From: an uncultured delta proteobacterium
GTDB lineage: Bacteria > Bdellovibrionota_C > UBA2361 > CAIXSY01
Length of the DNA: 38,819 bases
Assembly: GCA_903922175.1 (NCBI GenBank)
Contig: CAIXSY010000338.1
Span: 1-38,819, forward strand
Reading direction: 5' to 3'
Below are positions 1-38,819 of the stretch, in pieces (the stretch's first letter is position 1; each line of letters begins with the position of its first letter). The notes below the pieces were generated by a model, which did not search any database, was not told the DNA's origin, and worked only from the letters and a program-made list of their open reading frames with translations. A program made the position numbers and the translations under genes.

Positions 1-30
1 AGGTTATGCCCGTGTTGAACCGACCCTGCT

Positions 31-183
31 CGCTATCTGCCTTCTGTAATCTGCTCTCAGCGATCTGCAGTCAGCTTTCTGCTGACTGCATCTGATGCAG
101 CTGCAGCTTTCGGCCGCAGTCCACGGCCTTAGCCGTCTTGTCCTACGTAGCACTTGCCGCGTGGCAAGGCGAAGTAGGAAGGT
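31..183 (-). repeat. Repeat family G, copy 1 (inverted relative to 5938-6090)
   Basis: This leader stretch (1-369 holds no gene) carries stacked small palindromes: a GCATCTGATGC-type palindrome, a CGGCCTTAGCCG block and a hairpin with arms TCCTAC...GTAGGA around CTTGCC...GGCAAG. The same series occurs in reverse orientation at 5938-6090 with about 85-90% identity by eye, plus a 10-bp internal duplication there. Fragments of its GCAGTCAGCTTTCTGCT part recur near 10268 and 18595. I see no coding potential. Confidence 0.7.
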
Positions 184-344
184 TTGTCCAAAATGTATTT
201 AACGCTCGCATTTCATCAAAAGCTGTCGGGATTTCCCAAATTTCAAATGTGTTTTGCTAGAATCTCGCTTCAAAAATGCAACTCACCTAGTACACGTTTC
301 AAAGGTCAAGGAATCTAGAGCACCTGCCACTATTGCGAATACTT

Positions 345-350
345 TATAAT
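345..350 (+). promoter_or_regulatory. Possible -10 box upstream of the epimerase gene
   Basis: A perfect TATAAT lies 20 bases before the ATG at 370. I see no convincing -35 hexamer at 16-18 bp, so this is a weak prediction from the hexamer and its position only. Confidence 0.3.
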
Positions 351-369
351 TATTGAGATACTCCGCTAT

Positions 370-1401
370 ATGAGCAATAAATTTGAGCAGATTAGCGCAA
401 GCTTGAGGTCGAATAGCTCTCGTTGGCTCGTAACCGGAGCAGCTGGTTTTATCGGGTCGCACCTTACCGAGGAGCTACTTAGACTAGGGCAGGCGGTTGT
501 TGCCCTCGACAATCTTTCTACCGGCTACCGGCACAACCTCGATGCCGTGCGCCGCGCCGTGGGCGACGAGGCGAGTAAGCGCCTAACCTTTATCGAGGGC
601 GATGTGCGTGACGCTGCAACCTGCGCCCAGGCTCTCAGCGGCGTGAGCTACGTGCTGCACCAGGCGGCGCTAGGTTCCGTGCCACGTTCGATCGAGACTC
701 CGCTGGTGTCACACGCCTCAAACGTCGATGGTTTTATTACCTTACTAGAGGCTGCTCGTATCGCTAAAGTGAGACGCTTCGTGTACGCGTCGTCTAGTTC
801 AGTTTACGGGGACAGTCCAACGCTACCTAAGAGAGAAGGGGACGTCGGCAAGCTGCTTTCTCCGTATGCCGCCACTAAGGCGATCAACGAGGTCTACGCT
901 CAGGTCTGGGGCAGCGTATACGGCCTAGGATGCGTTGGGTTGCGTTATTTTAACGTCTTTGGCCCACGCCAAGACCCCAAGGGGGCGTATGCCGCTGTGG
1001 TCCCGTGCTGGCTGTCTAATGCGCTTGCTGGTAAGGCCTGTACTATCAACGGTGACGGTGCCACCAGTCGTGATTTCTGCTACGTGGCCAATGTTGTTCA
1101 AGCCAACCTATTGAGCGCGCTAACTTCGTCTGTTGCTGCAGGCGAAGTTTTTAATGTTGCCGTAGGTGAACAAAACACGCTGCGCCAACTACACGACCTT
1201 ATTTGGGAGGCCTGCTTTCAGCGCAGGCTTATAAAAGAGAGCGTCGCCCCAACCATCGCTGATTTCCGGAGAGGGGATATTCGCCACTCACTTGCTGATA
1301 TCTCCAAAGCACAGCACATTCTTGGATATGAGCCTCTCGTGCGCTTGCAGCAGGGGGTGGAGATGCTGGTTGCTGGGGTAGCTGCTGTAATTACTCAATA
1401 A
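370..1401 (+). CDS. NAD-dependent UDP-sugar 4-epimerase (WbpP/TviC-like)
   Basis: An extended short-chain dehydrogenase/reductase that probably interconverts UDP-GlcNAc and UDP-GalNAc (or their acids) for surface polysaccharide synthesis in the cytoplasm. The NAD-binding glycine motif GAAGFIGSH starts at residue 23, the Ser-rich SSSSVYGDSP segment is present, and the catalytic pair YAATK is at Tyr166/Lys170. The N-terminal extension before the Rossmann fold and the length of 343 aa fit the WbpP subgroup better than GalE. The ATG at 370 is the natural start for this subgroup, although no Shine-Dalgarno is visible. The last five residues and the stop codon lie inside a family B repeat that starts at 1387, so the original C-terminus has been replaced. 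The gene stands alone, with an O-antigen ligase 1 kb away on the other strand. Family assignment is firm; the substrate is inferred. Confidence 0.88.
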   Translation: MSNKFEQISASLRSNSSRWLVTGAAGFIGSHLTEELLRLGQAVVALDNLSTGYRHNLDAVRRAVGDEASKRLTFIEGDVRDAATCAQALSGVSYVLHQAALGSVPRSIETPLVSHASNVDGFITLLEAARIAKVRRFVYASSSSVYGDSPTLPKREGDVGKLLSPYAATKAINEVYAQVWGSVYGLGCVGLRYFNVFGPRQDPKGAYAAVVPCWLSNALAGKACTINGDGATSRDFCYVANVVQANLLSALTSSVAAGEVFNVAVGEQNTLRQLHDLIWEACFQRRLIKESVAPTIADFRRGDIRHSLADISKAQHILGYEPLVRLQQGVEMLVAGVAAVITQ

Positions 1402-1711
1402 GTCCGGGTAGGCGAATCGTGAGCGTGGTCGTAATTGCTCAAAAAGTGTGCGCAAGTTAAGTTCACTTAGCCTCATCCTTAGCCGTAGCCTTTTTCTTAA
1501 TACTTTCATTAGGTTAAAGTGAAAGGCTGTAATTGCTCATTAAGTCCGGGCAGCTCTTACACTAGTCTTGGTTATGGTCCTGGGAATTGGTCAATGATTT
1601 CGGTCAAGAAGACGACTATGACTTAAGACAGTTCGACAACGTCACTACAGGCCAGAACCAAGACCATGACTAGCATCTAAGCACTTCTGCCCGGGGTTAT
1701 TGAGCATTGAC
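1387..1711. repeat. Cluster of family B palindromic elements
   Basis: Three left termini of the GTAATTRCTCAWWAA type occur at 1387, 1431 and 1529, and one right terminus (CCGGGGTTATTGAGCA) ends at about 1711. The 1529-1711 unit is complete: its arms also pair internally through CTAGTCTTGGTTATGGTCC and a diverged complement near 1655-1675. The units starting at 1387 and 1431 have lost their right ends. The flanks of the complete unit (GAAAGGCT and AAGACTCT) do not form a clear target duplication. The first unit overlaps the end of the epimerase gene. Nothing else is seen in 1402-1743. Confidence 0.75.
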
Positions 1712-1743
1712 AAGACTCTCGATGGCGCACCAATATCGAATGT

Positions 1744-2235
1744 CTACGAGGCAGGCGAAACTGGATCGTCGTGGTGGTCGCCATTACCCGTAGAATCAGC
1801 AATGACAATGGTTGCTCCGGCAAGTGTGGCGAGCCCGAGCACTGGAGGAATAGCATTCTTCAACATAGCTCCGGCGAGCTTACTGCTGCTTTTCGGCACA
1901 ATCGTAACGCTGGTGAAGGTGATACCGACAGTAGTTGTTGAAACTGTCCACACCCCAGGGGCAACATTATCAAAGGTGACGACGCCGTTTACCGAGCGCG
2001 CAGTAATTACCTCGTGAGTACTGCTGTTTGTGAGGGTGATCTCGACTCCGTCAGCTGGGGCAGCGCTGGCATCCGCTATGACGAACTCGACCTTACCGGA
2101 GGTCCCAACATCAGCCACCGACCGCGTAAACCCGGAGGTGTCCTGAATAGTGAGATCAGTCTGGGCGAAAGCCTGACTTACTTGGAAAAACCCAATACCA
2201 ATAAAAACCGTCGCCATGTAAGTAATCAATTTCAT
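1744..2235 (-). CDS. Small secreted protein with a beta-sandwich-like repeat region
   Basis: A predicted exported protein of 163 aa. I use the ATG at 2235 rather than the upstream codon at 2262, because GGAG lies about 7 bases before it and because a signal peptide (MKLITYMATVF..., ending near QAFA) then starts at residue 1. The mature part is rich in Thr, Val and Asp and contains VSTTTVGITFTS-like strands typical of carboxypeptidase-regulatory or Ig-like folds, but I do not recognise a named family. A hydrophobic stretch near the C-terminus (about residues 122-147) could be a membrane anchor, followed by a His/Asp-rich tail. The gene is monocistronic and a family B repeat cluster ends 32 bp past its stop. 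Function unknown. Confidence 0.7.
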   Translation of the reverse strand: MKLITYMATVFIGIGFFQVSQAFAQTDLTIQDTSGFTRSVADVGTSGKVEFVIADASAAPADGVEITLTNSSTHEVITARSVNGVVTFDNVAPGVWTVSTTTVGITFTSVTIVPKSSSKLAGAMLKNAIPPVLGLATLAGATIVIADSTGNGDHHDDPVSPAS

Positions 2236-2372
2236 TAAAGACTCCGCAGTATAACAAAGCACAGGCTCTTATTTGCTAAGGCTTAGTTCGTCTATGACTG
2301 AAAAAAACTGAATGTATATTTACCCCCAATGTTAGATTGCAGCAAGGTAGGATCTAGATTCGAATGCTTGAA

Positions 2373-4016
2373 CTAAGGGGAGACATCTTGCCGATCGACA
2401 TAAAACACCGTTAGCGCTAGGTGCGTAGCAACCAAAAATAAGATTGCGGGGATGTGAAATGGAAAGTCCAGGCAGGAGGCGGCGAAGAACGCGACAATGC
2501 CACTCGCAAGCCCAAGAATACGCAACGCATCCTCGGACCCAACAGTTCTAATTCTTGCCAGGCAGCGCCCAAAAATGACGGTCACAAGCAAGAGCAGCGG
2601 AAGGATCCCGACGATCCCGAGCTCTATAATTAACTGATACGGATCTGAGTGTAAATAAACCGGCGTTACGCCCGCCAGCATCGGACTCATGTAAACGGGG
2701 TAGGCACTGGCCCACGCACCAAGGCCGACTCCGAAAAAAAGATGTTCCCTCAGAATCGGCAAACTGTCGGAGTAAAACTGCCAACGGGTGTCATCCTTGG
2801 AGTACATAAGTCCATAATCGATACGCCCAGCAAGGAGCTCTGCCCCTCGCTGGTTCAGAAAGAAAAAAAACATAAGTAGAGCACAAACGATCGCCACGGG
2901 TAGGACCAGCTTGGGTAATAGCTCGCGGATCTGGTCGAGGGTTAGCTGCTTCGAATCTTGGTTGCGGCGATGGTGGTTCGAGTGCACCTGCGCTGGATGG
3001 AGCGCAAACGTAGGCGAGAGCTTGCGCTCCTTTCCCCTCCGAGCCACTCGCCACAGCAGGAATCCGCCGATAGAAAACAGCGCGCCGAGAGAGAGTCCAA
3101 GCCAAGAACCGCGCGACTGCGTACCAATAATGGCTATAAGAATAATCATTACCGCAATTAGCAAGAAAGCGATGCGCAGAACCCCACGCTGGAACGTTCG
3201 ACTGGAAAGGATTAAGCTCAAAAACTTATCTCGGCCGGCCCCCTTGCTCTCGCGTAATCGCTGCAGCGAGGTCACCGACTCTAGTACGCGAGCAATGACG
3301 AGAAAAAAAACAGGCAAAAGGAAGTTCCCAAGGTGGTTGGGGTTTACAAAGGGCCAACGCGCGCGTTCGCTGACATAGCGATACTCAGGCTCGAATGTCC
3401 AAAAAAGCATCCCATTATCCGAAAACCAGTGCGCCAAAGCCACAAGGGCGGCGAGAATCCCGACGACAATGCAGATATTCGTTGTGCGGTGCGCGGCGGC
3501 CGCAGAGGTGGAAAATAGGGCACGTGCCAAAACAAATGTGCACAGAAAAAAGAGCATCTGCCGCAACGCGCCCAAGGTCTGCTGCATGTTCGGCGCGATA
3601 CTGGCATAGCCGAGAATTGGGTGCGCTACGGGGTTAAAAAAAAGAAGTACTGACTGCGCACACGCATACAGGAGCAGGGCGCCGAGGCAAAACAGGGTCA
3701 GTCGCGAGCTTGATCGATCGTGATCGGAGGAGAAGGCGTTCCTAACGGCGGCTCGCCCAAAAATCAGAAGCGCAGCTACTGCGCTGAAGACTAGAAACTC
3801 AGAAACGAGCGCCGTCTTGGGATGCACCGCGCCGAAGCATAGCGGCATGAGGAAGAGTAGACTAGCAAAGATGCCGAAAGCGACACGCGTCAAGCTCCGT
3901 GGGACTTCGACCTGCTCCTCGCGGTATTCGAGCGGGGGTAAGCGGCTAGCACGCTCGATATCCTCGGGACGCACTACCACCTCTGCATTAACTATCTGGT
4001 TCTGTTTGCTGCTCAT
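2373..4016 (-). CDS. O-antigen ligase / polymerase family membrane protein (Wzy_C)
   Basis: A polytopic inner-membrane protein of 547 aa with about a dozen hydrophobic segments. It carries hallmarks of the WaaL/O-antigen polymerase superfamily: a TQSRGSWLGLSLG segment in the middle, and a large periplasmic loop before a FFGVGLGAW...HSDPYQLIIELGIVG block, matching the family pattern G.G..N/A...HsdyLQll.E.G. Such proteins transfer undecaprenyl-linked glycan onto lipid A core or polymerise repeat units. The first 45 residues are charged and cytoplasmic (QIVNAEVVVRPEDIERA), longer than in typical members. The ATG at 4016 has no obvious Shine-Dalgarno. The nearby 4-epimerase and the downstream glycosyltransferase region suit a role in surface glycan assembly. 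Ligase and polymerase activity cannot be separated from sequence alone. Confidence 0.82.
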   Translation of the reverse strand: MSSKQNQIVNAEVVVRPEDIERASRLPPLEYREEQVEVPRSLTRVAFGIFASLLFLMPLCFGAVHPKTALVSEFLVFSAVAALLIFGRAAVRNAFSSDHDRSSSRLTLFCLGALLLYACAQSVLLFFNPVAHPILGYASIAPNMQQTLGALRQMLFFLCTFVLARALFSTSAAAAHRTTNICIVVGILAALVALAHWFSDNGMLFWTFEPEYRYVSERARWPFVNPNHLGNFLLPVFFLVIARVLESVTSLQRLRESKGAGRDKFLSLILSSRTFQRGVLRIAFLLIAVMIILIAIIGTQSRGSWLGLSLGALFSIGGFLLWRVARRGKERKLSPTFALHPAQVHSNHHRRNQDSKQLTLDQIRELLPKLVLPVAIVCALLMFFFFLNQRGAELLAGRIDYGLMYSKDDTRWQFYSDSLPILREHLFFGVGLGAWASAYPVYMSPMLAGVTPVYLHSDPYQLIIELGIVGILPLLLLVTVIFGRCLARIRTVGSEDALRILGLASGIVAFFAASCLDFPFHIPAILFLVATHLALTVFYVDRQDVSP

Positions 4017-4106
4017 CTTGCGCCAAATGATACCATAGCGTGGCGAGGCTGCAAGGCAGTAACGCTCGCATTCCTGTTAAGTTGCGGCCGATTCAGCACA
4101 CTCTTC

Positions 4107-4426
4107 GTAACTGCTCAATAACCCCGGGCGGGCTAATAATTCGCGAGTGTGGTCGTCGTCGGCAGGAGTAGTTGCTCAATAAGTGTGGGTAACTCTAAAT
4201 CTTGAACATGAACTGGAACTATTCCCGATTCCTGCCCCCTTCGACTCGGTCGCAATCTCCCTCGCTCAGGACCGAAGCCTGCCCCTTATCCTCTTGATTG
4301 GAATAGGGAAAGGAGCGGTTCGAGTGCAAGTCAAGCAAGTTCCTCTTGCCCGGGGTTATTGAGCACTTCCCACTCTACGACCACGAGGGGGAATTATTAC
4401 GCTGCCCGGGGTTACTGAGCAGTTAC
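4107..4426. repeat. Composite family B element, one unit inside another
   Basis: The outer termini are GTAACTGCTCAATAACCCCG at 4107 and its near-perfect complement ending CAGTTAC at 4426; the two arms match for about 50 bp, including the internal TAATAATTC and GTGGTCG blocks. Between them lies a second unit with left end GTAGTTGCTCAATAAGTGTG at 4168 and right end CCGGGGTTATTGAGCAC at about 4347-4364. The outer symmetry extends a few bases beyond the ends (CTCTTC / GAAGA). No 8-bp direct repeats are evident around either unit. Part of the spacer (about 4237-4268) matches, inverted, the sequence right after the SCP2 gene at 5766-5799. The right arm encodes the last 22 residues of CoaE. Confidence 0.8.
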
Positions 4427-5063
4427 GAAGATTACTCCAAAGCTTGCGTACCTGGGCCGAGAGGCTGGCACGTGATCCGCTATTGTCGATCACCAGGTCG
4501 GCGCGGCGCACCTTCTCCGCTATGGGCATCTGTGACTGATAACGCCGCAGAGCCTCGCTACGAGAACAGAGATCGCGCTTCATGACACGCTCGATGGCGA
4601 GCCTTTTCGGGGCATAGACCACAAGCACATAGTCAAAATCCTCAAATCGGTGGTGACACTCGAAGAGCAGGGGGACTGCGTAAACAATGACACCACCTTT
4701 AGCGCCAAGCCGTTGCCTAAGCGCCTTGAGCTGCCTTCGGAACTCACGCTCTATCCGCGGGTGCAAGATCCTCTCTAGCAAGTGGCGCTTGGCCGCCGAG
4801 GCAAAGATAATCCCGCCTAGCGCCTTGCGATCGAGCCGGCCATCAGCCTGCACGACCTGGGCACCAAAGGCGCGCACTATGCTTCGCATCGCCGGCGACC
4901 TAGGGCTAACCACCACTCGCGCCAGGACGTCAGCGTCGATAATATGCGCCCCAAGTGACTGTAGCAGCTTCGTAACGGCGCTTTTGCCACTTCCGATTGA
5001 ACCGGTGACGGCTAGTGTGGTTAGCGCTGACTTACGCCTGTTTTTGGGATGCGGGGTTTGCAT
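4356..5063 (-). CDS. coaE: Dephospho-CoA kinase
   Basis: This kinase catalyses the last step of coenzyme A synthesis, phosphorylating the 3'-OH of the ribose in dephospho-CoA with ATP in the cytosol. The P-loop VTGSIGSGKS lies at residues 19-28, followed by the family DADVLAR segment, the PLLFE motif in the CoA-binding region and the lid segment with RVMKRD...R near residues 158-166. A 14-residue basic tail precedes the usual start of the family. The start at 5063 lacks a clear Shine-Dalgarno, so a slightly later start is possible. The final 22 residues (NCSVTPGS... to the stop) are translated from the right arm of the family B repeat at 4107-4426 and are not CoaE-like; the true domain ends near residue 213. 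The gene is divergent from the SCP2-domain gene. Confidence 0.93.
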   Translation of the reverse strand: MQTPHPKNRRKSALTTLAVTGSIGSGKSAVTKLLQSLGAHIIDADVLARVVVSPRSPAMRSIVRAFGAQVVQADGRLDRKALGGIIFASAAKRHLLERILHPRIEREFRRQLKALRQRLGAKGGVIVYAVPLLFECHHRFEDFDYVLVVYAPKRLAIERVMKRDLCSRSEALRRYQSQMPIAEKVRRADLVIDNSGSRASLSAQVRKLWSNLRNCSVTPGSVIIPPRGRRVGSAQ

Positions 5064-5135
5064 TGTCGATGGGGAGTGCTAAAGTCGGTAATATAATCAT
5101 TAGCCTACCTATATACGTTCTGGAAGACAGATACC

Positions 5136-5765
5136 ATGGCAAATAAAGAGGGATCGAAAGCTGGCCTTACGGATACCGAAACGGTGAAGGTGCCAGCTGC
5201 AGCGACTCAGGCAGCGAGCAGCCCAGCTCCGGCAACGGCGCTAGAGGACGATATCGCCCCCCAGGCGGTGTATTCGCCCGACGACGATGCTCCGATGCGA
5301 CCGATTCACGAGGATGCAGACGAGGAGGGGGGCCCGGTGCCAAAGATAAGCGCACCCGTCGAGGAGGATGATGACGAAAGCAGGGAAGAGGTTGACCGAG
5401 CACAGCGACGTAAGCTTCCGGGGTACAGTAACGCTCAAGAGCTCATGACCAACGAGCTCCCGGCGCGAGCCACATACGCCGATGCTAAACTACGAAGTAA
5501 CCTTGTGGGCTCTATCATCGTATTTCTAAAAGACCTCGATGAGCGGTACTTATTTGACTGGAGCACGGAGACCCTGCGGACAGGGAAGGTGGAGAGCCCC
5601 ACGGCTGACTGTACGATTCGGCTAACCTCCCATGTCCTACTGAGGATTGCGCAGGGCGACCTCAACCCACAGATCGCCATGCTCTCTGATAAAATCTCAG
5701 TCCAGGGAAAGGCTGGAATGGCGGTGTACTTTTTCAACTTGATTGCGCCGCGGGTGCAGCATTAG
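5136..5765 (+). CDS. SCP2 sterol-binding-domain protein with long acidic N-terminus
   Basis: A 209-aa protein in two parts. Residues 1 to about 95 are low-complexity, Ala-, Asp- and Glu-rich and probably disordered (for example EEDDDESREEVD). Residues about 105-205 look like an SCP2/UbiJ-type lipid-binding domain: YLFDWSTETLRTGK, then DCTIRLTSHVLLRIAQGDLNPQ, then MLSDKISVQGKAGMAVYF. In this fold the two latter segments frame the hydrophobic tunnel that holds acyl or isoprenoid ligands. The partner is unknown; acyl-chain or quinone-precursor binding is possible. GGAAG lies about 10 bases before the ATG, and TATAAT at 5092 could serve as a -10 box. A palindromic repeat tract starts directly after the stop codon. 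Confidence 0.72.
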   Translation: MANKEGSKAGLTDTETVKVPAAATQAASSPAPATALEDDIAPQAVYSPDDDAPMRPIHEDADEEGGPVPKISAPVEEDDDESREEVDRAQRRKLPGYSNAQELMTNELPARATYADAKLRSNLVGSIIVFLKDLDERYLFDWSTETLRTGKVESPTADCTIRLTSHVLLRIAQGDLNPQIAMLSDKISVQGKAGMAVYFFNLIAPRVQH

Positions 5766-6119
5766 CCCTGAGCGAGGGAGCTTGCGACCGAGTCGAAGGG
5801 AGCCGAATGCTGATGCCCTCAAGTTAGCTGACGTTCTAGCAGCTAATGTCTACTGCCTCATCAGGAGTTTCCCCATTCGCTCGACCTTCCCACTTCGCCT
5901 GGCCTTGCGGCCAGTGCTTCGAGGGACAAGCGCGGTCGATGCTTCCTACTTCGCCTTGCCTCGCGGCAAGTGCTACGTAGGACAAGACGGGGGACAAGAC
6001 GGCTAAGGCCGTGGGCTGGGGCCGAAAGCTGCAGCTGCATCAGATGCAGTCAGCGGAAAGCAGATCTCTGAAAGCAGATTACAGATCAACACTCGTCGGT
6101 CTGAGGCGTAGCCTCACTA
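5766..6119. repeat. Palindromic repeat tract including repeat G copy 2
   Basis: This gene-free stretch begins one base after the SCP2 stop codon with a block (GAGCGAGGGAGCTTGCGACC) that is inverted relative to 4237-4268. Two related hairpins follow: one at about 5886-5928 (ACTTCGCCTGGCC...GGCCAGTGCTTCG) and one at 5944-5982 with arms TCCTAC/GTAGGA. From 5938 to 6090 the sequence is the inverted copy of the tract at 31-183. A perfect 6-bp stem TGAGGC/GCCTCA is at 6102-6116. The ORF listed at 5743-6006 runs through these palindromes and is not credible. Confidence 0.65.
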
Positions 6120-6139
6120 GTTCTTGGTCTTCATTAATA

Positions 6140-6310
6140 GTAACTGCTCGCCCCTAATCGGCTAACGCTGACGTCAAACGTCTTACGCCGGACGTAAAAC
6201 GTCGACGTTGAACGTCCGGCGTTTGACCTTAGACGTCAGCGTCATCGGTTCTGAGAAAGGGCATTTTTCTGGAGTTACTTGCATAGTTTACGAAGGGAGC
6301 GAGTAGTTAC
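6140..6310. mobile_element. MITE family A, copy 1 (171 bp, perfect 8-bp target duplication)
   Basis: The left end is GTAACTGCTCGCCCC and the right end GGGAGCGAGTAGTTAC, an imperfect terminal inverted repeat. The element is flanked by the perfect direct repeat CATTAATA (6132-6139 and 6311-6318), direct evidence of insertion by transposition. The interior is a large palindrome with arms CGCTGACGTC/GACGTCAGCG and ACGCCGGACGT/ACGTCCGGCGT, so ACGTC is iterated on both strands. It has no open reading frame. Two more copies are at 10080 and 17278. It sits between the convergent SCP2 and sensor-kinase genes. Confidence 0.9.
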
Positions 6311-6391
6311 CATTAATATAAAGATTAAGAGAAAGGGAACAGGGAATAGAGTGCTCGCTCTCTGCATGAGCGGCAGCACTCAGCTCCAGCA

Positions 6392-7393
6392 CTACCTCGG
6401 CAGCTCAACCACAAACTCTGTGCCTCGTGCTTCGCTGCTGCTGACGTTAATCGAGCCCCCGACACCGCACACGATCTGCTTGACGATATACAGCCCCAGG
6501 CCTGAGCCTGACGTGCCCTTGCTTGTGGCACCGCGATAACTGCGCTCAAAAAGATGTGGCAGATCGAGCGTGGGGATGACGGGGGCGCTGTTACACACCC
6601 GCAGCACTCCTCGATCCTCCCTCTGCTCGGTGGAGATCTCGATCTTACCGACGTGCGGGGTATACTTAAGCGCGTTCGACAATAAATTCGATATAATACG
6701 GTCGAGATAGATGCTTTCGACGCTGACCATTACCGGCAGGAGAGAGAGACTGAGCGTCAACGGAGCGGTGCGACCGGTATCCCGCCATGATGTCTGAACG
6801 ACCATATCCACAACGACATTGAGATCAGTCAGGGCAGATGTCGTGTGTACAATCCCCGACTGTAACCAAGCCAGCTGCTGGTAGTTCTTTACCAGATCGA
6901 TGGCGCGAAGAATTATGTCGCGCGTATGCTCCAAAATGTGCCGCTGAGAGTCATCAATCCCGTGCCCTTTGGGCGTATCGATCAGGACGTCAACATAGCC
7001 CAAGATGGCACCAAGAGGATTTTTAAGGTCGTGCGCGGCGGTAGCTAGAAACTCCTCACGCTGTTCTAGGCGTCTCGCCTGAGATGGCTGTGATTTAAGA
7101 CATATAAGGAAGTTCGTCCCCTCGGGGGCGCCACTACCAACCTCGAGCAATATTGCAGCTTGGGGGATACTCTGCCCCGAGGGGAGCTTGATACTAAACT
7201 CGCGCCCCGAATAGGGGCCGCTAGCTAAGAGTGTGCGCACATCAAACTCAGCTAGAATTGAAGAAAGATGCTCGAGGTTTCGTCCAAAACGTCCAACGGT
7301 CGCCTGATTATGCCAAAGGATCTTGCCATGATCATCGATCAACAAGAGTGGATCTTCGGCCGCTCCAAGAATATGAGATAAGTTCTGGTCCAT
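6392..7393 (-). CDS. PAS-domain sensor histidine kinase (cytoplasmic, orphan)
   Basis: A 333-aa sensor kinase without membrane segments. Residues 1 to about 105 resemble a PAS sensor domain (LLLIDDHGKILWHNQAT). The H-box is AAHDLKNPLGAILGYVDVLI with His121 as the expected phosphorylation site. The ATPase domain has the N-box NLLSNALKYTP and the G2-box GSGLGLYIV. The G1-box reads VCNSAPVIP instead of the canonical DxGxG, so its usual Asp is replaced by Asn; related N-S-x-P variants occur in other kinases, and activity is uncertain. An F-box-like LFERSYRG is present. No response regulator gene is adjacent. The ATG at 7393 has no Shine-Dalgarno. Signal and partner are unknown. Confidence 0.85.
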   Translation of the reverse strand: MDQNLSHILGAAEDPLLLIDDHGKILWHNQATVGRFGRNLEHLSSILAEFDVRTLLASGPYSGREFSIKLPSGQSIPQAAILLEVGSGAPEGTNFLICLKSQPSQARRLEQREEFLATAAHDLKNPLGAILGYVDVLIDTPKGHGIDDSQRHILEHTRDIILRAIDLVKNYQQLAWLQSGIVHTTSALTDLNVVVDMVVQTSWRDTGRTAPLTLSLSLLPVMVSVESIYLDRIISNLLSNALKYTPHVGKIEISTEQREDRGVLRVCNSAPVIPTLDLPHLFERSYRGATSKGTSGSGLGLYIVKQIVCGVGGSINVSSSEARGTEFVVELPR

Positions 7394-7434
7394 TACCAGG
7401 GAGGATACTAAGGCTACGTCAATAAATAAAGTAG

Positions 7435-7680
7435 GTAACTGCCCGATACCCCCGGGGCGACCAGTGCACCTGCGCGTGCACAGCCTGTCTCGCCGTTGCC
7501 GTTTCTGGCACCTCTAAGTTGCTTGCCTGCAAGCGAAGGCGGATAAACGTTCCCCTGCCCGAAAATATTGGGGAACGGGAACGTTTACATGACGTGCAGA
7601 TGCACGAGAAAACTCTTCACCGGGATTCTATGAGCTATAACCCCGCTGTAGCACTTCCGGCTAAAGCCGAAGGTTTACAG
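7435..7680. repeat. Hairpin-rich spacer with a family B-like terminus
   Basis: The 380-bp gap between the sensor kinase and the aminotransferase gene holds a B-like left end at 7435 (GTAACTGCCCGATACCCCCG) without a matching right end. A long imperfect hairpin at about 7543-7588 has TAAACGTTCCC/GGGAACGTTTA arms. A third hairpin at 7646-7680 has CTGTA/TACAG outer and CCGGCT/AGCCG inner arms. The listed ORF 7519-7749 runs through the hairpins and has no family signature. Confidence 0.55.
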
Positions 7681-7773
7681 CCTGTAAGTTGGAACAATCA
7701 AAGAGCACAGGTACTCTTCTTTTTCCTTCGCTCCCTTTCCATTAGCTAAATAAATAATTATAGTTGCAACATT

Positions 7774-8913
7774 ATGGAGTTCGGCTCACAGCATATCTGG
7801 ATGAAAGAGGACCCGCTCGACGAACTGCGCGCTGAGCGCGGGGCGCTTGTCGCCGCTGGGCGCACGTTTATCGACCTCTCGATGATCAACTCCGACCTGC
7901 CTCCGCCTCGCTTGCTTTTGGACCGACTAATGGAAGCCAGCGCAAAGAGTGACAATCATCGCTATGCTGTTTCTCGCGGGGTACGAAAGCTGCGCGAAGG
8001 TTTCGCCACAAAATACCGTAACCGCTTCGGAGTTAATCTCGATCCTGAGGGTGAGGTCTGTGTCACGATGGGCACTAAGGACGCCCTATCAAACGCGCTA
8101 CAGGTACTTTGCGCACCCGGTGATGGGGTGCTCTTAGGAATGCCGACCTATCCGGCGCACCTATCGGCGGTACGCCTGGCGCGACTAACCCCGAGTTTTT
8201 TTCTGCTGCAACAGAACGAAGAGGCGATGTTACAGGATATCGTACAATCGTTGCGCAAGGGGACGATTAAGCTCGTATTACTCAACTTTCCCAACAACCC
8301 GACGGGCATCTCGGTGTCGATGCAATTCTACAAGGAGCTATTGAAGCTAACGTCAGCCGAGGGGGTCTTTGTTATTAACGACTTCGCTTACGGCGAGATG
8401 AGCTTTTCGGGTAACCCACCGAGTATTTTAGCCGCAAGCACTACGCGCGTTCTTGTGGCGGAAACATATAGCCTATCTAAGGGATATAACGTCCCAGGAT
8501 GGAGAGTAGGGGCTCTCCTCGGAAGCCACGAAGCGATACGCAACGTGGCTCGTCTCAAGGCCTTCATCGATTATGGGCTTTTTTTACCGATTCAGTATGC
8601 CGCGGCGGCTGCGCTTGGCGCCACCGAGGACTTAACTGGTCCAACCGTGCGCACCTATCAGCAGCGCCTGCGCTTAGTGGTTAAGCAGCTCGTCGAGCGC
8701 GGTTACCAAGTAGAGATGCCTAGTGCGGGAGCCTCTCTCTGGATACAAATACAGGGCAGCCAGACGGCCAAGGACTATACTTTGCGGTTACTGCGCGAGC
8801 AGGGGATAATACTGATGCCGGGCGAGCTTTTTGGACGTGAGTTCTCTAACCATGTGCGCCTGGCGGTTGTTGGTAGCGAGGAACGGTTGCGCGATGTTGT
8901 GGCACGCATGTGA
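7774..8913 (+). CDS. PLP-dependent class I/II aminotransferase (AlaC-like)
   Basis: A fold-type I aminotransferase of 379 aa that moves an amino group between an amino acid and a 2-oxo acid through pyridoxal phosphate in the cytosol. The order of motifs is typical: NHRYAVSRGVRKLREG near the N-terminus, VTMGTKDALSNAL for the phosphate cradle, NFPNNPTG, the INDFAYGEM segment with the Asp/Tyr that contact PLP, and the Schiff-base lysine in AETYSLSKGYNVPGWRVG. Closest in style to alanine or LL-diaminopimelate aminotransferases; the expected GNPD substrate segment reads MINSDLPPP, so specificity is uncertain. The start has no Shine-Dalgarno; a codon at 7801 is an alternative. A TPR gene follows after 26 bp and is probably co-transcribed. 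Confidence 0.88.
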   Translation: MEFGSQHIWMKEDPLDELRAERGALVAAGRTFIDLSMINSDLPPPRLLLDRLMEASAKSDNHRYAVSRGVRKLREGFATKYRNRFGVNLDPEGEVCVTMGTKDALSNALQVLCAPGDGVLLGMPTYPAHLSAVRLARLTPSFFLLQQNEEAMLQDIVQSLRKGTIKLVLLNFPNNPTGISVSMQFYKELLKLTSAEGVFVINDFAYGEMSFSGNPPSILAASTTRVLVAETYSLSKGYNVPGWRVGALLGSHEAIRNVARLKAFIDYGLFLPIQYAAAAALGATEDLTGPTVRTYQQRLRLVVKQLVERGYQVEMPSAGASLWIQIQGSQTAKDYTLRLLREQGIILMPGELFGREFSNHVRLAVVGSEERLRDVVARM

Positions 8914-8939
8914 TCCTGATTTCTGGTGGGTAAAGAGTT

Positions 8940-10079
8940 ATGAAACAGCAGCTATTTTTCTGGGCAACGATCGTCACAAGTGGAGGTTTGTGCCTAGCGG
9001 CACTGGCTGAAGATGCCACGGTCTCTGCGTCTTGTACTGAGGCCGCCAAAAAATTAGCGCAGGGTGCGCAGTTGGGCGATGGCTCCCCGGCCGAGGAGAC
9101 GTTTTACCGCGATGCAGCCACGGACTGTCCCGCTATGCCCGACGCGCATCATAACCTAGGAGTTCTTCTTCTAAAGCAAAAGAAGCTAGATCTGGCAGAA
9201 GCTGAATTTACCAAAGCACTTTCGATTAAAGAATCTGCCGATTCACGTTTAGCCTTGGCCTCAGCTCTTGTTGAGCTACAGAGATACGGCGAAGCTGAGG
9301 CCGCCTACCAAAAGGTTATCGAAAAAGAGCCTAAGAATGCACGTGCTTTTATTGGGCTAGGGGTTCTTTATGAACGTCGCAAGAACAGCGAGCGTGCGGT
9401 GGAGGTTCTGCATAAGGCCACCGCGCTCGATCCAGACAGTGAGCTTGCTTTTTTTAACCTAGGTGCCGTAGAGGAGCGTTCTGGGCAGCTCGAGGCGGCA
9501 CTCGCCGCCTATGAGCGCGCCTGGGAGATCAACCCGAAAAATATCGAGACCGGCCTTTTTCTTGGGCTTCTCTATGTCAAAATGGGAAAGTTCGACGAAG
9601 CTGAGCACGTCCTGGCTCAGGCTCTCTTGATAAAGCCGGAGGATGTAGAGCTACAGCGCGCGATGGGTGTTGTTTATCAGCAGCAGGGCGACCTGGATAA
9701 AGCTGAGCTGGCACTACGCAAGGCGGTAACGCTTGCCCCGCAGGATGTGTTTTCGCAGATCGACCTCGGATTGGTGCTTATCGCCAAGAAGCAGGAGGGG
9801 CTAGCAGAGGAGTCGCTTAAAAAGGCGGTTGCCCTTGCTCCACGAAATGCCCGCGCCCTAAGCGCCTTGGGCTGGGCTCAGCTCGCTCTGGGCAAATACA
9901 ACGAGGCCGAGGCCTCGCTTAAGCTCGCCGTTGAGCTGGACAGCAATGAGGCCAGTGCACATAACAATCTCGGAGTACTCTACCAGCGCAGCGGGAGAAG
10001 CGAAGAGGCACAGAGCGAATTTGCGGCGGCTCTTAAGGTTGACCCTGGGCTGGACGAGGCCAAGAAGAATAGCCGCTAG
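8940..10079 (+). CDS. Exported tetratricopeptide-repeat protein
   Basis: A 379-aa protein with an N-terminal signal peptide (hydrophobic FFWATIVTSGGLCLAALA, likely cut after LAALA) and a Cys soon after (SASC). From residue 60 to the end it is made of roughly nine 34-residue TPR units with the usual W/L-G-Y-A-A-P positions, for example AHHNLGVLLLKQKKLDLAEA and the terminal ASAHNNLGVLYQRSGRSEEA. TPR arrays are protein-protein scaffolds; in the periplasm they commonly serve envelope biogenesis or export complexes. The partner cannot be read from the sequence. It lies 26 bp after the aminotransferase gene. A family A MITE starts at the very next base after the stop codon; the repeat-flanking duplication includes the stop. 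Confidence 0.85.
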   Translation: MKQQLFFWATIVTSGGLCLAALAEDATVSASCTEAAKKLAQGAQLGDGSPAEETFYRDAATDCPAMPDAHHNLGVLLLKQKKLDLAEAEFTKALSIKESADSRLALASALVELQRYGEAEAAYQKVIEKEPKNARAFIGLGVLYERRKNSERAVEVLHKATALDPDSELAFFNLGAVEERSGQLEAALAAYERAWEINPKNIETGLFLGLLYVKMGKFDEAEHVLAQALLIKPEDVELQRAMGVVYQQQGDLDKAELALRKAVTLAPQDVFSQIDLGLVLIAKKQEGLAEESLKKAVALAPRNARALSALGWAQLALGKYNEAEASLKLAVELDSNEASAHNNLGVLYQRSGRSEEAQSEFAAALKVDPGLDEAKKNSR

Positions 10080-10236
10080 GTAACTGCTCGCCCCTCATCG
10101 GCTAACGCTGACGTCAAACGTCTTACGCCGGACGGAAAACGTCGACGTTAGACCTTAGACGTCAGCGTCATCGGTTCTAGAAATGGTCATTTTGTTAGGA
10201 ATATACGCACAGCTTGACGAAGGGGCGAGTGGTTGC
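10080..10236. mobile_element. MITE family A, copy 2 (157 bp)
   Basis: The left end GTAACTGCTCGCCCC starts at the base following the TPR gene stop codon and the right end is GGGGCGAGTGGTTGC. The flanks GCCGCTAG (10072-10079) and GCCCTTAG (10237-10244) match at 6 of 8 positions, an eroded target duplication. Compared with copies 1 and 3 it lacks one ACGTCCGGCGT arm, which accounts for the shorter length. The insertion kept the host stop codon intact. Confidence 0.85.
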
Positions 10237-10310
10237 GCCCTTAGATTCTTTTAAGGCCGTCGGATGATGCAGTTAGCAGAAAGCTGATATCAGATCTCGG
10301 ATAGCAGAAG

Positions 10311-10454
10311 GCAACCGTTCACACCCGCTGTCATCCCGAGGAGCTCTACCCTTTTTGAGGTGATAGCTGATTCGATGCAGAGGCGCAGGAAAAGGGTAGA
10401 GCTCCTCGGGATGACATTTGGCGCACCTTGACAGCAGGGGGCGTGAGCGGTTAC
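10311..10454. mobile_element. MITE family A2 (144 bp) carrying a perfect 26-bp hairpin
   Basis: The ends are GCAACCGTTCACACCCGCTG and, at the right, GCGTGAGCGGTTAC, i.e. GTAACCGCTCACGC when complemented, closely related to family A termini. Inside, 10330-10355 and 10390-10415 form a perfect 26-bp inverted repeat (GTCATCCCGAGGAG... ending CTACCCTTTT). The flanking octamers AGCAGAAG and CACAGAAG share their last six bases, an eroded 8-bp duplication. Confidence 0.75.
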
Positions 10455-10475
10455 CACAGAAGGCTGAAAACGAAA

Positions 10476-10509
10476 AACCCGGTGTAAGCTTTGTGGCTTA
10501 CACCGGGTT
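10476..10509 (-). terminator. Rho-independent terminator of the small Cys protein gene
   Basis: A perfect 14-bp stem (AACCCGGTGTAAGC with its complement) and a 6-base loop are followed on the minus strand by TTTTTCGTTTTC counted from the stem end. It lies about 50 bp after the stop of the 39-aa gene at 10561-10680, in the right orientation. Confidence 0.75.
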
Positions 10510-10560
10510 CCCTTAGAACAAAGCAGTTTCCGTTAACGAAAACTGCTACCCAGAACCAAG

Positions 10561-10680
10561 TTACTTCTTGGTCGATGGCTGAGTCTGTGGCTTAGCCTGC
10601 TGGGGCTGTCCCGTCTGTCCCGGCTTAGCAGTCTGAGGGTTTGTCGGTTTACCTGAATTACCGCAGCATCCTTCACCCAT
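10561..10680 (-). CDS. 39-residue protein with N-terminal CC motif and Pro/Gln-rich tail
   Basis: This gene is below the ORF-track cut-off. It encodes 39 residues starting MGEGCCGNSGKPT and continuing as a Gln/Pro/Thr/Lys-rich, probably disordered tail that ends STKK. A good Shine-Dalgarno (GGAGAT, about 7 bases before the ATG) and a strong terminator 50 bp downstream support a real transcription unit. The adjacent cysteines near the N-terminus could bind a metal, form a disulphide or be modified, but I do not recognise a family. The overlapping ORF at 10533-10766 in another frame is a shadow. Function unknown. Confidence 0.65.
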   Translation of the reverse strand: MGEGCCGNSGKPTNPQTAKPGQTGQPQQAKPQTQPSTKK

Positions 10681-10906
10681 AAAATATCTCCAATAGTTTT
10701 TAATTTAAAATCTCTCCACACCGACCTGGAAAATCCAGATACAAACGGGAAAGTCATCGTGAGCAAGATCGTACTTCAGCCGAAATAACCCCGTAAAGTG
10801 CGATTAGAGAGCGAAAATGTAGCGGCGTCGGCAATTTAGGCGGACTGCAGAAAGTGTCCAAAAAAATGACACCTAGTAAAATTCACCTTGACAACTTTCT
10901 AGAACG

Positions 10907-12139
10907 CTATTTGCTAAGCGCCTGCGCCAATCGCTTGGGGCTGATAAGTGAAAGTAGGCGGTCATAGGTCAGGTTTAGGCGCTTAGTAAAGACCTCAAAT
11001 GTATATCTCTCCTCGGCTAGACGCTTGGCATTTGCTCCAAGGACTCGCCGCTTCTCTGGGTCCGCAATAAGAGAGAGGATGCCCTTAGCAAAATCGTCCG
11101 CCACGGGGTCGCGCAGTTCGGCTACGCTTGCGCTGAGAACCTGCGTATTGGTTTCAAGCTTAGTCGCAATGATCGCCCGGCCGGAATGTAAGTAGGAGTA
11201 AACCTTCATCGGTGTGTTGTTGCCCTGAGTACGTGGTGAAGCAAGGATATCAGCCTGCATGATGTAGCTGCTAATCTCGCTGATTGGGCGGGCACCGATG
11301 AAGTGGCACTGTGCAGCGATGCCCAGCTTGCTGCAAACGTCGCGGTAGGAAGCAACATGTTCGGGGGCACCTCCGACAACCACCAAATGAGCCTGCGGGC
11401 AGTCGCCTGCGACCTTATCAAAGCTCTCGACTAGTAGGTCAATTCCTTGATATGCCTCAAGATTACCGATGTACATGATGACAACGTCAGTGCTCTTGGC
11501 ACCGATCTCTTGGCGCAAAAGTGCCGCCGAATTACTCGTTTCCTCTGTCAACAAAGAAACGTCGCGCAGGACCGAGACCTCGCGCGACCCATAGTGCACA
11601 GCTATCTTAGCCAGCGAATCGCATACCGGAACAACCGCCAAACTGCACCGAACTGCCACTCTCTCGAACCAGCGCAATGCTGGTTCGACCATCCGCAGCC
11701 AGGCCCACTTCTCCACTGCCTGTCCGGCAAGATTCGAGTCCATATCGTAGATATAGGGGATACCGAAGATGCTTTTTACTAGTAGAGCAATAAACACCGC
11801 TTCCTCGACCGCATGCAGCATAACATAGGGCGCTTTGCGATTGCGCCAGACAAGCTGCATCACCTTCACCAGAAAAATGAGGTCGCAGAGGACTTTCTGA
11901 AGTGAGATACCGGGGCCGATATTACGCAGAATTCGTGGGGCAGAGATGCGATAGTGGTTCACACCGGCGATGTCGATAGGGCGCCCTTCGTGGTAGGTCA
12001 AGAGATCTATCTCTAGCTTCTTTGCGGGATCGGTCTCGGCGTTACTACGTGAAGCCAACACCCGCAGCGCAAGCTTTACCGCGATCGGCGTGCCGCGCTC
12101 GACAAAAAATGGCTGTGGGGCTAAAAATAGAATCTTCAT
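10907..12139 (-). CDS. GT4-family glycosyltransferase
   Basis: A 410-aa GT-B-fold, retaining glycosyltransferase likely acting at the cytoplasmic face of the membrane in surface polysaccharide synthesis. The N-terminal domain starts MKILFLAPQPFFVERGTPIA, typical of GT4 proteins with a glycine-rich acceptor loop. The C-terminal domain shows IMYIGNLEAYQGIDLLVESF and the donor-binding region ASPRTQGNNTPMKVYSYLHS, where the usual E-x7-E is partly replaced (TPMKVYSYLHSG), as in a known GT4 subgroup. Sugar and acceptor cannot be deduced. It is the only transferase of this type in the window and is transcribed away from the SDR/membrane-protein pair at 12.4-14.9 kb, with repeats in between. Confidence 0.87.
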   Translation of the reverse strand: MKILFLAPQPFFVERGTPIAVKLALRVLASRSNAETDPAKKLEIDLLTYHEGRPIDIAGVNHYRISAPRILRNIGPGISLQKVLCDLIFLVKVMQLVWRNRKAPYVMLHAVEEAVFIALLVKSIFGIPYIYDMDSNLAGQAVEKWAWLRMVEPALRWFERVAVRCSLAVVPVCDSLAKIAVHYGSREVSVLRDVSLLTEETSNSAALLRQEIGAKSTDVVIMYIGNLEAYQGIDLLVESFDKVAGDCPQAHLVVVGGAPEHVASYRDVCSKLGIAAQCHFIGARPISEISSYIMQADILASPRTQGNNTPMKVYSYLHSGRAIIATKLETNTQVLSASVAELRDPVADDFAKGILSLIADPEKRRVLGANAKRLAEERYTFEVFTKRLNLTYDRLLSLISPKRLAQALSK

Positions 12140-12247
12140 ACGGCGTTAGGGCGGAAGTATACCCGTTCTGCCGCCCTTGGGAAGGGTTTGAGCTTGAGAT
12201 AGTAGGCAGGTTGTGCAGAGCAGTTACACTAAGCTAAAACGATAACC

Positions 12248-12313
12248 GTTCGAAAAGGGGGACGCTTCCCTTTTTCCTCGGTTCGAAAAGGGGGACGCTT
12301 CCCTTTTTCCTCG
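12248..12313. repeat. 33-bp tandem direct repeat, two identical copies
   Basis: Two perfect, abutting copies (12248-12280 and 12281-12313) each contain AAAAGGG...CCCTTTTT arms around a GGGACGCT core. This core is shared with the REP units flanking the transposase at 24556, so these may be REPs of a related RAYT. A small GAGGGA/TCCCTC stem follows at 12315-12329. The repeat lies between the divergent GT4 and SDR genes, 53 bp upstream of the SDR start. Confidence 0.75.
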
Positions 12314-12366
12314 CGAGGGAACCTCCCTCAACTCGATCTGGAAGTAATTCATTCATAGGCAGTCTT

Positions 12367-13401
12367 ATGGGTTTGGCATTGGTTACAGGGTCAACGGGGT
12401 TTGTCGGCTCCACGCTTTGCGAGGAGCTCGCTGCTGCCGGGTATGGTGTGCGCGCGCTTCATCGCCCGAGCAGTAAGCTCGAGGTCTTCAAAGGCCGGGC
12501 GATTGAACCTGTACTTGGTGACGTTACCGAGCGTGAGTCCCTGGAACGCGCTATGCGCGGCGTGGACTATGTCTTCCATGTAGCGGCGTTGTACCGCGAG
12601 GCGAAGTTCGGCGATGAGGCCTACTGGAAGGTTAATTTTGAGGGCACCCGCAATGTTCTAGAAGCTGCCAAGCAAGCCGGGGTTAAACGAGTGCTGCATA
12701 CCAGCACAACTGGGGTGATGGGAAATATCACCAACCCGCCGGCCAACGAAGAGCACCCTTATCACCCAGACGATGTCTACCAGCAGAGCAAGACTGAAGC
12801 CGAGAAGCTGGCATTGGAGTGGTTCCGAGGCGGAAAGATTGATGGCTGCATCATTCGCCCGACGATGATCTGGGGCCCGCGTGACACTAGGCTTTTTAAG
12901 TTGTTCAAAGGGGTGGCCAGCCGAACCCTGCCGATTATTGGCAACGGTAAAACTCTCAATCATTATATCTTGGTTAACGACCTGGCACGGGCCTTTCGAC
13001 TGGCGATCGAGAACCCACGCACCAATGGGCAGCTCTACCTCGTGGGGAATGAGCGCATCGTTACCTTAGAGTACACCCTACAGTGCATCGCCAAAATTTA
13101 TGGGGTCAAGCTCTGGCCCTTTAAAATACCTGCTTGGCCGATCCAATTTCTTGGTAGTGTTGTCGAGCGCCTCTGTCGTCCGTTCGGAGTCGAGCCTCCG
13201 CTGCACCGCCGTCGGGTCGATTTCTTCGTTAAATCGCGCGCCTTTGATTGTTCAAAGGCCGCCCGTGAGCTGGGATTTCGCCCGACCTATAAATTCGAGG
13301 AGGAGGTTGAGTACGTAGCTCGCTGGTATGTTGATAATGGCTGGATCGGCCTCAAAACAGCTATGCATTCACTGGCGCAATCAACATGCGGCGAGCGATG
13401 A
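12367..13401 (+). CDS. NAD(P)-dependent epimerase/dehydratase (HpnA / dihydroflavonol-reductase-like SDR)
   Basis: An extended SDR of 344 aa. The nucleotide-binding motif TGSTGFVGS is at residues 7-15, the HVAALYR segment follows, and the catalytic Tyr and Lys are in VYQQSKTEAEKLA. The C-terminal half (YLVGNERIVTLEYTLQ, then FDCSKAARELGFRPTYKFEEEV) is typical of the HpnA/DFR/3-beta-HSD subgroup. HpnA works in hopanoid side-chain synthesis in some bacteria, but no other hopanoid genes are present here, so a nucleotide-sugar or lipid substrate is equally possible. It overlaps the next gene by four bases (ATGA), a mark of translational coupling. Confidence 0.85.
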   Translation: MGLALVTGSTGFVGSTLCEELAAAGYGVRALHRPSSKLEVFKGRAIEPVLGDVTERESLERAMRGVDYVFHVAALYREAKFGDEAYWKVNFEGTRNVLEAAKQAGVKRVLHTSTTGVMGNITNPPANEEHPYHPDDVYQQSKTEAEKLALEWFRGGKIDGCIIRPTMIWGPRDTRLFKLFKGVASRTLPIIGNGKTLNHYILVNDLARAFRLAIENPRTNGQLYLVGNERIVTLEYTLQCIAKIYGVKLWPFKIPAWPIQFLGSVVERLCRPFGVEPPLHRRRVDFFVKSRAFDCSKAARELGFRPTYKFEEEVEYVARWYVDNGWIGLKTAMHSLAQSTCGER

Positions 13402-14891
13402 CACAGTCTAGCTGGCTTGTCAGTATCGAGCAGGCGAGCGATCGCGTTCTTCGGACCTACGCTACGCCGTGCCTAGGGGCCTGCCTTGCGATCCTCTTCC
13501 TATGGGCACTATTGCCGTCGCCACCGATCCCCGATCCGGATGTCTTTGCGCGCCTCGCTGTCGGTAAGCTGATCGTGGGAAACGGAGTCGTAAGTGACCA
13601 GGACCCCTTTGCCTTTACAGCCAGACTCCCCCAGTGGATCGACCATGAGTGGTTAAGCGGTCTTATCTTCTATGGAGCCTGGTGCCTCGATGGCGAACGT
13701 GCGCTCTATCTGGTGCAGATCTTAGCGCTCGTCGCTACCGTAGCTCTGCTTATGGCGTCACAGCGTCTTCTCGTTCGCTCTCCCGTCGCCAACCTAGCGC
13801 TCTTTGTGCTCGCAGTTGTTCCCTGCGTTTACCTTTGGACTACCACCGTCCGCTCGCAGATCTTTACCTACATCTTCACCGCATACCTGTTTTTGGCTCT
13901 CGTGCGATACGCTGTACATAAAGAGGGAAAGCTTCTCCTTGCCTTCCCAATCCTGATGCTTATCTGGGCCAACGCCCACGGCGGATTTGTTGTTGGCCTA
14001 GGGCTGCTTGGTATTTCAAGTTGTATCTTTCTTGCGCGAGGTAGGCTTTTGCCGATTGCCGTCCTGGGCGTGAGTGTTCTTGTGACGGCGATCAATCCCT
14101 ATGGGCCGGTAACCTATTGGCGCTATATTATTTCGGCGGTCGGCATGTCTCGTCGGGGGATTGATGAGTGGCTCCCGCTCAACCCTTTTTCGGCGGCAGG
14201 GCTTATCCCCACTCTTTTGCTGGCATTAGTAGGAGTTGGCGCAATCCTAAAGATCAAACATCGTCAGGGTACCTACCTAGATCTCCTCTGGGGGATGATT
14301 ATCGTTACCTGTGCGCTGTTCGGCTTTACGCATTTTCGACTCGTGGCGCTGCTACTTATGGCGCTGGCGGTGTTCGGCGCTCCGTTTATAGAGGCAATAT
14401 CGCAGCGTTTTGCATCGCTCAGCGCGGCCACACTTCGCGTCTGCCTTTGGCTCGGAGCTCCGTGTCTCCTCGTTGCCGCTTGGAGCGTAACGGGAGCGCT
14501 CTCAAACCTTCGTGCTCTTAGCTTCGACTTTCGCAGCTACCCAGTGAGCGCAGTTAATTACTTAAAGAGCGTCCAGAAGGGGGGAAACGTCCTCGTTTCG
14601 TTTAACGCCGGGTCCTACGTAATTTGGAATTTATATCCACGCTTTAAAGTAGCCCTCGACGGACGCTACGAAGAGCTCTACCCGGATTCCACCGTTTACA
14701 GCGTGGCCCGCGCCCTTGACCCACGCCACCCAGGCTATCTCCAGGCGCTTAACGAGATAGATCCGGACTTTATCATCCTACCGAGCGAACTAACGGCGAG
14801 TTATACGCCGCAGTATCCAGTTGTTTTCTCGGATGGGGAGTTTGCGGTGCTACGCCGTCCGCAAAAAGTCTTGACGCAAGAAGCACATTGA
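13398..14891 (+). CDS. Polytopic membrane protein, GT-C-like
   Basis: A protein of about 497 aa with around ten transmembrane helices. The ATG at 13398 overlaps the preceding stop as ATGA and is preferred over the ATG at 13386. After the first helix it has PDPDVFARLAVGKLI...GVVSDQDPFAFTA...WIDHEWLSG, a recurring loop of uncharacterised GT-C-like membrane proteins, and near the end the segment YPRFKVALDGRYEELYPD. These suggest a lipid-linked glycosyltransferase-type fold acting on the periplasmic side, but no activity is known to me. Coupling with the SDR suggests a common pathway. The last ten residues overlap a repeat (CCGTCCGCAAAAAGTCTTG, 14855-14873) that also occurs at 18264-18282. Confidence 0.75.
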   Translation: MTQSSWLVSIEQASDRVLRTYATPCLGACLAILFLWALLPSPPIPDPDVFARLAVGKLIVGNGVVSDQDPFAFTARLPQWIDHEWLSGLIFYGAWCLDGERALYLVQILALVATVALLMASQRLLVRSPVANLALFVLAVVPCVYLWTTTVRSQIFTYIFTAYLFLALVRYAVHKEGKLLLAFPILMLIWANAHGGFVVGLGLLGISSCIFLARGRLLPIAVLGVSVLVTAINPYGPVTYWRYIISAVGMSRRGIDEWLPLNPFSAAGLIPTLLLALVGVGAILKIKHRQGTYLDLLWGMIIVTCALFGFTHFRLVALLLMALAVFGAPFIEAISQRFASLSAATLRVCLWLGAPCLLVAAWSVTGALSNLRALSFDFRSYPVSAVNYLKSVQKGGNVLVSFNAGSYVIWNLYPRFKVALDGRYEELYPDSTVYSVARALDPRHPGYLQALNEIDPDFIILPSELTASYTPQYPVVFSDGEFAVLRRPQKVLTQEAH

Positions 14892-14901
14892 TGGCGGACG
14901 A

Positions 14902-15043
14902 AGAAGCGCGCGAGCGCGCGCTTCTAGCCCACCTTCGGTGCGAGAACCTGTGGCAGTCACCCGTTTGGTGAGCATTTCTTTTAGCGCGGGAGGACACGGT
15001 GTACGCAGAGGGGAACCTTCTCCGCGTACCTCGTGCTAAAATT
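14902..15043. repeat. GC-rich hairpin with tail, plus a second palindrome
   Basis: Eleven bases after the stop of the membrane-protein gene is an 11-bp-stem hairpin (AGAAGCGCGCG/CGCGCGCTTCT, 14902-14925) followed by the tail TAGCCCACCTTCGGTGCGAG, a unit repeated at 18430-18472 (inverted) and 31858-31880. A second imperfect hairpin spans about 14979-15043 (TTTTAGCGCGGG...CTCGTGCTAAAA outer arms). The rest of 15044-15178 holds only a possible lone MITE end, GCGTAGTTAC, at 15167-15176. Confidence 0.65.
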
Positions 15044-15178
15044 CTTATGTTTACATCTGTTCAGCTGCTCTTTTTAGGTTGACTAGTAGGTGACATTTAG
15101 GAGTTGACCGACTGTGACGGGGCTGAGACTGGCAATAAGAGCTATCTATCACCTAGCAACGTGGGTGCGTAGTTACCC

Positions 15179-16147
15179 CTAATGTACCACAGTTCCAACG
15201 CTAAGATCTCCGACAATAGCATGATGGTCCGAGCCAGGCACGGTGACCGTTGAGCAGCGCTGCACTCCTAATCCGCGCACGAAGATGTGGTCAATTGGAA
15301 TAAGCAGTGGAAAAAACTGGGCCGGCCAGGTCGGAAGGAGTCCGAAGCCGCGACGGCATTCGCTAAGATTAGTCCCCGAGATCAAATCTGCATAGTATGG
15401 GGAAAATACACTAACATTCAAATCACCGGCGATAATCAGCGGAAATGTGCCCAGCCGGTCAACATATCGCTTTAGGTTAATCAGATACTCATTACGCGAA
15501 CGAAAAAGAAACCTACTGCTCGGTGGAATGGCGTGGACCACCAGCAACTGAACAACACCGGAATTAAGCTGCAGGCCGGCTTCAATCGCTGGCAGCTCAA
15601 GTTCATCAAAAGTAACGATCTGTGGAGTAATCAGCGGAACCCTAGAGTAAATGCCGATTCCAAAGTTATCCTGGCGAGGAAGCAGGAAGCTGTAGGGGTA
15701 TTTCTGCGCGAGAGGCTGCAAGTCAGTCTTCCAGCGCGAGTCAATCTCCTGGATACAAACGACGTCCGGTGACTCTCGCAGAACCATCTGCAGCACATCA
15801 GTTGACGAGGTGTTCGGCGTATGAACGTTAAGATTCATGACTCGAAATGTCGGCATGGCAGAAAATTGTGCGGATGCTGGGATGTACCACTGCACCACTG
15901 GCCATGTGTTGAGCGCTGCGAGCAGCAGGCCTAAAATGAGAAATATACGCTGGCGGAAGTAGAGCACGACTCCCAGGGCTCCCAAGAGCAGGTACTGAGC
16001 ACGAAAGTGTGATAAGAGTTCAAAATAAGGAAAGCGCGCCAGGAAAATAGCACACAGCGTTGCTCCCAAGGCCAAAGACATTCCAAGTTTGACCGAAGAG
16101 CCTAACGCCTCAAACAGTTTTGTAATTCTGTGATTACGCTGATTCAT
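15179..16147 (-). CDS. Membrane-anchored endonuclease/exonuclease/phosphatase (EEP) family protein
   Basis: A 322-aa protein with three N-terminal hydrophobic segments (up to about residue 90), followed by a complete EEP metal-dependent phosphodiesterase domain. Visible motifs are MNLNVH (Asn), CIQEID (Glu, metal ligand), VVHAIP, IIAGDLNVS (Asp/Asn), IPIDHIF and GSDHHAIVGDL (terminal Asp-His pair). The architecture resembles VanJ-like envelope proteins, which act on polyprenyl-linked substrates outside the membrane; that role is an inference. Its ATG overlaps the stop of the upstream SGNH-hydrolase gene as ATGA, so the two are translationally coupled. Confidence 0.83.
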   Translation of the reverse strand: MNQRNHRITKLFEALGSSVKLGMSLALGATLCAIFLARFPYFELLSHFRAQYLLLGALGVVLYFRQRIFLILGLLLAALNTWPVVQWYIPASAQFSAMPTFRVMNLNVHTPNTSSTDVLQMVLRESPDVVCIQEIDSRWKTDLQPLAQKYPYSFLLPRQDNFGIGIYSRVPLITPQIVTFDELELPAIEAGLQLNSGVVQLLVVHAIPPSSRFLFRSRNEYLINLKRYVDRLGTFPLIIAGDLNVSVFSPYYADLISGTNLSECRRGFGLLPTWPAQFFPLLIPIDHIFVRGLGVQRCSTVTVPGSDHHAIVGDLSVGTVVH

Positions 16148-17229
16148 TCTAGTTGCGGTAAGCTAATGCCAATCCGTGCCGGTACCGTTACTTTCGCCGA
16201 AATCTCGACGGGGACGATCTTATTTGAGACTAACCACGTATAGATCGCCTCGGCCGCCATACGGTGGGCGATCTCGTTCGGATGGAAGTCCTCCCCCGGA
16301 AGCACCTGTAGGCGCTCAACGGGGATCCCGCGATATATCTCGGTGACATCGAGTGCGGGGACATTCAACGAGGCTAATAGTTTTGTAATCTTCTGGTCGA
16401 TCGGCCAAAAGGGATAGCTCTCATCCACGGGGACACCGAACAGCGGAAATATAACGGCGACAACAGGAACCCCTTTTTTCTTTCCGATGTGGGCGATGTG
16501 CTCCCAGGAGCCGCGAAAGTTATCCCATGTAGCTTTGCGCTCGAAAAGATCGAAAAACTTCTTGGTGTAGTTGCGCCGAGTTTCGTTGTTGTGCAGCCGA
16601 GTCAAGGCAAAAACGAGTGAGTGCCAATGGCGGAAAATCCAGGTGTCGGGCAGTTCGAGGGCGCCGAATTTATTCTTTTCGAGGAGAAGCTGCTGTGGCG
16701 TGTACGGTTTTAGCTCAGGGTCATTCAAGGTGATTTGAACAACGATAAGGTCGGCCTGCTCGACTACAGCCCGGACAACAACGGGGACCTCGTGGTTCGT
16801 TGAATAGGCGGGAACTCCGTAGTTAATCACATCAACCCGGGGCTGGGTGGTATTCAGGTTAAACCAACGCTCAAGACGTTTCGGGAAGGCATCGTCGAAC
16901 TGCATGTACGGCGCGAAGGTAAAGGAATCTCCGACAACGGCGATACGATATGTGCCGGCGGGCTTTACCACCTCGTGGGCAACGTCCTGCAAGGTAGGCG
17001 CCCCTTCAGGGACGAAATAGACGTTGGGACGGTCACGCCAGTTTGGGGGAGGGGCATTATGCAGAAGACGGAAGCCCACCTCGATCAGCAGCAGCGCAAG
17101 CATGATCCCGAATACGGTCATGCCGCTTGAGAGCACAACAGTTTTTATTGCCGAGTGAATCCTTGGTGTAACTTGCTCGGCTACAGGGATGATAGGATCT
17201 TGGTCCATATAGCTGCGCTGTTTTAGCAT
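16144..17229 (-). CDS. Membrane-anchored SGNH/GDSL hydrolase-like protein
   Basis: A protein of about 361 aa with one transmembrane helix near the N-terminus (VFGIMLALLLIEVGFRLL), then an SGNH esterase fold: block I VVGDSFTFAPY with the nucleophile Ser, a QITLNDPEL block with the Asn, and the C-terminal DFHPNEIAHRMAAEAIY with the Asp-x-x-His pair. Such proteins commonly deacylate or O-acylate glycans and lipids in the periplasm. I start it at the ATG at 17229, with AGAGGAT about 8 bases upstream; the longer ORF start at 17322 lies inside a family A MITE and is not native. It is coupled to the EEP gene downstream, suggesting a shared envelope substrate. Confidence 0.82.
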   Translation of the reverse strand: MLKQRSYMDQDPIIPVAEQVTPRIHSAIKTVVLSSGMTVFGIMLALLLIEVGFRLLHNAPPPNWRDRPNVYFVPEGAPTLQDVAHEVVKPAGTYRIAVVGDSFTFAPYMQFDDAFPKRLERWFNLNTTQPRVDVINYGVPAYSTNHEVPVVVRAVVEQADLIVVQITLNDPELKPYTPQQLLLEKNKFGALELPDTWIFRHWHSLVFALTRLHNNETRRNYTKKFFDLFERKATWDNFRGSWEHIAHIGKKKGVPVVAVIFPLFGVPVDESYPFWPIDQKITKLLASLNVPALDVTEIYRGIPVERLQVLPGEDFHPNEIAHRMAAEAIYTWLVSNKIVPVEISAKVTVPARIGISLPQLE

Positions 17230-17277
17230 AGATTCTATCCTCTCGGACAGCACCTGGCACGAATTCTTGAAAAGGAG

Positions 17278-17449
17278 GTAACTGCTCGCCCCTAATCGGC
17301 TAACGCTGACGTCAAACGTCATACGCCGGACGTAAAGCGTCGACGTCAGACGTCCGGCGTTAGACCTAAGACGTCAGCGTCATCGGTTCTCAACAAGGGT
17401 CATTTTGTTAAGGCTATATGCACAGCTTGACGAGGGGGCGCGTAGTTAC
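17278..17449. mobile_element. MITE family A, copy 3 (172 bp, perfect 8-bp target duplication)
   Basis: The ends are GTAACTGCTCGCCCC and GGGGCGCGTAGTTAC, flanked by the perfect direct repeat AAAAGGAG (17270-17277 and 17450-17457). The interior palindrome of ACGTC-containing arms is complete and nearly identical to copy 1. The element sits 48 bp upstream of the SGNH-hydrolase start, in the divergent promoter region shared with the methyltransferase gene, so it may affect expression of either. Confidence 0.92.
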
Positions 17450-17532
17450 AAAAGGAGTTTAAATGGTAAGCTGGCGAAGGTAGAATAAAACGATTGCTAA
17501 GGGAATGACAACGCTTGATACTATCCTCGATT

Positions 17533-18258
17533 ATGGATTTTTACCACGAAGACTGCGATCTGCACTCAGCCAGCGCCGAGTACGCCAAGCGATTTTCCGG
17601 ACCTGCCGGTCGCTGGATGCTTGCGCTTCAATCACGTATCGTACTGCGCATGCTCAAAGAGCACCCAACGGTCGCGGTTCTTGATGTTGGAGGTGGCCAC
17701 GGGCAGATCTCCGTTCCGGCGGCGCAGCAGGGCTATAAAATTACCTGCCTGGGAAGCTCAGCGGAGGCCTTTAACCAGGTTCAGGCAGTAGCTGGGGGAG
17801 AGGGGGTTTTAACCAGGGTAGGGGAGCTTCTCGATATTCCGTTCGAAGCCAAGAGCTTTGAGGTCGTCACCTGTTTTAGAATCTTGGCCCACTGTCGCGG
17901 CTGGCAGCGGCTTGTGGGCGAGATGTGCCGCGTCTCGAGATCTGACGTCATCGTCGACTACCCGCTTAGTCGCAGCGTCAATGCGCTCACCCCACTTCTT
18001 TTCGGCGCAAAAAAGGGGATCGAGAAGAACACAAGAGACTACGCCCTTTTCTCAGAAGCTGAGGTCGATCATCAGTTTCGTGAACATGGATTCGAGCGGG
18101 CTTCGGCGACAAAGCAGTTCTTCTTCCCGATGGTAGTTCATCGCATGCTGGGCGCACCAGCGCTCTCCTCGCTTATCGAGATAATCCCTCGTGTGCTAGG
18201 ACTTACCAGCCTTCTGGGCTCGCCTATTATCGCTTGCTATCGAAAGAGAGCGGGGTAG
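17533..18258 (+). CDS. SAM-dependent class I methyltransferase
   Basis: A 241-aa methyltransferase of the Methyltransf_11 type. Motif I is VAVLDVGGGHGQISVPAAQQG, the post-I acidic position is replaced by LGSSAEAF, and motif IV-VI regions follow (FEVVTCFRILAHCRGWQRLVGEMCRV), matching the ubiquinone/glycan-methyltransferase layout. The acceptor is unknown; the surrounding glycan and lipid genes suggest a surface or lipid substrate. The ATG at 17533 is preferred, although AAGGGA lies 10 bases before a TTG at 17515 that would add six residues. Upstream is a family A MITE. Six bases after the stop begins the CCGTCCGCAAAAAGTCTTG repeat. Confidence 0.8.
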   Translation: MDFYHEDCDLHSASAEYAKRFSGPAGRWMLALQSRIVLRMLKEHPTVAVLDVGGGHGQISVPAAQQGYKITCLGSSAEAFNQVQAVAGGEGVLTRVGELLDIPFEAKSFEVVTCFRILAHCRGWQRLVGEMCRVSRSDVIVDYPLSRSVNALTPLLFGAKKGIEKNTRDYALFSEAEVDHQFREHGFERASATKQFFFPMVVHRMLGAPALSSLIEIIPRVLGLTSLLGSPIIACYRKRAG

Positions 18259-18263
18259 GTATA

Positions 18264-18472
18264 CCGTCCGCAAAAAGTCTTGGCGGACCTCCGAATATTT
18301 TGCGGACGAGACGTCCGCGCTCCCAGGTGCCCACACTTATTGAGCAATTACCTCCCTATTTTTTCTTATGCCAGGCTGCTTCCGTGCGTGCTTGGCTTAC
18401 GACTGTCTGTACAGTGTTGGAGTGAAAGGTTCTCGCACCGAAGGTGGGCTAGGAGCGCGCGAAGCGCGCTCC
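18264..18472. repeat. Mixed repeat tract: CCGTCCGC repeat, lone B end and GC hairpin
   Basis: The gap 18259-18582 contains CCGTCCGCAAAAAGTCTTG (18264-18282, also at 14855), which pairs with TTTTGCGGAC downstream. It also contains a lone family B terminus (CCCACACTTATTGAGCAATT, ending at 18351), and the tail plus hairpin unit at 18430-18472 (GGAGCGCGC/GCGCGCTCC) in the inverse orientation of 14902-14946. Beyond 18480 are fragments of repeat G. I see no gene. Confidence 0.65.
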
Positions 18473-18582
18473 TTCGCTCGGCTTAGCCGTCGGCAGCTCG
18501 TCAGCATCTCTGGGACGGGCAAATTAAAACCTTCACGCGGCTGGCTGCGGTCGTTACTCCATCTGCCCTGCGTGATCTGTTA

Positions 18583-19512
18583 TCAGAGATCCGCAGTCAG
18601 CTTTCTGCTACCTGTTTCAGCTGCTGACGTCCTATTGGCATTTTGCGGTGGCGACAGAAGGACGAGAGGAGAGGGTTTCTCAATCCCTAGACTGCGAAAA
18701 ACAAATTCTAATAATTGTGGCATCACCATCGGCTGCTGAAAATCCGTGGCTAAAAAAACGCCCAAGGGAACCTGAGTCCTTAAGAATTCCTCGCATTGGC
18801 CAAGAAGTGGATGGGAATAACCGCTATGATGACAGGTATAAATGAGCCGAGCCGCCGAGAAGGCCTTATTGCGCAGCGCAGGTCCGACAGCAAAGGCGTC
18901 GGCGAAAATCTGCGCCACCCACTCGCTCTCGCGCCTCTGTGCAAATCCGATATCTCCTCGTATATGGAGAAGCAGTACTGACTGTCGATCGCGCGCCAGG
19001 GTACTCATCTTGTCACCATCTCTCTCCAGAATCTCACGATAGCTGGCCAATGATCGGTCAAGCTCTGCATCGAATTCACCCAGCATAACCTTTAGCTCGC
19101 AATGCGTTTCAAGATAGTAGAGCTGCTTATCGGGTGGAATTGCGCTGGAGAACTCGGGCAATGAGATCAGCTTCCGCTGCCAGGGAATCGCTGCTCGTGG
19201 GCCTTCAACAACAAAGACACACTGCTCGAGCGCCATCAAAAACTCAGCCTGTGCCAAAGCGCCGATTGACTGCGGCTGCTCAAGCGCCAACAGGCCGTCA
19301 AGGGCAGCCTTTGCATCCCCGTCACGTCGGACGGCATCAAGCATGCAGGCAGCCACCCGGAAACGGTCGACGCCACTTGCCTCTACGTGCTGTGCAATTC
19401 GCTGGTAAATGGCGAGCTTGCCGGAGATATCACCAGCAATGGCTAGCTCGCTCGCCAAAGCGAAAAGCTCTTGTGGGCTCTCCTGCACTACTGCGTTCAG
19501 TTCTTCGGTCAT
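18583..19512 (-). CDS. Hypothetical helical (possible TPR-like) protein
   Basis: A soluble, alpha-helical protein of 309 aa with no signal peptide. The pattern of A-x3-L helices in the first 150 residues (for example LFALASELAIAGDISGKLAIYQRI) suggests TPR- or HAT-like repeats, but I recognise no family with certainty. GGAGG lies 11 bases before the ATG at 19512. The C-terminal residues after about 297 (AAETGSRKLTADL) are translated from a repeat G fragment (GCAGTCAGCTTTCTGCT), so the native end is lost or replaced. It stands between the repeat tract and the secreted protein gene at 19603, transcribed in the same direction and possibly together with it. Confidence 0.6.
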   Translation of the reverse strand: MTEELNAVVQESPQELFALASELAIAGDISGKLAIYQRIAQHVEASGVDRFRVAACMLDAVRRDGDAKAALDGLLALEQPQSIGALAQAEFLMALEQCVFVVEGPRAAIPWQRKLISLPEFSSAIPPDKQLYYLETHCELKVMLGEFDAELDRSLASYREILERDGDKMSTLARDRQSVLLLHIRGDIGFAQRRESEWVAQIFADAFAVGPALRNKAFSAARLIYTCHHSGYSHPLLGQCEEFLRTQVPLGVFLATDFQQPMVMPQLLEFVFRSLGIEKPSPLVLLSPPQNANRTSAAETGSRKLTADL

Positions 19513-19602
19513 GCTGACGTCTTCCTCCCTGCGCTGAAAGGAGCTTAAAATGGACTTTGAAGACTTCCTATCTACCTTAATACCTCAATGGGGAGGTAGC
19601 TA

Positions 19603-20931
19603 CTATCTCTTCTTGTATTCCACCACCACAACACCAAGCTTTCCAAGCTCGCGCTTGGCCATTGGCGACGACCGGCCGGTGGTCACAACTTCACCCGACT
19701 TAACCTTGTGTTCACTGGCGACTACTTTCTTATAGTCATGGAAGATCCCGCTAATATCTTTCGTCCACGGCAGGTAATCAACCGGCAACGGAACCACAAC
19801 GTGACCAGCAGCGGTTATTGCTCCGGGGAGATGGAGCGACACCACGAGCCGCTCAAAAGGGGTTTCCTGGTGTAGCTCCGAAAGCATCTCTGAGGCTGAA
19901 GCGAAAAATAGCGCCACCTCTAATTTTTTGGCCTGTGTCGCCAGGATGACAAAGCCCTGCCGATTATGTACGCCCTTCAATTTAAGAAGATTGTCGAGGA
20001 TGAGCGCTTGAAGCGAGGGGCGCATGGCGCCGTTGTTAATAAACTTATTAGCTGCCTCTTTTTCGACCCCAAGTTCGAGCAGACGCTTCCGATTCATATC
20101 GACGATCTCCTCTGGCTCCTTATAAAGGCCGAGCTCCTCTGCACGTTTATACCAGCGAGCGGCACTGCCAATAAGCCCGAGGTTAAATCCGGGAACAAAC
20201 TTGAACGCGATACTGACCGCCGTCTCGATTCCGGCAACACGCTGAACCTCCTTCTGCAATAAAACGTTATCGCTAAACTGATCAATCGAAAGCTTCTGCA
20301 GCAGCTCGCGTTCGGCACTGTTGTAGTGAATATAGTTCAGCCCGGCGTTCGTGGCGGCACCAACTCCCTTACTGGCTAGGCCCTCCTTGGAACTTTGCTG
20401 GCCGGATCCCTCCGATGAACTGTCACTCGACATATAACTCTGCGCGGCATCGATGCCCTTACCCACCTGCTTTGAGGCCCAGGAGAACATACTTAAGACG
20501 CCGTCAGGGATGCTCTTGGCTGTATCAACGACCTTCATCGGATTCGTCACGACATCAACCAACGCCTCCGCGACATGTACCGGAGCTAAGAGCGCCTGCT
20601 TTCCGTTCTTCTTAGCTGCCTCGTAGACCACCTTGCTGCTGCTATAGTCATTCAGATCGTGAAGGGCTCGCAGTTCATTGAGCTTAATGTCCAGGACCGC
20701 ACGCCCTACCGCAGTGTCGTCGCCGTATGAGGAGCGGATCTGATAAATGTTAAGGTAGCCGTCATTTACCACGCGCTCGTCGATTGAGTAATAGTCGGTC
20801 TTTAGAAGCTTTTTGGGTAACATCTCCTTGGCAGAAAGAATTGGAGCCTGCTCATACTCCTGAGCCACGATAACGGCTGGCTGACTGAGAGCTAGGATGC
20901 CAAGAGTGAGTCCGACAATAAACAGGCGCAT
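19603..20931 (-). CDS. Secreted protein of unknown function
   Basis: A 442-aa exported protein. I start it at the ATG at 20931, which has AAGGA about 8 bases upstream and begins directly with a signal peptide (MRLFIVGLTLGILALSQPA, cut near VIVAQ); the longer start at 20976 would read repeat sequence. The mature protein has a Ser/Gly-rich linker near residue 180 (SSDSSSEGSGQQSS) between two helical halves, and a basic C-terminal third. The first half contains a segment on parental membrane or complex association (PMKVVDTAKSIPDGVLSMF), but no catalytic motif is visible and no family name can be given. A half family B element lies just upstream (20965). Confidence 0.65.
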   Translation of the reverse strand: MRLFIVGLTLGILALSQPAVIVAQEYEQAPILSAKEMLPKKLLKTDYYSIDERVVNDGYLNIYQIRSSYGDDTAVGRAVLDIKLNELRALHDLNDYSSSKVVYEAAKKNGKQALLAPVHVAEALVDVVTNPMKVVDTAKSIPDGVLSMFSWASKQVGKGIDAAQSYMSSDSSSEGSGQQSSKEGLASKGVGAATNAGLNYIHYNSAERELLQKLSIDQFSDNVLLQKEVQRVAGIETAVSIAFKFVPGFNLGLIGSAARWYKRAEELGLYKEPEEIVDMNRKRLLELGVEKEAANKFINNGAMRPSLQALILDNLLKLKGVHNRQGFVILATQAKKLEVALFFASASEMLSELHQETPFERLVVSLHLPGAITAAGHVVVPLPVDYLPWTKDISGIFHDYKKVVASEHKVKSGEVVTTGRSSPMAKRELGKLGVVVVEYKKR

Positions 20932-20964
20932 GCTATAATCCTTACAAACTTTGCTTGTAGTAAC

Positions 20965-21016
20965 GTAATTGCTCAAAAACCCCGGAGAGATCTTACCCTA
21001 GCCTTGGTTGTGGTTA
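20965..21016. repeat. Left half of a family B element
   Basis: GTAATTGCTCAAAAACCCCG starts at 20965 and continues with the CTAGCCTTGGTTGTGGTT block seen in the complete copies at 1529 and 32102. The right half cannot be recognised between here and the FrhB-like gene stop at 21116, so it is eroded or deleted. Confidence 0.6.
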
Positions 21017-21115
21017 GGCGTGAGCTCCGTCGAACGATCCTGGTCCCAAATCCTGGTCGTTGTCAAATGCCTTAGCCGCTCTGCTCCCGAAGCTTTAAAA
21101 TGGGGCACTCTCCCG

Positions 21116-22603
21116 CTACCGTCGCCCCCAAAATTTGCGCTTAAGCCAAGCCAGCGTGTCCCTGCGCCAAAAACGAAAGGCACGACGCTTGTGGTTAAGC
21201 CAAAGAAAGCTGTAACCACCATTAGAGAGGATAAAGCGCAACACGCCGGCACGACGCTTCGGTAGAAAGCAAAAGATATGCGAGAGCATATGGATCTCAG
21301 TCTTAATCCGCTCCTTAAGCGATTGCTTCGGGCTCGGCATACGATACTCGGGGATGGGCTTTCCTTGACGACGCTGGGTTTCGATAACACGCCAGGCTCG
21401 ACCTCGCTTCTCATGGGCCATCATCGTGTTGCAAGCCAGCGCTTCACTTCGAGTCACTGGCTTATAGAGGATCGCTCCGCTAGCGCAGAGGCGCTCAATG
21501 TACGCTTTGGCGCGTGGAGTGCGCACCAGGGCAAAACTCCAGCCCTTGTAAAAGTCGACATCGTCCTCGGGCGGTGCCATCCACGGATCGCCGATAGCGA
21601 TGTCGGCGAACTCAGCCGAAGCATCAAAGCAGGTTAGGCAGCGTGCCGGAGTATAGAGACGATACAAGATGTTAATCATCTCTATCGAGGAGGGGCGATA
21701 CCCGCTCTTGTTGCCAAAGTATACCGGGTAGAGACTGCCATCCTTCATCTCCAAATGCGGTGCTCCGGGATGTTTGCCAATACGCGAGATGAAGCGTACC
21801 GCCGATGAGGTCTTTTCACCCAGAGACTCCCAGATAACGCGGAAAGCCTCGTGCTCAATCGCCGCATGACAAAATAGTCCAATACTAAGCACGACCCGCT
21901 CACGTAGGCGCTCGTCCAAGGCACAAGCTTTTACCAGCCCATGAATCTGACAGGGGAGACCAACCACGGCGTAACGCCCGGGAATTTCACGAAGCTCCGC
22001 AAATACGGAATTGGTGGGCGAGATGGCGTATTTGCTCTTCATCGCCGCCAGAATCTGATCGCGACTACGCGCCACGAGCGGCTTTCCCTTCCAGAGCTCT
22101 TTTTCGTCTGAAACAATGACCACGGCACCGTCGATCTCTTTACGCTCTAGTAAGTCGAGGAGGATTGCGGTCACCAATCCACCGCTTGTCGATCGCTCAC
22201 GAATATCGCTATCGGTGGCATAAGCTATTCCAGCATCGAGGAAGTGCCCATGAGTGTCAAACGGGTCACCCGCAGTCTGGAAAAGCCTCTCATGATTCTC
22301 TTGAAAGTTGAACTCATCCCCCGGGCAGACCTTGACGCAAAGATCGCAATCCGTACACGCCGAAAGATGTTTGACGTTCGGGTACCCCTCAGCATCAAGC
22401 CCAAGAACACCGGTTGGGCAGATACCGATACAAGAACCGCAGCGGTGACAAAGGTCTCCGGCGACGATCTTGGCCAGGCCACGCAGCGCCCGCGGCTGCT
22501 CTTGCTCCCCTCGCGGAGGCCAGTTTTGCAGTTCAAGGAGCGGCGAGGGTGGGCGAAGCGCTGCTTCGTCATTAAGAATAGTGAGGCTACTGCGCTGGGT
22601 CAT
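21116..22603 (-). CDS. FrhB/FdhB-like iron-sulfur flavoprotein (coenzyme F420 hydrogenase beta-subunit family)
   Basis: A 495-aa protein with two N-terminal 4Fe-4S motifs, CHRCGSCIGICP and CTDCDLCVKVCP, followed by the FrhB/FdhB N- and C-terminal domains (IRERSTSGGLVTAILLDLLE; VGLPCQIHGLVKA; RCLTCFDASAEFADIAIGDPW). In F420-dependent enzymes these domains hold FAD and a further Fe-S cluster and pass electrons to or from F420. Outside methanogens, homologues are common in exopolysaccharide gene clusters, where their reaction is not settled. The window contains other polysaccharide genes, so I favour that role. The C-terminal tail is basic and Trp/Arg-rich. No partner hydrogenase or pyruvyl-transferase gene is adjacent. 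Confidence 0.85.
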   Translation of the reverse strand: MTQRSSLTILNDEAALRPPSPLLELQNWPPRGEQEQPRALRGLAKIVAGDLCHRCGSCIGICPTGVLGLDAEGYPNVKHLSACTDCDLCVKVCPGDEFNFQENHERLFQTAGDPFDTHGHFLDAGIAYATDSDIRERSTSGGLVTAILLDLLERKEIDGAVVIVSDEKELWKGKPLVARSRDQILAAMKSKYAISPTNSVFAELREIPGRYAVVGLPCQIHGLVKACALDERLRERVVLSIGLFCHAAIEHEAFRVIWESLGEKTSSAVRFISRIGKHPGAPHLEMKDGSLYPVYFGNKSGYRPSSIEMINILYRLYTPARCLTCFDASAEFADIAIGDPWMAPPEDDVDFYKGWSFALVRTPRAKAYIERLCASGAILYKPVTRSEALACNTMMAHEKRGRAWRVIETQRRQGKPIPEYRMPSPKQSLKERIKTEIHMLSHIFCFLPKRRAGVLRFILSNGGYSFLWLNHKRRAFRFWRRDTLAWLKRKFWGRR

Positions 22604-22664
22604 TTGATATAGAGTATACTTATTCCGTTGTCGTTGACACTAGCGATCAATTTCTTGCTTTTTA

Positions 22665-22820
22665 GTAACTGGTCGGCACTATGTTACTCAGGCACGTTGT
22701 AGCAGTGGAGGTGCACAAAGGCTGCAATTAACGCGGAGGGGACAGAGTCAACGGTGGCAGAGGAGGGGAAATTCCCCCTCCTCTGCCACGGAGATAGCCT
22801 AAACTTTGCTGACTAGTTAC
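22665..22820. mobile_element. MITE family C, copy 1 (156 bp)
   Basis: The ends are GTAACTGGTCGGCA and TGCTGACTAGTTAC. The interior holds a 15-bp-stem perfect hairpin at 22754-22789 (GTGGCAGAGGAGGGG and complement). CTTTTTA occurs directly before the left end and two bases after the right end, compatible with an 8-bp target duplication blurred by a one-base slip. It shares only its ends, not its interior, with the copy at 29185. Confidence 0.75.
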
Positions 22821-22882
22821 AACTTTTTAGTTGCTTCCGCTAGGCGGCGCTGTGTAAAAGCTGCTATGCTGTGGCGGTGATT

Positions 22883-24289
22883 ATGCGTAGCAAGCTCCCT
22901 CTTCTGTTAATCTTGTCTTTGATCGTGGTCCTTTGCATAAACGGGGTGCGCGAGATTTACCAAGGACGCGGTGGTGCTTCGACCTATACCACCTCGCCAC
23001 GCAGCGCTTCTGCTCCTAAAGATTCTGGGTTCGACCAGAGTGGGTCATCACGAAAACCTCTCTTCAAGGATCCGAAGGCGCTGTTAAGAGAGGGTAAGAC
23101 GTTGCCGATCCTTAACACCCCGGTCACACCTCCAGCTAATGCAGAAGATCTGCCGCCTGCGGTAATGGCATTTCCTACCCCTCCGCTAAATTGGAAGGGA
23201 CAAACGGCGGTCACCTCTGCAACATCTGAGGCAGGCAGCCATCAAGGTATCTTAGAAGCCCTTGTCGAGGCACAGCAACCCGAAGTACCAACTCCTACGC
23301 CTTCAAGTCAAAACAGCGGAGACTACAGCGGTGGTCCTCCCATCACCAACAGGGTTTCAAGTAGCACCATACTTCCATCGCCCACCCCAAGTCCTTCACC
23401 CACTCCCTCAGAGTGGCTTACCGGACAGAGCAGGGGATACGCCATGCTCTACCTAATGCACCCCAACGCGCGACCAGCGGTTGACGAACAGGTTAGAATT
23501 ATTAAAGAGGCCAAGATTCGAGAGGTCTATATCGGCGTCCTGACCGACGGCACTTTCGGCGTCGATTTTGACTACCTTAATTCTGTCGTGCGCTCGCTCA
23601 ACGAAGACCAACGGGTAGTAACGTTGGAGCTTTACCTGAGTAATGGATCTTCAATGCGGGACTATCTGCAGAATCCAATTACGGGCGGCCTCAACCGCTT
23701 TAATCCACAGAATTTCCGCTCTCTTATTCGCTTCGATTCTCAAGTTCAGGCGCAGTTTCGATCGATGACGGCGGCAACCGTAGCCACATTTGAGTTAAAC
23801 CGCGCATTAAACGGCGCAAACCGCAACTATGCGGTGGTCATGCTTGAGGATAATCTTGAGCACGAGTCCTATTTGGCGATGCGCGACATTGCGCTCGAAG
23901 TCCTCGGTAGTCGAGCAATTATGCTTAGAAACCCATGCCCCGGATGCTGGCCGGGTAACGACGCTGACTCGCTCGGTGACCCGATCGAGTATCACGACGG
24001 CAAAAGTTTGCGTCAGTTAAAAAAAGGGGATGCATTTACACTTGATGGTATAGGATTTACCTTCCCCTGGGAGAGCGATCCGATGCAGATTTCCATCGGC
24101 CAGGTCAAAGCGCTCCAAACCCAGGCACAGATGCAAGGGTTGGCCTTTTTTGGGTTGTGGCGCAAGCAGCGTCAAGGTGTTGAGAACGGAAAAATCGATC
24201 CCGATCTGCGCAACTATGAAGTTCCAAGCGCCGAGCAGGCGGCGGTTGAGATTGAGATCCTGAGAAATGGGCTAACGGCCATAAGGTAA
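22883..24289 (+). CDS. Membrane-anchored or secreted protein with Pro/Thr/Ser linker and an unknown C-terminal domain
   Basis: A protein of about 468 aa. The N-terminal hydrophobic segment (LPLLLILSLIVVLCINGV) is a signal anchor, then about 160 residues of Pro/Ser/Thr-rich linker (PSPTPSPSPTPS) follow, then a folded domain of about 290 residues starting at GYAMLYLMHPNARPAVDEQVR. That domain alternates strands and helices (REVYIGVLTDGT; VVTLELYLSNGSS; YAVVMLEDNLE) in a way that recalls a TIM-barrel, and it has a CPGC pair (NPCPGCWPG). It is not a family I can name. The ATG at 22883 is preferred over GTG at 22871. The stump of an FMN-reductase gene follows after 24 bp, so both probably once formed an operon. 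Confidence 0.62.
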   Translation: MRSKLPLLLILSLIVVLCINGVREIYQGRGGASTYTTSPRSASAPKDSGFDQSGSSRKPLFKDPKALLREGKTLPILNTPVTPPANAEDLPPAVMAFPTPPLNWKGQTAVTSATSEAGSHQGILEALVEAQQPEVPTPTPSSQNSGDYSGGPPITNRVSSSTILPSPTPSPSPTPSEWLTGQSRGYAMLYLMHPNARPAVDEQVRIIKEAKIREVYIGVLTDGTFGVDFDYLNSVVRSLNEDQRVVTLELYLSNGSSMRDYLQNPITGGLNRFNPQNFRSLIRFDSQVQAQFRSMTAATVATFELNRALNGANRNYAVVMLEDNLEHESYLAMRDIALEVLGSRAIMLRNPCPGCWPGNDADSLGDPIEYHDGKSLRQLKKGDAFTLDGIGFTFPWESDPMQISIGQVKALQTQAQMQGLAFFGLWRKQRQGVENGKIDPDLRNYEVPSAEQAAVEIEILRNGLTAIR

Positions 24290-24313
24290 TATTTGTTATA
24301 TGAGTGATGAAAC

Positions 24314-24493
24314 ATGACGAGCAACGGTTCACTCATAGTGCTCAGTGGGACCAACCGGCCCGATTCCAATACTCTTCGCGTGGCGCAACGGGTATTCTCA
24401 CTGCTCGATCGCCGTCTTGTATTGAAAAGTAGGGACGCTACCGACTTATTTGTGAAAAGTAGGGACGCTACCGACTTATTTGAGGAAAAGTAG
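24314..24493 (+). pseudogene. 5' remnant of an NADPH-dependent FMN reductase gene, cut by the RAYT/REP insertion
   Basis: This ORF of 59 codons is just below the track cut-off. Its first 35 residues (VLSGTNRPDSNTLRVAQ... at residue 9) match the flavin-phosphate-binding start of NADPH-dependent FMN reductases/flavodoxin-like oxidoreductases, which begin with a strand and S-G-T/S-x-R-x-x-S-N-T. From about residue 36 the frame runs into the REP units and repeats KSRDATDLF twice before an in-frame TAG. The remaining 140 or so residues expected for the family are absent; beyond the transposase and REP array comes an unrelated gene on the other strand. I infer disruption plus loss of the 3' part. 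Confidence 0.72.
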
Positions 24494-24513
24494 GGACGCT
24501 ACCGACTTATTTG
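24424..24513. repeat. Upstream REP array, three 29-bp units
   Basis: Units at 24424-24452, 24454-24482 and 24485-24513 are identical over 29 bp (GAAAAGTAGGGACGCTACCG... ending TTATTTG) and separated by one or two bases. GTAG/CTAC arms around GGACG can form a small hairpin. The units are inverted relative to those downstream of the transposase. The absence of spacers rules out CRISPR. Confidence 0.88.
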
Positions 24514-24555
24514 CATTTTTAAGCAACTTTTCACCGAAGTTACCGAAAATAGTGC

Positions 24556-25239
24556 ATGGCGCGCACTGCAAGAGTAGTTATTCCCGGTATTCTTCATCAC
24601 ATTACTCAACGAGGTAATAGAAGGGAGGATGTCTTCTATGATGACGAGGACAAGTTTTTCTTCATGGACCGGCTTCTCTCATACTCAGCTCGAGCTGGGC
24701 TGTTGTTAGCTTCTCACTGCCTCATGACTAATCACACACACCTACTTGCAGTGCCGGAAGAGAAGGATAGCCTTGAGCGCACCTTTAAGCCCCTTCATTT
24801 GGTTTACTCACAATATCTTAACAAGAGATTCAATCGAACGGGGATAAACTGGCAAGGGCGCTATTTCTCAAGCCCGCTGGATGACGAGCACTCTTGGTAC
24901 GCATTTCAGTACGTCGCGCTAAATCCAGTGAAGGCCGACATAGTAAGCAATTTTCAGGAATACTCATGGTCAAGTGCTCGAGATCTGCTCTCCAATAGGC
25001 CCCAGTCCGCGCTCACCGCCGGTCCCAAATGGCTCTCCATGGGGCATGATGCCCTTGCGCAACTTCTAGACCACGACACGTATCAGCCAAACGAAGTAGC
25101 TTTCGAGCACCTAGAAAAAATGGGTGCAAGAAACCTTCCAGTCGGTTCGGATGATTTTATCGCGCGACTGGAGAAAGAAACCGGACGCACGCTTCGGCCT
25201 AAGCCAATAGGTCGTCCGAGAAAGGTGGAAAGTAGGTAG
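24556..25239 (+). CDS. REP-associated tyrosine transposase (RAYT, Y1/IS200-like HUH)
   Basis: A 227-aa Y1-type HUH transposase of the REP-associated group. The start MARTARVVIPGILHHITQRGNRR is characteristic. The HUH metal site is in LMTNHTHLLA (His60, His62) and the catalytic Tyr119 in AFQYVALNPVKADIV. RAYTs recognise and mobilise short palindromic REP sequences as single strands; the flanking arrays here (three units upstream, four downstream, inverted) are the expected substrates. The last residues (RPRKVESR) and the stop codon are part of the first downstream repeat unit, and the DNA of this gene tail is duplicated once downstream. The gene sits inside a destroyed FMN-reductase gene. I see no frameshift, so it may be active. 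Confidence 0.93.
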   Translation: MARTARVVIPGILHHITQRGNRREDVFYDDEDKFFFMDRLLSYSARAGLLLASHCLMTNHTHLLAVPEEKDSLERTFKPLHLVYSQYLNKRFNRTGINWQGRYFSSPLDDEHSWYAFQYVALNPVKADIVSNFQEYSWSSARDLLSNRPQSALTAGPKWLSMGHDALAQLLDHDTYQPNEVAFEHLEKMGARNLPVGSDDFIARLEKETGRTLRPKPIGRPRKVESR

Positions 25240-25392
25240 CGTCCCTAATTTTCCCCAATTTTCCCTAATAGGTCGTCCGAGAAAGGTGGAAAGTAGGTAG
25301 CGTCCCTAATTTTCCCTCGAGAAAGGTGGAAAGTAGGTAGCGTCCCTAATTTTCCAAGAAAGGTGGAAAGTAGGTAGCGTCCCTAATTTTCC
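25227..25392. repeat. Downstream REP array, four 28-bp units
   Basis: Units GGAAAGTAGGTAGCGTCCCT... occur at 25227-25254, 25288-25315, 25328-25355 and 25365-25392. The first two also share about 20 preceding bases (AATAGGTCGTCCGAGAAAGG) that are the end of the transposase coding sequence. The core GGTAGCGTCCC is the complement of the upstream GGGACGCTACC. The transposase stop codon lies in unit 1. Confidence 0.88.
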
Positions 25393-25416
25393 AGCAGCGC
25401 GCGCACGCGCGCTGCT
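25393..25416. repeat. GC-rich hairpin overlapping the hydrolase stop codon
   Basis: A perfect 11-bp stem (AGCAGCGCGCG/CGCGCGCTGCT) with a two-base centre. It belongs to the same group as hairpins at 14902, 18452, 31776 and 37844. The TAG stop of the minus-strand hydrolase gene lies at its right edge. It lacks a T-run, so it is not an obvious terminator. Confidence 0.7.
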
Positions 25417-26206
25417 AGCGGAGCCTAAGCTGCCCCATCCTACGCAGGCACCCCAACACCCCCAGCCGCCGGCCCACCCGCACAAGCTCACTGGCGGGAG
25501 AGGTAAGAAGGACACGGCGCATCTCGGCCGAGGGGTGCGTCTGGTCAAAGCTACCGCCGTAAAAGGTGGCATAGGCTCCGATTCGCTCCTCCTCACCAGC
25601 AATCGGCAGTGGATCGGTGCCATAGATGCACGAGATGCCGCGCTCTGCGGCTATATCGTAGAGTCCGGGCGTGGGGTACCCGCTGGGGCGAAGCGCAGGA
25701 TCTGAGATTAGGCACGAACCTCGACCTTCCTGCTCTAAGAGCCGGAGCATAATCTCCCGTCGCTCCCCTAGCCACTTTCCAAGAGCCCAGGGGTAACTCA
25801 AAACAGCACCTGCTTCTAGGTAGCGCGTCCGCGCTTCGGATATGGGAGTTCCGTCGGGAACGATTACGTCGACCAACAGGGCGTGAGCCTCCAAGCGCTC
25901 AGCACAGGCCACCTGTCGTCCCGAAAAAACCAACAATGGCGGATACTTAGATGATGTCACGGACAAGCACTGACTGCCGTCTAGCGGACAGAGCTCAAAT
26001 CCGCTCAGCGCGAAGTGGCGATCTGCCAAGCTTCTAAAAAAGCTACATTGCTCACGCTCGGTAAGAATTATGGCCCGCGTGGCCCCCATCGCCGACGGCC
26101 CTATTTGGGTCAAAATATGGGTGAAGTTCTTGTGCACCGAGGCCAGCAGGCGCGACAGGTCGTAATTTTTGTAAATATGGACATGCGAGTCTAAAATTAG
26201 TGGCAT
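25415..26206 (-). CDS. Amidohydrolase-like metal-dependent hydrolase (TIM-barrel)
   Basis: A 263-aa protein that begins MPLILDSHVHIYKNYDLSRL; the D-x-H-x-H pair on the first strand is the metal-binding signature of the amidohydrolase/TatD-like superfamily. Later candidate ligand segments are LLVDVIVPDG, LISDPALRPSGYPTPG and CIYGTDPLPIAGEE, with the last Asp a plausible barrel-end ligand and DPLPIAGEE a likely substrate loop. The substrate is unknown. It is divergent from the methyltransferase-like/CbiA-like operon with 182 bp between start codons, so a functional link is possible. Its C-terminal codons (LRLR and stop) run into a GC hairpin next to the REP array. Confidence 0.7.
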   Translation of the reverse strand: MPLILDSHVHIYKNYDLSRLLASVHKNFTHILTQIGPSAMGATRAIILTEREQCSFFRSLADRHFALSGFELCPLDGSQCLSVTSSKYPPLLVFSGRQVACAERLEAHALLVDVIVPDGTPISEARTRYLEAGAVLSYPWALGKWLGERREIMLRLLEQEGRGSCLISDPALRPSGYPTPGLYDIAAERGISCIYGTDPLPIAGEEERIGAYATFYGGSFDQTHPSAEMRRVLLTSPASELVRVGRRLGVLGCLRRMGQLRLR

Positions 26207-26388
26207 AACAGTGGGTTATAAGGCACCCTAGCGCACGGGTCAACGATCCCGTCAAGATATGAATGATTCTTCAAATATATTATTCCTAGTGGTGTAACCG
26301 CCTGCGGAGTTTTATATTGCCAACTAATTCCGATTGCTGGCAATCTGAAGATAGGATTGGTTTTTTTGATTTTATAGCGAAGGTCGTT

Positions 26389-27552
26389 ATGGTGAATTCC
26401 GCCTTACGGGTTGTTGAAGGATCTCCTTTTTACAGGGAGGAAGTAGAGCTTTGGTCAGAGGAGTCTCCCGAAGTTAGCCATTCGTTACATGGACTGATCT
26501 CCTACCCGGAGAGTTTCAACGCGGAGTTGCCCGGTTATTTTATCAGAAAATATACCAAGCGAGGGCAGGTCGTGCTCGATCCTTTCTCTGGATCCGGTGC
26601 CACGGCGCTAGAAGCAGCCATGCAGGGCAGAGTCGCCTTCGCCAGTGATATAAGCCCCTTGGCGCAACTTATAACGGCAGTTAAGCTATCGCCAGCAGAC
26701 ATCACCGAGGTTACCTTGCGTTTGCAGCGAATCAACTTTCGCCGTCCAATCAACCTCGATCTTTATCGCGCCAGGTTCGCCCCTTTCTACGACGTCGACA
26801 CCTTCCGCGAGATATGCAATTTGCGGGCTTTTTTAAGTGAGCAGAGCGACCGCGTGTCGTCTTTTATCTCAGCCGTAGCGATCTCACTCCTGCACGGGCA
26901 TAGCGCCGGGTATTTTTCGGTTTATTCTTTTCCTCAGATATCACTTACCTCGGAGGAGCAAGAGGTCGTCAACTTAAAACGTAGGCAGGTGGCCGACTAT
27001 CGCGCCATAGTGCCACGTATCCTTCGAAAAACCGCATCCGTTCTGCGCGATGGCTGGCCAAGCACCGTGCGTGCCCTGGACAAGTCGCATCGCACCTCGG
27101 TCTGTGATGCGCGAAATCTCGACTACGTGCCGACGGCATCAGTCGATCTGATGGTAACGGCCCCCATTGTCCCAGGCGCCAAGGATTTTACCTCTGAGCT
27201 TTGGCTGCGTTATTGGTTTGCACATGTTAGCGTACCTCAAATTCCCGACTATTCCAGCACGAGCGATCTTGCTGGCTGGCGCGAATTCATGAACGAAATG
27301 CTGCTCGAAGCTGCACGCGTGGTTCGTAGCGGTGGCCGTTGCGTGCTCGATCTGCACGAGCTACGCACGCGCACGGGGACGATCTTGCTTGAAGAGGAGG
27401 TTGTGGATCTCGTTGAGCAGCACCTAGCGCGTTACTGGGGTGTGGAGTGTGTGCTTATCAATACACCAAAGTTTGCTAAGCTAAAAAACTGCCTCAAGGA
27501 GCGTGACACTTTTAAAGTAACTAACCGGCTCCTCGTACTACGAAGGAAGTAG
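26389..27552 (+). CDS. DNA-methyltransferase-like protein with degenerate catalytic motif
   Basis: A protein of about 387 aa with the fold order of N4-cytosine/N6-adenine DNA methyltransferases. An N-terminal HSLHGLISYPESFNAELPGYFI segment precedes the SAM-binding motif VVLDPFSGSGATALEAA (residues about 61-77), then FASDISPLA, a helical insert, and at residue 257 the position of the catalytic (D/N/S)PPY motif. There the sequence is VTAPIVPGAKDF instead of VTSPPY, so both the Pro-Pro and the aromatic residue that hold the flipped base are lost. SAM binding may persist; base methylation is doubtful. An alternative TTG start at 26317 has GGAG 7 bases upstream and would add 24 residues. The CbiA-like gene follows after one base. 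Confidence 0.72.
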   Translation: MVNSALRVVEGSPFYREEVELWSEESPEVSHSLHGLISYPESFNAELPGYFIRKYTKRGQVVLDPFSGSGATALEAAMQGRVAFASDISPLAQLITAVKLSPADITEVTLRLQRINFRRPINLDLYRARFAPFYDVDTFREICNLRAFLSEQSDRVSSFISAVAISLLHGHSAGYFSVYSFPQISLTSEEQEVVNLKRRQVADYRAIVPRILRKTASVLRDGWPSTVRALDKSHRTSVCDARNLDYVPTASVDLMVTAPIVPGAKDFTSELWLRYWFAHVSVPQIPDYSSTSDLAGWREFMNEMLLEAARVVRSGGRCVLDLHELRTRTGTILLEEEVVDLVEQHLARYWGVECVLINTPKFAKLKNCLKERDTFKVTNRLLVLRRK

Positions 27553-27553
27553 C

Positions 27554-28978
27554 GTGGCACAGGTTGCCTGTCCTCGGATCTTGATCTCTGGCATTGGCCC
27601 TGGCGTAGGAAAGTCTCTTATTTCAATCGGCCTCGTCCATGAGCTGCGCAAACGCTCGATAAGCGTCTCCTGTTGCGTGGTTGGTCCCAACTTAGTGCAG
27701 GCCTCGATCCTCAAGCGTCTTACGGGGCGCTACGTGCGTTGCCTTGACGGCTGCATTCTCTCCTCTAGCCAGAACCTAAACTCGCTTTCCCAGGCGGCAA
27801 GTGGTGCCGACATTGTCGTCATCGAGGGCAATGCCGGGCTATTCGACGGCTACTCGGCGGGCACGCTGCGCGGCTCCGATGCGGAGATTGCCGGAATCTC
27901 CCGATCTCCGGTGATCCTCGTGGCTGATGTTTCGAACTTCGGAAATAGCCTCATCGCCCTGATCAAGGGGTACGCTGCTTTTGCTAAGAACTTTACGGTT
28001 GCGGGCAGTATCCTTAACCGCACTGCAACCAAGAACGGGATCGACGACGAAGGGCGCCCCGACCTCCACGATCGTGAGTTTTTCGAGGTGGCGATGCAGG
28101 CTTTCGGCATGCCCAAGCTCATCGGCGCATTGCCCGTGCTCCCCTTTGAATGTGACGTGCCTCGCTATTGCCTCTCCGAGCGGAAAAATCTCTCCGCGAT
28201 CAGCCGCCAGTTCTTCTACCGTGTCGGGGAGGTAGTCAATCAATGCATCGATGTCTCGGCCATACTTAGCCAAGCATCAACCCCGCGCCCAGTCGAGAGC
28301 GGCGAGAGCATGGAGCTCCCCAATCGCCGCCGCACGCGAATAGCGATCGCCGACGATTCCTGTTTTAATCTCTGTTTTCAGGATAACCTCGACCTCCTGC
28401 GCCACTTCGGTGCCGAGCTCGTTTCATTCTCGCCGCTTGCCGATGCCAAGCTGCCACCGAGGATCGGCGCGGTATACCTGACGGGCGCCTACCTCTCTGA
28501 GTATGCAGAGATCCTGGCACAGAACCAGAGTTTACGTAATTCCATCCAAGAGTTCGTTCAGCAGGGTGGCGTACTTTATGCGGAGAGTGGGGGAGCGGCA
28601 TTCCTCTGTGATCAGTACGAATTCCCCGAGGACGACCGCTCCTATCCCGGCGTAGGAGTCTTGCCCGGCATCGCCACCTTCAAACCCGGACGCTTCTCCT
28701 ATCAGGAGGTTGTCAGTGTCGACGACTCGATCTTCGGTGACTCGGGCGTGATCGCCAAAGGGGTCTCCACGGGGGAGTGGGAATACAGCGAGGGGCGCAA
28801 AATCGTTAGGGTTTTTCGCTGTTCCGTAGATGGCAGGAGAACACACCAAGAGGGCTACTCGCCCAGCGCACAGTCAGTGGCAACCTTCAGCTTTCTGCAC
28901 TTTGCTTCTAATCCGCAGCTGGCGCGCTCGATCGTCGAAGCGGCAGAGGTTGTTTCTGGCTCTTCCGAGTCTCCGTAA
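27554..28978 (+). CDS. CbiA/CobB-like P-loop protein with a degenerate glutaminase domain
   Basis: A 474-aa homologue of cobyrinic acid a,c-diamide synthase. The N-terminal dethiobiotin-synthetase-like domain has the P-loop SGIGPGVGKS (residues 12-21), the VVGPNLVQASILKRLTGR segment (where CbiA has GPDYIDP), and VVIEGNAGLFDG. The C-terminal GATase1-like domain has IGAVYLTGAYLSEYAEILA, but the nucleophile region reads YAESGG with Ser345 where CbiA has Cys. Without Cys, ammonia release from glutamine is not expected, and no cobalamin genes are nearby. I infer an ATP-binding protein with a changed role or an ammonia-dependent amidase. The GTG start has AGGAAG 5 bases upstream and lies one base after the methyltransferase-like stop, a tight operon. 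Confidence 0.8.
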   Translation: MAQVACPRILISGIGPGVGKSLISIGLVHELRKRSISVSCCVVGPNLVQASILKRLTGRYVRCLDGCILSSSQNLNSLSQAASGADIVVIEGNAGLFDGYSAGTLRGSDAEIAGISRSPVILVADVSNFGNSLIALIKGYAAFAKNFTVAGSILNRTATKNGIDDEGRPDLHDREFFEVAMQAFGMPKLIGALPVLPFECDVPRYCLSERKNLSAISRQFFYRVGEVVNQCIDVSAILSQASTPRPVESGESMELPNRRRTRIAIADDSCFNLCFQDNLDLLRHFGAELVSFSPLADAKLPPRIGAVYLTGAYLSEYAEILAQNQSLRNSIQEFVQQGGVLYAESGGAAFLCDQYEFPEDDRSYPGVGVLPGIATFKPGRFSYQEVVSVDDSIFGDSGVIAKGVSTGEWEYSEGRKIVRVFRCSVDGRRTHQEGYSPSAQSVATFSFLHFASNPQLARSIVEAAEVVSGSSESP

Positions 28979-29067
28979 TCAGCTGAAATTTCTCACATAA
29001 CACACGAGCCGAGAAGTCGCGCTAACAATTCATGCGGATTCCTTGATGCTCTTTGCGCTGAAAACAT

Positions 29068-29104
29068 CCTACGCTGTTGCTTTTTTTAAAAAAACTGGCG
29101 TAGG
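29068..29104. terminator. Hairpin after the CbiA-like gene, possible terminator
   Basis: CCTACGC (29068-29074) pairs with GCGTAGG (29098-29104), and an inner TTTTTTT/AAAAAAA pairs as well. It lies 90 bp after the CbiA-like stop. The T/A tracts are inside the stem, which is unusual for a standard terminator, so an alternative is another palindromic element. Confidence 0.4.
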
Positions 29105-29112
29105 TTACCAAT

Positions 29113-29520
29113 CGGCTGATAAGGCCCTATTAATTAATAAAGGTGCCAATTTGCATCTCATCTTCAGACCATCTTTGAATTTTTGTAACTGGTCAGCACC
29201 TTGCCATTGCATACAACATGTTTCACACGGAGATCCACCGAGGTCTCACGGAGTTCCACAGGAGGCTGCGTGGTGGGACCCAGCACTACCCCCTCCGTGT
29301 AACTCCGTGAGATCTCGGTGGATCTCCGTGTGAAACATGGCGATTATTGCGCATCTTCCAATGGCGCTGACTAGATACGAATTTTTTTGAGTGGGAAAAA
29401 TCCTCGATATAGTGATACTATGTCTGCGGTTTTTCCCGCTCAAAGAAAATTCAAATTTGACCTAAATCTGAGCGCAACTTGACACCTTTATTAATTAACA
29501 GGGCCTAAGGCTTATAGCCG
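29113..29520. repeat. Palindromic element E, interrupted by a MITE
   Basis: The arms start CGGCT(g)ATAAGGCCCTATT at 29113 and mirror a block ending at 29520; TTAATTAATAAAGGTG is perfectly conserved in both. After removing the family C insertion at 29185-29378 plus one octamer, the two arms pair for about 90 bp each, meeting at ATAGTGATACTAT near 29410. The 5' gap region 28979-29112 and this element contain no credible ORF. The right end overlaps the stop codon of a possible 38-aa gene. Confidence 0.78.
29185..29378. mobile_element. MITE family C, copy 2 (194 bp, perfect 8-bp target duplication)
   Basis: The ends are GTAACTGGTCAGCAC and GCGCTGACTAGATAC, flanked by perfect GAATTTTT octamers (29177-29184 and 29379-29386). 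The interior is dominated by a 39-bp-arm hairpin (29218-29256 with 29301-29339, one mismatch) built of CCGTGAGAYCTCGG-like sequence. It is inserted in the left arm of palindrome E, whose pairing is restored when the element and one octamer are removed. Confidence 0.9.
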
Positions 29521-29628
29521 GCTCGATAGAATCATCCCAAGTGCACACAGTAATAACATCGCGAATAGCACAAGTCCGCTAAAGGACAGCGCAAAGGCGA
29601 CAAGATCTGCAGTCGGTGATTGTTGCAT
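29512..29628 (-). CDS. Possible 38-residue single-pass membrane protein
   Basis: An ORF below the track cut-off, divergent from hflX. It encodes MQQSPTADLVAFALSFSG followed by a strongly hydrophobic stretch (LVLFAMLLLCALGMIL) and SSRL. One transmembrane helix of about 22 residues fills most of the protein. A TATAGT hexamer about 20 bases upstream of the ATG could be a -10 box, but I see no clear Shine-Dalgarno. The last codons and the TAA lie in the end of palindromic element E. It could be chance coding in a T-rich region; no family is recognised. Confidence 0.35.
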   Translation of the reverse strand: MQQSPTADLVAFALSFSGLVLFAMLLLCALGMILSSRL

Positions 29629-29698
29629 AAACTTAAGCTTGCGATACTATACCATTCTGGTTTGCTAGGCGTAAGATATTCAATTGTTATAGGAGATC

Positions 29699-31396
29699 GT
29701 GGCGCAACATTTAACTGGTAACACCAAGGGCCTGGCCCCTTCAGAGATTCGCCGGATTGAGCGGTTGTTCGAACGTAAGGTCGATAAGGATGAGCTTGTG
29801 CCATTCGACCTAGCGCGCGAGCTATTCCAAACGGCAGCCAGCTTGCGCCGTCGCCTCGGTGTGATTATCTCCCGGGATGGCAAGGTAGTTGAGGTTGCTG
29901 TCGGCACCAAAGACATTCTTTATTTACCAGACCTAGGGCGATATCGCTTGGGCAAGGGGCGTCTGCGGCGGCTGAGACTCGTTTTTAGTGATTTAAGTAA
30001 TCGCGGCGACGTCGCCCAGATCCCGCCAGATATCTACACAGACCTAGAAAGGCTACGCCTCGATATGGTGGTAAGCGTTAAGGAGGTCCAGAATCGCGTT
30101 CAGGTGTCCTACGCCCACATCATAAAGCTTGAAGCCCAAGGTCTCGCCACTACCCACACCGAGCGAGTAAAAGACCTCTCGCTTTTCAGTCTCGACTTTT
30201 CGACCTTCATGGAGGAGCTCGAGGCTGGGTTGGATAGCAGCGGAACAGCCGAGCACATTCAGCAGGGCAAGGACCGCGCAGTTCTCGTTGGCGTTTATGG
30301 CGGTGGGCGAGACGCGGCAGCCTCGATGGCTGAGCTAGACGAACTCTGTCGCACCGCCGGCGTCCAGGTCGTTGATCGAGTGATTCAGCACCGCGCTCCC
30401 GACCCGAAAACGTTGCTCGGTAAGGGCAAGCTTGAGGAGGTCGTCCTGCGATGCCTGCGCCTTGGAGCTGATATTTTGATATTCGACGAGCAGCTTAAGC
30501 CTGGACAATGGCGTATCATTACCAACTCGACCGAACTCAAGGTGCTCGACCGCAGCATGGTCATCCTCGACATCTTTGCGCAGCGTGCCACAAGTAGTGA
30601 TGGCCGCCTGCAGGTAGAATTGGCACAGCTTAAGTATAACCTGCCGCGTCTCGTTGAGAAGGACACGGGGCTGTCTCGACTAAGCGGAGGGATCGGCGGA
30701 CGCGGCCCGGGAGAGACGAAGCTCGAGGTTGGCCGTCGCCACATCCGGGATCGCATCTCCGATCTCGAGCACCAGATCGGCAAACTTAGCCAACAGCGAT
30801 CGCTGCGCCGCAAACAGCGCGAGGAGAGCGAACTTCCCCAGGTCTCCATCCTCGGTTACACCAACGTCGGAAAGTCCACTCTGTTTAACGCACTAACGCA
30901 CAGCACGGTAATCGTCGAGAACAAGCTTTTTGCCACCCTCGACCCGGCCAGCCGACGTCTGGTGATTCCTCCACCGCAGGCAGATGGCGGCGTCGATAAT
31001 AAGGTCGTGGTGCTTTCAGATACGGTGGGATTTATTCGAGATCTCCCCGAGGAGCTGCTCAATGCATTTCGGGCAACGCTCGAAGAGCTGCGGCGCGCGG
31101 CGCTTCTCGTCCATGTTCTCGATGCCTCTGACCCTCAGATCGCGGAGAGGAAAAAAGCCGTTGATAAGGTAATTGAGGAGATGGGCATAAGCGCAACTCC
31201 ATGCCTGGTTGTTATTAATAAAATAGATCGGATTTCGGCCGAACAGGCATCTCTCCTGGCTCGTGAGTATGGGGCGATCGCTATCTCTGCAACCAATAAA
31301 AGCGGATTCGCGGATCTTAAGCGTAGTATCTTAGTTGAACTTAAACGTTCGGAGCATGAGCGTGCGACCAGTGCCGGAGGCGATGTCGATGTTTGA
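29699..31396 (+). CDS. hflX: GTPase HflX
   Basis: A ribosome-associated GTPase that splits or rescues stalled 70S ribosomes under stress. The G domain carries G1 GYTNVGKSTLFN from residue 386, G3 DTVGFIRDLPEEL, and G4 VINKIDRI. Upstream is the HflX N-terminal domain (VLVGVYGGGRD; VDRVIQHRAPDPKTLLGKGKLEEV) and the glycine-rich loop LSGGIGGRGPGETKLE. At 565 aa it exceeds the common 420-430; the extra N-terminal 190 residues (VIISRDGKVVEVAVGTK; LGRYRLGKGRLRRLRL) are seen in deltaproteobacterial homologues. The GTG start at 29699 has AGGAG three bases before it. It overlaps the following thioesterase gene by 8 bp, so the two are probably coupled. Confidence 0.95.
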   Translation: MAQHLTGNTKGLAPSEIRRIERLFERKVDKDELVPFDLARELFQTAASLRRRLGVIISRDGKVVEVAVGTKDILYLPDLGRYRLGKGRLRRLRLVFSDLSNRGDVAQIPPDIYTDLERLRLDMVVSVKEVQNRVQVSYAHIIKLEAQGLATTHTERVKDLSLFSLDFSTFMEELEAGLDSSGTAEHIQQGKDRAVLVGVYGGGRDAAASMAELDELCRTAGVQVVDRVIQHRAPDPKTLLGKGKLEEVVLRCLRLGADILIFDEQLKPGQWRIITNSTELKVLDRSMVILDIFAQRATSSDGRLQVELAQLKYNLPRLVEKDTGLSRLSGGIGGRGPGETKLEVGRRHIRDRISDLEHQIGKLSQQRSLRRKQREESELPQVSILGYTNVGKSTLFNALTHSTVIVENKLFATLDPASRRLVIPPPQADGGVDNKVVVLSDTVGFIRDLPEELLNAFRATLEELRRAALLVHVLDASDPQIAERKKAVDKVIEEMGISATPCLVVINKIDRISAEQASLLAREYGAIAISATNKSGFADLKRSILVELKRSEHERATSAGGDVDV

Positions 31397-31835
31397 GTGT
31401 GAGGTCGTCGCCAAAGAGGAGATCGCCGACAACCTATATCAGCACATTCACCATGCCGACATTCTGCGCATGTTTGAGCAGGGCAGGTGCGCATTTCTTC
31501 AAACGATCGGTTTTTCCAATGAAAGCTTTATTGCTCGGGGTATCTTTCCTGTGGTGGCCTCGGTCAACATCCGCTACCTACGCGAGGTGCGACCAGGGAC
31601 GTATGTGGTGACCTGTGAAAAGGGGAGGTGCGTCGGAAAGTCGCTTTTCGTCCATCAGCGGTTATTTAACAAGCGTCGAAAGATTGTCGCTGATGCGGAG
31701 GTAGAGTGCGTCCTGATGGATGGCGCCTCACGCCGCGGGGTCACACCCGAGGCGGCATTTGAAAGGGCGTTTACGAGCAGCGCGCTCGGTCTACCCTTTT
31801 TTTGCACCATGTTACAGCTATTGATGACTCCATAA
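31389..31835 (+). CDS. Acyl-CoA thioesterase (4HBT hot-dog fold)
   Basis: A 148-aa hot-dog thioesterase of the YbgC/4-hydroxybenzoyl-CoA type. The N-terminal region has DNLYQHIHHADILRMFEQGRCAFL, where the D-x5-H-H/N segment and following helix form the active site, and VNIRYLREVRPGTYVVTCEK follows on the sheet. I start at the ATG at 31389 because GGAGG lies 8 bases upstream; the ATG at 31383 is only 2 bases from it. The last 19 residues, from SSALGLPFF onward, are translated from a palindromic repeat (31776-31859), and the stop codon is in its right arm. The native C-terminus has been replaced but the catalytic core is intact. Confidence 0.82.
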   Translation: MFECEVVAKEEIADNLYQHIHHADILRMFEQGRCAFLQTIGFSNESFIARGIFPVVASVNIRYLREVRPGTYVVTCEKGRCVGKSLFVHQRLFNKRRKIVADAEVECVLMDGASRRGVTPEAAFERAFTSSALGLPFFCTMLQLLMTP

Positions 31836-31859
31836 AAAGGGTAGACCAAGCGCGCTGCT
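31776..31859. repeat. 84-bp palindrome with 26-bp arms inside the thioesterase 3' end
   Basis: The arms 31776-31801 and 31834-31859 pair with one mismatch; they start AGCAGCGCGCT and end CTACCCTTTTT, combining the GC-hairpin motif with the CTACCCTTTT seen at 10346-10355. The common tail CTAGCCCACCTTCGGTGCGA follows to 31880. On the plus strand the right arm supplies the TAA of the thioesterase gene. Confidence 0.8.
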
Positions 31860-31925
31860 AGCCCACCTTCGGTGCGAGAATTTTAGACCAAACACTGGGC
31901 ACTGAGTGGGTAGGTAGAACCAAGT

Positions 31926-31975
31926 GTACTGCCCAATAACCCCGGGTAGCTTAATAATTCGCGGTCGTGCTCGTA
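31926..31975. repeat. Left half of a family B element
   Basis: GTACTGCCCAATAACCCCGG is followed by TTAATAATTCGCGGTCGTGC, the same arm as in the B elements at 4107 and 34881. A second terminus-like GTAACTGCTTGATA at 31989 is mirrored 30 bp later by CAGTTAC. No right half is visible before element D. Confidence 0.6.
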
Positions 31976-32017
31976 ACGTTCACGGGTCGTAACTGCTTGA
32001 TAGCACAGCAGAAGAAT

Positions 32018-32341
32018 ACAGTTACGCGAAGGGCAGGAAAAAGGACACGAAAACCACGAAATAAATTGCTGAGTATTCACCTGGAGTTAGCTCCAGGTAA
32101 AGTAATTGCTCATTAACCACGGGTGAAAGTGCCTAGATCCTAGTCCTGGTCATGGTTCTGGTCTTAAGTCATAGTCGTGTTCTTGGCCGCAATCATTGAC
32201 TAATTGACCAGGATTTAGGACCAGGACCATAACCAAGACTAAGACAAGATTTCCCCGGGGTTATTGAGCAGATACCAGGTGAATACTCAGCAAATACTTT
32301 TGCGTCCTTCGCGTCCTGTTTCGTGGCTTTCGTGTAACTGA
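32018..32341. repeat. Palindromic element D, interrupted by a family B MITE
   Basis: The left arm (32018-32087; ACAGTTACGCGAAGGGC...GAGTATTCACCTGG) and right arm (32276-32341; ...TTTCGTGTAACTGA) pair along most of their length. Without the insertion, the centre would be a perfect 16-bp stem of the type GAGTATTCACCTGGAG with a TTAG loop. No ORF is present in 31881-32583 apart from an unsupported 63-codon frame. Confidence 0.78.
32102..32275. mobile_element. MITE family B (174 bp) with near-perfect 8-bp target duplication
   Basis: The ends are GTAATTGCTCATTAACCACG and CCCCGGGGTTATTGAGCAGA(TAC). Internal arms CTAGTCCTGGTCATGGTT and ACCATAACCAAGACTAAG pair. The flanking octamers CAGGTAAA (32094-32101) and CAGGTGAA (32276-32283) differ at one base. 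The element lies in the right half of palindrome D, and removing it with one octamer restores the palindrome. Confidence 0.88.
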
Positions 32342-32502
32342 ATTCCTTCCGCTAGTTCAATTAGGCCCCGTGAACGCTTACTCGATGTCGCGGTCGAAAA
32401 GTGTGCTGAATCGGCTACCAGCACCACGACCAGGAGCACGCGCACGGACTCACGGGTTGATGAGTAGTAACACTCTGCGCGCCCTTGTGCAGCTACCCCA
32501 GC

Positions 32503-32529
32503 TTGACAGAAGCCCCAACATCGTATACC
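32503..32529 (+). promoter_or_regulatory. Probable sigma-70 promoter for rpmE-tlpA
   Basis: A perfect TTGACA (32503-32508) is followed after 15-16 bases by TATACC/ATACCT. It lies 55-80 bases upstream of the rpmE start. The spacer is one or two bases short of the optimum, so confidence is moderate. Confidence 0.5.
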
Positions 32530-32583
32530 TTCTTCGCTCTAACATGCCTAGCGCGCTATAGATTTTTCTTAGGTGGCAGTTTT

Positions 32584-32826
32584 ATGAAGAAAGAAATTCA
32601 TCCTCAGTATCATCAAGCAGCCGTCCACTGTGGTGGTTGCGGCTCTTCTTTTGTGGTCGGTTCGACGGCGACAGAGATCAGAACCAACGTCTGCTCAGTT
32701 TGCCATCCTTTTTATACGGGCACGCAGAAGTTGGTTGACGCCGAGGGGCGTGTCGATCGCTTCAAAAAGAGATACGCTAAGTTCTCGGCGCCTGCCGCCG
32801 CTGCCCCCGTTGCAGCCAAGGCCTAG
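32584..32826 (+). CDS. rpmE: 50S ribosomal protein L31, zinc-binding form
   Basis: L31 sits at the central protuberance of the large subunit and bridges to the small subunit. The 80-aa protein starts [20 protein letters not shown] and holds [20 protein letters not shown] and [11 protein letters not shown], the conserved core of the family. The two CxxC pairs (CGGC and CSVC) mark the zinc-containing C+ type. AGGTGG lies about 7 bases before the ATG at 32584; the longer ORF in the track is not real. The C-terminal tail is Ala/Pro-rich. A TlpA-type thioredoxin gene follows after 8 bp, likely in the same transcript. Confidence 0.96.
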
Positions 32827-32834
32827 TTATAAAG

Positions 32835-33395
32835 ATGACGACATTGCGCAGTCTATTTGGCCTGCCACTTACTCTGGGAATATTAATTCTCGTATCCGGT
32901 TGTACGTCCGAGTCAGGATTTGCACCGGGGCAAAGTCCACCGAACTTTGTCGTGCGTGGAGTTAACGGTGAGGCCATTTCACTCGATCAATACAAAGGCA
33001 AGACCGTACTTCTTAATTTTTGGGCCTCGTGGTGCGAGCCATGCAGGGTAGAGTTGCCACAACTTCGAAAATTGGCAGCGTCGCTTGACCCAAAGAACTT
33101 CATCGTACTCACCATCGCGGTCGAGGATCAGAAAGAAGCGGCGCTGGAGCAGCTTGGCGCACACTCCGGGAACCTTATTCCCGCATTCGACTTAGATGGC
33201 AGTGTGCGCGCCCAGTTCAAGCTACAGGGCTTTCCAGAAAGCTTCCTCGTTGATCGAGAGGGGAAGCTGATCCTCTTCCCTGACCCCGAGAGCGGACGAG
33301 CAGATGTGCGCATCGTTGGTCCTAGGGAGTGGAGCTCTCCAAAGATGATGGCTCGTATTAGAGCAGCAACCGGGATGACGGCTTCGGTACACTAA
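32835..33395 (+). CDS. TlpA/ResA-type thioredoxin-fold lipoprotein
   Basis: A 186-aa envelope thiol-disulphide oxidoreductase. Residues 1-22 form a lipoprotein signal with the lipobox LVSGC (Cys23). The thioredoxin fold then shows NFVVRGVNGEAISLDQYKGK, LLNFWASWCEPCRVELPQL with the active-site WCEPC (Cys67, Cys70), and GFPESFLVDREGK with the cis-proline region. ResA/TlpA proteins reduce cysteines of apocytochromes c or other exported proteins; which it is here is open because no cytochrome c biogenesis genes are in the window. It follows rpmE closely. Its stop overlaps the stop region of the convergent acidic protein gene by 4 bp. Confidence 0.9.
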   Translation: MTTLRSLFGLPLTLGILILVSGCTSESGFAPGQSPPNFVVRGVNGEAISLDQYKGKTVLLNFWASWCEPCRVELPQLRKLAASLDPKNFIVLTIAVEDQKEAALEQLGAHSGNLIPAFDLDGSVRAQFKLQGFPESFLVDREGKLILFPDPESGRADVRIVGPREWSSPKMMARIRAATGMTASVH

Positions 33396-33958
33396 CGCTT
33401 TTTGCGGCTCCCGCTAGCAGCTTTTTTGGCCTTGCCTTTTCCTTTTTTGGGCTTTTCCTCCTCCTCCTCCTCCTCCTCTTCTTCTTCCTCTACTTCGTCC
33501 TTCTCCTCATCATCATCTTCTTCTTCCTTCTCTTCGTCCTCATCTAGGTCGTCATCGAGATCGTCGATGTCGCCGATGTCGTCATCCTCGGCATCGTCAT
33601 CCTTCTCCTCTTCTTCAACAGGCTCGACCTCACTCTCAAACACATCCGGATCGACCTCCTCTAGCGCATCAGTGAAGGCCGAGATAACCAGCGCAAACGC
33701 ATGCGGTGAGTAGTCTTCAGTTTCAAGAACGGTCTCAAGTACGGTCTTAATTTCCGTCACTACGGCGGCTTCCACCTCGGGAGACATCTCCTCCTCCTCC
33801 TCCTCCTCGCTCTCCTCCTTACCCGCATCGTCCTCCGCCTCTTCATCGAGGACGTGAGCCAGACCAAGCTCCTTCTCAGCGGAGCGGCGAAGTTCGGAAT
33901 ATCCCTCTAAAAGAAGGGTTAATGCATCAGATATTTTCTCAGAAGCCTTGGTGCTCAT
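33392..33958 (-). CDS. Highly acidic protein with basic C-terminal tail
   Basis: A 188-aa protein dominated by Glu and Asp runs (DDLDDDLDEDEEKEEEDDDE and similar) and ending in a Lys-rich tail (KPKKGKGKAKKAASGSRKKR). Two short non-acidic segments look folded: residues 1-37 (TKASEKISDALTLLLEGYSELRR) and about 60-105 (MSPEVEAAVVTEIKTVLETVL; YSPHAFALVISAFTDALEE). The mix of a polyanionic stretch and a basic tail suggests binding to nucleic acid, ribosomal proteins or other basic partners, but this is inference; I know no named family. AAAGGAG lies 9-10 bases before the ATG at 33958. It converges on tlpA with a 4-bp overlap. Its complement yields a poly-Ser shadow ORF. Confidence 0.7.
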   Translation of the reverse strand: MSTKASEKISDALTLLLEGYSELRRSAEKELGLAHVLDEEAEDDAGKEESEEEEEEEMSPEVEAAVVTEIKTVLETVLETEDYSPHAFALVISAFTDALEEVDPDVFESEVEPVEEEEKDDDAEDDDIGDIDDLDDDLDEDEEKEEEDDDEEKDEVEEEEEEEEEEEEKPKKGKGKAKKAASGSRKKR

Positions 33959-34167
33959 CGGTTAAAAACTCCTTTAAAAGAAATACAGGATTGGAAAAGC
34001 TAACGCGTCTTGTGCGAGTGCCTGCCCCAGCTTGAGCTAGCAACACAGACCAGCGAAAGGCTGACGAAAAGTTAAAGCGATTCACGGTTGAAAAGCAAGA
34101 GCGCATCTTGATTGAAATGCATAATTTCTTAGTTGCAACGCTAACGATGTGATGTTCTACTAGACCG

Positions 34168-34866
34168 ATGTATTCAAAGCTCGCACGTCCCCCAATGCCG
34201 CTGAACCTCACTTATTTCAAGTGTGCTTGGCTCGCTATTTTGTGCATTTTAACCTCGATTGTCTCATGTTCCACGATCCAACCTGGGACAGCGGGCAACA
34301 GTGCCACAGACCCACGACTGCAGGCCAAAGCTGCTAAGTCGAGTGAGTTTCTACACATTAATTCGCTGGCGATACTCACTCCGCACCTCGGCCGCGGGGT
34401 AGGGGGAGGGGCGATTCGCCAGAGCGATGTTCTGTCTTCGATAATTTCCGCGGCCACACTCGCGGAACTGCAAGTTGTCGATCCAACTAAGGTATCTACT
34501 GCAGCAGCCTTAGTGCCAACGGCCCAGAGCGTTAGCGACTCAGTCGCCATTGCTCGCAGGGTGGGGGCAGATGCGGTCCTGGTAACCGAGATACGCGTAT
34601 TTGAGGAGAGGCATGGATCCCGAGTTGGAGCTAACGTAGCGGCACAGGTAGGCTTTGGCATGTCCCTATACCGAACCAAGGACAGCCTACTACTGTGGGA
34701 CGGGAGCTATTTTTACAAAGAGAAGGCGGCATCCGAGAACCTCCTCGACATTCCTGAGCGCGGGAGCCTAGCATGGCATAGCGGCGCTGAGATCCTGCAA
34801 CGAGGGCTGGAGGCTGCCTTTAGTAGCATCGCCGAGAGCCGTCGCAGTGTGTTTCTTAGCCACTGA
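34168..34866 (+). CDS. Outer-membrane-type lipoprotein, CsgG/LpoB-like or DUF-type accessory
   Basis: A 232-aa lipoprotein. The N-terminal signal (WLAILCILTSIVSC) ends with a lipobox, SIVSC, at Cys34 counted from the first ATG; a start at 34195 would give a shorter n-region. The mature domain has LAILTPHLGRGVGGG, ELQVVDPTKVS, IARRVGADAVLVTEIRVFEE and QVGFGMSLYRTKDSLLLWDGSYFYKE, a pattern of strand-helix units common to periplasmic lipoproteins with an anticodon-binding-like fold (CsgG-N, LpoB, GNA1162 groups). The exact partner is unknown. Neither start has a clear Shine-Dalgarno. A family B element lies directly downstream. Confidence 0.7.
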   Translation: MYSKLARPPMPLNLTYFKCAWLAILCILTSIVSCSTIQPGTAGNSATDPRLQAKAAKSSEFLHINSLAILTPHLGRGVGGGAIRQSDVLSSIISAATLAELQVVDPTKVSTAAALVPTAQSVSDSVAIARRVGADAVLVTEIRVFEERHGSRVGANVAAQVGFGMSLYRTKDSLLLWDGSYFYKEKAASENLLDIPERGSLAWHSGAEILQRGLEAAFSSIAESRRSVFLSH

Positions 34867-34880
34867 GGTGGCTGCGTTTA

Positions 34881-35077
34881 GTAACTGCTCAATAAACCCG
34901 GGGAATCAAGTTGTTCAAGCGTCTCTGCCTCAGTCCTCGTCACCGTCGTAGTCTTGGCCATGGTCGTACCCGAATTCAATAAGTCCGAGTAAGGGATGTC
35001 GTGGTCGTGCTCCTGGTCGACCACGAGCACGACCACGTTCGCGAATTATTAAGTTACCGGGGATAATAAGCAGATAC
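34881..35077. mobile_element. MITE family B (197 bp) upstream of ftsK
   Basis: The left end is GTAACTGCTCAATAAACCCG, and the right end carries ACCGGGGATAATAAGCAGAT(AC). The right arm has the TTAATAATTCGCGAACGTGG arm type (complement) and an inner near-perfect palindrome of GTGGTCGTGCTC near 35002-35037. Flanking octamers TGCGTTTA and GAAGATCC do not match, so the target duplication is lost or absent. It fills most of the 34867-35215 gap. Confidence 0.75.
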
Positions 35078-35215
35078 GAAGATCCATCCTAACCTGTTGG
35101 ATACTCAGCAGACTTTGTGCCGCTTAAAATACCCCGTTTCCGGAAAGTGAGGGGTTCAGTATTGTTTATACTGTAGATTTGTAGCTTTAAGCTTTGAGCA
35201 GTGGTTTGTTGTTTT

Positions 35216-37843
35216 ATGAGTACCGCAATTCGTCGAAAAGGTGAGCGTAAGCGCACACAGAGCAGTGCAGGTAAGGCTGGTGGATCGAACGTCGTGCGCA
35301 GGGCTTGGGCCAATGAAGCCCTCGCCCTGGCTTGCTTCGCCGTGGCCATTTTCATCCTTGTGAGTGCGCTCTCGTTTCATTTTAGCTCGCGCATGGACGT
35401 GGTTGCGCATGCCAGCCTTAGAAATCCGATGGGGCCAGTCGGGCGATTTGTAGGGACACTCCTCAGCACGTTTTTAGGCTGGGGGACGATGGTGCCGGTC
35501 GCATGGTCGGCATGGCTTGGGTATTACCTTTGGAACCGAGACGACTCTAAGCCGCTTCTTGAAATTCACTCAAAGGTGCTTCTTCCGCTCGGGCTGGCGG
35601 GGATGTTGGTTTTCTCTTGCGCTCTTCTTTCCCTACTTTGGATTAGTAGTGCCGGTGGGGCATCGGGGATTTTCATTAGTGCTCCGCTTGCTCGGCTTTT
35701 CGGAGTCCCTGGAGCGAGCTTGATTATCGGAGCGCTCCTTCTGGCGTCACTGGCAATAGCCACTCGCCAGAGCGTGGCCACTATTTCATCGGCCGTGCTT
35801 GATGTGCTCAAGGTAGTTGCACGCTTTTTTGCGATGAGCGTCCCCTATGGATGCTTTGTCGTGCTTCGCGTCACTGGGCGAGGGTTAGCAAGCGCCCTGG
35901 TATATTGCTGGCACGCGATATTTTACACCGAGAAGCAAGATGCGCCACTTCCCACGCCGCGTGTTCGTAGGAACATAATTGAAACTGGCGATAAGCACGA
36001 CGAGAAAGACGATGAGGGGAAGGTCGGCGAGGATAGTGACGAGGAGGAGCAGGACACCGAGGAGGACGAGGAGGAGCTTGGTGTCAGCGGTATTTTTGAT
36101 GGTGATCCGGCGCCTGTCAGTAATCCCACGCCCGCCGTTGTTCAGAGAGTTGTCAACGATAGCCGAGTAGGGGACTCGGAGCTACGCAAGGTGCGCAAGC
36201 GCATCGTCGAGAACTTAAAAGAGTCCGAGGCCTTTCGCGACTACGTGCTTCCGGATCTTAACCTTCTGACGCGTGGAGAGGTCACGCCGGGTGCTGAAAA
36301 TGACGAGGAGCTGCGCGAAAAATCGCGCCAGATCGAAAGCAAGCTTAGGGATTTTGACATAAACGGCAAGGTGACACAGATCCATCCGGGGCCCGTGATC
36401 ACCCTTTTTGAGTTCGAACCCGCGCCTGGCGTCAAGGTTGGACGCATCGCCTCGCTTCAAGATGATCTGGCGATGACACTCAAAGCTAGTTCGATTCGAA
36501 TTATCGCCCCGATTCCGAAGCGTGGCACCGTCGGGATTGAGGTTCCTAACCGCGTCCGAGATATCGTGCGATTGCGCGATCTCCTCGAAAGTCCGGCATT
36601 TATCCACGCCGAGTCGCTGCTCAGTGTTCCGATCGGCAAAGATACCTACGGTGAGCCCGTGGTTGTCGATATCGCGCAGATGCCACACTTGCTGATGGCC
36701 GGCACAACCGGAACGGGCAAATCGGTGTGCATCAATGCTATCTTGCTGAGCTTACTTTACAAGTCAACCCCAGCCGAGCTTGGACTAATCCTGATCGATC
36801 CCAAGATTCTGGAGCTCAGCACATATGAGGACATCCCGCACCTACGCGTTCCCGTCGTAACCGTACCACGCCAGGCTAAGGCCGTGCTCGAATGGGCGGT
36901 TAATGAGATGAACAGACGCTATCGGGTGATGCAGAAGTTCGGCGTTCGAAACATCGATAGCTACAACAAGGTCGTCGCCGGTGAGCCCACCGATGACATG
37001 CTCGCTGAAGAGGGGCCATCGCGCTTCAAGGGTGATGTCCTCGAGCTCAAGGACGAGGAGATCGTCGAGGCTGGAATTATAGATAAGCCCGATCCGGCTT
37101 CGGTGACCGGAATCGCCGATGTCGATCTACTCATGGCCGAAAAGCTCAGGCCACTGCCGAAGATAGTGATCGTTATCGACGAGCTCGCCGATCTTATGTT
37201 GACGGTGGGCAAGGATGTTGAGCAGCTGATCACTCGAATAGCCCAAAAAGCTCGCGCTGCCGGAATTCACCTTATTATCGCCACACAGCGGCCCTCGGTA
37301 GACGTGGTCACCGGCTTAATTAAAGCGAATTTCCCAGCGCGTATCTCATTTCGAGTGGCAACTCGCGTCGATTCGCGCACCATTCTCGACGTGATGGGAG
37401 CTGACAAACTGCTCGGACGTGGTGACATGTTAACCATGATTCCGGGGCAGGACGGGCTGCGTCGTATGCACGGCGCATTCGTTTCGGACAACGAGGTCAC
37501 CAAGGTAGTTAACGCCATCAAGGCTAAGGCAAAGCCAAACTACGACGAACGAATCATGGCGCTGTGCGATAAGGCACTCGAGGAGGACCGTCCCGAGAAC
37601 GGCGAAGGTGGCATCGTCGCGGACGATTACGACGACATGTATGACAAGTGCGTAGAGCTGGTCGTCGGCAAAGGACATGCCTCGACCTCGATGCTGCAGC
37701 GTGCCTTTCGACTCGGCTACAACCGTGCCGCTCGTATCATCGACATGATGGAGAGAGAAGGGGTTGTGGGACCGATGGATGGCGCCAAGCCGCGTGAAGT
37801 GCTTGTGGCGAGCGAGCAGGCACAGCGGGAGGGGACCGGCTAA
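35216..37843 (+). CDS. ftsK: DNA translocase FtsK
   Basis: An 875-aa septal DNA translocase that pumps chromosome termini to dif at division. The N-terminal part has four to five transmembrane helices (about residues 25-215), followed by a short acidic linker (DSDEEEQDTEEDEEELG) and the motor domain with Walker A AGTTGTGKSV at about 496, DPKILELSTYEDIPHL, Walker B IVIVIDELADLM and ATQRPSVDVVTG. The C-terminal gamma domain (DKCVELVVGKGHASTSMLQR and following winged helix) is complete and would read KOPS. Between NIDSYNKV and LPKIVIVIDE there is an acidic insert of about 60 residues, longer than in E. coli. I start at the ATG at 35216; the GTG at 35201 adds five residues. The lolA gene follows, as in many diderms. 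Confidence 0.96.
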   Translation: MSTAIRRKGERKRTQSSAGKAGGSNVVRRAWANEALALACFAVAIFILVSALSFHFSSRMDVVAHASLRNPMGPVGRFVGTLLSTFLGWGTMVPVAWSAWLGYYLWNRDDSKPLLEIHSKVLLPLGLAGMLVFSCALLSLLWISSAGGASGIFISAPLARLFGVPGASLIIGALLLASLAIATRQSVATISSAVLDVLKVVARFFAMSVPYGCFVVLRVTGRGLASALVYCWHAIFYTEKQDAPLPTPRVRRNIIETGDKHDEKDDEGKVGEDSDEEEQDTEEDEEELGVSGIFDGDPAPVSNPTPAVVQRVVNDSRVGDSELRKVRKRIVENLKESEAFRDYVLPDLNLLTRGEVTPGAENDEELREKSRQIESKLRDFDINGKVTQIHPGPVITLFEFEPAPGVKVGRIASLQDDLAMTLKASSIRIIAPIPKRGTVGIEVPNRVRDIVRLRDLLESPAFIHAESLLSVPIGKDTYGEPVVVDIAQMPHLLMAGTTGTGKSVCINAILLSLLYKSTPAELGLILIDPKILELSTYEDIPHLRVPVVTVPRQAKAVLEWAVNEMNRRYRVMQKFGVRNIDSYNKVVAGEPTDDMLAEEGPSRFKGDVLELKDEEIVEAGIIDKPDPASVTGIADVDLLMAEKLRPLPKIVIVIDELADLMLTVGKDVEQLITRIAQKARAAGIHLIIATQRPSVDVVTGLIKANFPARISFRVATRVDSRTILDVMGADKLLGRGDMLTMIPGQDGLRRMHGAFVSDNEVTKVVNAIKAKAKPNYDERIMALCDKALEEDRPENGEGGIVADDYDDMYDKCVELVVGKGHASTSMLQRAFRLGYNRAARIIDMMEREGVVGPMDGAKPREVLVASEQAQREGTG

Positions 37844-37866
37844 AGCAGCGCGAGGAACGCGCTGCT
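37844..37866. repeat. GC-rich hairpin immediately after the ftsK stop codon
   Basis: AGCAGCGCG/CGCGCTGCT with a five-base loop begins on the base after the TAA. It belongs to the same set as hairpins at 14902, 18452, 25393 and 31776. It lies between ftsK and lolA and could act in mRNA processing or stability, but has no T-run. Confidence 0.65.
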
Positions 37867-37916
37867 GGCCATACGTGCCGTTTGCCCTCGAATCTCAAAT
37901 TTTGTATGCTCCTTAG

Positions 37917-38627
37917 ATGCGCATATCATTGCTCTACTTAACTCTCTTCAGCTTCCTCGTTACCAACGTCGCCACGGCCCAGTCGCGTTCTTTTGATTGC
38001 CGTGGCACTCCATGGCCGCTAAATCGCGGACAGGCGATGGTGCAGAGCGTGCAGAAAACCTATGGCGGCGTAAGCAGCTTGCAAGCCGACTTCTTGCAGG
38101 AATCTTTTCTTTCGGCACTCGATGTCAGTGAGCAGAGCTCTGGAAAGATGCAGTTTCGCAAGCCCGGGCAGATGCGCTGGGACTACCTAAAGCCAGAGGC
38201 TCAGCTCTTTCTTATTCGCGACAAGGTACTTACCCTTTTTCAGCCGAAAGAGAACCAGGTCATCCGCCAACGGGTTGAGGATGTCTTTCTAACCGACCTT
38301 CCAGCGTCGTTCATTATGGGAATCGGTGACCTAAGCCGAGATTTCAAACTTGTTGCGGCTTGCGACAACGCGGACGGCGTTGTTCTCGAATTGAGCCCGG
38401 CCCGTGCCGCGTCGGCGGACAAGGGCGATCGTGCGATCAAGACATTTAAGCTGCTTATTAATCCTTCGTCGTATCTTCCAGTTGGCGCTCGTGTGGTCGA
38501 TGTCGGCGGCAACAGCACCGCCATCCTGTTTCAAACGCCAAAGACTAATGCACTGATTCCAGATAGCACCTTTGAATTTACCGCTCCAAAGGGCGCCGAT
38601 ATCATTGAACGCACCGCAGGGGAGTAG
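37917..38627 (+). CDS. lolA: Outer-membrane lipoprotein carrier protein LolA
   Basis: LolA ferries lipoproteins from the LolCDE complex across the periplasm to the outer membrane. The 236-aa precursor has a signal peptide (MRISLLYLTLFSFLVTNVATAQS, cut after TA or AQS). The mature protein shows the family layout: QKTYGGVSSLQADFLQE at the start of the fold, GKMQFRKPGQMRWDYLKPE, FLIRDKVLTLFQPKENQVI, and PSSYLPVGARVVDVGGNSTAILF in the second half. A Cys near the N-terminus (FDCRGTPWP) is unusual. It follows ftsK with 73 bp between and is probably in the same operon. No Shine-Dalgarno is seen. Confidence 0.9.
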   Translation: MRISLLYLTLFSFLVTNVATAQSRSFDCRGTPWPLNRGQAMVQSVQKTYGGVSSLQADFLQESFLSALDVSEQSSGKMQFRKPGQMRWDYLKPEAQLFLIRDKVLTLFQPKENQVIRQRVEDVFLTDLPASFIMGIGDLSRDFKLVAACDNADGVVLELSPARAASADKGDRAIKTFKLLINPSSYLPVGARVVDVGGNSTAILFQTPKTNALIPDSTFEFTAPKGADIIERTAGE

Positions 38628-38756
38628 GTTAATGCCACTTAAATGCTGTAATATTTAGAGCCTGTCCGGAAATAGCGAAAGCGCGATAGGACGGGAGAAA
38701 TAAGTGAAATAGTAGAGTAGTATAAGTGGCCAATTTTGAGGTTATGCCCGAAAAAG

Positions 38757-38768
38757 ACATGCTATAAT
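38757..38768 (+). promoter_or_regulatory. Possible extended -10 promoter near the window end
   Basis: TGCTATAAT (extended -10 form TGnTATAAT) is in the gap after lolA, pointing out of the window. TTGAGG is 21 bases upstream, too far for a standard -35. The short phrase AATTTTGAGG occurs twice here (about 38732 and 38783). Confidence 0.3.
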
Positions 38769-38819
38769 AGGACAGACTAGTGAATTTTGAGGCTAACGTA
38801 GCCCTGTCGAACCATAACA

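What the first reader, a model, noticed from the sequence alone, without database searches (positions are those of the whole stretch)
6132..32283. A superfamily of palindromic MITEs with GTAAYYGSTC ends and 8-bp target duplications
Four families with different bodies (A at 6140, 10080, 17278; A2 at 10311; B at 32102 and others; C at 22665, 29185) share the terminal motif GTAA-Y-Y-G-S-T-C. Flanking octamers are perfect for 6140 (CATTAATA), 17278 (AAAAGGAG) and 29185 (GAATTTTT), 7 of 8 for 32102, and 6 of 8 for 10080 and 10311. That shows they moved by cut-and-paste or replicative transposition with an 8-bp staggered cut. None encodes a protein and no matching transposase is in the window. GTAA termini plus 8-bp duplications are known features of the IS66 family, so a shared IS66-like enzyme acting in trans is my inference. 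The density, at least a dozen units or fragments in 39 kb, is extreme for a bacterial chromosome.
Basis: partly seen in the sequence, partly recalled or inferred. Interest (0 to 1): 0.85.

Follow-up and report, generated by a model that had tools for sequence, protein, structure and literature searches.

The report
IS66-type MITE swarm without its driver
This bacterial genome is full of hundreds of short, gene-less jumping DNA pieces whose ends match one branch of the IS66 transposons; their insertion footprints are shown here, but the enzyme that moved them is missing from the assembled genome.

Summary
The window carries several families of short palindromic non-coding elements (A, A2, B, C, plus a family E found here) with related GTAA... 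ends and 8-bp target duplications. In 1.23 Mb of the same genome, 28 inverted end pairs have matching octamers (7 or 8 of 8) in the exact register, against 0 to 2 at any other register. Unoccupied sites with a single octamer exist inside other repeat copies for four elements, two of them in the window. B-type 22-bp ends number 519 in the genome, none in the control and none in 44 other genomes of the phylum. The only intact IS66 here has different ends, and no ISBst12-type transposase is assembled. These are new MITE families of a known kind, probably mobilised in trans by an enzyme now lost or unassembled.

The parts
6140..6310 (+). Family A MITE, 171 bp, ends GTAACTGCTCGCCCC / GTAACTACTCGCTCC
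   Evidence: TSD CATTAATA at 6132-6139 and 6311-6318, 8/8; about 39 further copies scored in own genome
10080..10236 (+). Family A MITE, starts directly after the stop codon of ORF 8940-10079
   Evidence: Profile match; octamers 6/8
10311..10454 (+). A2 element, ends GCAACCGTTC / GTAACCGCTC, long hairpin body
   Evidence: Octamers 6/8; DNA fold z -8.0
17278..17449 (+). Family A MITE
   Evidence: TSD AAAAGGAG 8/8; profile match
22665..22820 (.). Element with C-type ends GTAACTGGTC / GTAACTAGTC
   Evidence: Octamer 4/8 in register, 7/8 allowing one extra base at the right edge; the C1 profile did not match it
29185..29378 (.). Family C MITE, near-perfect hairpin
   Evidence: TSD GAATTTTT 8/8; unoccupied site in L077, L092 and L052 at about 97% and in L141 and L048 at lower identity; DNA fold z -14.3
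29122..29506 (.). Target repeat (183 bp when empty) that the C element split
   Evidence: Inverted ends at 29122 and 29506; 183-bp empty copies in L052, L077, L092
32102..32275 (.). Family B MITE, ends GTAATTGCTCATTAA / GTATCTGCTCAATAACCCCGGG
   Evidence: TSD 7/8; unoccupied site in L136, L054, L048, L039, L130
31973..32380 (.). Family E element (ends GTAACGTTCACGGG / GTAAGCGTTCACGGGG) holding the B element 32102-32275 in its centre
   Evidence: Profile match of both halves; sequence
31927..32470 (.). Older decayed B element into which E inserted; left and right remnants at 31928-31978 and 32370-32470
   Evidence: Profile match of remnants
1387..1713 (.). Cluster of B elements, a truncated one at 1387-1528 and a full one at 1529-1713
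   Evidence: Profile matches; no clear octamer
4107..4426 (.). Nested B elements; 4107-4370 inserted in a B relative that ends at 4426
   Evidence: Octamers 7/8 for 4107-4370; weaker unoccupied match, 74%
18249..18350 (-). B-type element or fragment
   Evidence: Profile match
20965..21075 (.). B fragment
   Evidence: Profile match
34881..35077 (.). B element
   Evidence: Profile match

Best explanation
They are MITEs: short non-autonomous elements with terminal inverted repeats, moved by a DDE transposase of the ISBst12 group (single-gene branch) of the IS66 family acting in trans. The enzyme binds the GTAAC(T/C)G(C/G)TC-type ends and inserts the element at an 8-bp staggered cut, which host repair turns into 8-bp direct repeats. 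Several waves, with different bodies and slightly different inner end sequences, piled into intergenic DNA and into each other. Shown: ends, 8-bp duplications, empty sites, nesting, copy number, and full elements with the same kind of ends around a PF03050 single-gene transposase in other bacteria. Inferred: that such an enzyme was once in this genome, and that the MITEs used it.
For: Register-specific octamers, 28 pairs against 0-2. Perfect duplications only at length 8. Empty sites for window 29185, window 32102, L136:5770 and L136:6844. B ends: 519 in own genome, 0 in control and in 44 relatives. The B-end pattern, searched in 257 Gb of other genomes, picks out an inverted pair around a PF03050 transposase in L158; a 93% copy of that gene in the same genome keeps the same end at the same distance. 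Plasmid relatives: Caballeronia GTAACTTCTCAATAACYCGGGGC with TSD CATCAGCT, Allochromatium with CGATTTTT, Serratia with AACAAAAC, all 8/8. MITEs with the same ends and perfect octamers in a Klebsiella-labelled MAG and in Legionella quateirensis. ISDge4, ISBst12 group, has ends GTAACTGCTCAGCA, an 8-bp repeat and active transposition (PMC12898284), close to C (GTAACTGGTCAGCA) and A (GTAACTGCTCGCCC).
Against: No ISBst12-type transposase is found in the assembled genome. No autonomous element with exactly A or E ends was found. The L158 element begins at base 1 of its contig, so its own duplication cannot be read, and its transposase frame has an in-frame stop upstream. NCBIfam's IS66 model stays below its cut-off for that protein (127.8 against 180 bits), although Pfam's is passed.
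Confidence: 0.87

Rival explanations
1. The resident multi-gene IS66 elements (intact on C429, decayed on C316) mobilise the MITEs in trans.
For: They are the only IS66 transposases in the assembly, and C429 made an 8-bp duplication AAGTTTCT.
Against: The C429 ends are GTGTCCTTTCGGCAAGCCTGC, unlike any MITE family here. The C316 element has a stop in its first gene and a truncated transposase, and no end resembling the MITEs was identified.
Confidence: 0.05
2. Another IS family with 8-bp duplications (IS256, ISL3, IS1595 or ISAs1) is the driver.
For: 8-bp duplications alone do not single out IS66 (established knowledge).
Against: The end sequences match IS66/ISBst12 elements specifically; none of the named families is known for GTAAC ends (own knowledge, not tested here).
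Confidence: 0.04
3. They are REP- or ERIC-like palindromes, RNA genes or terminators spread by recombination, not by transposition.
For: Bodies are strong hairpins, copies are intergenic (9 of 237 centres inside ORFs) and some follow stop codons.
Against: Octamer duplications and single-octamer empty sites; no Rfam match in the window; no excess between convergent genes, 21 of 164.
Confidence: 0.02

Closest known systems
ISDge4, ISBst12 group of the IS66 family (Deinococcus geothermalis, PMC12898284)
   Same: Ends GTGACTACTCAGCA and GTAACTGCTCAGCA and an 8-bp direct repeat, closest to families C and A
   Different: Autonomous with a 449-aa transposase; the elements here encode nothing
Single-gene IS66-like elements found here (L158 Deltaproteobacteria MAG; L162/L163 Caballeronia; L164 Allochromatium; L165 Serratia)
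   Same: Inverted ends GTAAYT(G/T)CTCA(A/T)TAA... like family B; perfect 8-bp duplications in Caballeronia, Allochromatium and Serratia
   Different: 1.7-2.0 kb with a PF03050 transposase gene; other hosts
Chunjie MITE of Geobacter, ERIC, Correia elements
   Same: Short, non-coding, hairpin-forming, intergenic, many copies
   Different: Other ends and other parents; the 2024 review of prokaryotic MITEs has no mention of IS66 (PMC10969869)
Canonical multi-gene IS66, such as the C429 element
   Same: 8-bp duplication; PF03050 transposase
   Different: Multi-gene; ends GTGTCCTTTCGGC in this genome

Membership tests
MITE | Short, non-coding, terminal inverted repeats | tested here: met
   70-390 bp, inverted ends, no transposase ORF inside
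MITE | Target site duplication of fixed length | tested here: met
   8 bp, register-specific; single-octamer empty sites
MITE | Many copies in one genome | tested here: met
   237 family stretches in 1.23 Mb; 519 B ends genome-wide
MITE | Autonomous partner in the same genome (usual, not strictly required) | tested here: inconclusive
   No ISBst12-type transposase assembled; the draft genome breaks at repeats, so a multi-copy partner could be missing
IS66 family, ISBst12 group (as source of the mobilising enzyme) | GTAA-type termini | tested here: met
   B ends match L158 ends over 22 bp and Caballeronia ends closely
IS66 family, ISBst12 group (as source of the mobilising enzyme) | 8-bp duplication | tested here: met
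IS66 family, ISBst12 group (as source of the mobilising enzyme) | Single IS66-type (PF03050) transposase gene between the ends | tested here: met
   Met in other genomes only: L158 (64.4 bits against cut-off 23.1), L162, L164, L165; absent in own genome
IS66 family, ISBst12 group (as source of the mobilising enzyme) | The enzyme moves these ends | not testable with these tools
   Needs a mobility assay
REP/BIME elements | Palindromes without target duplications, tied to a RAYT | tested here: not met
   8-bp duplications and empty sites present; RAYT not searched

The most novel reading that the evidence does not exclude
One lost ISBst12-type transposase mobilised at least four MITE families that share only their outer 10 or so bases, so that a minimal end is enough for cross-mobilisation in the IS66 family, and the genome still carries a dormant set of substrates that any incoming ISBst12 element could move again.
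Probability: 0.35. Interest if true: 0.55.

Novelty: new member of a known kind. Interest (0 to 1): 0.42.

Why it matters
IS66 transposition is poorly understood, and the papers searched here describe no MITEs of its ISBst12 branch (the 2024 review of prokaryotic MITEs does not mention IS66). This genome offers many natural substrates with defined ends, so the minimal end that the enzyme needs can be read from the conserved bases and tested. It also shows successive waves of MITE spread, with nested insertions that can be ordered in time, and a MITE load of about 2.6% of the sampled DNA without a visible driver.

Tried and rejected
Family A searched in plasmids: no match, and in 56 other genomes: none. 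Long inverted motif pairs of 450-6000 bp with matching octamers: none convincing. Resident IS66 elements as drivers: rejected on ends. The L158 transposase searched in 45 genomes of the phylum: none. In viral contigs: one relative, not used. Rfam: none. Rhizobium and Mesorhizobium relatives (L166-L168): no clean end-plus-octamer call with the script, left aside. Terminator role: no convergent-gene excess. Deinococcus radiodurans and Vibrio furnissii plasmid matches were fetched and not analysed for ends.

Full report
What was checked. The window is contig C338 of a 4.79 Mb, 432-contig genome. Octamers flanking 6140-6310, 17278-17449 and 29185-29378 are identical, those of 32102-32275 agree at 7 of 8, and those of 10080-10236 and 10311-10454 at 6 of 8. 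The element at 22665-22820 fits only if one extra base is allowed on its right side.

Is it more than chance? The exact motif GTAAYYGSTC occurs 320 and 315 times on the two strands of the genome, against 49 and 48 for the reversed control. I fetched 1,228,937 bases of the genome (with the window; total). The first batch of contigs was chosen partly for having motifs, so densities are slightly biased upwards. Among inverted end pairs under 450 bp in the first 0.84 Mb, six have perfect 8-bp flanks, and none are perfect at lengths 4 to 7 or 9 to 12 as exact direct repeats next to the ends. In the full sample 28 pairs agree at 7 or 8 of 8 positions in the exact register, and at most 2 at any register shifted by up to 12 bases. 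A search that ignored the motif, asking only for perfect 8-mers outside inverted ends, returned 26 places of which about a dozen are these elements.

Empty sites. No close relative is held: the nearest genomes are of the same order, none of 56 others carries family A and none of 44 carries B ends. Repeats of the same genome serve instead. Joining the flanks of the C element at 29185 gives a 183-bp repeat found unoccupied at about 97% identity in L077, L092 and L052, with a single octamer. Joining the flanks of the B element at 32102 gives the centre of family E, unoccupied in L136, L054, L048, L039 and L130. L136:5770-5917 and L136:6844-7075 also have unoccupied counterparts (183-bp copies).

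Families, nesting and age. Profiles built from single elements and one round of hits find 237 stretches in the sample: 140 B, 51 A (with A2), 31 C, 12 E and 3 mixed, together 2.6% of it. B ends over 22 bp with up to one mismatch number 519 in the whole genome and 0 for the reversed pattern. Median identity to the nearest full-length copy is 82-96% by family, with one B pair at 100%, which suggests several past waves; identical copies may also have been collapsed in the assembly. In the window a B element sits in an E element that sits in an older B element (31927-32470). Only 9 of 237 centres fall inside ORFs although ORFs cover about 76% of the sample. The bodies form strong hairpins.

The driver. 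One, L158, has the end at 1-22 and, inverted, at 1792-1813. Between them lies a 435-residue reading frame that matches PF03050, the IS66 transposase (64.4 bits, cut-off 23.1); the span is too short for the usual set of further IS66 genes. A second, 93% identical copy in that genome keeps the same end at the same distance from the gene. The L158 frame appears to have an in-frame stop upstream of the 435 residues, so this copy may not be active. Relatives are common on plasmids (251 records). Three of them have readable ends and perfect octamers: Caballeronia 2027 bp, CATCAGCT; Allochromatium 1741 bp, CGATTTTT; Serratia 1764 bp, AACAAAAC. Their ends GTAACTTCTCA(A/T)TAA... resemble family B. The literature names the group: ISDge4 of Deinococcus geothermalis, ISBst12 group of IS66, single ORF, ends GTGACTACTCAGCA and GTAACTGCTCAGCA, 8-bp repeat CCTCGATG, seen to transpose (PMC12898284). 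Those ends are closest to C and A. Short elements with B-type ends and perfect octamers also occur in a Klebsiella-labelled MAG (L155:570-682, TCCTGGAT) and in Legionella quateirensis (L180:1389-1522, GAGATAAG). That the single-gene elements found here belong to the ISBst12 group is inferred from the single ORF, the PF03050 match and the ends; no tree with ISBst12 itself was built.

What the genome itself holds. PF03050 finds only C429 and a fragment on C316, PF05717 the same two. The C429 element is 3585 bp, ends GTGTCCTTTCGGCAAGCCTGC, duplication AAGTTTCT, and lies inside a B-like palindrome. It is therefore IS66 but not the matching driver. The L158 protein and a seven-sequence profile find only the C-terminal part of C429. 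The matching enzyme is lost, or was not assembled or binned.

Judgement. Transposition with 8-bp duplication is shown. An ISBst12-type IS66 enzyme as mover is the best-supported inference (0.87). Whether one enzyme served all families is open. MITEs are a known kind; I found no description of MITEs from this branch in the papers searched, a limited library. I rate it a new member of a known kind, of moderate interest.

Noticed in passing
window 35-181 and 5942-6086: A long palindromic repeat (TCTGCTTTCTGCTGACTGCATC..., and a CTACGTAG-type stretch) occurs inverted on both sides of a 5.8 kb gene block. Similar inverted pairs 0.7-4.8 kb apart occur in L139, L112, L125 and L130.
   Followed up: no
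L113:1627-5549 (C429): The intact IS66 (1781-5365) split a palindrome with ends GGTTCCTCACCA and its own octamer GGATTTTG, possibly yet another MITE family.
   Followed up: partly
L031:38-928 (C429): A 296-aa reading frame lies between the tnpB-like gene and tnpC of the resident IS66; not identified here.
   Followed up: no
L032 (C316:4070-7186): Decayed IS66 with a stop in its first gene and a truncated transposase, followed by E-type repeat sequence.
   Followed up: partly
window 29122-29506; L052:8588-8770; L077:18117-18299; L092:3178-3360: A 183-bp palindromic repeat starting AGGCCCTATTAATTAATAAAGG; its own mobility was not established, no clear duplication seen.
   Followed up: partly
window 25206-25393: Short direct repeats AGAAAGGTGGAAAGTAGGTAGCGTCCCTAATTTTCC in four copies.
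   Followed up: no
window 33392-33958: Minus-strand reading frame over a TCC/TCT/TTC-rich plus strand, which would give an acidic low-complexity protein.
   Followed up: no
contig ends of own genome, such as C23, C32, C33, C75: Contigs often end within a MITE, as expected if these repeats broke the assembly.
   Followed up: no
L180:1389-1522, L156 and L172 (Legionella quateirensis): Legionella quateirensis carries a 134-bp element with similar ends and a perfect octamer, plus further single ends.
   Followed up: partly
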